Positions 1-64,000 of a stretch of DNA of 64,000 bases are shown here, in pieces (position 1 is the first letter of the stretch; each line of letters begins with the position of its first letter). Below the pieces are notes generated by a model. The model was not told the DNA's origin. It did not search any database and saw only the letters and a program-made list of their open reading frames with translations. The position numbers and the translations under genes are program-made. The stretch covers positions 3,720,001 to 3,784,000 of the forward strand of contig OY725502.1 in assembly GCA_963281255.1 (NCBI GenBank), read 5' to 3'. The stretch is from Aphrocallistes beatrix. Taxonomy: Eukaryota; Porifera; Hexactinellida; Sceptrulophora; Aphrocallistidae.

Positions 1-335
1 AACAATGGACGACTGAGAGACATATCAGAAAAACTATTGATTCCTGACAAAATTGAGGGCGAAAAAAAATCTTCATCCTCCTTTCCATCATCTGTGTCAT
101 CCTCACTACAACTTGATTCTGTGTCCGATTGGTCCAAGGTAACAGAGGATGGTTCTTGCTCGCTCTTTATGCGAGCAACTTTATCTTCAACTGACGAACG
201 ATGCTGACGCTTGACTGTAAAAGCATGCCTCTCGAGTAGAGGAGGGAGTTTAAAAGCTAGTTTTGGAGTTGCAAGGGGTTCTTCGAAGATAAAACGTTTG
301 TTAAAAACCAGTGATATTTCTTCCGAATCGTCCAT
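1..335 (-). CDS. Unidentified acidic protein, N-terminal fragment
   Basis: An open reading frame starts at an ATG at 335-333 (MDDSEEISLVFNKRF) and stays open to the window edge, about 111 codons, so the gene continues outside. The visible part has a basic stretch (VKRQHRSSVEDKVARIKSEQ) followed by a Ser/Asp/Glu-rich stretch (SSCSEDDTDDGKEDEDFF). There is no signal peptide or membrane segment, and the composition is that of a disordered nuclear or cytoplasmic regulator. I do not recognise the family. It is transcribed away from HDAC8, so the two probably share the 380-bp region between them. The frame could also be only a first exon. Confidence 0.5.
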   Translation of the reverse strand, partial: MDDSEEISLVFNKRFIFEEPLATPKLAFKLPPLLERHAFTVKRQHRSSVEDKVARIKSEQEPSSVTLDQSDTESSCSEDDTDDGKEDEDFFSPSILSGINSFSDMSLSRPL

Positions 336-715
336 GGTAGAAAAATACTATTTCATGCTAATTTTATAACCAAGGTAAATATTAAATTGATTAAGCCAGA
401 TTAGAACATTCAGGGTATCAATATATGAATATATGATGTCTTTCCACCCAAATTTGATACAGAATTCATGAAAGCCAAAATATGCTATTTGTTGGGGTCT
501 TATTGATGACCATATAATAAATTCATCTCGTAATGTGCTATATAAGTAAATAAGATCACAGATAGTGCAAATTATCAACAAATGTGCCACAGTGATCCAA
601 AGTAACTATTAATTGTGTTTACAAAAGGGTTGATATCAACTTGTTATAAACCCATAAGCATATACAATTGATAGACCTTTGCTTAGATTTGGTCAATAAT
701 TAATTGTTGTAAAAA
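336..715. promoter_or_regulatory. Divergent intergenic region, likely bidirectional promoter
   Basis: This is the 380-bp gap between the ATG of the minus-strand fragment and the ATG of HDAC8. It is AT-rich. I see no convincing coding frame and no clear TATA box at a fixed distance from either ATG. Its role as a shared promoter is inferred only from the head-to-head layout. Confidence 0.35.
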
Positions 716-1906
716 ATGGCAGGTCCAGAAATATGCTATATGGAAGTAGAAACTCAATTCAATCAATTATCTATTGAAGGCAAAAAAACAGCTATCGTCT
801 ATTCACAAGATTATGTGAAATTGCAAGACACGATGCCAAGAGTCTCCGGAAGGGCAACCCTAGTCTATGAGCTAATTAATGCTTATGGACTGTTGGAAAG
901 GGTCAAAATTATAGATCCAATATCAATTACGCCAAGTGATTTGGAAGAATTTCACTCTAAAGACTATATCCAGGCGATAATACAGGCGGAACAAGGAGAA
1001 ATAAACGAATGCGACCAGATTGATTCAACGTTAGAGGAGTACGAATTAGGTTATGATTGTCCCATATTCGAAACAGTATACAGTTTGGCAAAAAGCGCAG
1101 TTTCAGGTACACTATCATGCGTTGAGACATTATTGAAAAGTGAAGCTACAGTTACGATAAATTGGTGTGGTGGTTGGCATCATGCACAGAGAGACATGGC
1201 TTCAGGTTTCTGCTATTTCAACGATATCGTACTAGGCATTCTAAGGCTACACCGAAAGTATCAACGTGTTCTTTACATCGATTTGGACCTCCATCATGGT
1301 GATGGAGTACAAAATGCATTTTACTACACAGATAAAGTTCTAACAGTTTCGTTCCACAAGTTTAGTCCTACCTTTTACCCTGGCACTGGTGATACAAGTG
1401 AAATAGGCGAAAGTAAAGGTACATACTTTTCGATTAATATCCCACTTAAAGATGGTTTAGATGATGATACGATGATAGCAATACTAGATCATTTGCTACC
1501 GAAAATACATAATTTCTATCGACCACATGCAATTGTTGTTCAGTGTGGAGCTGATGGACTGGTGCATGATCCTATGGATTCATTCAATCTAACAGGAAAG
1601 AGTTATGTTCATGCTATCGGCATTATCCTCGGATGGAAATTACCTCTTTTAGTTGTCGGGGGCGGTGGATATAACTATCCCAATACAGCGAAAGTCTGGA
1701 CGCAAATAACGGCTTTGGTTGCCGGGGTAGAATTAAAAGAAGATATTCCAGAACACGATCAATACCTTCAATACGGACCAGATTTTACAATAGAGATATC
1801 ACCAGGATACCGACCTAACCTAAATATTAAGAACAACTATGCTAACGAACTGATCGGCAAAGTTGATTTTATCATAGAGGAACTGGGTCGAAGAACAAAA
1901 AGATAA
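716..1906 (+). CDS. HDAC8: Histone deacetylase 8 (class I, zinc-dependent)
   Basis: A single-exon frame of 396 aa, close to the usual HDAC8 length of about 377. HDAC8 removes acyl groups from lysines of histones and of proteins such as cohesin SMC3; that role is family knowledge. The catalytic core is complete: GGWHHA with the two histidines at 155-156, the zinc and charge-relay motif DLDLHHGDG at 189-197, SFHKFSPTFYPGTGD, GADGLVHDPM holding the third zinc aspartate, and the GGGGYN loop with the catalytic tyrosine. The YDCP motif (human D101 position) and the short C-terminus without the long HDAC1/2 tail favour HDAC8 over HDAC1, 2 or 3. The ATG at 716 gives a short N-terminal extension of about 20 residues. 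No intron is present. Confidence 0.95.
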   Translation: MAGPEICYMEVETQFNQLSIEGKKTAIVYSQDYVKLQDTMPRVSGRATLVYELINAYGLLERVKIIDPISITPSDLEEFHSKDYIQAIIQAEQGEINECDQIDSTLEEYELGYDCPIFETVYSLAKSAVSGTLSCVETLLKSEATVTINWCGGWHHAQRDMASGFCYFNDIVLGILRLHRKYQRVLYIDLDLHHGDGVQNAFYYTDKVLTVSFHKFSPTFYPGTGDTSEIGESKGTYFSINIPLKDGLDDDTMIAILDHLLPKIHNFYRPHAIVVQCGADGLVHDPMDSFNLTGKSYVHAIGIILGWKLPLLVVGGGGYNYPNTAKVWTQITALVAGVELKEDIPEHDQYLQYGPDFTIEISPGYRPNLNIKNNYANELIGKVDFIIEELGRRTKR

Positions 1907-2817
1907 TTCTTTATTATTATTGTTTATTTCATCAATTAGATAAATTAAAAACAGAGCCATCGTAATTAAAATACAATTTAGATATAATTTGTATTCCCTT
2001 TTTTAAATCTCCTGATTTATCATTATAATAGCTAGTCACAATAAAATTTTGATCAAAATGTTCGTCAAAAATCTGTAAGTATAAGCATACACCAATTTGG
2101 CCACATTCATTACTTGTACACTATAGAATGTTGAAATTACTAGATAAATGTTGATGTAGTCATGTACCATGCGAAGAGCAATGTTGAAACTCGAGTTACT
2201 AGACATTATTATTATTCTTCAAACGTTAACAATTAAAGTTTACATCCATATCAAAGTATCAATAAGTACACCTATATCTATATATATACATATATGCTCG
2301 GAAATATACTAGGCAGTGTCGAGCGATTTTTTTATGAAAAAATTGATCTATTCAAAATAAGTATGATCTGAAACAAGCGCCCAATTGTCTGTACTCCTAC
2401 TCAGTTCAAAATTGAAGTAGAAAGTCATATTAATTGGATGGCATATCACATTTCAATTATTATATAATAGACTTAGCCTCTGATCCTAATATATATTCAA
2501 TGATTTGCTCTATAGATAGGTATTATATTTCTATATAGATTTAGTATTGGAAAATAGTTTCAATGTAATAGAAGCAAGGCTTAATGCTTGACAGCAATAA
2601 TATATTAATGTTAGTGTATGTTGTTCAATCATATCTCTCCTAACAATGTTAATAATCAAGTTTTATACTAATCCCTATTAGATTCAAATCCCTAGTTGGA
2701 GATATTTCAGCCTATTGGAAGTTGTTAAGACAATCTAAGCTAGCTTCATTGCAAACAGCATTCTCTTATGCAACGACATTAACTTTCTCTACAGTTGGAT
2801 TCGTTAATATTGCACAG
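1907..2817. other. Intergenic region between HDAC8 and the collagen gene
   Basis: AT-rich sequence that should hold the HDAC8 3' UTR and the collagen promoter and 5' UTR. A short TA-rich low-complexity run lies at about 2274-2296. A possible splice acceptor (TATTTCAG, near 2710) would allow a 5' untranslated exon for the collagen. I see no other gene. Confidence 0.4.
2040..2045 (+). terminator. Candidate poly(A) signal AATAAA for HDAC8
   Basis: A canonical AATAAA hexamer lies 134 nt after the HDAC8 stop codon. It is the first such hexamer I see downstream. AT-rich DNA yields such hexamers by chance. Confidence 0.35.
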
Positions 2818-5800
2818 ATGTTAATTATGGGAATTGTTAGTAAATACTGTACATGCCTGATTCTAGCGCTAATTTTATTATTTTCCGTTCCTGGTACAGC
2901 AGTTACGCCCAATTACATCCAGAACGAAGCGATTTCTTACTCCTCACTCGATATAGAAGAACTTCACGTATCAGAAATTAACACGACAATTGCACATGGC
3001 TTGCCGAAACATATACATCCACTCTTCAGGAACAACTCTTTTTCAAAGCCACTTACTTTCTATGTTCGATTCTGTTTGCGGACCACACTTGATCAATATT
3101 CCGAAGGGCCAATCACAATATTTTCGATAAAATATTCATATTTGCAGAAGAATTGCACACTATCTCTACAACTTGGAAGCAATTTAAATTTTGTTGAACT
3201 ATGTGAGAAAAACAAATCAAGTTTAAGACGAGAATTTCATTCAAATTTGGAGCAGCAATCGGATTCAGGAAGGAACAGATCAAAACTTTTCAGTATCTTC
3301 ATCAAAACAAACCCTCTGTCAATTCAAGTGTGTAATAGCGGCGCAAACTTTACACTCCCAATGTTTGAAAATGGTTCGAATATCTCTCTTGTCAGTCCAG
3401 AAATACTACTACTCGATCCTGAATCTACCACATCTCGTGCTATCTGTGCTATTTCATGGGTTTTGATTAATGGACAACACTGGAAACACTCGTGTTTAAA
3501 AGATAACTATACGAGCTGTTGTCTGGATAGCAGAGGTACGTCATAGAGTAGAACAGTTTAAATTATTGTAATTACATCAATGCAGCCTTCAATAATATAT
3601 TGACAGACTATGTGGTTTAGAAGCTACGTTGAAAATTTCAGCATCCTCAGATTGATACAAATTAATGTCAAAGCCCTTTCGCAATCAATCCATCAACTGA
3701 TCAGACAATTAGGCTGTCATTAATAATCTGAACAACCAATTTTTGGCATGTCAAATGCAAGTGCAACAAAACACCGTCGCATTATTAGATGTCACGTTTT
3801 AATAAAACGAAGTTAGAAAAGGGAAAAATGTAAGCTGCTAGCGTAACTTTTAATGACGAATATTCATGCTATGCTATTATTTTTTTATTGGCAATGCATT
3901 CTAGTTGCATGGATTCTTTTTTGGTTAATATATCTTTATTACAATATAATTTCAACATAACAAAGTGATATTGCAAGAAATTTTGAATCAAAGTAGAGCG
4001 ATCCCAATTTACAAAAGGGGCCTATTGATTGTATTTTGAACTTTTGTACATATAACTAAACTAATCATGAATATTTATCATTACAATATTTATAGATGAC
4101 AGAAACGCAACAGAAGTCTACGGATCGAATAGCCAACCATTGCTAACAAAAGGAAAAGGCATTGTAAATCCGATAACAAACTGTCAGCCCAATCCGGGAA
4201 ATGTGGGACCCCCAGGACCCCCGGGACGACAGGGTGATACTGGCCCCTTTGGAAGACAGGGCACAAAAGGTTATAAAGGAATTATTGGTCCGAGAGGAAA
4301 CAAGGGGAGAAAGGGAGCTTTAGGTGATAGAGGAGACTCAGGGCAATCAGGGGAGATTGGAGAAAAGGGCTATATTGGATTAGCAGGATCTGTGGGACCA
4401 TCTGGTAAAGATGGGCCACAAGGACACACAGGAAAAAGAGGAAAAGCAGGCCATCTAGGTGAAAAGGGAGATAAAGGCAAATCTGGAGATCATGGAGATC
4501 GGGGACAGCAAGGTCCAAAAGGTTTTCAGGGAGCATCAGGGGTACCTGCAAGTAAGGGTGGAGTAGGCAAAGAAGGCATTCAAGGTGTGATGGGGATAAT
4601 GGGACCACAAGGTGGCATTGGAGACGTAGGTAAAGGGGGCGGGATCGGAAACAAAGGTATCAAAGGTATCTCTGGAATACCGGGTGATACTGGAGTGAAA
4701 GGACAAACTGGAGCAATTGGAGAAATTGGACTTAAAGGAATTAAAGGGTTGACAGGACTACCAGGCCCGATTGCAGAAAGAGGGCCAGCAGGAGAAACCG
4801 GTAGAACGGGAACGAAAGGTGTAAAGGGGTTGAAAGGTTTTCAAGGTACGTACGGAGATCCGGGAGCAATTGGTATTCGAGGCCAAAAAGGGATAAAAGG
4901 GAATGTTGGTAAAGTAGGGAAATCTGGAACAATTGGAGCTCAAGGAAAAGCTGGTGCCGAGGGTGTAACTGGTATTAAAGGCCTCCCTGGTGGTAATGGC
5001 GATGAGGGTGACGTTGGCGTCAAAGGGATGAATAGTGATGATGGTATACCAGGTTTACCAGGGAAAGATGGCCCCCCAGGTTTGAAAGGTGAAACTGGTC
5101 AAAAAGGCAAGAAGGGTCTGGTAGGATTTAAAGGCATGGCAGGTATGGATGGGATCAAAGGTCCGAAAGGTGAAATTGGAAGCAAGGGTCTACAAGGTCT
5201 TAAGGGTGTTCTTGGTGTGACTGGTCCTAGTGGCCATCAAGGAGTTCCCGGTTTACGTGGAAGTACAGGAAAGATTGGGGAGATTGGAGATCCCGGATCG
5301 AATGGGGCAATGGGACCAAAAGGTTTCAGAGGTGATCCTGGTCCTCAAGGACAACCAGGAAAGATAGGACCGATAGGAATCGATGGATATCCAGGTGACT
5401 TTGGTGATCCTGGTCCAAAGGGAGAAATAGGAGCTGTAGGGAAAATTGGGCAAATAGGTCCCAAAGGGGCAACAGGTAATCCAGGGCTGAAAGGAAAAAT
5501 TGGACATCAAGGAATAGCTGGAAAGAAAGGAAATAAGGGAAGAATTGGGAGTCAGGGGATCCAAGGAACACCTGGAATAAAAGGCGAAAAAGGAATAAAA
5601 GGAGATCAAGGTGTTATAGGATCGAAAGGTGATAAAGGATTGAGAGGACAAATTGGTTTCCAGGGACCATTAGGCGTTAAAGGTGGTAATGGTGAAATTG
5701 GAGCAGCTGGACCTCCAGGTGCAAAAGGAGAAATTGGAAAAAAGGGAAAGTCTGGATTACAAGGAAGCCCAGGGTTGCCTGGACTACTTGGAGATCAGGG

Positions 5801-8125
5801 AATTAAAGGCGATAAGGGACCGATAGGAAATCAGGGTCAAATCGGTGTAAATGGAATTCCAGGAACTCAAGGATCTAAAGGTGAGCATGGAAGTCCAGGA
5901 AAAAAAGGAGCGATAGGTGAAATTGGAGCTCGAGGAGAAAAGGGTACACAAGGAAGTATAGGTGAGTGTTTTAATAACTTATCATAAATTGTATAAAATA
6001 CAATAATATCATAACTGGGACATTGTTAAACGTATCTTTGTAGTTAGGAATTAAATTCATAAAGAGGGAATAGAGTTAATTTGATTTATAAATAGGTCAA
6101 AAAGGCCCCAAAGGAATAGATGGCACGCCAGGAGTAAGAGGAATACACGGCAGAGTTGGTGCTATTGGTAAGAAAGGAGAGAAGGGAGAACAAGGGAATC
6201 AAGGAACAGTAGGAACAGTTGGCCTACCAGGAATACAAGGACCTATAGGAGGTATTGGACAACCTGGAAAACCTGGACCAAGAGGCAAAAAGGGTATGAA
6301 CAAGTCGATTCTTCAGATTTAGTAATATACCAAATTATAAATTTCCACATTAGGTACACGAGGAAAGAAAGGAAAAATTGGATTACAAGGTCCTATGGGT
6401 TTCAAGGGTGAAACTGGAAAACCAGGACTCAACGAAAATGATGGAGCACCTGGTTACCCTGGTGAAAGTGGAATCCCGGGAGTACGAGGTTGGAGCGGAG
6501 AGCGAGGATATATAGGAGAAAAGGGGAATGCTGGAGCTTCAGGATACCCTGGGCGTAAGGGTGGTAAGGGAGACTTCGGGGATAGAGGCGATCTGGGGTC
6601 AAAGGGTTCAAGTGGCAGATACGGTTTGAAAGGCTTTAAAGGTGATTCTGGAGCTCGGGGAATTCCTGCACCCCAAGGATCGAAAGGCGAACGTGGAGAA
6701 CAGGGAAAAGAAGGATTACAGGGTTTACCTGGCATTCAAGGAGGCATTGGTCAGGAAGGAAGAAAGGGGGAGAAGGGAAGAAAAGGAAATCCAGAGAAAG
6801 ATGGGGCAAAAGGAGAAGATGGCGAGCCAGGACTTCCTGGGCCAAGAGGGTACAATGGAATCCCAGGAGATCTCGGAAACCGTGGAATCAATGGAGAGAA
6901 AGGAATTCCTGGGCCATCTGGAGTAAAAGGTGCGAAGGGATTTAAGGGATTTATTGGAGAAGTAGGAAATCAAGGCCCAAGAGGACTGGTAGGAGATAAA
7001 GGTAGAAATGGGGTAAAAGGTCCTCCAGGGTATCCTGGAGAAAGAGGCTCTAGAGGGGATCAAGGTGACACTGGGGGAAAAGGTGATCAGGGTTCTCAGG
7101 GGCCTCCAGGTGGTGTAGGGATCAGAGGAGATTCTGGTTCGATTGGAATACGGGGACCGAAAGGTGACAGAGGCGATCCAGGAAACATCGGACCAGTAGG
7201 TCCAGTAGGAGAAATTGGGCTACAAGGATATAAAGGGATACAAGGACCTCAAGGAATATCTGGTTTAGATGGTGACATGGGATCTAAAGGCAATCTTGGA
7301 GATGAAGGCACGAGTGGTTTTACTGGAGTACTTGGATTGAGAGGACGGAAGGGTGGACGTGGAGGCGAAGGTGAAAAGGGATCCCAAGGATCTGTAGGAG
7401 CTCCCGGTGCAGTCGGAGAACCGGGTACCTATACTTTCCTAAGGGGAATAAGTTACATATTCACCAATATATTACCTCCATCCAAGCTAAATTCAAGTAT
7501 TAACACCAAACGATTCATTGGCCCACCGTATATTGAATCTCGTGAAGAGGTTGGAACGTTGCCAAATAGATCAGCACTTTCCTGCAAACACATAATTTCC
7601 ATAAACCCGAATGCAAGCACTGGATATTTCTGGATCGACCCAAACTTAGGCTTAACGGATGATGCTATCTTCGTTAAATGCTTTTTTCCACAAGGATCAA
7701 CTTGCATTCATCCAACGAAGTCTATCTTGAAACATAGATGGAGAAACAACGGAATAACTTGGTTTTCAAAGCTTCAACCAAATAATCGTATTTCATATCT
7801 AGCTCACTCATCACAGATCAAATACTTGAGTATTAACAGCGAAATTATTCAACAAAACGTTACATACCGATGCTACAAGACCCTAGCAAAAACTACTGGT
7901 GAAATACCGAACGTGTTACTCTTCAGAGGATTCGAAAATATCAAAATTATTAACCCAACCAAACTAGTGGAAAACAATTGCGACCTCAGCACAGGTTGGA
8001 GGCATGCAAGTTTTGAGTTTAAAACAGATACACCACTAATATTACCAGTCTATGACGTATTGCCTACAAGAACTTTACCTGATTCAAAGTTTGGCGTGAT
8101 TTTAGGAGATGTTTGTTTTCTCTAA
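2818..8125 (+). CDS. Fibrillar collagen alpha chain
   Basis: Four exons, 2818-3535, 4096-5961, 6096-6293 and 6354-8125, all joined in phase 1 with GT-AG introns, give 4,554 nt (1,517 aa). The ATG at 2818 (a second is at 2827) opens a hydrophobic signal peptide (CLILALILLFSVPGTA). Exon 1 encodes an N-terminal non-collagenous domain resembling the TSPN/laminin-G-like module of fibrillar collagens (FYVRFCLR, SIQVCNSGANF). The Gly-X-Y helix runs from 4197 to 7432, 1,014 residues by my count, the canonical fibrillar length. It is followed by a COLFI C-propeptide of about 230 aa (GYFWIDPNLG, NVTYRCYKTLA, C-terminal VCFL). The product is a secreted procollagen that would trimerise through COLFI and form matrix fibrils. 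Oddities: six Gly substitutions keep the triplet register; COLFI lacks the second and third cysteines of the usual eight; introns split glycine codons instead of following the 54-bp vertebrate pattern. Confidence 0.9.
3536..4095 (+). other. Collagen intron 1
   Basis: A 560-bp intron bounded by AG/gtacgt and ttatag/AT, phase 1. AT-rich; I see no gene, repeat pair or RNA in it. Confidence 0.6.
7433..8122 (+). other. COLFI domain of the collagen
   Basis: C-terminal fibrillar collagen propeptide, family known to select and trimerise chains. Aligned by eye with human COL1A1, C1 (LSCKH), C4 (FVKCF), C5 (STCIH), C6 (TYRCY), C7 (ENNCDL) and C8 (VCFL) are present. The C2 position is isoleucine and the C3 position is leucine (NLGL for NQGC). 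C2 and C3 normally form the inter-chain disulfides. Confidence 0.8.
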
Positions 8126-8752
8126 GTACTTTTTGAAATACACTTGACATTTACAATTTATTAAATAAAAACGCAGGCAATTTATACAATGCCGAATATT
8201 ATATCGGAATGAATTTTAATTAAAATAATCAATTAGTTGAAGGTAATTAGGAAATATTAGAAAGTTGTGGGCTATCTTATTCTGATAAGTATCTTGTCCC
8301 TAGAATTGGGTTGGATTAATGACTTTATGAAATTCCAAAGAAATGAGTGTATCAAGTTATTATGATCTAGTCATAAGTCATAATTTATTACAATAAATTA
8401 GTCTGATGTGGGAGTAGAACTTAAGGTGGAAAATATGTGGGGAAAATAATTTGGGAAATAAATTAGAAACTTTAATAAAGATTAGATACATATAAGAAGA
8501 TGAATGGTATAAAAATTCAAAAATAAACTATAAAAAAGTTATGAATATAAAGTAGTAAGAGCTTAAACAAATTAACATTACTTCTCTTCATTTCGGCGAA
8601 ATGATTATCTAGAAAATAAAAAAAAAGTAAAATATTAAATATTAAATGAACAATAAATCTATTCATCAATAAAGTTTATTACCCAAATAGATATGTAAAA
8701 AATGGTTTAATTAATTCCATTCATTAAAAACCTTAGATAATAAGATGCTTCT
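8126..8752. other. Convergent intergenic region with two poly(A) signals
   Basis: A 627-bp AT-rich gap between the collagen stop (plus) and the giant cadherin-receptor stop (minus). AATAAA at 8164-8169 lies 39 nt after the collagen stop. TTTATT at 8675-8680 (AATAAA on the minus strand) lies about 75 nt after the receptor stop. No coding signal is visible between them. Confidence 0.55.
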
Positions 8753-10537
8753 TTAAGTCTCAGGTTTTGTGAGCGGGTTCTGAATTGTCGCTAGAATGGG
8801 AGGTAGTGGATGCACTTTGACCAGGGATTGCCGAACTCTGTCTGTTCTTGGAGCCGAAGATGGACCATCCGGGAATAAATGGGCCTGTGATCGGACTGGA
8901 GATTCGACGATGGGCCTGGTGGAGTGATCATATTTCCCTCCTTGTTGCTGAAGAAAAGCTAGAATGGAGTTAATTAAATGCAACTAAAATGGTCAAATAC
9001 ATTGAAATATTTAAAATGGAAAACAATTGTTAAATATAATTCCTAGCTTTTGCATTTTGAGGTATCTATGATGCATTTCAGACAATTTCATGCTGTTTTG
9101 AATATCAATACCTTTTGAAAAACAGGGTTATATAACATTACAGTATAGGAATGTTGATTGAAATAGTTACAGAGCCATCGTACTATGCTTACACTATCCC
9201 TGGGGTTATTGTTTTAATGACAAATACACTCTAGAAATATAAAAATGAATAACATGAATACGAGGTCCATTGGAGTCATTTTATCTACCAATTTATTATC
9301 AAAGTAAGTGGGCACAAAACATACTTTCTCATTAACATGATATATCCGATGCTATTTTATACACTGAAGTTCTATGGATGGGAATGTTATTGCATTCAGA
9401 AGCTTATGGCAAATTTCGAGCCACACGATAGCATTTTAACTTTTCGGATGATTGGACGAATTTTAAAAAAGTAATGGTTCAATTAAAATAAAGTGAAGTA
9501 CCGCTCCATGTATCGTATTTTTGAGGTGTTAGTGATATCTCGGAATCTTTTTGCTGTCGCAAATGATCTGAACGTTGTAGGTTGCTCTGAATGTTCTTGA
9601 GCACTGTTTGCCTATGAATGAGGTACAATAGATAAAGATGAAAACTTCAATAGATATCAGAGAAAAACTGATTGAAAAATGACAATAAATGTATCGAGTT
9701 AATTAACATTTTTTGAGACTACCTTTTCTTCCTCTCAGTAAGGAGTAAACATTCACTTTTGTGTTCATCCCAGTCGGCTACCTGGCATTCCGCAGAGCAG
9801 TATGCCTGTCCATGACACCTGGAACACTCGAAGAATGCGATCTTTCCACAACAACAGAATACTGTCCTAAACGCATCGTCTTTGGGGTTGCAATATTTTA
9901 TGATTAGTTCGTTGTCGTACACAATTCTTAGGAAATGATTGTTCTCCGTACTGGGATCAATCTATATGGATAATCCAGAAATAATAGTAATAAATATTTG
10001 TTATGTACAAACGTTAATCTATCTAGAGGATATTATATCGCGCCTGAATTTCACCATTGGAACTAGTCAAGTAGTTAACATATATCCTTGACCCCTCCCA
10101 TCTACCCGGGATAATTTTGGGTCGTCAGATGCCAGAGAATTTTTCAATCCCATCCACCTTCTATGCCCGTGACCACAATAAACTATTACAGTATATACGT
10201 AACTAATATCTAAAAATATAATATTCGACGGATTTTACCAGTTCTCTACGCTTGGTTAGGAAGTAGAAAGCTTTCTTCTCAAAATGTTCTGGAAACGCAT
10301 CTAACAAATAGCCTCTAATCTCCCTCAGTCGAGAAGAAGGCGCCAATTGGATCTTCCCAATGTTATCTTGTAGTCCGGAATTATTTATGACTGATATATT
10401 GAAAAATAAACCATCAGTGGTCTTAGCACTCTCTTCAGATAAATGGTCATCAGAAGGAGTGGGAGCGATTAATCTCCTCGATTTCGTCTTCTTCCGTTTC
10501 CAAACGCAATATAGGATTATCAAAACAATAACGACAA
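8753..10537 (-). other. Receptor membrane exit and cytoplasmic tail with MYND finger (exons 24-27)
   Basis: Exon 24 completes the membrane span ([17 protein letters not shown], stop-transfer basic cluster). It then encodes a segment that looks like a small alpha-beta domain ([43 protein letters not shown]); a ubiquitin- or doublecortin-like fold is possible but unproven. Exon 25 encodes a MYND zinc finger (residues about 6638-6673: [20 protein letters not shown], then [13 protein letters not shown]). The first cysteine pair is shifted by one residue from the consensus. Exons 26-27 are polar and Pro-rich ([19 protein letters not shown]). MYND fingers bind PxLxP-type peptides, so this tail could recruit scaffolds or corepressors. 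Confidence 0.7.
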
Positions 10538-13500
10538 CTAAAGGAAAACGAAAATATTATAAATGAGAAAAATAACATGAACTGGCATTGATTTAATCCT
10601 GAAGAACTATCTTTAAGGCATCTTTCTTTTTTTAATGGAGATGTGCCTATTTAGATACTTTTTTGAAAGTTTCTTGTTTTGTTTGTTATTAAGTAAAGTA
10701 AAGTAAAGAAAAAACACACATACCGAAAAACTCACTAATGAACTAAGGAACCATCTTACCTGCTACAATGAATACAATCAAAATGACAATAGTAGCACCT
10801 ATCGGTGCAATCGGAATGCCAACATTAGCGACAGGTGCAGAGGTTGTCGTCTTTGTAGTAATAATAGTAGTCGTGTTAGGTGGCATTGGAGTGGTTGCTA
10901 TTGTGGACGGAGTTGTGATAGGAGATAATGGTAGTCTTCCTAATGCGTATTGTGTGAAATGGGTGTAACTACATGTTATGTGGCTAGGTATTAGGTCATA
11001 TATGGTGTGTGATTCCACATTCCATTCTGATGACATCATATTCCTGTATAGACAGAGGTAGATACTCTTGGAGATTGATTGGTTTGGTAGCAGAGTGAAA
11101 TTAATCAATATTTGGTCATTAGATAATGTGATGTCAGCTGTCGAAATAGGATTCTTGAGGTGTAAAACTACAATTTCAGACAGGAGATTTAATTCTTGAA
11201 AACTGAAATAATAACTGTTAATTGACGGTGATATTTCCATCTTTGAATTTCCAGCAATTTCTACCAAAGAAAGCCCAGTTAAAGGTTCCATTTGAACAAA
11301 ATGAAAAGTTGAACACAATCCGTTACATCCATATAAGGAATTAGGGTTGCAATCCCAGTCAAAATACATTCGTGCTAGGTTAGCTGGGAATGTAATCGAT
11401 ATTGTTCTGCATTGATCTGTTCTGCACTGGTAAGTGTAAGGATACAGGTAACCATTGGAAAAGTAGAATTCAAGTTTTGAAGAGGAAATACTAATTGAAT
11501 TTGAGGCAAAAAATGAAGATTTACATAAAATATTGGACATCTGGTTAAGGATAGAGTATATTGCAATCGGATCTGTTGTGAAATTATTTGGTAGATTCTG
11601 CAAAATATCGAGAATTTTCACGACTGTTCTGTAATCGTGAGGGATGATAAGTGGCTTTGGGAAGGAACGTGAGGAGGATATTTTAATAGAACTTAAAGAG
11701 TAGGAAATATCAGTGGAGATGCGTAATAGCAACTGTAGAAATTGGTCAAGGTATTGACTTGGTATTTGGTTCAGGCTGAATTCGGCCAGCAAATCTAAAT
11801 AGAAACTGTATGCGTACTGTGTTTGAGGAAGAAAGTATAACTCGTTGATCATAGTGAATATAATTCCCATCGTATCAGGCGTAGCAGAAAGTGGGTTGTG
11901 CTTGAGACTGAAGATTAAAGTTGATAGACGAGGCCAAACTTTATCTAATTCCTTGTTTTGTGCAAATTTTTGTGTTGTAGTCAATAACGATGCGAAATTA
12001 GCCACGTTATTACCATTAGCAGTGTTTATAGTAAACGACTTAGAGATCTTAATAGACTTGTCTAACGAATTGAACACAGAAACAGAGAGTGTAGCTGTTT
12101 TAGCCGCTGAGGTGTCAACGAGTGGAGGAATAAAGATGAGTGCGGAAAAGATGGAACGAGGGTGTATAGGAATCTCTTCAGAACCATCGATTGTGTATGT
12201 AAACTCATAAGTTAATGTGTGCAACGGATCCAGAAAGTCCTTCGCAGTTAGTGTTATTTCATCTGATAAGGGGAGGCCAGAAATTTGACTTAGAATAAGT
12301 TGTCCAGATCGAGGCGGTACATTGCTATACAGTGTAATGGAAGATTTGAAGTTGTTTTGTGACGTCATTGCATTGATACTGAATGTGTAGTTGATATAGG
12401 GATTGATGAGACTGGTAGGAATGAATAGATTCAACTCATTCCATTGAGCGGGGAATATGTGAATCTGGGATGTTTCTAGCTGTGGAGTTGGTTCTGTACT
12501 AAGTTGGTAAGAGTGTTGAGTTGATAGAGATTGCAGTGAGAGATATCCTTGACCTAGAATTTAAAAAAATGAGAAATAGAAATCAAAACGTGTATGACTT
12601 AGTACGCTAGAGGGCGTATGGGGGTATGGGGGTATGGGGGTATGGGTCCATGGGCTCCCCAAAACGATTCCGAGTGGCCATACTAAATAAATACGATTAT
12701 TTTTCAATAAAATATTGGCACTATCATTAATTAAATCTATTTTTGCCCCCTCCCTCCCCTACCCCTCCAACTAGTGAATCGAGTATAACTACCTTCAATC
12801 TGTTCACATTGCCAAAATACATTAATCAGATCCACAACTCCTCTAACACGAGAAGACAGTACTAATACGCCATCTCCCGGCAATTCATATACAAATGGAG
12901 TTATGTATAAACTCGGGACATCTGTGTTAACGACTGATATCCTAACAGAGTGAGTAGAGAGAGAAGAGAGAGTTAGTTGGAATAAGTAGCTTCCAGTTGC
13001 TATAAGAGTTGTAAAAAACTAATATAAAATTCAATCTGTTAAAACAACACATATTAATCGAATAACTATGTTGATTAGATTTAGTGAAGAACATTTCGTA
13101 AGATTTTTTACACAATAAAGTTCTTAGAATTGTTCTAGCATAGGAAGCTGACTCAATTATTGGATCAAATTCTGGGAAATTACAAAATACGCACTTGATT
13201 ATAATATAAGACTGGTGTAAGGATGATGTCAATGATCAATTATACTCATTTTGATGATACAGAGGATATCTCTATCATCCTAAAGGCTCCATAAACCTGT
13301 ATCTTCCTGAATAAACGGATGGATAGTACAAATTTGGAGTTCACTTAATCTGAAAGTAGTAAACTGCTGACTCCATTAAGAGATTAAGTTTCGACATTTT
13401 ATTATACACAACCAGGTTAATATTGCTATGCATTTATCGTGGTAGAGATGTCTTTATAGACAATCTCGCTATGTTAACTAAGGAATCACTAATTGGCCAT

Positions 13501-16500
13501 TGTACTACGTATCCAACGTAGGAGACTTTACAAGACACATAAAATAAGTGGAAACTGCGTTGAGTTTCCTTGTTAAAGCATACATCATTTGATTGAGATA
13601 ATTAATTATACGAACAGTACATAGGAATTTAATCTTGACCGAGGTGTTGGATAAATGGAATTAATGTATAGACCTTTGTTGACTTGTTGACTAATTCATG
13701 AATTATCAATGAATTACTCAAAATTTGAAACTAAAAAAATGAGAAAAATATTTGATATTCGCTTAGGGACTGAGCAATGTTAGAGGTATATAACATGAGC
13801 AACCTTTTAACCACTTTTGGGCATAGAATCTGCACTAATGTTTGAGATTTTGAATAATTCATAATTCTTCATCATCTTTCAATGAATTAGTTAACTTATG
13901 TATAGACCAACTTAAAGTTCGGAAATATATTTGAAAATTAAAAAATAAATTACACACATATACGTGCATACTAGTCAAGGTTGGTGAGACATAATTTTTT
14001 AGTTTTGAAAAGAGTTTTTTCACAAGACCTTGTAAAATCTCAGGCCTGCTGTGCCAAAAATATGACTTAGCAAAGTCGAAAACCTACCTAATGATAATGC
14101 TGGAAATGCGATTTAAAAAATTCGCTATTTTATTCAACTTCAATCTAGTATTTAATATTTCACACATATATTCAACTCACCTAATTGATTCGATTCGAAT
14201 TCTTGAGTTAATGAAGATGAACTAAAGTCCAAGACATCAGTAATCCCTTGGCTAGAATCTTTACAAGGTATCAAAGTACCGAACTCAAAACACTCCCAAA
14301 CAATTTGCTGAGAAACTCCCGGGGTTAAATCCATTAAAACGGAAGACTGAGCGTCTAATACCAACATTTGATTTCTCCCAACTTCTCTGCTACCACTTTC
14401 GATTATTGCAATGGGAGCAGGTGAGTCAACGAAAATAACTTCTTGTCTCGTCAAAGATGAGCTATCAAAATTCACTTCAATGGATATAACATATGAAAAT
14501 TCTGGTGTCAGATAATTGGGTGGGATTAGAATTGAACTAGAATTGCTAACAAAATCAGAAAGTGACAGAGATACCATCGCGTTTGAGGGCAAAATCTGTT
14601 CAATATTCCATTTGAAAGTAAACTCTCCATTTCCCGTTGGATAACGTAATTGTACGGAGAAAAATATTTGCTGGGTAGAAACAAAATTTGTAATTGGATT
14701 TGAGATCAAAGTAATTGCGTGTGTTGGGGAGTTGTTTTTGGTGATGACCTTCTCAGTTGATTCACTTTTAATGCCAAATGAATTGATCACACATAAAATG
14801 ATCTTGTATTCCACTCCAATCGTAAAATCATTTGAATCTAAAACTAATTCTTCAGTTGTGACTGGAAGTTGTGCGAGTTTCCGCGATGCGCTAACGAAAT
14901 CAAATTCAACACTCGAAGGTAGAATGTCCCAAATGAATTGGAATGGTTTATACCCGGTAGGGTAGGAGAACTGAGCTGAAAAAGATGCACTTCCACTATT
15001 TGGGATTGTGTTTGGGCCAAGTATGATAGGAACAGGAGTGTGAAGGGGGGAAGGTAGTTGTAAACGTGTGGGAGTCGATAATGGATATGAATTCGTCTGT
15101 GAGAGAGTGAAAATGCTGTTTGGTTTCCATCGTAAAAGAGAATTATGTCTTATAGTCGCGTCAGTGGAAAGAGTTATCAATAACCGACTATGTCCACGAA
15201 TAAAATCGCATTGCGATGTACCTAATTCATTAATAGTATCATTATCAAACATAGCTAAACAACCAAGTGAAATAGCCTCTGTCAAAAATATTGCATTTTC
15301 AAACTGTATTATAATGGCGGCAAGATTTTCCTGAACTCTGCTTTCCACTACGACAGGCTGAGGGTAAAAGAAAGAGAAAGGAAAATTTTCGGTGGGAATA
15401 ATGCCAACCATCTTTCCATTGATACTAATACTGATGGTGACCTGACATGGATTTTGAGCTGGTGGGATTAAACACATTAACTTTCCTGAGTGTATGAATA
15501 CAGCTGAAATCACATAAAAATCTGAATACGTCTGGCTACATTGAGAAAACCCATGAACTATACAGGAAAGGTAATCAAATGAATCGAAATTCTCAAGATC
15601 GAAATATATCTCAGTTTCTTGCCCTACTAAATTAGAATTTAGGCTAGCAGATAGAACGGAGAGTTTGCGTACATTATTATCGACCAAATGCAAAGTTAAA
15701 GAGTTTTCTGGGGTAATCATTGTTGTATCTTCAAACTGTATTCTCAAAGAGAGTTGATTGTTATCGGACAAGAAAACATCAATGGGTGTATCACACAAAA
15801 TTGTAGACTGATCTACATACAATCCTCTTAGATTCTTAACCAAATCGGTTTGATCGACAGAAATACCAAAAATACAGTAAAACTGAATGAAATCGATGCT
15901 GCTAGGTCGTTGCCTGATGCCCCCGCAAAGAGGATGATAGGAACCGTTTGGGAATTTTGTGGGTGTGCTTGAATCTGGATTGAAAAAGAATCCCCCTCCT
16001 TCTACTGTGATGGTTGTACTCTCCCCAGCTAAGAAAGCATTGGGAGTCATTCTAGTTACCTAAATGGAGAGTTTTATAGTCAATTCAGAGAGAAAAAATT
16101 GTCTAATCTTGAGCTAAAATTTGTTCGGATAAATTTCGATGCCCTCATATACAAAAAAATATAAATACAGTCGACTCCGCTTAATCGGGCCACTTTTGGC
16201 AGGACCGGAATAGCTCTCACACATAGAAGCTAATACAAAGCATTTTCGGTTAATAGGATTCTCTGCTTAATCGGGGCAAAATGTCCTCTGACCGATGTGA
16301 CCCTATCAAGCGGAGTCGATTGTATCTTCTCATCACCAGACAAATTATAATTAATCGGATAATTAAGTTTTAATATTATTGCCTCACCGCGACAGGTGTG
16401 AATGTAAGAATAAGGGCTGAATGAACTAATTGAGAATACTGTACAATCCCATATATGCGTATTGCAATCTAATTTAATTATGAAATCTAACCTCAAAACA

Positions 16501-19500
16501 TTCACAATTCTCTCCACCACAGTCACCACAGTTATCCACTCTCTTACCCACAGTTCCATCACATCCAACACAGCTGAGTCCGTTTCCTCCACACACACCG
16601 CACCCATCCAATGCTGAATCAGCTGTTGGGATAGGAGCTGTACCGCCATAACATGTACCACAATTGTCAATCTAAAGAAAATAATAAGAATTTTGAAATG
16701 TGTACAGTGGAGTTCGCTTATTAACAACTCCCCTATTAGCAATATTGCTCTATTGGCAACCAAATTTCAGGTCCCAGGTGTAGATTTTTTATTAATTCTG
16801 TTCCCTTACTAGCAACTTCGCGTAGTAGCAACCAACTGGGAATTGGAACCGAAAAACTCATAATCTAGGTGATCACTTTCTAAAAAAGTTTTAAGTGTGA
16901 AACTAAGTATTGATTCTCATATTACCACACTAAATAGTATTTAATTATTTGAAGTTTCGTTAGGTCGTGTTCTGAGTTATATTAACAACAATACCTGTGC
17001 ACTACCAAAGCATTCTCCTGCGCAATCTCTATAGTTAATCTGAGTAGAATCATGCTGACAGACTCCACACGACCCAGTTGAATAGTTGCCATAGCAAATT
17101 CCTCTACAATCCACTTCCTGACTCGTCAGCTTATCCGTGTTTCCTCCAACACAGACGTTACATTGATTCAGTGAAGCAGTACCACCGCATTGACCATTAC
17201 AGTCTCTAAAGCGCGAAAAGTAAATATTATTGTAAGAAAATGTTATAACCTTAAAATCAAGTTAATATGTACGCATGTTGTTAGTTCAATAAAAAGGCTG
17301 ACATAAGGGAAAACCTTAAAGTACAAGTATCTATAAAGATGATAATTTTTCGGTTAAATTAAATTATTCAGTGAAAATACTAAGAAAAAACTCATCAAAA
17401 ATTAGGATTTTTGCCATTGGGAAACCTCAAGATAACATCCCCCGTGTTTCTCTTTAATTCGATGCAGTGAAGTTTAATTAGTTTTGAATCATACAGATCC
17501 CTCAAAAAATAAAATAACGTCAATGTAGTCACTACATTTTTGCGAAACTCTAAACTAATGCAAAATCCATCGAAAAACTTTAACCGAGTTCATAAGCGAT
17601 TTTACAAGTTCTTTGCAATCTGTTGAAGATACTGATATTATAGAAGTGAGGATCAGATAAATCATATCCTTCAAACCGCTAATAGAGTTGACACCATCTC
17701 TATTCAGAATAAACGAATAAACTTAACTTAAACCATTCAAAACCAATTATAAATGGTATAGCATTTCTCCTCATATTTCAAGGTTATCAATTAACAAGTT
17801 TTAATTAACCGATTCAAAATATTTGGAGTGGGAATGATTACTTATTGTTTTAAATAGAATTTGATTTAATTGAGGAAATTGTATATGGAATGATTAGGGT
17901 ACTAATTGGAGTGAAAGGATATTTATAAAGGCCCAATTTAACATTGTGAGTAAATTCAATTAAGAAAATGAACGACTACAGAACCATGCATTTCTGCATT
18001 CTCATATTTTTCACAATATTTTCTTATGTGATTTCAGAAACGTGCGCAAGAGAAGGAGATGTGAGGGAATATGAAGAAAACGATTTGATTCAGGTTTGCT
18101 CTGACACAGGGGGAGGTTTACAATGGACTTTTGTTTGTGTGAATGGTTGGGACAATCAGGGCGATTCAAACGTTAATATTTTCTGTAAAAGATCAGGATA
18201 TTTAGGTGCTCAGAATGGCAATTTTAAAAACTGTGTATTCGAAACGAATGGCACGGTGAAATTAACTTCTGTGGATTGTGCAGGAGGTGAGACATCACTC
18301 ACACAATGTACCCACAGTACAACCACAGAAGAATGTGAATTGGTAGCAAATGTGAGATGTAGGATGTGTAGCAATTCAGGGAATTGTCCAGTAACAAGAA
18401 TGTGCACCTCCAGATCTTGTGGCTGTCTAAATACATGCAGGAATGACAGCTTTTGTTTCGATCAGATGTGTGTCTGCCAACCAGGATTCATTGGAGAAAG
18501 TTGCGATAATCTGAGTGTAACATCTAACAATAGAGAAAACCAACCGATATCAACAGAAGTTCAGTCTACACCAACGACACCTAGAACTTCCTCCAGACCC
18601 ATGGGTATGCCACCCGACCGAGATAATTTACAAATCATTCCAAATCCAGATATGGATTCGAACAATATAAACCCCACTCCTGATTGTTTTTCTATTGACT
18701 GCGAAAAATCCTCATATGAAGGATTTAAAAACTTGAATCTAATTTTGGGAACTTCCGCATCAGCTGTGTCTATAATTTTCTGCGCGTCACTTTCAATTGT
18801 CGCAATCTTTATTGGAATATTCTGGTCTTGGAATAGAAAGAAATCACAAAGAAATAGCGTTGTTTATTCGAATTCTAGAGTTGATCCAGAATCAAATAGG
18901 AATTCTACTGTCCCAAATCGAGCGAGTATTGAAATAACTGAAAGTTATCCCGAAGTCATCGAACGGCCACCTACTTACGCTGATTCGATATATGAAGAGT
19001 TACCTTTAACCGAGACACTACGTGACAACAACGCCTCAAATGAACCGAGGAATTCACATCACTATTTGAACCTCCCTCAACTCTCAACAGATCAATTTTC
19101 AATCCAAACAGAATTTTCATTTTTGACACCTCTGGAATCAGCAGTCAACTATGAAACGCCAAATACATTTGAAACTAAAATGACACCAACAGAGATGGAA
19201 GAGAATGCACTCTACTTAGGCATAGAGGGCAGGAAAGAAGATGAAGATAGTATATACCATGTCATCACTCAGAGCGAAATAGCTCACGTGCGAAGTGCTC
19301 AAATTATGGAAGTTTCAATCCTTGAATCTCTAAAATTTGACAACACTGGGAGCCTAATGACAGAATACGTTGATCCGCCCTATCATCTTGAAGAACTGGA
19401 GAATAACATCAGAGAAGGATCATTCGATATCCCAATCGAAAAACTAAGCATTCTTGAGATAGTTGCATCTGGGAATTTCGGTGTAGTCTATCGTGCAGTG

Positions 19501-22500
19501 TTCTCAAACAAGTATGGTGAAATTCCCGTGGCCATAAAAACATTGAAAGATGAAGCCAATAATAATACAAAAGTTTCCTTCATAAGGGAGGCAGCCATCC
19601 TCGCACAATTCAATCATCCGAATGTACTAAGCTTTATCGGCGTTGTAACTAAAACAGCACCATATATGATGATAACAGAACTTTTGAAAATGGAGCTCAA
19701 AGATTTCCTCCTCCAACTCAACAACACCAATTTAATCGTGAATGAAAAAGAAAAGATTTCCAAGCTCCTAACTCGCTTCTGTAAAGAGATAGCGTTTGCA
19801 ATGGAATATTTGGCCAAGAAGAAATTCATCCATCGCGATCTTGCCGCACGTAATGTGCTTGTTGCCAAAGACTTAACATGTCGCTTAGCAGATTTCGGAA
19901 TGTGTCGTGGAATGAGGTCAGCTGACTATTATACCTCAAACGGTGGACAGATCCCATTACGTTGGACATCACCGGAAGCAATTCTCTACATGAAGTACTC
20001 CGAGAAGTCTGACATCTGGGCATACGGTGTTACTATGTACGAAATATGGACTTTAGGCAATAGGCCATGGCCAAATGAGACAAATAATACCATCGTTGGA
20101 TACATCTTAAATGGGCAAAACCTCCCCAAACCAACTCATTGTTCCAATGAGATTTATGAGATAATGCTTGATACTTGGAAGCAAGAGGCCAAAGAAAGAC
20201 CCACTTTCTCACAGCTTATCAGAAAACTTGATGATTCAACGACTAAGCGTGAATCTGTCTACGTCATCGAAGATATAGATGAGGTGTTGGATGAAAGTTA
20301 TGTTGAGATGGCTAATTGACTTTGCTTGTATTATTTGTATGTTTATTTACTAAAAAAAACTTAAACTTGTCAATAACTTAACATTAACATTAAAACAGTG
20401 ATTAAAAACTAACCTTTGATTGTTGTAGATATTATTAGTAGTCACGCCAGTACATACATTACAGTCATCCAGGAGAGATGGTCCGAAAGCTGTGCCTTCA
20501 CAGTCAAAATAAGTAAGAATTTGTCCAGCAGACAAGGTCGACGAATTGGACCTATGAATATAAAAAGGATTACATTTGAAAAGCGTAGCTTGTTATCAGA
20601 AAACTACACATACAGGTGACTCCGCTTAATCGGGACACTTTGGTCCCGGATATTTTGTCCCGATTAAGCGGAGTCACCTGTATGTGAAAACAGAGTAGAG
20701 GACATAAAGTGGCTCAATTGTGCTGATAGGTGTCAGATAAAAAATTGTATAAGAAAAGGTTTTTGATAAAGTTTCAAACTCACCTGCACACAGTTTCATT
20801 AAAAGTTTGAGCATTCGCGAATGGCACCAAATCACAGCCCACACAGGTAGAATCATCGCCCCCACAAACTAAGCAGGAGTCGTATTGAGTGTTGTTACTA
20901 TTGCTATTACAGTCAAAACAACTCATGCCAGCTCCTCCACACACACAGCATGCATCGAACACTGAAGCTGTATCAGATGTGCCAGAACAATCTTGACGGT
21001 GAGCAGTCAATGTGATGAAACCGGAACTGAATAACCCTATAGTATAAAATAAAATAAAATGGTGAAGATAACATAGAAAATGCTAGAGGACATTGTTCAA
21101 ACTATGTTTGTTCCATTGTATGTGTGGATATTGATGAGAATGGGTGCTAGAAACTCGAAATTTGCGATGCAGGTGAACAATAATTAATTTACAATCATAT
21201 TCGAATATCTAATTAGGTGGAATCTTCACACCTCTCCAAGAAAGGTGTCAAATTGTATCAACCAATCAAATTTGAGTAGAAAATACTCAAATTTGATTGG
21301 TTAGTACAATTCGTCACCTTTCACAAAACAGTAGTAATGGAATCTAACCAGTAAATCGGGATTATACATTACCCAAGATTCCTTGGCTACCCCCTAGTGG
21401 AGACTGTATATTTTGATCAGAAAACCAATGTAGAATTTCTGATCAAAATATACAATCTCCTCCTACAAACTACAGGGGATAGTTAATGGCATGGACGGGG
21501 TGTAACGTAGGAGAAAAACCAAATAATTATCAATTTTTTCTCTTCAATAAATCATACCGATAGGATTAAGCATGGAGTGTGTGGTAGAAGAAAAAGGATC
21601 AGTATTAGCATGGTAATAATCATTCTCTCCAGCGATACAACCAGCAGAATTGTCCCACAATCTCACTAAGAGCGTAGGAGTAAGGTTTGGCCTCCAGTAA
21701 GCTCGTGGATAAGGTGTGAATCTCAATCTATCCGTGGAACGTAGGAGAAAGGCGTTGGACTCTGATACTGTCGTGGGTAGAGTAACCCAATTGACTAGAA
21801 GTGGATTGAAATCCGCAGAAGACTGGTCATTCCTAAATGATAAATATTTTTTTCCAAAAAAAATAAATTTCAATTTCAGAAAAACTGCGGAAAAGTAGGC
21901 AAATAAGTGTTAAAATCATTGGTTTGCAACTCGTAATTTTTGGTAGTTTGAACTGAAGTTTTACAGGAAACAATTTTTCCAAAGTATCAAACACTCTAGT
22001 TGTTTTTTAAGTCAAACGCTTACCTATAGTATTGCCAAATCCCAAACTCTGTACCATTCAGTCTTGTAACAGCTAAGCCCAGAATATCGTTATCATTATC
22101 GATGCCGTTACTAGTCGCGATTAATCCAGCAGATTGTCCCGCATTTGGACCATAAAGGGAAGAATCAAAACATCCATAACCTTGTCCAACAAAAGTATCT
22201 AAAAATACAAAAGAATTAAATTAAAGTTGTTATTTATTCAAAAAGATTCTATCTCGAAACTACCTTGGGATACTTTTGTGATGTTGAAACCAAAGTTAAG
22301 TAGGACGTCCTTACGAAGATCTAGACTGGTAGAAATCTCGTTGAGTGTTAGCTGGCGTTCTTCAATTCGGAAACTAACTGAAGTCCTAAAGAAGCGAATG
22401 TATAAATTTTAAGAATTTTGCTAAATTCTTTAACATTGTGGTTACCTTAAGTCAGTCAGAGGTTCATAAAACAATATTGAAGTCCTGGAATAAAATGTCA

Positions 22501-25500
22501 ACGCCAAATAGTCAGCAAATGTAGGAATCTCGATTTTGAAAGTCTCAACATCCAACTCTAACTCAAGCACAAACACATCCTCTCGATGGTACTGGATAAA
22601 ATAAGGTATTGTTGGCAATCGGTAATAAGAATTCGTAACGATTGGAGCATCTTCAATGCTGTTCACACGTAATGTTAATGTCCTGGTGCTTCCAAGGCTA
22701 AATCCAACTTGAGTTGGTAATGTGACATCTCTCATATAACTGATATCTCGTATGGAAGTAGTTTGAATTGAAAAGTGTTGGGTAGTACCATCCCATGGGT
22801 GCAATATGATAGAAGTCATGCCATGTGTATGTGTATTAGGAATGTATCTGATCCTGGATGTTTGTGGGATGAAAAGGAGAGTGTGTGTATCGCCGAGGAT
22901 AGAAGCGATTGGGTACCAGTCTGATTGTTTGCCAGTAGTGGAAACCTAAATGATTGTTCCAGTCATAAAAAGTATACCTATATATAGAGGTATTTGTATG
23001 ATTGATTTGAAGAGAATGAGTAAGCATTGAAAGGTTACCCCATACCCAAAGCTAAGTTGACTAATTAATGAATTATCAATGAATTACTCAAAATTTGAAA
23101 TTAAAATAATGAAAAAAATATTTGATATTTCGCTTAGTGACTGAGCAATGTTAGAGGTATATAACATTAGCAACCTTTTAACCACTTTTGGGCATAGAAT
23201 CTGCACTAATTTTTGAGATTTTGAATAATTCATAATTCTTCATCATCTTTCAATGAATTAGTCAACTTAGACCCAAAGGTGACTCTAGAAGTTCAGGTAA
23301 CATAAAACATTGTATTAAGTTTCCTTGGGGGGGAGTCCATTATATTTATATCAATTAAAATCGCCACCTTTTATGGCTTCTCCGCACACAATGACTCAAC
23401 CGGGAATTAGTTAGTAGGTAGTACTTCCCATTCAACCTTCAGAATAAACCGTCTTTCCCTGAATAATTATCACACGAAAATACATGAAAGTTAACCCCCC
23501 CGGCACTCATTCAAGGCCCAGCGTTTATTCGGGGAAGACGTTAATGTATTTAAGAAATCTAGATTAGTATAGCTATCCTTACTTGCCACTGGCCAAAGTT
23601 GTCATTTGCATTTGACAGCAAGTATCCAGCTGAAGCAGCTGACCTTCTGCTTCTAAACAAGTTCGTAGAAGTCACTGCACTGAAATAGGATGTGAGAGCG
23701 GAAGCTGGTAGTGCAGTCTGGATGACTGAAGCATCAGAAGTAGGGAGACCTGATTTAAAAGGTTAAATGTGGTTGATTAAGGATATCAGGATTTATCTGT
23801 ATATATCATCATGTGGTATTTCAAGACTTGAATTAATATGCGTTTGTTTAGAACTTTTGGTTAATACGTACACGTAGTATTTTTTATTGATTCTCTGAGT
23901 ATATAAATATTTCTTTTGAGACTATATTTTGATTGGAAAATATGTATAATTTTGATCTCAGAAATGTGGAATTTGTATTAATTAGTATTGAAATTCCACA
24001 TTTCTGATCAAAATTGTACATTGGTTTTCTGGTCAAAATTCTACACATATTTTCTGATCAAAATATACAGTCTCATTTCTATGACCTTAAAAGGAATGAA
24101 AAGGCAAATGGAAGATCACTCCCGATTATCATTATTATCAATAACTAACCTAAAACCGTAGAGGAACTGAGCAGAGAGAGATTAGGGATGTTAATGCCTC
24201 CAAGATGTTGATTTAGCAGCACACCCGTGTTATCTAAACTCGAATAATCTTCTGATATATCAGGAAAAGACACAACATTCTGTTGTACAAATGCGGGAAA
24301 GGAAGTGATCGGGTTAACGATATAAACAAAATACATAAACTCTTGACTAAAACTCAAACTCGCAATGAAAGGTGGTAGAAATATGAAAAATGGGTTATAA
24401 CCTCTAACCGCAGATGAAGTATCACTCACTACACCACCAATGCTTCCATCCCACAAATGTGCCCTCACCCAAGCTGAGCCCTCGAACACGGAGTCTGTAG
24501 GTACAAATCTGACCCTGTGGTTAGGTGGCAGCACAAATGCGTTATCAATTGAAGTGTCGAGAGGAAGGTTTAGCCATGATCCTTCAATGATAGAACAGTG
24601 CCCGTAAGGATCAGATGGAGCATCACGACATCTGACATATTGCCATTGACCTATATCTGTAGGAAAATGACCAATAATGGCAATGCCCAATTCCTCCATT
24701 TGTGCATCGACACCTACCAAATTCCCATCACCTAAAATTAAACCAATTACAGTGTTAGAATCCGAGATGAGCTCAGCTCTTGAAGGGAGAATAGGCGCAG
24801 TGTTGTTACGATCAAGAAAACACGGCTCACTACTAAGAATGCAGGAATCAGTAATGCTACAAAAGTAACCAGACACGCCGCAACACATTTTGGCTTCAGA
24901 TACACAGGCCATTGTGTCGGGACACTCGTGTTCCGTGGACAGACAAGGCTGGCAGTGGTTGGGGTCATTTAGATCATGGCAAGCCGCTAAATCACTACAA
25001 TAGACTCTGCCTAGAGTTGTACAAATTCGTCCAGTTTGTGTTGGTAGTGTTGAAGGGTGCTGACAATTTCTTGTGCCGTCAGAATACTGCACTAGCACAT
25101 AGCCTTCAAGGCAAATCTCATTCTGACTGTCACAAGTCTGAGATGCGAGAGAGTTGGAATAGCAGAGATTGTCTGAAGGGCATTCAGAATAACCTGTAGC
25201 GCAGTCACCGTTGCAGAGTGAGGAGTATGGTCGACATTCTCGTGAGTTAGATAGCTCACACAGATACTAGAAGAATAATGATATACGTATAAATACACAA
25301 ATCAATAAAATCAACAAATGAATACAAAGGCTAATAAACAGAATATTATTATAATAGGTGCCCTACGGGCAGTGGCTGATTGCTATAGGGCAAACGATAA
25401 ATGTGCGCGAGGACCTAAAGCTATTGGAGGTATTAAAAAGTTCATTGCGCATGCGCAATCGTCACACTGCTCACCATTGGGATTGTATTCCTCCCTAATG

Positions 25501-28500
25501 TGTCAATTGATCATGCGCAATGTGACGATTGCGCATGCGCAATTGACTTTTTAATAAATGGCTCTTGTGCAGGGTTACCATACGTCCTTTTTTAGAGAGG
25601 ACAGTCCTTCTTTTTTGCTACCTGTCCTTTTTAAAATATGCTGTCCTTTTTGTCCTTTTTTTTCGCTTTTTGTCCTTATTGTCCTTTTTTTCGCTTTTTG
25701 TCCTTTTTGTTCTTATAAACTCATTCTTGTCCTTTTACGTTTTACTTGTAGATTATATACTAGAATGGCTATCATGATGATTTAGCATATTTTGGAAATC
25801 GAAACCCTAGGTGAGAATTTACATATATGTCCGCAGCTTCACAAAAAAATTCAAACCGATATCTCTTAAACTCAGGTCTGTACACCACATACGGCCGGAC
25901 ACCAGCACTCATTTTAGAACTGTGCTACTATAACATTATATTGGATCAGAGATCCAATATAATGATATTGAAGCACACTGAAAACTTTCAAAACAATTCC
26001 TTGGGGTGCTAGCACCCAGACAGCCATTATTGTCGTCATCGTTTTTCTAAATCTTCGATCTATCCCTGAGTGTCCTTTTTTTTATGACTGAGGAGATGGC
26101 AACCCTGCTCTTGTGCGTCTTCTCTGAAGTTATTAAGTCTACAATATTAATATATAAAAAATCCGTTTTGAACAATAGCTAGTGTATGGAAAAGGAAGAT
26201 ACACTCTCGTACTTGCCACAGGATCCAACGATATGTGATTGGCTCTTCCAAAGGCGCATATTATATAGTTATCACTTATATTGATAAAACCAGTGGTTCC
26301 CAACCTGGGGTCCACAGCATTATAAATCTAGAATCTACGGTTAATAGGGGGATGTTTTGACAGAAATGGTCCGGGTGGACCATTTCTGTCAAAACAGGGA
26401 GTTCATAGAATATAGTACAATTGCTATAAGAGGTCTACAGCCAAAAAGGTTGAAACCCGCAGGACAAAACCATGGATATATACATAATATAGTAGTAGAT
26501 GTATTTTGAATAACAAAGGCTAAAAACCTGGTTTGAAGACAAGCAGGTAAAATTGAAGCAGTAAGATCGAGAAGTTGAAAAACTCTGAGACGAAAATAAA
26601 ATTTGATAAAGAAAATATATAGATTTCCTATCATAATCTAAAATTTACTCACAAAATGAATTGGACATTCAGTACACTGTGGAATAGTGCATACTACTGA
26701 TGGAACAACTTCAGTGCATACTCCATCTATAGAAAATTGAAACTAAATAACTAAACAAAAAGTTAGCGACGAAGATGGGATTCGAACCCATGCGTGCAGA
26801 GCACAATGGATTAGCAGTCCATCGCCTTAACCACTCGGCCACCTCGTCAGATAAAAAGTAAATCAGTTTTAAAATTAATTAATGCTCTATCTATAAAAAA
26901 ATTAAATATAGTCAGGGTCGCTTATTGACCAAAAAATTTGTTCATAATAGAGATACTTCAAATTAAGCGAACATGATTCAATACAATTCCGATATAAAAA
27001 ATGAAATTGGAAACCAGGAGGTTAGTTCATAATAAACGAATGTTCATATTAATTAAGAGGGTTCATAATAAGCAACCCTGACTGTAAGAGGAAAAAGATA
27101 TAGCGACGAAGATGGGATTCGAATTTTTGCCAGGGGAATCAGGGGGGTTCCAATTGTCCCACTTTGCCTACCATGGCGGCGTCCCTGATGTTGACACATT
27201 CCCTCAAAACGAGACAAATTGTGTTGACCAATTAATTAAATTCATTAGTGAAAGTGAATACATTTCCCATCTAACATCAGCGGATGACTGACTATGGAAT
27301 CCTATCTAAGTAAGATATGAAGACATTCTGCGAAATTTCACGCTATGAACTTACTGTAACAATAACTAGCATTGTTAGTGATTGAAATAGAGAGCGAACT
27401 AGCTGAGTTCAAAACTCCATCCGACGCCAGCAATCCAAGATTGTACACACTCGCTACAGAATCATTGATATCAGAATTCAACGATACATCTCCAGTAAGA
27501 CGACCTATTGTAAAAATGTTCTCTGTATTTCCAAAATCAATTGAAAAAAATATATCTGAACTATCCACATCTTGTGCACTGACACTTGTAACAACTCTCC
27601 CACTCGTATATAACCTTGGGACAACGGCATCGTATTCTGTTTGAGAAAATATCGGCGGATTATCATTCACATCGAGCACATTGATCGTTACTGTGACGCT
27701 GTTGAATTGAGATATGGGATATCCATGGTCGCGTACTGTTATCAGCAATTGGTGTTCTGTTGATGTCTCAAAATCAAGTGCGAGTCTGAGTGAGATTTCA
27801 CTTGTGTTAGGATTTATCGCGAAAATATTGTCACCTTCGTTTGTGAGGCTATTGAGAGATATAATATAAGTGAGTGAGGTTGCATCTAAATCGGAAGCTG
27901 TGGTAGTGAGAAATGGAATATTTGTTTGAAAATTTTCTCCGAGCGAAATCTGATAGGATGGCTGTGAGAAAATCGGTATGTGATTGTTAGCATCTTCTAT
28001 GAAGATTACGAAGTTCATGGAAGAGTATCGAGTTGGAATACCAGTATCGGATGCCGTTATTACCAAATCATAGCGAATAGCTTGCAAGTAATCTAATGGA
28101 CTGGTCAGGAATAGCTCACCGTTGGTGGTTAGCGAGAATGGAAGGGGCAGTGGACCTGAAAGGGTATAATATATACCAGTAGAAGTGTTTGTATCCGAAT
28201 CTGTTGCTACGAATTGGATTATAAATGTGGATAAACGTGTGGTCTCAAGGATAGTGATGTTATTTGTAAGTATAGAAAAGACAGGAGCGAATAAATTCGG
28301 CTGTACTATATTGATATAGACCTGTACCTCAGAGTTTAGTGGGAGTGGCAGTCCATTGTCGGTAGAGGAAACGTAAAATATGTAAGTTTGAATTGCGTGC
28401 ATTGATAGACTCGAGTTCAGCACAAGTTCACCAGTAATTGAATCTAGTGCAAATAAACCGGGAATTGTTTGTGATAGGATGGAGTATGTGAGTTCACCAT

Positions 28501-31500
28501 TCCTCCCCGTGTCATCATCATAAGCTACAACTTGCAGGATGGAACTAGCGACTGGTGTATCTGATGGTAGTGAAAGTCGGTACACATCTTCTGAAAACCG
28601 CGGAACATTATCGTTTACGTCTGTCACGTCTATAATAACATTTGCAGTACCAATTCCGTTACCAATCGCTTGAATAGTTAGATTGAATCGAGGGGTTACC
28701 TCACGGTCTAAACTCATAGAAATCGAAAGTTGACCAGTTTGAGCGTTTACAGAAAAAATACTCAACTCGTTTCCCCCAGAAATTGTATAGGAGAGAGGCA
28801 TTCCTTGGTCACTAGGGTCGGGATCCCAAGCTGATACAGTTAAAATTGTGCTAGACACAGGTAACACCTCTGACAGTTCAACTTGATAAGATGGAGATGA
28901 GAACTGAGGTGTCTCGTTCTGCGCATCGGATACCTGAATCGTGACAACGCTTTGAATGGTGTCGCCTGAATTAATAGCGAAAATGTCGCTTGAGTATACT
29001 GGCTGTATCGTAGAGTCAACTGGGGCTATAAGGAATATTCTCCCGTCATCAGTTAATCTAAAAACCTCGGAGAATTCAAGATGACCACTTGAACGCTTTG
29101 AAAGTGATGATAAGTCTAAATCGAATCTTGTCACGTTTACGCCGGTTACTATTGCAAGTTCATCGCCAACTGTTGAGCTATCCGGGATGGAGAAGAAGAA
29201 TGAAGGGATGCTGAATGAGACTGTGTATGTGTCTATTTCGTGCAAAATTAAGTTGAGGAATATTTGAGAATTTTGCACACCATCTGATGCTTGTATTATC
29301 AAACTGTAGTTTCCAATCAACTCATTTAGTGAATTTTCTAAATACACCATGCCAGTTTGTGTGTTCAACTCCACCATTTGGTCAAGCGAATTCGCTAGAA
29401 GTTCATAGGTAATGGGAGGCCCGTATAGATCAAGATCATAAGCACCTAATTGCAATACTTCAGTCCCAATCAATAGAGTATTGGGTAAATATATTGTGTT
29501 GTATGTGATTGGGAATATCGGGGGATGTTCGTTAACATCCGTTACTTGTATATGTAGATAGGTTAAAGTTGATTGGGTGGGTATACCTTTGTCTGATGCT
29601 TGTATTAGCAACGAATGCAAGCGTGTCTGCTCAAAATCCAGTGCATTCTCTACGTATACAACACCTGTAGAGGAATTTATTGCAAAATCTGTGGATTGAG
29701 GGAGAATTGTATATTCTATTTGGCTATTTGTACTGCTATCCATGTCACTTGATTCGATTTGGAAAATTGAAGAATTAATTGAAAGATCTTCACGTATTGA
29801 TGTCTGAAACTCTGGCTGTGAAAAAGTTGGAGCATTATCGTTTTCATCGACAATATTGATCTCTAACTCAGCACTAGACGACAATGGAGGAAGACCTCTG
29901 TCAGTTACAATCACTGTTAATCGGTAGATATTAGTAATTTCAAAATCAAAAGTGTCGATAGTGAAAATGTCACCAGTATTCTCGTTAATTGAGAACTTCT
30001 GGTCAGAATTTCCCTTCTGAATGGAGAAGAAATATTCTTTATTTTGAGTAGAGTCAGCGTCAAAGGCTTTGAGAGTGAAAATAGCCGTGTATACGGTGGT
30101 ATGCTCTGATATTGAAACGGTTAAGGGTAATTCTTGGAAGATAGGACTGTTGTCATTGATATCTAATACAGTAATAGTTACTTGGGCACTTGAAGTAAAT
30201 GAGGGAGTGCCGAAATCACGTACGAAAACCGGGAAAATGTATGAAGATTCATTTTCAAAATCAATTGGATTAGATAGAATTAGTGTACCATTCGTGAGCA
30301 TTTCAAAGGGCAACGAAGATGTGTTTGTGAAGAATTCCAATTGACTATTCGATCCGATATCTTGATCAGTAACTGTGAATGTATTTATTTCTCCAAAAAC
30401 CTGACTATCTTCTGTGAGGCTAAAACTATAAAAAAGATCTGAAAACACAGGAACATTATCATTCAAATCTAAAACTTGTATAATGATGCGGGTTGTTGAT
30501 GTTAACGAGACAATACCCAAATCTGAAATTTCTACCTCTAAAGTATACAAATCTTGTATTTCCCTATCTAAGACGAACTCCAATAAGATCATTCCTGTAT
30601 TCATTATTCCAATCGAGAAACCATCCGACGGAAAACTCGAAGAAAACTTGAATCGTAGCATAGAATTCATTCCAACATCTGGATCAATTACAACAGGAGT
30701 AAACACTACATCAGAAACGTTATTATTTTCGTATATTTCGATTGTGTATTGAGATAATAATGTCTGAGGAATATTATCATTCAGATCTGTAATCTGAATT
30801 GAAACATTGGTCGAGGTAACATGTTGTCCATCAGACACGGATACTTCTACAATATAATCAAAAGCAGTTTCTCTATCCAATACTTGCATCAAAGACAACT
30901 CACCAGTGTTAGGGTGAATGGAAAATATCATGTGGTCTATCTGCGTTACTGTTCCGTTTACAGAAACAAAAGCTGAATCAACAGAAAATATCAGATCGGT
31001 TTGGTTATCTGGGTCAGTTGCAGTTATAGCTCCTAAAATCCCAATCGAATTTTCTGGAAACTGAAAGCTAAATACTTGAGTGAAGAAGGCCGGGTTATCA
31101 TTACTGTCAGTAACAGAGACGAATATTTGAGAGGTGCTAGAGAGCATTGGATTTCCTGTCGTAACAAGGTTATTAATTGCGATAACAGAAAAACTCAGCT
31201 GATCTATATTCTCAAAATCAATTTGGTTACGCAGTGTTAGGACTCCCGTTGAATTATCAATCGCGAAAAATGAAGCATTCGTGCTTGTATCTATCTCAAA
31301 ATTAAAAGCAGAATTCTGTACGAGAACATCATCATCACTAGCAGTGATCTGTAGTATTGAATAACCAATAAGAGAAGCTTCATTAACTGTGCCAAAGAAG
31401 ATGGGAGAGCTAAATGAGGGAGGATTATCATTCAGATCTGATATGAAGATTATAATGGTTGCATTAGCCGCTAGGCTAACTGATGCATTGGGGTTGCTAG

Positions 31501-34500
31501 CTTGGAGAATGATTGTGTATTCAGTGTTAAACTCAGCATCAAATGATACGGAATATAACCATAACTCCCCACTTGATGGAGAGATTGTAAAGCCAGGATT
31601 AATCGGGGAAACTTGCAAAATTTCGAATGCAATTTGAGTGTTTTCCTCTGAGGTATCACCATCCGTAGTTTGAACTTGTAGAATGCTTTGGTCGTAAAGA
31701 ACATTCTCAGTCAGATTAACTGTATATATATTAGAAGAAAATACAGGTGGATGGTCATTGCTATCCAAAACTGTGATTTTCAGAGTTGCATTTCCCAGTC
31801 GAGATGGATTACCATCATCCTCAGCTTGTATAGTTAATACATGAGATCTCAAACTCTCAAAATCTATCTGAGACACCACATACACATCACCAGTTGATAT
31901 GTTTATGTTAAAAAATGTCGTCGGCGTTAGAGAATATGAAATGGTTCCATTTTCTCCTACATCCATATCAATTGCGGGTAACTGTATGATGACAAAACCA
32001 AGTGGAGTATTCTCACTAACTTGGACGGTGAAATTATCGCTACTGAATATGGGCGAATTATCATTCACATCACTGATACGAATATCCACAGTAACTCCTG
32101 CACTTAACGCTAACGTGCCGTTATCAGATACAGAGATAGCCAGCGAGAATTCGGCTGTGTTTTCTCGATCTAATGAGTCTGACAGGATTAGAATACCGAG
32201 TGCTGGGTGTATTTGGAAACCTGGGAAAGAAGGAGAGACTGAAATAATCCTCCATGCTAATTCTGCATTTGGACCTGAGTCAGCATCACTAGCTTCCAAT
32301 GTGAGTATTTGGTGCGGAATTTCGGTATTTTCAGACAGTACTACGTTGAATTGGTTCTGAATTGGTATCGGAGTATTATCATTCGAGTCGGTAATACGAA
32401 CTACAACACAAACTCGAGTTGTAAGTGATTGTGTAAGATTCTCTCTATCACTGGCAGCAATAGAAAACGCATAATTCTCTCGAAATTCTCTATCAAAACT
32501 GATATTTGCATATAACTCCCCTGTATTACTAATGACATAGAAATTCGCAAGATCTAACGTGAAATTTTGACAATTAGAACTTAAGGAACATAATTGCGTG
32601 CACAAAGTTTGATTCGAAAAAGTATTCAGAGAATAAAAAATATCATCGCCATCCAAATCTGTCGCATTAAAAGTAATCAAGTGAGTTGGTGCTATCATAT
32701 TTTCCTGAATTCCCAAACTATAAATTGGTTGCGAAAAGATTGGAGAATTATCATTCTCGTTAATGATTAATACAAAAACATCAACCGTTGTGGTGAGAGG
32801 GGAAGAACTAACATCAGTCGCAATAACTTGAAAACGAAATTGTGGAATAGCTTCAAAATTAAAATTTGAACTACCGACGAAAATTTTTCCAGAATTACTT
32901 TCGATATAGAATAAGGATTGAGCAGATGGATCTACTGAAAAGTCTAAACTAAAACTTATATTCGAGTTAACACCTTTGTCAACATCAAAGGCTACCACTT
33001 GTAATATAAAGGAATTTGGCCCAATAGACTCAGGTATAGAAACTGTATAGTTATTCTGTGAAAAAACAGGATTGTTATCATTCGCATCTGTAACGTAAAT
33101 AATCACAGTTGTATTGTCAACACGAGGGAAAGCATTGCTATCACGCACTTGGATAAGTAATGTGTAGTTTTTCACTGATTCAAAATCCAACATATCAGCC
33201 AATGTGATTACTCCGGTAACATTATTCAGAGCAAATTTGGAGTCAGAATTCCCACTCAAAATTGAGAATATTAATTCTGAGTTTGTACCAGAATCTTGAT
33301 CACTAGCATTCACTTGCAAAATCTGAGATCCGACGCTAATCGATTCTGAAACAGCCAAGGAATAGACAGATTGTGAAAAAACAGGTGAATGATCGTTTAT
33401 ATCGAGAATTTCTATCTCAAGATAGGCTACACCCGAAAGCTGTGGTGCTCCATTATCTCTCGCTAACAATGTTAGAACTATTCTATCAACAGACTCACGA
33501 TCAAATGAATAATTAGCATAAAGTGTTCGAGTTTCAAAATCCAGGTAGAAATAGTTGTCAGGATTTCCTGATATTATTTCATATGTTATTTCTGCATTTG
33601 GACCTTCATCAGGATCTGTAGCTAGGAACAGCCCAATTCGAGTGACATTTGGAGAATGTTCTTGAAACTGTGCATATAGAGTCTCATTCTCAAACATTGG
33701 TGCATTATCATTGATGTCTAATAGAGTGACAACTAAACGCGCTTCATTTGTCAAACCACCACCATCTATCGCGATAATTGTCAAGTCATAGCCTGCTATA
33801 CTCTCCCGATCTAAAGATTGAGATGTGGTAATGATACCGCTCAACGCTGAAATCTGTATTTCAGATATGTTGGGTGATAAACTGTATGAAACTAGGCCGG
33901 ATCCATCTGAAATGTCTGAATTTTCTCTTATAATGGGGTCGGCATCTGTAGCTAGAACAGTTAGCAATTCAGTACTGACAGATACGTTTTCAAGCAGTGT
34001 TATAGTATATAAATCTTGTTCAAATATAGGTGAGTTGTCGTTAATGTTTAGAACTGTGATTGTAACGCGAGTTGATGCAGATAGACAAGGATATCCGTTA
34101 TCATAGGCGAATAGCTGTAAGGTGTAATCGATTTGGTATTCATAGTCAAGTGGGAAATTAATTGTAATCAACCCACTATTTGAGTCTACAATAAAGTCTC
34201 TGTCCTTATGATTGCCAGCTAAACCGTAACTCAAAAGCCCGTTTGTACCGGCATCTAGATCAGTAGCCGTTATAACGTCAAGGCGTGTACCGGAAAGCGA
34301 ATTTGATTCTCGTACTGAGTAAGCAAATGCAGTTGTATTAAAAACTGGTGCGAAACGGTTTATTGGGAGAAATGTTACAACTACATTCGCGAAATCAATG
34401 ATATTATTGTCGATTTTCAAAGAAATATTCAGTGTTTTTCGGGTGAATGGGTAATCTGCAATGACTGAGTTGTCAAATTTGATCATATTCGATTGGAATG

Positions 34501-37500
34501 AGACTGAAAGTGAATCTCTATCTTCAAAATCTAAGATGAAGTTATCTGAATGGACATCTCGGTCAAAAGTTAAGATAGGAAATAAGTCATTTTGATATTC
34601 AGAATAATCTTGAAAAGTTAAATAGTAACTGTCGGAAGCGAATTGTGGAGTGTGTTCATTTATGTCGACTAACTCAATAACAACAACAGAGTATGTATTA
34701 GCGGGGTTAGAGAAAAACAAATTTAAAGCATAGATCGACCTCTTTTCATAATCGAAATCAGGCATATTCGCTGTTAGAAGAGTATTCGATGAATTTACTA
34801 TAAAATTTCCATCCTCATTGCCAGAATTAATACTAAATACGTTTGGAAATGAAGCAATGAAATGGCTACCAGTAGAATTTTCAGGTAATTTGATATAGTA
34901 CACTGGGTCTGAATAACTTTGACTGTTCGAAGCATCAAATACAAATATCGTGATCATTGAAGATGAACTCAATCCAATGGAACTAGGCGCGTGGATGCTG
35001 AGCTCATAGGATTGATTAAGATTCTGTTGTAGAGATGAGTGATTCATAACAGAAAGACTGCCTGAGTTTGATAATGTAAACACGTTGGCTTCATTACCAT
35101 TGGTGATGACGTAGCTGAAGTTGGATGATAATGGGTGATCAGACGCCAGTAAGGCTAGCTCAAAGAAAGGGTTAGGATCTGAGAAGTTTGATGGGAGGGA
35201 AATTTGGTAATTAGAATTGGGAAAACGGATTGAATAGTGATAATCTGTCTTGATTTCAATATTTAAAATCGCAGTCGTATTCGTTACTAGATCACTCGCA
35301 CTGACAGAGAGAGAAAAGAAAGGCTGAGCGAAAAATTTTTTTCGTAATACCAAATCGCCAGTAGAAGCATTAACATAAAATGTATCATTGACATTTCCTG
35401 CTATTAAAGTGTTGGTAACAGTGTCTAAATCATAGTCAATAGCCTTGAAAGTATGTAGAACAGTCCCAATAGCAGTGGAGTCGTTAATTTCAATTGTTTG
35501 AATTTGCTCGAGAAAAGTCGGACGATTATCATTAATATCCACGACCAAAATAGAAATATTGAGAGAGTTCGTATCGGGTATTCGGGCAAGTGTGTTATTG
35601 GCAATAACAGTGAGAAGATAGGAACTTTGAAATTCTCTATCCAAAGGCACTAAAGTTTTAAGCACACCCGTTTCAAAATGTATCGAAAAGAATTGATTAT
35701 CTATGGAAGGCACTAATGAGTATTCTGTATATGTATTGTTGAAGTGACCATCTCTATCTGTTGTTATTACCGTGCCAAGATGTGTATGAGCAGATAAGCA
35801 CTCACGAATACTGAATTCATAATTCCCCACAAATAAAGGAGCGTTATCATTAATATCTATAATATATACGTTCAAGATTACTTCATCTATGAATTTCCCA
35901 TCACTAACCATGAGGAGTAATGTGAAATTGTTTGTATTTTCATAATCGAACATTCGAATGTTAAATACTGTCCCGTTCATAGAGTCAATTTGAAAATAAC
36001 TTGAGTTGGTAACAATAGAGTATGTAAGCACTGCATTCCGTCCGATATCCTCATCAGTAGCTGTTACTGTAATAACACTTGTATCGACTGTATTATCCTC
36101 AGAGAAGAAAGTCTCATACAAACTCCGTTCAAATTGAGGCGAATTATCGTTTATGTCTGTCACGATTATATTTATATTAATTTCTGATGATAAAGGAGGA
36201 AAGCCTGAGTCTATTAGAATCACTGTTAGGTTATAGGTGTCGATAGACTCGCGGTTAAAGGGAATTAAAGATGATAATTCACCAGTTGTGCAATTAAGTG
36301 CGAAATTTTGCGCATCGTTGCTCAGTCTGAATGCGAATAGAGTTGCATTAGGACCAATATCGTCATCAGAAAATATCAAAAAAGAGACAGTGAAAGGAGG
36401 AATTTGGTTTTCTTCCGTATATAATGTCGTGTTTAAAAGATATGGAGAGTTGTCATTGATATCTGAGAGAGTTATATACAATGTGAAAGTAGAATTTAAA
36501 CTTGGAAGACCCTGATCTACTGCAGAGAACACGAGAAGGAACGATTCAACTTCTTCCCGATCCAAAAGAGAGCTAGTGAAGACATCTCCAGTTGTCGAAT
36601 CCACTTGAAAACTCTGTGAGTACGTCGTATTCTGCAGAGAGTATCTAATCGCATTATTAGGGTAGTCTGCATCTAAGTCAAAAGCGGATAGAGTGTAGAT
36701 TAAACTGTTGATTCCCACACCTTCTGAAATTGTGATAGAGTCATTATCCAGAGAGAAATAGGGCGGGAATTCGTTAATATCTTCAATTCTAATAGAAACT
36801 ATAACTGAGCTCGTTCTAGCCAAGTCAAAGTTTGGTTGATCAATTGCTAGAATAGTGAGGTTAATTCGCGAAATATTTTCTCTATCTACAATGCTAATCA
36901 ATTCAAGCTCTCCTTTTAAAATGTCTAAAGAGAATGTGTTTATAGAGAAATCTGGCTCGGTTTTGCCAATAGAATAATGAACAAGATTGTTGTTATCAGA
37001 GAAATCACCATCAGTAGCAGTCAAATTCAGAATATTCGTATTCACCCGAGTAGATTCAGGAATAGTAATGTCATGTTTTGACTGAGAGAAGAGTGGAGAA
37101 TGAAAATTTCCATCTAAAACTTGAATTTCAACACAAAATGTCACATTGAAAAATGGAAATGCATTGTCTCGAGCAAAAATGCAAACGTTGTACGATGGAA
37201 TTAGAGAGATGTTAAGCGTTAAATTAGAAAAAATGATCCCTGTATTTTCCTCTATCGTAAAATGACTTTTAGGGGTAGATGACAAAATGTAGTAGTAAAT
37301 TTCTGCATTTACGCCAATGTCTTCATCTTGAAAGGTTAGATTCGAATCAACAATTGTATTGATCGGTTTCGCTTCCAGAATTCGATTGAAAGAACCTAGA
37401 GATGCATAGGGTGCATTGTCATTCGTGTCGAGGATGGAGATATTCACGATGAGAGTTGAAGTGAGAGGAATTTTCGCTGAATCTTTTGCAGTAACCTCAA

Positions 37501-40500
37501 TTTGGAAAAGTGGCTTGAATTCGCGGTTAAAGGTCAAATTAGAAAACAATTCGCCTAAAGATTGAAAAAAAAATGTTTCATATAGAATATAAAAATTACA
37601 ATATATAGTCGACTCTTTTAATAGGAATAAATCGGTCAGGACATTTTATTAAGCGGAGAACCCTATTAACCGAAAATATTTTGTATCAGCTTCTATCTGT
37701 GAGAACTATTCTGGTCCTGCCAAAAGTGGTCCGATTAAGCGGAGTCGACTTTATATTTAAAGAGTATCATAGTCGACTCTGCTTAAGTCTCGATATTTCG
37801 TCGAAATTAAGCAGAGCTCCAAATCAACCGAAGTAATTTAGTATTATTTTCTATGAATGGGAAAAATTCCGTTCCTGGATATATGTCTCAAATAAGTTAG
37901 ATTAAGTGGAGCCGACTTTTATAAGCAAATGTTAAATGGTAAATGACATTTCACCTGAAGTTGCATTAATAAAGAAGAATTCTCCATCCAGTACAGTTCT
38001 ATTGATAGAAAAGAAGAATACTCCTGCATCTCCAGTATCAGGATCAGTGGCCGTTATTGTCGTAATGTAAGTAATTGTAGGTGAATTCTCGTGGATAGAG
38101 GTGTTTATGGAGGAGGAGGGGAATTGAGGAGGCGTGTCAGGAGAATCTAGCAGATATATCGTAATGTTTGTAGTATCATTCTTTGGTACTGGATAGCCTC
38201 CATCATATGTGATTATTTGGAATTGAAGATTATTCCTAGAGAAAAATGTAACTAAAAATCTAAAACTCAAATTTTGAAAAAAAAAATTCAGCCTATTAAG
38301 TTGTATAAGCACCTAATATCTCTGTCTAAACTTGTATTAACAAATACTGCCCCTGTCATTTGATCAACATCCAATGTACCAGCCAACCCACACATGTTTT
38401 CATAGCAAAATGCTTGATTTCCTCCTAGAACGAAGTATCTAACTTCTCCGTTCAATCCCCGATCACTGTCCAATGCGGTAACATTCAATACGACGGTGTA
38501 TAGAGGAGTGCTCTCGTTGATGGTAGCAGTGTATTGCGGCTGAGAGAATATGGGAGCAGATGCGTCAGGTTCATGGACCTATTGAATAATTATATAAATA
38601 GTATACATAAGCTATACTACTGCACGAATCAGGTTGTATCCTATACAGACAACAGATAATATATAAATTATTGGATACTTGACCAATACATAATACTGTT
38701 GACTTTGGTGGTTGTTAGCATCAATCTTCATACGCATTTGCCTTGTATATGGTAAATGCGCTACTGCAGAGTAACATCCAAAGTATATGCACATTATGAA
38801 GTTAAAACATACACAGCTATAGCAGCAAACTGCAAACACTCTATCATATATGTACATATATCTTCGTTTACACTATGGATTTTATTTTTTTATTTTTTTA
38901 TTCAAAAAAACAACATTGGCATTTGTATATCCTTACTATTAAAACTCGATTAATGTTTGTATATATAAATACATATATTATATATGTAACGAATTGATTG
39001 AAGAAACTGCAGGCGCAGAAAGCTGATTTTTGCCATGTGGGAGTCTTTTGGCTATGGCTCCAGTAAGTTCTGAGCTCATACGAGCTCAGATCCTTATAAT
39101 TAACCAATGTGACCCCAGGCGACCGAAGGGAGCCTCCGGCGGACACAAAGTGTTCGCCAGCCGCGCAGCGCAAGCAAGCGAAGCGCGCTTGTGAGTAATT
39201 AAAGAGTACATAGTACTCGTATTATAAGTAAAATTTGAATGAAATCTGACTGGTCTTTGCTAATCATATGATGGTATAGAGAATTTGAATTTTTAATCAC
39301 TCACTCTTATAGAAATGTTAGCGGAGTCATATCTGCGTAGACTCGGTTCAGCATTGTCCATAGCTGTGAGAGAATAGTTGTACCATTCCTGCTGTGGCGA
39401 GTAACTCACTACAGCCGTGAGTGTGATGACTCCCGTGTTAGAATCAATAGAAAATGGTGTATTAGTGGGGGGTGTTAACCCATATGAAATCTGAGCATTC
39501 GTACCGATATCGTCATCTAAAATCAGCAAAAAATAAATTATTCGAAAAATCAAAGGAAAAAAGGAAAATCATCTTTATTAAAACTTGTTTTGACCACTGG
39601 AACATGTCTGTTTTCTAATTTGATGCTGCTGTAATATTAGCAATGCATCACGAGTCTATTTTGTCATGACTATAATATGAATAAATATGTTTTTATAATT
39701 CAGATCTACTCGTTCTGAATTATATAAAATATTTATTCATGATTACGGTCATTCTCTATATAAAAACTAGAAATATCCAGACAGTAAGCTCTGAATAATT
39801 AATTAGGCAGCGATTAGGATCAAAGCGATTGCTTTCAGATGATTGTAAATCTCAAGTTCCCAAGGTAAACAATACAATGCTCCGTAAACAGTCGCAATTT
39901 TAGCCTGGGCTAATGTTGGTCGGAAATTATTATAATCTACGTCTCTGCCCTCATCTAAAGTAGGATGCTATACCACAGCGGTATTCAAACTGAGGCTTCT
40001 CATATCTAACATATTATTAGCATGATTTTACTGTTGGGGGTACACAGAGAGTTCAAAAACAGTCTGGGGGGTACGCTTGGAAAAAAAGTTGACACCACTG
40101 CTATACCATATATAATAATTACTGGCAACATTTCATTATTTTCCAATGTTTATTGCGAATCGGCAATGATTTTTCAATAAAATCTAATAATGAATAATAG
40201 TGGCACGTGCGAGAATTAAAAGCAACATTACTTTTAAAAATAATCATCAGAGTAATATCATGATAGGCTAGTAGCTAGCACAGCTATACTATACTCTTCA
40301 TCCACTATACATAAGACTTCATTATAATGTCTTACACTAGTAACTAGCTGAGTTTAGTCAATAGGCTCTCGTATGTGACCAATAAAACTACATATAAGAA
40401 ATAATCATAATCTGATTCATTTTCTCTTTGAATTTCGTGATGAAGACGTGGATGCATATTTTTTACATCCTTTTTTATTTCACAGATGCATTTTCGATAC

Positions 40501-43500
40501 GAATTTTGTCAAAACCTGGAATTATGATACGTAAATTTCCTTACATAGCAAATGCTAATTTCTCACGAGATGTGATAGAACAATGTGACGTTCCTTGTGT
40601 GTGGACAGATAGGCCAGAAAACGCGGATGCTGTATTTTTCCTTATGATGCACAACACCCATGCTATAAGAGCATTTCGTGACGCTAAATTTGCTTCCATT
40701 TCGATAGGAGGTTCCAGTGAAGGCGCACATTACCATTCTCATTTGACAAATAAAGAGTTTTGGCAACATTTCGATGCCAGTGCGTTATTAGCTACTGGCT
40801 CTGATATCCCTTGGCTTACACAGATTTCAAGTTATGAAGAGATACAAAAAGTAAAGTCAAACCCTAACCCGATCAAAAAGGGAGCAACCGTAAGCTTCAA
40901 CTGTGAATCAAAAAATAGTCGAGAGAGAATCGTAATGGAAATGGATGCCATCCATCCTATTGACCGTATAGGCAAATGTCTGCATAATCACCCATGGCCC
41001 AATTGTGGTGACAGAATATGTTCCAAAGAGGAAGCATTGAGAAGATATGCGCTGTGTTTCGCTTTTGAAAATGGAGATGTTTCAGGCTACGTTACGGAGA
41101 AAATTCATCAGTGTTTCAGAGCGGGATCTCTACCTGTCTACTTAGGAACAGACATGGTCACGAAATATGTACCAAAAGGGTCGTTCATCAATATGCGAGA
41201 TTTCCCCTCACACATCGCCGTAGCTGAATATCTCGTCAAAGTTCTCAACAATGATAGTCTATACCGAAGCTATTTTGAATGGAAGAATAAACCTCTTGAT
41301 CCAGAGTTCGTACGTCTGAATAAACCTTTTTGGGATTCTACCATTTTCTGTCGGGTCTGTCGTTATGTCGACGTAAAGAAGAAAGGCTTGACTTGGGATA
41401 AAGAGACACAGAATGCAGTGGAGTATCGATCGAATGAACCGATAAAACCAATTGAAGCATCATCAACAATTGGCTCATTATTATCTGATGAGATTGGTCC
41501 CACCAAAGAGATTAAAAACACACAGAAGCGATTTATCGAAACCCCAGAACATGATTTTGTATACATAAAAACGTTCATCCAAGCAAGTATATTCTTTTCT
41601 CTGATCCTCATTACATATATTCTCAAACGACGGGGATATTTGAACAATTTCTTCAAGTTTGTCTCCGATACAGCTTCAAATTCAGGGTTGAGGTAATGAG
41701 TTTTTAAATATTAATGAAATATGTGAAATCTATTTATTAGTTTTTTGCTTATATAAACTTTATTAAATGCAAAATCATATCATAAAGCATAAATTTATTG
41801 GATACTTTATTCAAGAGATCGATGGAAACCAAAATTATACTTCTAGCTTCTTCTGCTGAAGAGGATGCGAATTTTGTAATTCAGAATTTTTAAATTAATG
41901 TGGGCTCTTTAGTTTGAACTTTGTCCGTTTAATCAAGATTTATTGTCTATGGACAAATCGATGAACTTTATAATGCTGATTATACAAGTAAATGCACTTA
42001 TCTGGTCATCTTACAGCTATACTTTGCACTGCCATATTGAAAGGCATTCATAATATCATTTGTACATCATATGTATAAGGAGATGATTTGTAGGATCAAT
42101 AAACTTTAAGGATGTGGTTATTAATTTCAAAACTCGAACCTCATTTTTAAATTCTAAAAGATGTTAAGATTAACATATACGAATATATTCATATAATAAT
42201 ATTCGAACTCAATTCATTGGAAACCTCTTCAAGTTGACTGATATGCGAGTTTTTTAATTTTATACTTGCCAAGTGTCCCGTTTTTTGGATTCCATGTATA
42301 AACTTTTCCATTGCGTTTCGCCATGTCCCGCGAAATTCAACGCTGCGTCCCGCTTTTATCATGGCTCAGGTTGGCATGTATGTAATGTATTATAAAATAT
42401 TATCTGAGTTGACTAATTCATGAATTATCAATGAATTACTCAAAATTTGAAACTAAAATAATGAAAAAATTATTTGATATTTCGCTTAGGGACTGAGCAA
42501 TGTTAGAGGTATATAACATGAGCAACCTTTTAACCACTTTTGGGCATAGAATCTGCAATAATGTTTGAGATTTTGAATAATTCATTAATTGAATAATTCA
42601 TAATTATTCATCATCTTTCAATGAATTAGTCAACTTAGAATATTATGGAATATGACCACATATTAATATATATATATATATATATTCTGACTTGACTTAC
42701 CCATAGCGGTTATTACTGATAAAACAAAACCTACACTCTCAGTATCAAGAAAATGTAGTTCGAAATAACTTGAATTAAAAGTAGGAGAGTTATCATTCAC
42801 ATCCTGTACTGATATGTTAATTGAGGAACTTGAAGTGTGAGCTTGAGCCTCTCCAAGATCAAATACGAATAAAGTGAAGTTGAACCCATCTCTTGTTTCC
42901 CTATCTAAACTCTGGATGAGGTAAAGAGACCCGTTCTTTGTGTCAATCTCAAAATGAGAATGATTTAATGAAAACCTAGAAGATAATTGAATTATAAGTT
43001 TTCAGAAAAGTATAATAGCTTCCAACCATGAGATTCCTGAAATTTATCTTCCATTCCATTTGATGAATTACAACGTATTGGTGGGTTTCATTTAAATGAA
43101 TTAAATTAATATTTATTGAAAAATGATGTGAGATTAACTGTGCTCATTAAAAGAAGATTGAATGCGTTTTATATTAGTTCGAAAATGTAAAAAAATAGTC
43201 CATTTCTAAAAATCAATAGATTTTACCACCAACCAGGGACGCCGAAATTTGGGAACCATCAGCCGATTGATGGGGCTTATTACAGGGTTGCATCTAGCCA
43301 CCCGTCAGGGGGGGTTAGCCCACCTGACCTCATTTATCCCCCTCTGAGAATCGAAAGTCTATCCAGGCCTACAGTAGCCACCCCCTCAAGGGGGATAGCA
43401 CCCTGAAAAATATTTATACCTTCTTGGCCCCCTCTGAGATCCAGGATTGGATCCAACCCTGATGGAATTCCATTATTAGAAAAAGTATATATCAAAAATG

Positions 43501-46500
43501 GATACTGAATACTGGGAATTAATTTATATAGCTTCTAATGCTATAGGAATACACAACAAATAAACTAATCCAATCATCCTACCACTGAAATGCCTAGGTT
43601 ACTACATAGAAAAGAAAATTTCTAATTATCTTTACTGAACACATAAGTCAGTCCGCATTTGCCACAGTATTGTCTATCGAAATGCGCAGCCATAAAGACG
43701 CCAGCTCCACACTCCTCGCTGGTGCATTCTCGTCTCAATCGAGTGACTTTTCCATTGTCATCGACTTTATAGAATTTCAAAGCTAATAGAACTTCCTTCT
43801 TTTTCTTATGGTGGTTCTTCTTTGGAGTGGAGTATTGCTTCTTTTTGCGCTTTTTCGCACCTCCGCTGAGTCCTAGCGAGAGATGAACTGTTGCTTCAGA
43901 CTCAATCCCACATTCCAATACCGTTTTCTCGTCGTCTAGCTCGTGACCTGAGAACAAGAGTCGTTGCGAATCTGTTGGGATGCTGGTCTTCTCTTCAATG
44001 GAGAGTTTAACGTCTTCGATGGTAGAGTTTGGGTCGAAATCGATCGGGATTGATTTCCCCGTTAATGTGTTCACGTAGAAACACATATAAACTAATTCAA
44101 TCACAAAAATAGGATTTAAATATATATAAAGCGAGTTTACCTTCAATATTTCGTTCTCCTAATTTCAATAACTTTTGTATATCGGTCTGGTAAAGTTCAA
44201 AATTGGTTGGGTTGTAAGCTAAATTTGTTCTGACTATATACGTATGAAAATAAGCTGAAATGTCATGCATTGGCCCTGTTATGGCTCAACAGATCTTGGA
44301 CAGTGGATGAGTCTAAAATCCTGTTACAATTGAAGTTGTTTTTTTTTTGTCGCTAGGTCTCTGTAAACATTGTTTTATTATTAGTAATAACTCCATTACA
44401 AAATATTCGGGGGGAATTTTGTTTGCCTTTTTTCGTTGCCTAGGCTATGAACTCAATTGAACAAAAAAAGTTTTGGCCAATAAGCAAAAGCTTAAAAAGT
44501 AGAAACTCATAAGCCTTCTAATGGCCGTTAGATCTAAGTCTATATACTAATGAATTAAAAAATTTCACATATATAACTATCATGTGGTTCACTTGATCAG
44601 TTGATAATGTTATGGGAGCATTTTGTCTAACTAACCTGATTGTTCCGTTTAGACCTTCATCTGGATCCGAGACAGAGAAAGTATACACACTGCTACCAAC
44701 CATCGTATCCTCAGAAACTGGAATGTCGAAATGGTCCATGGAAAACTTCGGAATGTTATCATTGATGTCGGTTAGAACTAAGGTTAGAGTGAAGTTATCA
44801 GAAAGACGTGGTTGCCCATTGTCTATGGCTATAATATTGAGTTGAATGACGGCGTCTAGGTCTCTATCCAGAGAGGAAGATACGCACAGTTTCCCGGTGA
44901 TAGGGTGGAGGGAAAATCGGTTAGATTGGTTAGATTGAGCCAAGACATATCTGAAGAAGTTGTGAGTATAAAAACAGAATTTAAATTAAGAATACAGTCA
45001 GGGTCGCTTATTGTGAACCACCAGGGGACCAAAAAATCTGTTCATAATAGAGATACTTCATATTAAGCGAACTATAATTAATACAAATCCTATCTAAAAA
45101 TGAAATTGGGACCAGGAGGTTAGTTCATAATAAACGAATGTTCATAATAAGCGACCCTGACTGTATACATTTCAAAGTTTTTTAGACAACTTTCTTAAGA
45201 ATCTGGTGGTATATCGTTTGAAAAATACAGAAATATTGAAAAAATCTGAAATGTATACCAAAAAGTTTGAGAATAATTGCCACACTTTCCATTGGAAATT
45301 GAAAATAAATTCTAATACGAAAGATTTAACAACTCACTCAATCTCAGCATTTGATCCATGGTCCAAATCAATACTTGTAACATTATCAATGAGAACAGTG
45401 TTGATGCTAACTGACTCGGGAAGTGTGAGAGTGAAAGATGACGGAGAGAGGATGACTGGAGCATTATCATTGATATCTACAATGGTGATGTTTAGTATGG
45501 CATAGGTGGTCAGTCCTGGACCGTCTGAAGCACTGATATTCAATACGATTCTAGGCGTCGAGTCAAAGTCGATTGAACCGTTCAGAACCTGAAAATGTTA
45601 GAATACAGTTACATTCCATTAAAATGCGTTTAAAATGAGAAATAGTTTATGTCAAATGGATCCAATTGAATCTTAAAAAATATTTTAAGATTAAATTGCA
45701 AGAAAAGTCAGAAAATTAACAACATTCCGGAGGGATTTTTAGAATATATTATTACTCTAATTGACTAGGATAAAAGAAAATCTTTCCTGTATGGTTTTAA
45801 ATTGACATTTTGTGGGATAGGAAGCCATTAAAATATTCAGTCGATGATCTTAATTGTATTTTACACAAGTACATAATAAAATTCGTAAAGTTAATGGGCC
45901 ATTCTATTCCGAGGAAGAGTAATTCAGAAAAACATTGCAGTAGAATAGGAAGGAATCAAAATAAACTGTGACTCCAGTGTTTCCATGGAGCAGTGATATA
46001 AACAAACTAATCTGACACAATGGATATTAAAAATTAGACAACGTTATTATAAATTAATAAATTCCACTTCGAGTAAAACAATTGAACCCGATTTTGCCAG
46101 GGTTCAATTCTATTTATAGAATAGACCCCACACTTTTACGGTTTCCCGCCCAAAGTGACTTAACCAGAAATGAGTTAATGAGCAAAATCCTTAGTTCGAC
46201 TCGGGTTAAGACTAGAGAGGATAAATGGTAAAAGTTGCTGTTTTTTTGCACAGTAAGTATTAAGTAAATATTATTTAATTTTTCTATTAATTAATAGGCG
46301 AAAAATTACGTTTTAGTATCCTAGATAGAGTTCAATGGAATTGTATAAAGCCGTTTAGAAAGCCAAACATTAACATCAGTTCCATGGAACTGAATTCTTC
46401 CTAACTAATTAGTATTTTAACCTTTATATCTCCACTATCCACGTCAATATCGAAGTAACCACTGCCTTCACCAGGTACAATACCATACAACACTCTCCCA

Positions 46501-47819
46501 TTATCCACAGTGTAGTTCAAGGTGGATAGGACTTCTCCATTTATATCCTGCTGCTGCTGTACTAGATCTGGATCCGTAGCGTTGATGGAGATAACGAGTG
46601 TGTCTGTAGGAGTGTATTCTGGTAGAGAGATGGAGAGGAGAGTGCTGGGGAATGATGGAGCATTGTCATTGATGTCTTGTATTGAAACAGTGAGAGTAGT
46701 ATTAACCGAATTGCCTAGAGAATGGTATTAATGGATATCATGACGGTTTTGCATGAAAAATCTGTCGTTTTTATGGAAAATAAAATAATATACACCAACC
46801 GGACAAAAGTATTTCAACACTTGATTCTTTCCCATACAAATAATACTAAAATGGGTCTATTCATGAAGAGGTTACTTCTAAACGGTATGTGATACAGCTG
46901 ATCGGATTCCAGATTCGAATAATACGCATTCAAATGAGTCACAGGTTAATTTTTTAATTAATCACTCATTCCTAACTTTTTGTAATTATCAATCAGTGCC
47001 ACCTTATGCCACATACACCCATTTTGACCACTATACATGATGGCAATGAATTACCTATGGTGGCTCAGGCTGACTTAAGATTGTTCATTGAGTTGAGTAA
47101 TTTATTAGATATGTTCAACTATTACTAATTCGAATGTGTAGATTTCGAATCTGAAATCAGATTTTTAGTATCTCTTTGAATTTGAACGTATTGTCTTTCA
47201 TGAAAAAATCCGCTTTAGTATTATTTGTATGAGAAAGAAGTGTTGAAATACTTTTGTCCGTTTGGTGTAATTTTGATATAGCAATATTGATCAATATGCC
47301 ATAATTACAGGAACGTGGACACCTGGGGGGGGGGACTTTTTTTTCCCTCATATACGGGGTTCTCTAGCCACTCAGGGGAGCTGTTAGCCCCCTCTCCCCC
47401 TGATTCCAACTTCAAACCCAAACTTTTAAATCATGTCTACGCCCCTGAATCATCAAACTAATGGAGACAGAAAAAAAAGGATTTGAATAAAAATTACCAA
47501 TATCAGATGTATAAGAAATAATAGAAACAAATTGTAAAGGAGTGCCAGGGGTTTCTCTATCAATAACAGATTTGGTAGTCACGAGTCCAGTCAAAGAATC
47601 GATTTCAAATTCATCTGAATTTAGAACATAAGTGCCTGTAGTAGAAGTGGGCTGAAAATCTTCAGCTTGAGCTCTCAATACAGAAGTGCCAATAGGAGAC
47701 TCTTCATTCAAATTGGTTGAGTATGGTACGTTGAAAAATGAAACTTGTCCATTTATGGATAAGGAACCAAATAATAGAATGAAAAGAAAAAGTGAGTATC
47801 GACCCACATGTGATGGCAT
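8753..47819 (-). CDS. Giant cadherin-REJ-GAIN-MYND receptor
   Basis: One minus-strand gene of 27 exons, reconstructed by matching GT-AG sites and phases. Exons: 47819-47498, 46714-46422, 45588-45338, 44950-44636, 42975-42701, 39516-39305, 38578-38313, 38235-37955, 37554-27355, 26726-26653, 25266-24150, 23749-23583, 22945-22446, 22385-22264, 22198-22024, 21832-21558, 21036-20784, 20551-20414, 17205-16995, 16671-16492, 16059-14181, 12999-12793, 12553-10760, 10537-10239, 9961-9723, 9611-9502, 8958-8753. The total is 20,361 nt, in frame, 6,786 aa. Order: signal peptide ([20 protein letters not shown]), about 39 cadherin repeats, Cys-rich and WQY modules, CGVCGG repeats, IPT-like, REJ/PKD, degenerate GPS, Thr-rich stalk, one membrane span (about 6483-6516), cytoplasmic tail with MYND finger. 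It is inferred to be a calcium-dependent adhesion receptor at the cell surface. Two adjacent genes cannot be wholly excluded without transcripts, but no start, stop or phase break separates the parts. Confidence 0.75.
12616..12647. repeat. Short tandem repeat GTATGGGG
   Basis: Three to four tandem copies of the 8-bp unit GTATGGGG lie in the intron between exons 22 and 23 of the giant receptor. It is G-rich on the plus strand and C-rich on the transcribed RNA. Confidence 0.7.
13675..13900. mobile_element. hAT-like MITE, family C copy 1
   Basis: About 226 bp, flanked by TATAGACC (13667-13674 and 13901-13908). Terminal inverted repeats read about TTGACTAATTCATGAATTA on the left and the inverse AGTTAACTAATTCATTGA on the right. 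The body is nearly identical to the copies at 23052 and 42404. It has no coding capacity and sits in the receptor intron 13000-14180. Confidence 0.75.
16166..16324. mobile_element. pogo/mariner-like MITE, family A copy 1
   Basis: About 159 bp with TA ends. Left end TACAGTCGACTCCGCTTAAT; right end is its near inverse (AAGCGGAGTCGATTGTA). CAGT-starting inverted repeats next to TA are typical of Tc1/mariner/pogo elements. It lies in the intron between exons 20 and 21. Confidence 0.65.
16701..16840. mobile_element. Possible degenerate TA-flanked element
   Basis: TACAGTGGAGTTCGCTTATT followed by repeated GCAACT/GCAAT motifs resembles the family A and B element ends. I cannot find a matching right end, so this may be a truncated or decayed copy. 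Confidence 0.3.
17968..20319 (+). CDS. Receptor tyrosine kinase with SRCR and EGF domains
   Basis: An intronless 783-aa frame lies inside the intron between exons 18 and 19 of the giant receptor, opposite strand, ending 94 bp before exon 18. A signal peptide ([17 protein letters not shown]) is followed by an SRCR-like domain ([34 protein letters not shown]) and an EGF module ([12 protein letters not shown]). One membrane span follows at about 260-290 ([18 protein letters not shown]). The juxtamembrane region has Tyr motifs and a PPTY site. The kinase starts near 492: [12 protein letters not shown] (K524), HRDLAARN (D624), DFG (642-644), activation-loop [22 protein letters not shown] marks a tyrosine kinase. 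The first P-loop glycine is alanine (VASGNFG), but all catalytic residues are present. Sponges have large RTK families with varied ectodomains; no specific vertebrate orthologue is claimed. Confidence 0.9.
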   Translation: MNDYRTMHFCILIFFTIFSYVISETCAREGDVREYEENDLIQVCSDTGGGLQWTFVCVNGWDNQGDSNVNIFCKRSGYLGAQNGNFKNCVFETNGTVKLTSVDCAGGETSLTQCTHSTTTEECELVANVRCRMCSNSGNCPVTRMCTSRSCGCLNTCRNDSFCFDQMCVCQPGFIGESCDNLSVTSNNRENQPISTEVQSTPTTPRTSSRPMGMPPDRDNLQIIPNPDMDSNNINPTPDCFSIDCEKSSYEGFKNLNLILGTSASAVSIIFCASLSIVAIFIGIFWSWNRKKSQRNSVVYSNSRVDPESNRNSTVPNRASIEITESYPEVIERPPTYADSIYEELPLTETLRDNNASNEPRNSHHYLNLPQLSTDQFSIQTEFSFLTPLESAVNYETPNTFETKMTPTEMEENALYLGIEGRKEDEDSIYHVITQSEIAHVRSAQIMEVSILESLKFDNTGSLMTEYVDPPYHLEELENNIREGSFDIPIEKLSILEIVASGNFGVVYRAVFSNKYGEIPVAIKTLKDEANNNTKVSFIREAAILAQFNHPNVLSFIGVVTKTAPYMMITELLKMELKDFLLQLNNTNLIVNEKEKISKLLTRFCKEIAFAMEYLAKKKFIHRDLAARNVLVAKDLTCRLADFGMCRGMRSADYYTSNGGQIPLRWTSPEAILYMKYSEKSDIWAYGVTMYEIWTLGNRPWPNETNNTIVGYILNGQNLPKPTHCSNEIYEIMLDTWKQEAKERPTFSQLIRKLDDSTTKRESVYVIEDIDEVLDESYVEMAN
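20611..20682. mobile_element. Minimal palindromic MITE, family A copy 2
   Basis: A 72-bp near-perfect palindrome with TA ends: TACAGGTGACTCCGCTTAAT pairs with ATTAAGCGGAGTCACCTGTA around a short spacer. The ends match family A except GTGAC for GTCGAC. It lies in the intron between exons 17 and 18 and would fold into a strong hairpin in the transcript. Confidence 0.7.
21240..21321. repeat. Inverted repeat (hairpin)
   Basis: Two arms of about 37 bp (left includes AACCAATCAAATTTGAG, right its inverse) flank a loop of about 9 nt in the intron between exons 16 and 17. The outer arms diverge slightly. Most likely a short palindromic MITE. Confidence 0.65.
21404..21460. repeat. Palindromic repeat, TGATCAAAATATACA family
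   Basis: CTGTATATTTTGATCAGAAA is inverted as TTTCTGATCAAAATATACA around a short spacer. The same motif recurs at about 23920-24076, so this is a dispersed family, probably a MITE. Confidence 0.55.
23052..23270. mobile_element. hAT-like MITE, family C copy 2
   Basis: 219 bp flanked by a perfect 8-bp duplication ACCCAAAG (23044-23051 and 23271-23278). Left end CTAAGTTGACTAATTAATGA; right end CAATGAATTAGTCAACTTAG. It lies in the intron between exons 12 and 13 of the giant receptor. No coding capacity. Confidence 0.85.
23446..23543. repeat. Diverged inverted-repeat element
   Basis: AACCGTCTTTCCCTGAATAA is roughly inverted as GCGTTTATTCGGGGAAGACG about 55 bp later. It resembles a decayed MITE. 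No target duplication was found. Confidence 0.35.
23917..24076. repeat. Palindromic repeat, TGATCAAAATATACA family, copy 2
   Basis: Nested inverted repeats centre on ATTAATTAGTATTGA: AATGTGGAATTT pairs with AAATTCCACATTTCTG, and several TGATCAAAAT-type motifs flank it. It shares its end with the copy at 21404. It lies in the intron between exons 11 and 12. Confidence 0.5.
25433..25554. mobile_element. piggyBac-like MITE with TTAA ends
   Basis: 122 bp bounded by TTAA on both sides. The inverted repeats of about 31 bp contain the palindrome TTGCGCATGCGCAA followed by TCGTCACA. TTAA is the target of piggyBac transposases. It lies in the intron between exons 10 and 11, just upstream of a hAT-like element. 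Confidence 0.65.
25570..26107. mobile_element. hAT-like non-autonomous element, 538 bp
   Basis: Flanked by a perfect 8-bp duplication CTCTTGTG (25562-25569 and 26108-26115). Left end CAGGGTTACCAT; right end inverse CAGGGTTGCCATC. Internally it has GTCCTTTTT-rich tracts and a perfect 14-bp hairpin at 25934-25964 (CATTATATTGGATC). It carries no transposase frame. The 8-bp duplication and CAGGGTTGCCA termini are typical of hAT elements. Confidence 0.85.
26354..26395. repeat. Perfect 19-bp hairpin
   Basis: GTTTTGACAGAAATGGTCC, loop GGGT, then its exact inverse. About 55 bp upstream is CAGTGGTTCCCAACC, a hAT-type terminal motif, so this may be part of a decayed element. Confidence 0.6.
26767..26848 (-). 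tRNA. tRNA-Ser(GCT)
   Basis: 82 nt, no intron. The acceptor stem GACGAGG pairs with CTTCGTC. The A box (TGGCCGAGTGGTTAAGG) and B box (GGGTTCGAATCC) are intact. The anticodon stem ATGGA-TCCAT holds CTGCTAA, anticodon GCT, decoding AGC/AGU. The long variable arm (TGTGCTCTGCACG) is typical of class II serine tRNA. It sits in the intron between exons 9 and 10 of the giant receptor on the same strand, so polymerase III would transcribe inside a polymerase II intron. Confidence 0.93.
26909..27086. mobile_element. mariner-like MITE, family B copy 1
   Basis: About 178 bp with TA ends. Left TATAGTCAGGGTCGCTTATT; right end is the near inverse (AATAAGCAACCCTGACTGTA). The internal sequence, including GAGATACTTCA and ACCAGGAGGTTAGTTCATAA, matches the copy at 44993. 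It lies between tRNA-Ser and the duplicated tRNA fragment. Confidence 0.75.
27101..27123 (-). pseudogene. Duplicated 3' fragment of tRNA-Ser
   Basis: 23 nt identical to 26764-26786: the acceptor and T-arm end of the nearby tRNA-Ser plus 3 bases of its flank. Because flank is included and no CCA complement is present, this is a DNA-level duplication and not a retrotransposon primer-binding site. Confidence 0.6.
27355..37554 (-). other. Single 10.2-kb exon of tandem cadherin repeats (exon 9)
   Basis: One uninterrupted exon encodes about 3,400 residues. I count about 32 cadherin boundaries, most reading DxNDNxP ([33 protein letters not shown]). LDRE and the A-x-D-x-D calcium motif recur in most repeats. 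A few boundaries are degenerate ([28 protein letters not shown], and a stretch near [11 protein letters not shown]), so those repeats may bind calcium weakly. It starts after TTTAG at 37555 and ends before gtaagt at 27354, both phase 1. There are no EGF or laminin-G modules, unlike Fat; long pure cadherin arrays recall Dachsous. Confidence 0.9.
37605..37754. mobile_element. pogo/mariner-like MITE, family A copy 3
   Basis: Left end TATAGTCGACTC; right end AAGCGGAGTCGACTTTATA. The internal sequence near CTGGTCCTGCCAAAAGTGG matches family A copy 1 in inverse orientation. It lies in the intron between exons 8 and 9, immediately next to copy 4. Confidence 0.55.
37769..37922. mobile_element. pogo/mariner-like MITE, family A copy 4
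   Basis: Left end TAGTCGACTCTGCTTAAG; right end TTAAGTGGAGCCGACTTTTATA. About 15 bp separates it from copy 3, giving a tandem pair in one 400-bp intron. Confidence 0.5.
38579..39304. other. Receptor intron 6 with a GC-rich island
   Basis: A 726-bp intron. Around 39105-39195 the base composition changes sharply to GC-rich, with motifs such as GCGACCGAAGGGAGCC and GCGCAGCGCAAGCAAGCG. It resembles the end of a mobile element or a SINE, but I cannot delimit it. The rest is AT-rich, with no gene. Confidence 0.4.
39976..40100. mobile_element. hAT-like MITE, 125 bp
   Basis: Flanked by a perfect 8-bp duplication CTATACCA (39968-39975 and 40101-40108). Left end CAGCGGTATTCAAACT; right end inverse CAGTGGTGTCAACTT. 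No coding capacity. It lies upstream of the nested fucosyltransferase. Confidence 0.8.
40440..41696 (+). CDS. GT10-family alpha-1,3-fucosyltransferase-like protein
   Basis: An intronless 418-aa frame on the opposite strand in the intron between exons 5 and 6 of the giant receptor. The ATG at 40440 is chosen because upstream in-frame codons lack an ATG. An N-terminal hydrophobic segment ([16 protein letters not shown]) acts as signal or anchor. The GT10 donor-binding motif is clear at the centre: [15 protein letters not shown], then [12 protein letters not shown] and [11 protein letters not shown]; family members move fucose from GDP-fucose to N-acetylglucosamine-type acceptors in the Golgi. 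A second hydrophobic segment lies at the C-terminus ([20 protein letters not shown]), unlike classic type II fucosyltransferases, so the enzyme may be anchored at its C-terminus. Acceptor specificity cannot be read from the sequence. Confidence 0.8.
   Translation: MKTWMHIFYILFYFTDAFSIRILSKPGIMIRKFPYIANANFSRDVIEQCDVPCVWTDRPENADAVFFLMMHNTHAIRAFRDAKFASISIGGSSEGAHYHSHLTNKEFWQHFDASALLATGSDIPWLTQISSYEEIQKVKSNPNPIKKGATVSFNCESKNSRERIVMEMDAIHPIDRIGKCLHNHPWPNCGDRICSKEEALRRYALCFAFENGDVSGYVTEKIHQCFRAGSLPVYLGTDMVTKYVPKGSFINMRDFPSHIAVAEYLVKVLNNDSLYRSYFEWKNKPLDPEFVRLNKPFWDSTIFCRVCRYVDVKKKGLTWDKETQNAVEYRSNEPIKPIEASSTIGSLLSDEIGPTKEIKNTQKRFIETPEHDFVYIKTFIQASIFFSLILITYILKRRGYLNNFFKFVSDTASNSGLR
42235..42380. repeat. 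Possible decayed hAT-like element
   Basis: CTTGCCAAGTGTCCCG at one side and a loose inverse (GGTTGGCATG) at the other, with GTCCCGC motifs within. No clear target duplication. Lies in the intron between exons 5 and 6. Confidence 0.25.
42404..42638. mobile_element. hAT-like MITE, family C copy 3
   Basis: 235 bp flanked by a perfect 8-bp duplication AATATTAT (42396-42403 and 42639-42646). Left end CTGAGTTGACTAATTCATGA; right end CAATGAATTAGTCAACTTAG. The body is nearly identical to copies 1 and 2 except for a short duplicated AATTCAT segment near the right end. Confidence 0.88.
43283..43461. repeat. Inverted-repeat element with CAGGGTTG ends
   Basis: Left end CAGGGTTGCATCTAG; right end inverse CAGGGTTGGATCC. 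The interior has two imperfect units containing AGCCACCC and CCCCCTCTGAGA. Similar motifs occur at 47345-47405. No target duplication was found. Confidence 0.4.
43622..44086 (-). CDS. RPS27A: Ubiquitin-like / ribosomal protein S27a fusion
   Basis: A 154-aa frame on the same strand as its host gene, in the intron between exons 4 and 5. The ATG at 44086 is chosen because it aligns exactly with ubiquitin residue 1 ([11 protein letters not shown]). Residues 1-76 have ubiquitin length and end in GG, but are strongly diverged: K48 is His, K63 is Ser, K6 is Asn, K29 is Leu, R72 is Gly and R74 is Ser. K11, K27, K33, L8 and H68 remain. Residues 77-154 are a well-conserved eS31/S27a: basic linker [14 protein letters not shown] and the zinc finger [17 protein letters not shown]...[10 protein letters not shown]27a is a small-subunit ribosomal protein; the N-terminal moiety is normally removed by cleavage after GG. 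C. elegans UBL-1 shows that a diverged ubiquitin here is viable. Confidence 0.9.
44993..45165. mobile_element. mariner-like MITE, family B copy 2
   Basis: 173 bp with TA ends. Left TACAGTCAGGGTCGCTTATT; right AATAAGCGACCCTGACTGTA, a near-perfect inverse. It is in the intron between exons 3 and 4 and is the more intact of the two copies. Confidence 0.8.
45589..46421. other. Receptor intron 2
   Basis: An 833-bp AT-rich intron, phase 0. I see no gene, tRNA or clearly bounded repeat in it. Confidence 0.5.
46791..47269. mobile_element. Tc1/mariner-like element with long inverted repeats
   Basis: 479 bp with TA at both ends. Inverted repeats of at least 55 bp begin TACACCAACCGGACAAAAGT on the left and TACACCAAACGGACAAAAGT on the inverse right end, with GTATTTCAACACTT following in both. 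CGGACAAAAGTATTT-type ends are common in Tc1/mariner elements. The centre has no transposase frame. It lies in receptor intron 1. Confidence 0.75.
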
Positions 47820-48382
47820 AGCCGATTGTAGATATGAAACTCTTGTTAGGAAGTGTTAGGATTTGCTAGTGTAAGGTAGTAGGAGATTGAAATAAGACAT
47901 AATATTATAGAAATACATATATTGTAAAAGCCCCATAGTTTCATGGAACTCAGCTCCATATATAAATATTTTGTAAAAATGCACTGTTTTCAGGAACTAA
48001 TATAGTTGGCGTCATGAAACATGGTCTTCAGGGTTGTGACCATCAAGGTCACCCCACTTTTTTACAAAATAATTCTAGTTCTGATGGGGTGCGGATGATC
48101 GCTCGATTTTTCGTTACTATAATACAGATTGTCCCACTTTCTATGGGTTCCTGATGGCTCTGTGAAAGAAAATATCTGAAAGAGGAATGTTACGTCGTTA
48201 AATTGGGAAATTAATCCCCTTACATAACATGAAGTAATCTCCAGGACAACAGCGTGTAAATGATAGGGGGATAAATTAGATTATAAAATAGGTATTGAAT
48301 TTCTAACGTGAAATCAAGTAGGGTCTCTAAAACAAGAACTACATCCATTTCAGTTTACTGTTGCCGAGATATTTTTTTAAAA
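47820..48382. promoter_or_regulatory. Divergent intergenic region: receptor and ADF-H/Rab gene
   Basis: 563 bp between the receptor ATG (minus) and the ADF-H/Rab ATG (plus). It probably contains both promoters. I see no conserved element that I can name; a short partly palindromic TTTCATGGAACTCAG stretch is near 47940. Confidence 0.35.
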
Positions 48383-50436
48383 ATGGCTAGATTCATTACC
48401 GCTAAAGAGCTGAATTGGCGAAAATCAAACATAGAAAAAATCATAGCCGCCAGTGAGGCTATTTCACAAATAAAGTTGGGATGTGGTTGGGTTTTAACTG
48501 GTTATACCAAGGGGGTTGAATTCGATTCCTTGGTGGTGTTGAGTGAAGGGGTACATTGGAACACTCTACTACAGACACTACCTCCTGATCAGATATGTTA
48601 TGCCTACGCACGAGTAGAATTTGGGAAACTTCCAGGAGCAATCTACCTCATAATATGGATTGGAAACGATGTGGACGATCAAACAAAATTGGTAGCTGAA
48701 AAAAATGAAAAATTGCTTTCAACTCTCTTCCCAACCTATGAGAGTATTATACGTGCTCGCTCCCGAGCAAGCTTACAGAGTAAAATAACTGGGAAATTCA
48801 TGCCAATTCGCCATGGGAGTCTTAGAAAAAACCATGATGACTTAAGTGTCCATGAAAAAGAACCACTGAAAAGAAGCTTTACAGTCATAACTAGAAAGCG
48901 AGCAGAGTTTTTCTCGGATCAAGACAAATTAAAACCAATCAACTCTTTCCCAACAGGTATTGATATTGACTTCGTGTGTTGAATTTTCTTAATATCAAAT
49001 AAACATTATATTCAGAGAGTAATGCTAACCTCAGAATGTGTTAGGTCAATACAAAATGGCAGCTTTTGGGAAAAATTTGAAAATTTGATAAAACTAGATC
49101 CAACGTACAAATCAACACCATTTAATAAAATAAGGAGCATGCGACCCGAATATAGTGCAATTCAGTCTGTAGGTTTTTGTTTTCAAATCCTGAGCATTAT
49201 TAAAGGATCATGGATCCAAAGTTAGATTACACTTAAGATTTTCCTGAAGTCTAGACAAGGTAACACTACATCGAAGTAGAGAAATAATATGAATTTCCCT
49301 CAAACCTTTCCCGATCTTTTAACTTGGCACCATAGGCGTCGGACCCACCCGGCTACCCGGCATGGGCCGGGCGGCCCTAAGGGGCTGCCCGGCTTTACCC
49401 GGCATCGTCGGTTATGGGCCGGATAGCCCAGAGGGCCTACCTGGCTGGGTACAAGCTTACCTAATACATTCCCAAAGTCCTAGAACCGTGTATCATGCAG
49501 TTTAATTACTGTATCCACTAAAACATATAGAGTTTTATTTATGTTAGTATCGATTGGGCCGACCCCGGAGTCTTTGGGCCGGGCGGCCCGAAGGGCCAGC
49601 GGGTCCATTTCCGACGCCTATGCTTGGCACCACATATTTAAATAATTTTTTAGTGAAAAAATATATAATTTATATACATTCCAATAGATTTGAAAGAAGG
49701 CAGAGAAATTCAAGCCAAAATTATAGTGATAGGAGATGTTGGAGTTGGAAAGTCTTCAATTATTCAGAATTATGTCGAACGCACTAATAAAGACATCAAG
49801 AAATGTAAAAAGGAATTTTATCTTAAAAAAGAAAAAATTGGAAGAGATTGTTTAATTATGAAGATATGGGACACTTTGGGTCAAGAAAAATTTGAAACTT
49901 TAGCACCAATATGGTATAGATACGCTGAAGGTGTTGTCTTGGTATATGATAAATCAAATCGACAATCCTTTGTAAATCTCACTCAGTGGCTAGAACGGAT
50001 TCGAGGGTTTTCTGAACCATGCTGCATAATTCTAGCTGGTAATAAAGCTGATCTTTCAGAAGATGAAGTTGTTTTGAAAAAAGAAGGATTCAGTTACGCT
50101 TTTCAAAATGGACTGATGTTTATCGAGACATGTGCGAAAGATGGCACAAATATTGTTGAATTATTCTCACTACTTTCCAAAAGACTCGTACCAAAATTGT
50201 TGGAAAAAGAAGAAGCTCAAACTAAAATAGTTGAAAGAGAGTTAGCCGATGGTCGGATGAAATGTAAAGGAAAAAGAAAAAGAGCAACAACAACAATACA
50301 GAAAACTCTGGTTGAAGTTGAAACTCCTATGACAGCACTGAATACTGAAATTTTTGCCAATACAAATATCAAACTTAGCTATGATGAAAACATTTCTGAA
50401 ATTTTACACAAATCTTTCAATGAATGTAATTTTTGA
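48383..50436 (+). CDS. ADF-H domain fused to Rab-like GTPase
   Basis: Three exons, 48383-48956, 49020-49172 and 49688-50436, joined in phase 1, give 1,476 nt (491 aa). Residues about 5-140 resemble the ADF-homology domain of coactosin and drebrin-like proteins: GCGWVLTGYTKG, LLQTLPPDQICYAYARVEFG, GAIYLIIWIGNDVDD, LFPTYESIIRARS. ADF-H domains bind actin. Exon 2 adds 51 residues of unknown fold; it is a symmetric exon and could be skipped. Residues about 250-400 are a Rab/Ras-type G domain: GDVGVGKS (258-265), WDTLGQEKF (303-311), NKAD (361-364), ETCAK (389-393). The switch-I threonine is not evident and DTAGQ reads DTLGQ, so GTP cycling may be unusual. A basic tail ends in NECNF without a CC or CaaX prenylation signal. 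The fusion is inferred from splice sites, not from transcripts; two overlapping short genes are the alternative. Confidence 0.65.
49331..49622. mobile_element. GC-rich hAT-like MITE, 292 bp
   Basis: Flanked by the 8-bp duplication CTTGGCAC (49323-49330 and 49623-49630). Inverted ends CATAGGCGTCGGA. The interior is strikingly GC-rich (CCCGGC, GGGCCGGGCGGCCC motifs) against AT-rich surroundings. It lies in intron 2 of the ADF-H/Rab gene. Confidence 0.82.
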
Positions 50437-51174
50437 GATATAGTATATGCTATGGATTTTGGAACGCTTTAAAATTAAAATTTATGAATATTTGGTATTA
50501 GGTCATAGAGCAGTAGCATTTTAAAATCAGTGAATAAGTAACATGATATACACCAATATGCAAAGTACTCAATGCATAATACTTGATCAGTTTACTAATG
50601 TATAATGTTTTACAAATATACAATATGTGTAGTACTAGCTACTCCTAATTTACTAATTCATTCCAAAATGGCGAGGGTTATGATTATGACTCTTCAAGTT
50701 TTCGACCAAAAAAAGAAAGTTTTATAATAATCCATTTATAATTTATGAATTAACCAATTTGAAGGTAAATACGTAGTATTGGTATCTCTTTCACTAATTA
50801 TAAGGACAATCCTCAACCTTACTTTTATACATTAATCGCGGTAACGCAACACACATTCATTGCATTAATGACGAAGCCTCTCTGAAAATGATTTTGGTTA
50901 TCCACGACTAACCAACGATAAGTTATGCATAAAAATTGGTCCTTTTCATAGATACAAAAAGTATCAGTCTTCAAATTGAGGTTACAATAGGTCATTGTTA
51001 ATAAATGATCATTACAAGATACCATTTTTTTAGCATTTTACAAAAAGAGAAATATCGAAGGATCATTTATAAACAAAACTAAGACTAAATTAAATTATAA
51101 TTCTTCTATAACTTCACTTATTGTTTACATTAGTTTCTTTATTCCATCCCTTTATCATGATTCGATGATACAAG
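50437..51174. other. Intergenic region before the RNF213 homologue
   Basis: 738 bp of AT-rich DNA between two plus-strand genes. It should contain the 3' end of the ADF-H/Rab transcript and the promoter of the RNF213 homologue. No gene, repeat or RNA stands out. Confidence 0.45.
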
Positions 51175-54100
51175 ATGCCAAAAGAATGCAGAGATAAACA
51201 ATGTATATTTAATGAGGAAAATCCTGATGGATGTCCTGATACTTTTAACTTTTGCTCGAAATGTGGATCAGAATTAAAAATGAAACTAACTGAGCCAACT
51301 GCTGAACCTGAACTCCCAACCTCATCTGACGAGCTCAAACTGGATATTGAGAAAAGGCTGCTGAGTTCTATTTTTTATGAATACCCACTTATCGTATTTA
51401 CTACTTCTATGGTGAAAAGCGACTTTGAAGCTATCAATGGTCACTTGACAATCAGGTTTCGAAGTCTGAAATTGGGAGGTTTCCAAAAGGAAATGGTCCT
51501 CTTTCAACGTCAAGGTGAATTAATTGAATTCGAAAATGCATCTTTCATCATTCTGAAAGGCACTTTAAAACTATCTCAGGTTATATTACAATACCTAGAT
51601 ACAGAATTTGCTTTTGGTATCGCTTATAAATATTTTTTGGCGGAGAAAGAGGAGCAAATTCCTTGGTTTGAGAGTAAATTCGACCGTTGCCTGTACTTAA
51701 GTAATCAGCATTTTGAAAAGAAAACATATAACAAATATGATGTGATGCCAGTCTATAGCATTTTCGAAGATAACTCTTGGATCTGGCGACTTTCATTCAA
51801 TATTTTAGCTATTTATTTAACCCTCGATCCCTCCAATCGGTTAACTACCTTTGAAGAAAGAGTCAATTCATTAAAATCAATGACAAACCGAATTTTTTAT
51901 TCACGTTACATTAAAGAAAGCAACTCTAGAGATAGAGAAATTGTAAACCTTAACTTATGTCTTAGTTTTAATTTACTAGAACAAGAGAAACAAGTCACAA
52001 CTGAGTGGTATCTGAATCAATTTCCTCAATCCATCAATCCAGAAATTTTTTTAAAAAATCTCTTTCTTATACTACTCCTATATTACAATCAGAAACTTAG
52101 CAGTACAGAGAGAAATTTATTTAGAAAAGTTTATAAATATTTAAAAACAGACCACATTGAATCTCTTATCTCAAATAAGGTGCACCTTGTCCTCATTGGA
52201 ACGTTTCAAAATCGCGAAAAATCTTTACATTGTCTACAAAAATCTTTTAATGCGACCTTATTTGACGAAGAGATTTCTACTACTAAAACAATCATTCGAT
52301 TACTGCCACTTTATCATTATATTTTCGATTTTCAGAAGCAATTCTCAAATCAACATAAACACCACAACTTCACTAATAATGAGTATTGGGGATTTCCTTC
52401 GTATGTATCTACCAAGAAGTTTTTTCGTGAGGAAGATTTAGAACATTTAGAACGTTTTCTGGATCAGATGGCCATTTATGATCCCATGATACTTAACAGT
52501 ATTGTAGTCCTCACTTTAAATGTTGAAAATATTCACAAACTTTCAGTCATTAAGTCAATCCCAATCGTGGCATTTGTCACAGCTATTATTTATCGGATCA
52601 AGAATTGGGATTGTTATCAAGCAGATTCAACTTTGCGAAATCACGCATTTGCAATCATATATAATAAAATCACTCATAACACTAAATCTATTAACAACTC
52701 AGAACTAGATGAACTATGTGATGCACTTTTCATACTTTGGGAATTAATAAGTGAAGATCATTTTTCAGATAATTACATTACGCTTGATGAAGTTACACTT
52801 CATTTGGAGCTCACAGGGGAAGTTTTGCAAATGTATGATGAAATTCATCCTAATATGCTTATTGAAAATATAGATTCTAAGCCACACCCTTGCAAGCATT
52901 TGAAAACCTCAGAAGAGCTACTAAATATTATTTTAAGATTGCTACAGCAATTTCTCAGAGTGGGTAAAGCTGAAATGAACAAAATTCTTAAAAAAATAGA
53001 ATTTTGGAATAAACTTTTCAATATACAGTTCCCAAAGTCATACAAGTGGACTGATGTAGTTGAGAAGTGTTTTATACTTCTCATACAAAGAATAAGTCTA
53101 GAAGATACCACAGATATCTTCATTGAAATTTCAAAAGAAGAAACATTTCATGAAAAAATATTCTTTGCTTTTAAAGATCAAATAATAAACTATGCTACAT
53201 CTGATCAGCATATAAATGACCAGGAAGAAATATTGCAAAAACTTGAAACTATTTCTCATAACAGTCCTGGAGTGTTGATGGAAATTTGGAATGCTGTGTT
53301 AGAACAACAGAAAGTTATTTTCAAACAAGATCCAACACTTCATGTATTGTCATGGCCGCCTTGGTCTATTATATTCAAACATCAGATTACTGAAAACATT
53401 GAAAATCCACATAAAGAAGTACAAATTCTACTTGAGGAAGCTAGAAAAGACTTTTTCGTGGTAGTGGATGAACTTAGAAATACACAAATTCCCACAAGAA
53501 TACTAAAACATATTGCTAGAAATCAATCTTCTTTTTTCAAGATTTACGAAGTATTTGACAAAGCACAATTAATCCAAAAAGATTTCATTAGAGAATTAAC
53601 AGAGACTCTTGAATATTTCGACGACCAATTTAAATGCATAAAGTACTTCCATTACATTCTCAATTACGCAAATCATCTCTTCGAATGTCAAGAAATCAAG
53701 GACTTTTTCAGAATAGATTTCGAATCGCAACCATTAAATGAAATTTGCCTAAAAAATCCAGGCGGCGAATATTTCCTTGTTCCACAATCATTATTAGCCA
53801 AAAAAATCAATACACCAGAAGCAAAAAGTATATTCAAAAATTCTCCAAATTTGAAAGAGTCAACTATATTTTTAAATATTTTAAAACAAATCATTTCGTC
53901 CAAATATGAATTTAGTCAATCAATAATTGTTGAACTAGCAACCATTTACGAGGAATTATGGTGGCCTGCTATTATTGAGTGCGAACATTTGATAAATGAA
54001 CTTTTGACACAAACAATTTCTCTATCCAATGTTGAAAAACATTTCAGGATCTATTTCAAAGCAGAAGAGAACATGGCCACTGATATTGGGCACATTTGTT

Positions 54101-57100
54101 GCGTCATTGAACATATTAAAAGTGATGTTTCATATTCACAGGATCTCATCAGAGGTTCTTCCAGACAAGTTATAAATTATTTCAAGCTTCATGATTCATG
54201 TGAATTCGCCGATTCAATTAATCATGTTAGGGATAAATATTGTCGAGAGGGAAATTTTCATGAAATAGACTTGCTAGTGAAGCTAAAAAACATTCATTTT
54301 ACAGACAAAAACCAACTGAAAGTCGTTACCAAAGAGTTAATAAAATTATCTTCACAACTTTACCAATATGATTCATATGCTAAAGATCTTCTTGATGCCT
54401 TTATTGATCACCCACATTTCATTAATTGGGCTCGAATTACACTTAAAGATCGTGAACAGCTCAAAGTCTTTGTTGATTTGGCCCTTGCCTCATGTGGCGA
54501 AACAGATTTTGACATTACACGTGTCACATGCTTACGTTCAGTTTGTTACCATTTAGCACCTCTTATATTTGACTTACGGCCAAATAGTGACTGTACCGAA
54601 TTTTTAACTCTCTATAATGGAGTATTAAGACAAATAGTAGAAAAGGAGAATTTTTTGGATGCCTTTAATGAAACAGCTAATTTACTACACATATGGAGAC
54701 ACATGGCCATAGCCCATACCTCAGTCGGGAAGAACGCGATTGGAGAACTTACAGAAATACTGGAAAAAGGAATTTTCCAAATAAAAGTTGATAGTAATTG
54801 TGATCTAGGGGATATTATCAATCTCTACCTTCAAGAATCCTCATCACTCAATATTACATATAGGCTTGATTCGTTAAAAGATTTACAAAGCAAAATAGCT
54901 TTGATTAGAGCCGAATCTCAAAAAATTGATGCCATTGAACTGTTTACTTCACTATTAGAAAGTATTATCGAGCTCAGTTTTCTAATCACTAAGTTGAATA
55001 GAATTGGTCACATCTCTTATACTAAATATTATAGGGAATATGCATGTTCTTCAGAGAATTTATCCAAACTGATCAGGGAAATCGAAATCGGAAACAAAGA
55101 ATACGCAGAATGGAGTGAAAAACTTGAAGCAGCTCGCTGCCAATGCGATTCGTTGAATTATTATACTGCGACCCAACTTTATATCTTACGTAGGGACCTT
55201 AAGGCTCTTCAATATGGTTTATGTAATGATCCACAAATCATTCATATTCTGTCAATCTTACATCATGAAATCACAATTGAGTCGATCAAGGAAACCCTCG
55301 ATCATATCTCTAGTAATATTATTCCAAAGTTAGACGTTTCAGAAAGAACGCATGAACACGTGCAAGATCCTGATCAAGTCCTAGGGACGGAAAATAATTC
55401 ATTGGAATCTTTTCCCCTTGAATTTAGTCAACAAGATAAAGATCTATGCTACTCACTTCGAGAACAAGATGTGGATGTTACACTGTCAATATTCGCAATA
55501 AATCATTTCAAGCGAGAGTCAGATAACTATAATGAATTTGACATCTTAACATTTTGCCTGAATAATTCGGAACAAGTAGAATTTGAAAAGAGCATTAAAG
55601 TTGACACCCCCGAATCAAATGCAGTAACTACGAGTGAAAACAAGGAAGAAGATAACTACCTTTCATTAGAAATCTTGAGTAAGTTCTTGGAGGAGATCAG
55701 AGAAAATTCACCGAAAATTTCACGAAGACTTCCTCAAACATGTAAGAAAGGAGAGCCTAACTTATTATTCATTCCTCAATATGAAATAATCTACTTTTTG
55801 CTTTCTCAATACTTGGATCCCGAAATAAATGATCCTTTCCCTGATAATCAAGAAGTCTTCATATGTAATCCGGAAACATCAGATGAAGAAATTGATATCT
55901 TTACGAGAAGAGCTCTTTGGGAATCGAATTCAACATCGCTCTTTTCTATGGCATTTATTGAAAAATTGCAATATGATGTGGCAGTAAAATGTGTTTCCCG
56001 ACTTAAGCTCTATGCTAGATCTACAAAATGTTCAACTTTCAAATTACTCTTAATTTGCTCGTCCGAATACGAAAACAGCTCATATTTCACATCTGCATTA
56101 TTCAAGTACAAAAGGATCGCACCATCGACTTTCGATGATAATCAATTGAAAATTGCCATTTTACGAAACCTTTCTCTTCAAGAAGTTCCAATCGTTCAGG
56201 ATAATCAAGCTTCGTTAAAACCTGGATGTTTAATCGATCCAGATAAAAGTTATGCTCGTATTGTCACCTCTAACTCAGTTGGAGCAGGAAAGTCTTTAGC
56301 CATCGATAGATCTATTTCAGAACTAAAACGATTACAAGGTCTCCCTGACAATGTTGTTTGTTCTATGTGCATTCCAATTCACTGCAGAATTATAGATGAT
56401 AACGAAATTCTGAAATATCTAAAGTTATCTGAACCAGAAAAACGAGAGATCTCATGGATATATTATTTTGATATTGCATCAACAATTGGAGAAGAATTAA
56501 TTCCATTCTTGTTTAAACTGTTGATATTAGGGTACCTTAAAGATCAAAATGGTAATTTATGGGTCTGCAAGAAGACAGATTATTATATTATTGAAATGAC
56601 TCAAACTTCAAGAAATGAGCAACTTCATCGTTTTTGTAATCTGCTACCTAAGTCATTCTGTCTTCAGCCAAATTTAGCACTTTCGAAGATGAAAAGCAAT
56701 GCAGAGACTACTGAATTAACTCTGGACATGAAAGAGTTTTGTTCTCCTTGTTTCCAGAGAATTTACACTTATTTGAAGAAGAAAGAATTAAAGTTTACTC
56801 TTGAGAATTTTGAATTTTCAGAAGAGAATAAGGTTAAAGGGAGCCCAGTTAATTTTCTTGAAATCGTGTTGAAGACTTGCGGAATGAATGATCCTTCCTG
56901 GAGTGAATTGAGTTATTTTATAAGATTTTTAAACCAACAGTTATTCATATGTGAACAAAATATCTATTGCAGATCTTCACAGATGGATAAAAGCTGGAAA
57001 GGTTTTAAAACCTTTCTAATTAACCGTATGATACCAATGTCTCGAGATATAGCCACACCTTCACTCATTAGTTCACTAGAAAGTTCATCACGTGATCTAT

Positions 57101-60100
57101 TGGATGGTTACAGAATTGAACCAAGGAGGAAGTGGGAAGAAAAGAATCAACCATACGTATATCTGAACGAGGATCAACAATCAATGACTTTCTTTGGGTT
57201 TAAAATTACCAAAAGTTTAGATTTAGTTGATGTCTTCAATTCATCTAAAGTAATCGAGAAGAGTGCCATATCTAGACAGTTGTATTTAACCTTGATTCAT
57301 AACCTCGTCGATTTAGAAGACAATTGCTATGATTGGGATAAGGAAAAGAAGATCAATGTGTTAGCGAACGTAATGGGGATCATGAAGCTTGATCCCGACA
57401 AACCCGATACTTTAATCCCGATAAAAGATCCAGATCCAACCTACGTACTCACAATAGACAACATGAAAAAGATTCTTGCAATCCATATGCGTTTTAGATG
57501 CAACATTCCAGTCATTATAATGGGGGAAACTGGCTGTGGAAAGACAAGGCTGATTTATTACATGTGTCAATTGCAATCTAAACACTTGAATAGGAAGAAT
57601 ATGCGAGTACTGAAAATGCATGGTGGAACAACTAATGATGACATAATCAAGGAATTAGAAGATTCGATAGAACTAGCCAAAACAAATATTAGTCAAAACA
57701 TCGATACAATTTTATTCTTTGATGAGGCAAATACTAGTCATTCCATTGGATTGATCAAAGAAATAATGTGTGATAGGCGTGTGAATGGCAAACCAATCCC
57801 GAATGATATCCGACTTCAGTTTATAGCGGCTTGTAACCCTTACCGTCGACATTCTGAACAAATGCTTCGAAAGATTCATTCTTCAGGTCTTGGCAGTAAT
57901 AATTCACAGAAAGAAACTAAAGAAATGTTTGGTAATATTCCATTGAGAGAGCTTGTGTATAGAGTAGTTGAATTGCCCAAAAGTCTTCTTCCATTAGTTT
58001 GGGATTTCGGTCAGTTAAATTCTGACGTCGAGAAGTCTTATATCAAGGAAATAATAATAAAACAGCTCGAAAACTCGAACATTTTCAATCAAGATTTGGT
58101 AAATCGTCTCTCCGACATTCTTTCTGTTATTCAAGGGTACATGCGTACACGTGGAGACGAATGTAGCCACGTTAGTCTCAGAGATGTAGAACGAGTAATG
58201 AAGGTGATGTTATGGTTTTACAAAAAAATGATTATTTTCTCTATCAACTTTGAATTAAACCAATTGACAACCAGTTTTTTGCTTTCCCTATCTATCTGTT
58301 ACCGTGCAAGACTGACTTATCGGAGATCATTTGATGCAACTTTAGTTTTACATTTTCAGAATCCTTTAAATGAGTTAAAAAATGAATATATCATTGAGAC
58401 TGAAATTGAAAGGTGCCAATCTGCAATAGTAGATAGCATGAAAATAGGCGATCACATTGCAAAAAATTCAGCCTTGAAAGAAAATTTATTTTTGATGTTC
58501 GTATGCATTGAATTGAGGATACCACTTTTTATAATCGGCAAACCTGGAAGTTCGAAATCATTAGCTAAGACAATAATTAGTCATTCTATGGATGGAGAAG
58601 GTTCACGTGAAGATAGCAAGTTACGATTCTTTAAACAACTCCATATGTTATCATACCAATGCAGTCAACTCTCCACTTCAGAAGGAATTCTTAACCTCTT
58701 CACAACATGTCAAAAAATACAAAGTAGGGAGGATCCCGAAAGGTTTGTGGCTTGTGTTGTTTTGGATGAAGTTGGACTAGCTGAAGATTCTCCTTCTTTA
58801 CCTTTAAAAGTTCTGCATCCTCTACTTGAAGACGATACACCTTATTTAGGGGAAAGCACGAAATGCGAAAAAGTTGCGTTTATTGGGTTATCTAATTGGG
58901 CACTAGACCCCGCCAAAATGAACCGTGGCATAATGGTGTGTTTAGAAGATCCTAACCAAAATGAGCTGATTTTGAGTGCTACGGCCATTTGTCAATCTAA
59001 CAGTCTGTCAGATTTACACTCGAAAAAGATAACTCCTTTCATCAAAGAATTAGTTGAATCATATTTAGCGCTAGTCACGATTCAAAGGGAAAAATTTCAT
59101 TTAGAATATTTCGGTCTTCGCGACTTTTATTGTTTGATAAAATTGCTTTACCAGATCTGCATGAGAGAGGACTCTCAATTAAACAGATCAATACTCTACC
59201 ATGCTGTGAAGCGAAATTTTGGAGGGCTGAAAGATCTAGATGCGTTTTCCATTTTTGAGAAACATTTCCATTTGAGAGAAGATTTAGCGAAGGGTCCTGG
59301 TTCTACCCCACTAGAACTAATATCGTCGAACCTCGTATCGCATCAAGGTAGTTTTTACCAGAAAACTCGATACTTATTGCTCATCACTGAAAATACTGCT
59401 GCGTTAGATATTATTAAACAATCAAAACTTGTTGATACAAAGGATCTTCGGATAATCTTTGGCAGCAGCTTTCCCAATGATTTAGAATATTCTACAATTT
59501 GTCGCAGCATAAACAAAATCAAAAACTATATGGAAACTGGAAAAACTGTCATCCTTACGAATATGCTGAATTTATATGAAAGTTTGTATGATGTTCTCAA
59601 TCAATATTATCTGGAATCCTTGCAACGCTCTTGGGTTGACATTGGCTTGGGTACCCATCGAGTGAAATGTGCTGTCCATAAAGATTTTAAACTTATTGTA
59701 GTAGCAGATCATTCAACAACATCTACTAAATTTCCTTCAGCCCTAATTAATCGACTGGAAAAACACATTCTTACATTTTCTACAATATTATCTGATGAAG
59801 AACTGAAAACGGCGAACGAAATAAAATCATATGCATTGAATTTTGCAAATGTAAATACTGGATCATTCAAGAGTATATCTCGGTATGAAGTGAGTGATTG
59901 TTTCGTTGGCTTTCAAGAAGATACATCTGCATTTATAATTTACTCACATTTAAATAATCTTAAAGAGTCAACACTTCAAGGTTCAACTAAGGCAACTATA
60001 AAGGAAAAATCTCTAAAAACACTTCTTAGATTATCAACACCTGACTCCATATTGAGGTTAAATGATACCATGTTTAGTGGAGAAGCGAATTCAATACTCC

Positions 60101-63100
60101 AAACTTACTTAACCTTACCTCTCCAAAGTTTAGCTGAGTATCTGCTATCTATTATGGTACATCAACATTATTTTTCACAAATTACGACATACTCAATTGT
60201 GTTGATGGAATCGGAAGCAATAGAAATTGAAAATTCTTTATCAACTGAAGAATATTCTGTGTCAGTTTATGTTTTGTATCTTCTGCAATTTCAAACTAGT
60301 CAACAGTTCATGTCAAGAATTAAGGAGATATTGACTAAACCAATTGATCGAAGGAAGAAAGTACTGTTGATACAATGTGAAAATGGCCACATACACGCTG
60401 ACTTAATTGCTTGCACTAGACACAGGATTATGGAAGAATTTACTCTAATGGAGACAAATATAAATTGTAGTATATATGTGATAATCATTGTTCGTCTGCC
60501 ACGTAAAACGAATTCTTTCGCTTCTTTTTGTGGAAGTAATTGGGACACCGTACATATTGATGAACTTCGACCTCCTGACCTCACCATATTGCCACAATTC
60601 CATGACTTAATTCATCTATCACTCTCAGAAATATTCGCGGGAAAAACAAGTGTGAGTGTTCACAAATAATATTCAATATAATAATAAAACGCTCAATGAT
60701 TATTTGATTAAAAAATTTTTCTTTTAGAATAATTTGTACGATAATTTTACATTTTATAGGTCAAAGATCTGAATTCTCACACATTCAATCAATGTACAAG
60801 GCTTTTAGCTACAGTACAATCGGCACTTTCATTATTAGTTGAACGGAAGGGAAGTCAAGTTAGGACATTGAAAAGAATAAATCAGTTCATTACTTTATTG
60901 CATAATGAGAGTTATCGAGGTAAGTCTGGTTTGTTTAATTCATTGTATTTTAGGTTGTCTGTCTCTTAAACATTTCACATGAAAATGCTAAAAAACAACA
61001 TTGTTATTAAAGGACACTATCTAATTATTTTTATTTAACACTTTAAAGGTAAATTACGAGGATATATTCGATGTACAAACACTGTTGAAATTAATTTTCG
61101 AACAAAACACAGGCTCAAATTATAGAAATTGGTTACTATATGCTTTAAATACTAAAAAGGACAGAGGCTTTTTTTTACCAAAAATATCCACTTACGTAGT
61201 AATAGTTAGACAATTTTGAAGTTCTAAAACTATTGAGGATAGAAGAGATTTTATAGTAAGACGTATTTTTATCATTTTTCATCCATTTCAGAATCTCGAT
61301 TAGAGGAAGTTATGGTGTTTTAAAGGCAAAAATGTGGAGCCGTCAAAAAATTCTTTCAAGGGCCTTTTTTTGTTTTTTTTAGCATATAGTACTATATAAT
61401 TAATTTTGATCCTGTATTTTTACATTTTATCTTTGCATTCAATAACCTTAAAATGATAAAATGACTCATTTTGATGTGTTGCGTATTCTTATATTTTGTT
61501 TGTTGATTACCTATTTATTTTGTGTTGTTCCAAGATATTTCATGGAAAATATGCAATATTATTTCAGAACTATTGGACAATAAGAACATACCAATCTATT
61601 CTAATGGTTGGTCACGATCTGCAGCATTTAAAGAGCATCTCATTCAATCAGCTGGAACATTTAGAAAAGCCCTCTCAAAAGAAATTGATATAGCAATAAT
61701 ACCTTTAGTCGCCGAGATATTGGCATATCTTGATCGAAATGGAAATATTGATCTTGTATTTTCAGATGATAAACCAGCACTTAAAGATTTGTGGAAATGT
61801 ATATTTATTGACAATTATTTGCTGTTTAATCATTCACAAGCCATCAATCCCGTGATAAGTGACAAGAAAATCAAAGTTCAGGTGATTAGCGATGGTTGGA
61901 ACGGAAACTTTTTTCAATCTGGTTTCCCTTTTTCATGGATTATAGTTCGGAGTATTAATGAATTGTTGAATAAAATGAAGATCCATTCAGGTATGTTTTC
62001 ATAAATAAAATGAACTACCTGCATTTTCAATAAAATGATGTTGAGTAAGCATTGTCTACTTTGTAGGTCGCGACATTTTGACTGATTTTGAAACTGCATT
62101 TGATCAAACACCAATTGGTGTGTCGATCAATTCCATAATTAAAAGGCATAAAGAAACTCCAATCGCATCAATCTATCTTGATGATTTTATTAATTTAGTT
62201 ATTTATCCAAGAGATCTAATTGAGCATAAGGTACGTAAATCTTTTTTGTAAGACGTTTTGTCGATTATTCTCAAGTATTGTCAATCTTCTTTTAGATTCA
62301 TTACCTACTATTGCTCAATGCTGTCCTAAAATTGAAAAAACTGCATTCCGAGAAAGACCTGGTTGGAACTTCACAAGGTGACACTCAAAATCCAGATTCA
62401 TCCCAGTTGTCGATTCCCTTGATCCATGTTGCATATGAAATGTTACTGAGTCGAATAACTTTCGTGAAGCAAGGTTATGGATTGAAATTTCGTGGACAAA
62501 AAGAAATTGGAGAATTGATTGAAGATTCAATGAAAAATGATCCTAATGGAAAATTAGGAGAGAAAATTGATTCTTTAATATTCAAATCAATATTAGAAGA
62601 ATGTAAACCTAATTTAGGGGATATGTCTACTAAAGCTGATTGGGACTTATGGTACTTAAAAGTAAGAAAGTTTCAACCTCTCATTGAAACCAATATCAAT
62701 ATAATATTCTCTAATCGTGAAACAATATTGTCTATCAAGTGAGTTAAATAATACTAATACAGCATTTTTGATTAAAGTAATAAATAGTACATAATTTTCG
62801 ATATAAAATTCTTAATTCCTTCATTTTTTAGACGAGCTTGGAATGCCAGCCAAACTATTTTGATTTTTGTTGCCAATTTTGTACTTCAGAGCGAATACGA
62901 TATGAAAGCCTATTTGCACCAAATAAACACGGTAAGTTGTTTATCATATTAGTTGGAGTTATATTGTGAGTTATTCGAAATGAAATGATCTCTTAGATGG
63001 TTTACGCTCCAAATACAGAATTCGACTCTCCTGAAATTTTGAAGCGGATTTTCATGGTTTTAAATGCATTAACAAAAAAGGTTAATACTGAGATTAGGTG

Positions 63101-63986
63101 AGTTTTCTGATTATATATACCGATATTAGTCATTCATTTAGCAAGCACAACATTCTAACGGTGGGTCATAATCATAAAACTGAGTATGTTGAATTAGGTT
63201 CAATTAATCCAATGAGACCTAAATTTGAAAATTGAAAACAAAGTTCACTTGGACAAAAGAGATGCTAAAATTCGTACTTCTGTACCAAAATCCCCAGGTC
63301 CCCTTAAATAGGCATTTTTACCCTAAATGTCCACTTGGTTTGATAACTTGGAAGTGGACTTCTTTGCAACATTTCCCATTTTCAATCCTTCCAACCATCA
63401 TACAATCATAACGGAGGTAATTATACGTCGATTGGCAACAGAACAATGGTTGGAAGGATTTGAGAAGTTTACAAAATACCCAATTCCAAGTTATCAAACC
63501 AAGTGGACATTTCGTGTCAAAAAGGGACTTTAGGGCTTTGATACAGAGTAACAAAATTCAACATTTTCTTTTATCCAAAAGTGGACTTATTTTACAATTT
63601 TCAAATTTAGGCATTGTCCTTATTTAACCTAAAACCGGGAAAAATTAATAATAAAATTGGTTGATAGTAAGATCCTCGTAAATCAGCCAGCCAAAGTAAA
63701 TCTAGTGGCATGTTCTAACCAGCCTCCAAAATGTGAATTTTCAAAATGTACCTATCTAACAATATTTGTTGACAATGTTATTTCCTGAATACAGTACTCA
63801 ACTGAACATCACATGTATCAAGTGTAAACGCCATCCTGCTGATGTGATCGCCCTAGCCTGTCTTCACTACCGATGTAGAAATTGCTGCCCACATGTCAAG
63901 CCAGAATCAAAGTGTCCTGATTGTGAAGATGATATATATGCTTCAGTTATAGTGTCAGAACGTGAGCAGCATACCTTTAAGTGCAA
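51175..63986 (+). CDS. RNF213: RNF213 (mysterin)-type AAA+ E3 ubiquitin ligase, N-terminal part
   Basis: Eight exons are visible: 51175-60651, 60760-60919, 61535-61990, 62067-62230, 62296-62738, 62832-62931, 62997-63097 and 63795-63986, about 3,697 codons with consistent phases. The gene runs off the window in the next intron. The start MPKECRDKQC begins a zinc-ribbon (C5, C10, C27, C30; FCSKCGSELK) like that at the human RNF213 N-terminus. A long helical stalk follows. AAA modules are recognised by VGAGKS (near 1703), GETGCGKT (2117-2124) with LFFDEAN, and GKPGSSKS (2455-2462) with VVLDEVGLAEDSPSLPLKVL and GLSNWALDPAKMNR. The last visible exon holds a RING-like finger (CIKC, LACLHYRCRNC, KCPDC) near 3641-3676. 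In vertebrates RNF213 is a giant dynein-like ATPase and ligase acting on lipid droplets and intracellular bacteria. The downstream E3 shell and C-terminal domain lie outside the window. Confidence 0.9.
60920..61534 (+). other. RNF213 homologue intron 2
   Basis: A 615-bp AT-rich intron between phase-1 sites (CGAG/gtaagt and CCAAG/AT). The acceptor lacks a long pyrimidine tract. Nothing else is recognisable in it. Confidence 0.45.
63194..63632. mobile_element. Long-inverted-repeat element in RNF213 intron 7
   Basis: About 439 bp. The outer inverted repeats begin TTAGGTTCAATTAATCC (left) and TTAGGTTAAATAAGGAC (inverse right) and continue with CCTAAATTTGAAAATTG in both. A second, inner inverted repeat at 63325-63512 has arms of about 70 bp (AAATGTCCACTTGGTTTGAT, ATCCTTCCAACCAT). 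The whole could fold into a long stem. No transposase frame. The target duplication is unclear; a TTA-type site is possible. Confidence 0.6.
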
Positions 63987-64000
63987 GTAAGTTTATTAAA

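Follow-up and report, generated by a model that had tools for sequence, protein, structure and literature searches.

Very long cadherin arrays followed by a single membrane span are the common architecture of Fat and Dachsous, while adhesion GPCRs carry seven spans after their GAIN/GPS region. In the PKD1/sea urchin REJ family, as described in PMC1934368, the REJ domain is said to define the family and is followed by the GPS position before the first span; the PLAT domain and the multi-span channel part are given there as not universal, and SpREJ1, 8 and 9 as having one predicted span. A combination of cadherin repeats with REJ is in print for a demosponge. The figure legend and text of PMC3620549 (2013) attribute EC repeats, VSP, IPT, REJ and MYND to an Amphimedon queenslandica protein filed as dachsous, which is evidently XP_003386184.1, and VSP, IPT, REJ and MYND are entered in the dachsous figure as occurring 'only in A. 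queenslandica'. The same paper places A-C domains at 5114-6215 aa of this protein, states that convincing clustering with either fat or dachsous was not obtained, and describes two EC-rich Monosiga brevicollis proteins (XP_001747521.1 and XP_001749260.1) as containing its 4900-6300 aa region and a Branchiostoma protein of 2,603 aa as containing the A-C domains.

The window analysed here is a stretch of 64,000 nucleotides from a glass sponge (C16:3720001-3784000), and genome-wide searches covered 28 contigs (100.5 Mb). The curated reconstruction of its minus strand between 47819 and 8753 yielded a gene of 27 exons (20,310 nt, 6,769 aa) with no internal stops, and the phases matched at all 26 introns of the chain from 47819-47498 to 8958-8753. 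This independent rebuild reproduced the exon number, matching phases and in-frame total proposed in the initial annotation, but not its length of 6,786 aa, which was 17 aa off. The predicted protein consists, in order, of a signal-peptide-like start, 39 cadherin repeats, a Cys-rich/GxWQ/CxxCGG region, IPT, REJ, a degenerate GPS, one span and a MYND tail. We consider it probable that one glass-sponge gene here encodes a single-pass adhesion receptor of about 6.8 thousand residues belonging to a cadherin-REJ-MYND kind. The exons are as follows:

47498..47819, minus: exon 1, start codon, signal-peptide-like stretch (by hydropathy only, hydrophobic aa 10-29) and first part of cadherin repeat 1
46422..46714, minus: exon 2, cadherin repeats 1-2
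45338..45588, minus: exon 3, cadherin repeats 2-3
44636..44950, minus: exon 4, cadherin repeats 3-4; donor 44636 hand-picked from phase and repeat continuity
42701..42975, minus: exon 5, cadherin repeats 4-5; acceptor 42975 hand-picked
39305..39516, minus: exon 6, cadherin repeat 5
38313..38578, minus: exon 7, cadherin repeat 6
37955..38235, minus: exon 8, cadherin repeats 6-7
27355..37554, minus: exon 9 (10.2 kb), cadherin repeats 7-39 and first Cys of the Cys-rich module
26653..26726, minus: exon 10 (74 nt), Cys-rich junction exon, absent from the automatic parse
24150..25266, minus: exon 11, Cys-rich module and first GxWQ module; no Pfam family
23583..23749, minus: exon 12, GxWQ region; coding score slightly under background
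22446..22945, minus: exon 13, second GxWQ module, running on across the intron
22315..22385, minus: exon 14, from the curated chain
22024..22198, minus: exon 15, first part of third GxWQ module
21558..21832, minus: exon 16, second part of third GxWQ module
20784..21036, minus: exon 17, CxxCGG-type Cys repeats
20414..20551, minus: exon 18, CxxCGG-type Cys repeats
16995..17205, minus: exon 19, CxxCGG-type Cys repeats
16492..16671, minus: exon 20, CxxCGG-type Cys repeats; donor 16492 hand-picked
14181..16059, minus: exon 21, IPT/TIG and first part of REJ
12793..12999, minus: exon 22, middle of REJ; hand-placed, by eye like the C11 paralogue; coding score under background
10760..12553, minus: exon 23, end of REJ, pre-span region, degenerate GPS with HFT triad, start of span
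10239..10537, minus: exon 24, remainder of span and juxtamembrane tail
9723..9961, minus: exon 25, MYND zinc finger; boundaries hand-placed
9502..9611, minus: exon 26, tail, weakly supported; frame test not in favour
8753..8958, minus: exon 27, tail end and stop, weakly supported; coding score under background

A gene finder, free to end and start genes, was applied to 47835-9500 after masking RPS27A and two ORFs of the opposite strand; it is crude, was partly trained on the exons of the giant gene itself and needs these masks. Its unconstrained parse was a single 27-exon minus-strand gene, identical to the parse forced to one gene. Both ends were equal for 19 of the 27 curated exons and one end was common for three, while five had no automatic counterpart (26726-26653, 12999-12793, 9961-9723, 9611-9502 and 8958-8753, the last of which lies outside the stretch searched) and were placed by hand according to splice score, phase and domain continuity. 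The automatic exons 43504-43382, 25494-25475, 20722-20678, 16416-16388 and 9818-9765 were discarded, as each either disrupted a module (cadherin, Cys-rich or MYND) or was unnecessary for phase. With a coding model derived from five further ORFs of the window, the assigned frame was the best of three in 26 of the 27 exons, the sole exception being 9611-9502, and exons 23749-23583, 12999-12793 and 8958-8753 scored below background even in their own frame. Six poly(A) hexamers were found within 623 nt past the stop at 8753. Overall, the model, built from genomic sequence alone, makes it very likely that the predicted giant receptor is one gene. A multi-gene reading is kept alive by four other genes within its introns, two of which (RPS27A and tRNA-Ser) are on the same strand:

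43625..44086, minus: eS31 (RPS27A) with a divergent ubiquitin part, in intron 4; the only eS31-part copy found in an exon-by-exon genome search
26766..26848, minus: tRNA-Ser(GCT), in intron 9, identified by ARAGORN and Rfam
17950-20319, plus: SRCR and tyrosine-kinase ORF of 789 aa, in intron 18, on the opposite strand
40416-41696, plus: GT10 fucosyltransferase ORF of 426 aa, in intron 5, on the opposite strand

The ubiquitin part of RPS27A is approximately 45-47% identical to the best ubiquitin copies of the genome and ends in LSGG, and five partial look-alikes of tRNA-Ser(GCT) (78-86% identical) occur elsewhere in the genome. If RPS27A lay at a true gene boundary, exons 1-4 would be a separate small cadherin gene. 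The same-strand position within intron 4 of the only copy found with an eS31 part would fit this, as would the manual joining of exons 4 and 5; however, cadherin repeat 4 (aa 355-458) is split over the exon 4/5 junction and aligns there end to end with the whole model (i-E 4.4e-32) in matching phase, and a separate gene at this end appears very improbable.

Regarding exons 9 to 11, the two junctions that the initial annotation had singled out for testing were confirmed in the sequence: GTAAGT follows 27355, CTATAG precedes and GTGAGT follows 26726-26653, and CTTCTAG precedes 25266. Past the last cadherin repeat, which ends at aa 4131, exon 9 continues with NNASYCY, the 74-nt exon 10 supplies four Cys and exon 11 carries on Cys-rich, such that the share of Cys goes from 0.3-0.4% in the cadherin array to 6.0% in the next segment. 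When the gap was shuffled (first-order) and searched with the same splice thresholds as the real sequence, 275 of 1,000 shuffles gave any phase-matched open exon, and one of 1,000 gave a phase-matched exon with at least four Cys in at most 30 aa. The 2,088-nt gap contains one poly(A) hexamer, versus 5.1 expected from the introns of the gene.

These exons also bear on a reading with two genes, in which a cadherin-array gene would end near 27338 and a separate Cys-rich/IPT/REJ/MYND receptor would start between 27355 and 25266. A paralogue on contig C11 has REJ and MYND without cadherins, reading past the exon 9 donor meets a stop 14 nt into the intron and would leave a secreted array, 13 ATG frames of at least 20 codons lie in the gap, and the 74-nt joining exon was not picked by the automatic parse, which put the 20-nt exon 25494-25475 in its place. 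Against this, the Cys-rich sequence starts already in exon 9 and remains in phase through exon 10, poly(A) signals are few in the gap, the left gene of the split would have no membrane anchor, and the start ATG of the best split (26791) sits within the tRNA-Ser(GCT) gene. The split parse was worse under all four prior settings, the one-gene parse beating the best of 13 split points (27300-25300) by 12.2, 13.7, 8.7 and 5.2 nats, respectively; these margins are indicative, since this gene contributed to the training of the scoring model and the priors were our own choice. The Amphimedon protein is also reported with both halves in the description of PMC3620549. We thus regard two genes as quite unlikely and retain a single gene.

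At the domain level, with 20 repeats of the window protein as seeds, an HMM identified 39 cadherin repeats over aa 28-4131, in agreement with the approximately 39 originally noted, although the count is partly circular because the seeds were taken from the same protein. Repeats 17 and 34 were weak with this HMM (i-E 0.0017 and 0.0028, respectively), 16 and 17 were partial, and all gaps between the 39 repeats were shorter than one repeat. Pfam alone called 30 cadherin repeats above cut-off in a 3,435-aa frame and eight in the first 798 aa. The Cys-rich part had no Pfam match and can be likened to 'VSP' by position and Cys content only. The three GxWQ modules matched no Pfam family, their best E value against solved structures was 0.37, and neither the piece with the Cys-rich part and first GxWQ module nor the CxxCGG piece had a genome match outside the window at E ≤ 0.01.

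The Pfam REJ profile matched the joined exons with E 1.2e-21 (profile positions 55-429 of 452), compared with 1.5e-9 and 1.3e-8 for two single exons unspliced. IPT/TIG scored 21.3 bits, just above the cut-off of 20.9, when a short piece was searched alone and was absent from the longer Pfam scan. GPS was likewise absent from the longer scan; a 73-aa piece searched alone gave it as the sole family at E ≤ 10, with 13.7 bits against a cut-off of 22.5. Visual inspection shows this GPS to retain the HFT triad, a Trp, the first Cys and one member of the CxC pair, and to lack the other two Cys. Hydropathy indicated one hydrophobic span at approximately aa 6476 besides the N-terminal stretch. In the tail, MYND was above the Pfam cut-off (30.9 versus 22.7 bits, E 2.8e-7), with the match beginning at profile position 4, and its nearest solved structures were the MYND domains of ZMYND10, DEAF1 and SMYD3. 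The stretch preceding it looks ubiquitin-like by eye and matches no Pfam family. The list of modules that had initially been joined in one protein is therefore upheld for cadherin, Cys-rich, IPT, REJ, the single span and the cytoplasmic MYND finger; no PKD repeat was called in the Pfam scans, and the GPS module, while keeping its HFT triad, is degenerate and scores under the cut-off, which leaves the initial label of a GAIN receptor putative.

Seven of the eight MYND zinc ligands fit the usual spacing by eye. The first Cys pair is C-x-C rather than C-x2-C both in the window protein (aa 6622-6656) and in the C11 paralogue, and this is a possible shared mark of this kind of receptor; in the paralogue, too, profile position 4 is where the Pfam match begins. 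A weak match to the tail at C10:3728202-3728558 (E 0.006) was rejected as a receptor relative, as it reads as a MYND protein, presumably of ETO type judging from its motif.

The length of the cadherin array raises the alternative of a true Dachsous/Fat orthologue that gained modules and acts in planar polarity or Hippo input. The Pfam FAT4_N and CELSR2-type cadherin models do score, and the Amphimedon relative is named dachsous in PMC3620549, but any long array might score with such cadherin sub-models. No LamG or EGF match came from the Pfam scans at E ≤ 0.01 and E ≤ 1, which together covered all but 22 residues, and the tail gave no Cadherin_C match at E ≤ 1, whereas REJ, IPT and MYND, in which the window protein differs from Fat and Dachsous, are present. 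Orthology with either is therefore unlikely in our view. The likeness to the PKD1/REJ family lies in REJ, followed by the position of a degenerate GPS before the span, and in the single span, which SpREJ1, 8 and 9 are also predicted to have; the window protein has no PLAT match (Pfam, E ≤ 1), no 11 spans and no PKD repeat, and cadherins and MYND are added. Its one span also sets it apart from the adhesion GPCRs.

A REJ profile search of the genome returned three matches at two loci. The second locus, C11:112427-117790 on the minus strand, is a paralogue with one uninterrupted 1,788-aa frame containing TIG, REJ, GPS, one span and MYND, in which no cadherins were seen. It aligned to the window protein with 24% identity over 635 columns, the E value of 2e-24 being optimistic because composition correction and masking were off; the MYND region and the span matched with E 1e-11 and 5e-5, respectively. 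EGF-like repeats can be seen by eye between its GPS and span, and they scored 15.6 bits with Pfam, under the cut-off of 37.5. Its GPS is above cut-off, yet the H-x-T triad reads E-L-G by eye, which is the reverse of the window protein. Since this paralogue lies in a single frame, the coupling of REJ, span and MYND is real without splicing, and since it is cadherin-free, the C-terminal half can exist alone. No relatives were found in the viral contigs or prokaryote genomes scanned. Regarding GPS more widely, the genome contains 77 GPS-motif matches, among which that of the window is not included; many are located on C4 (5.67-5.89 Mb) in short frames of approximately 120-200 aa, which suggests an expanded cluster of GPS genes.

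Compared by published description, the window protein is a second member of a little-known sponge cadherin-REJ-MYND kind. The Amphimedon protein, from a demosponge rather than a glass sponge, likewise combines cadherin repeats, a Cys-rich part (VSP), IPT, REJ and MYND at a similar size, according to the legend and text of PMC3620549. The initial annotation had known of no described family combining a cadherin array with REJ/GPS, and this claim to novelty fails, as the entry for the Amphimedon "dachsous" lists cadherin repeats, VSP, IPT, REJ and MYND. A literature search that left most subscription papers outside its reach returned no further description of cadherin, REJ and MYND together beyond PMC3620549. 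With the present locus, that figure-legend entry gains a counterpart of resolved anatomy from a second, distantly related class of sponges. This unnamed kind is perhaps older than sponges; if the choanoflagellate report holds, in which two EC-rich Monosiga proteins are described with the Amphimedon region, part of the receptor predates animals.

Cadherin repeats are 4-4.5 nm long, stiffen with calcium and bind partners, and MYND fingers bind proline-rich peptides. We tentatively suggest a possible mechanism in which binding by the cadherin rod loads the REJ/GPS stalk and the MYND finger recruits a scaffold. The calcium-stiffened rod, which would measure approximately 150-180 nm at 4-4.5 nm per repeat, may bind a rod of its own or of a different type on an opposing membrane or on matrix. 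The resulting load would run through the REJ/GPS stalk, which, by analogy with polycystin-1, might be cut between HF and T and remain attached until pulled, and the MYND finger could recruit a proline-rich peptide partner and so couple binding to a cytoplasmic scaffold. PMC1934368 describes the GPS sites of SpREJ3 and human PKD1 as cut, with the two halves staying together. A mechanosensory role for the giant receptor would be a reasonable but tentative reading.

A broader reading, which we hold to be doubtful, is that of an overlooked pre-animal family in which a cadherin rod, a still-cleavable REJ/GPS stalk (the HFT site kept, one GPS Cys pair gone) and a MYND scaffold would have persisted in syncytial glass sponges, beside a cadherin-free paralogue without the triad, as a force-released sensor and not a junction protein. 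Within this reading, a sensor would be favoured over a junction protein because the C11 cleavage triad is lost and because glass sponges are described in PMC10280926 as having syncytial tissues and apparently no conventional adherens junctions. A giant cadherin in such an animal offers a place to ask what these rods did before cell-cell junctions, and the locus is of value mainly for how adhesion receptors evolved before cell junctions existed.

Further giant cadherin frames were present on C8, C9, C12, C14, C16, C18, C19 and other contigs, with single frames reaching at least 4,716 aa among the 150 of 510 candidates scored, a large number for an animal whose tissues are syncytial. Elsewhere in the window, a fibrillar collagen with a COLFI domain occupies 4071-8125 on the plus strand in two long frames, and, past the giant gene's 5' end, an open frame of 3,166 aa at 51169-60669 on the plus strand weakly matches a dynein-type AAA domain around aa 2114. 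Contig C28 is mitochondrial (17,996 bp) and carries a 78-aa frame that we take to be atp9. In its cox1, none of the 13 AGR codons falls on a mammalian Arg (five Ser, four Ala, three Gly and one Asn), as against seven of the nine CGN codons. This AGR pattern matches the glass-sponge code and, with the atp9-like frame, makes a hexactinellid host very probable: PMC2267718 describes glass sponges as keeping atp9 and reassigning AGR to Ser, a reassignment for which it knows no case in demosponges and other lower animals.
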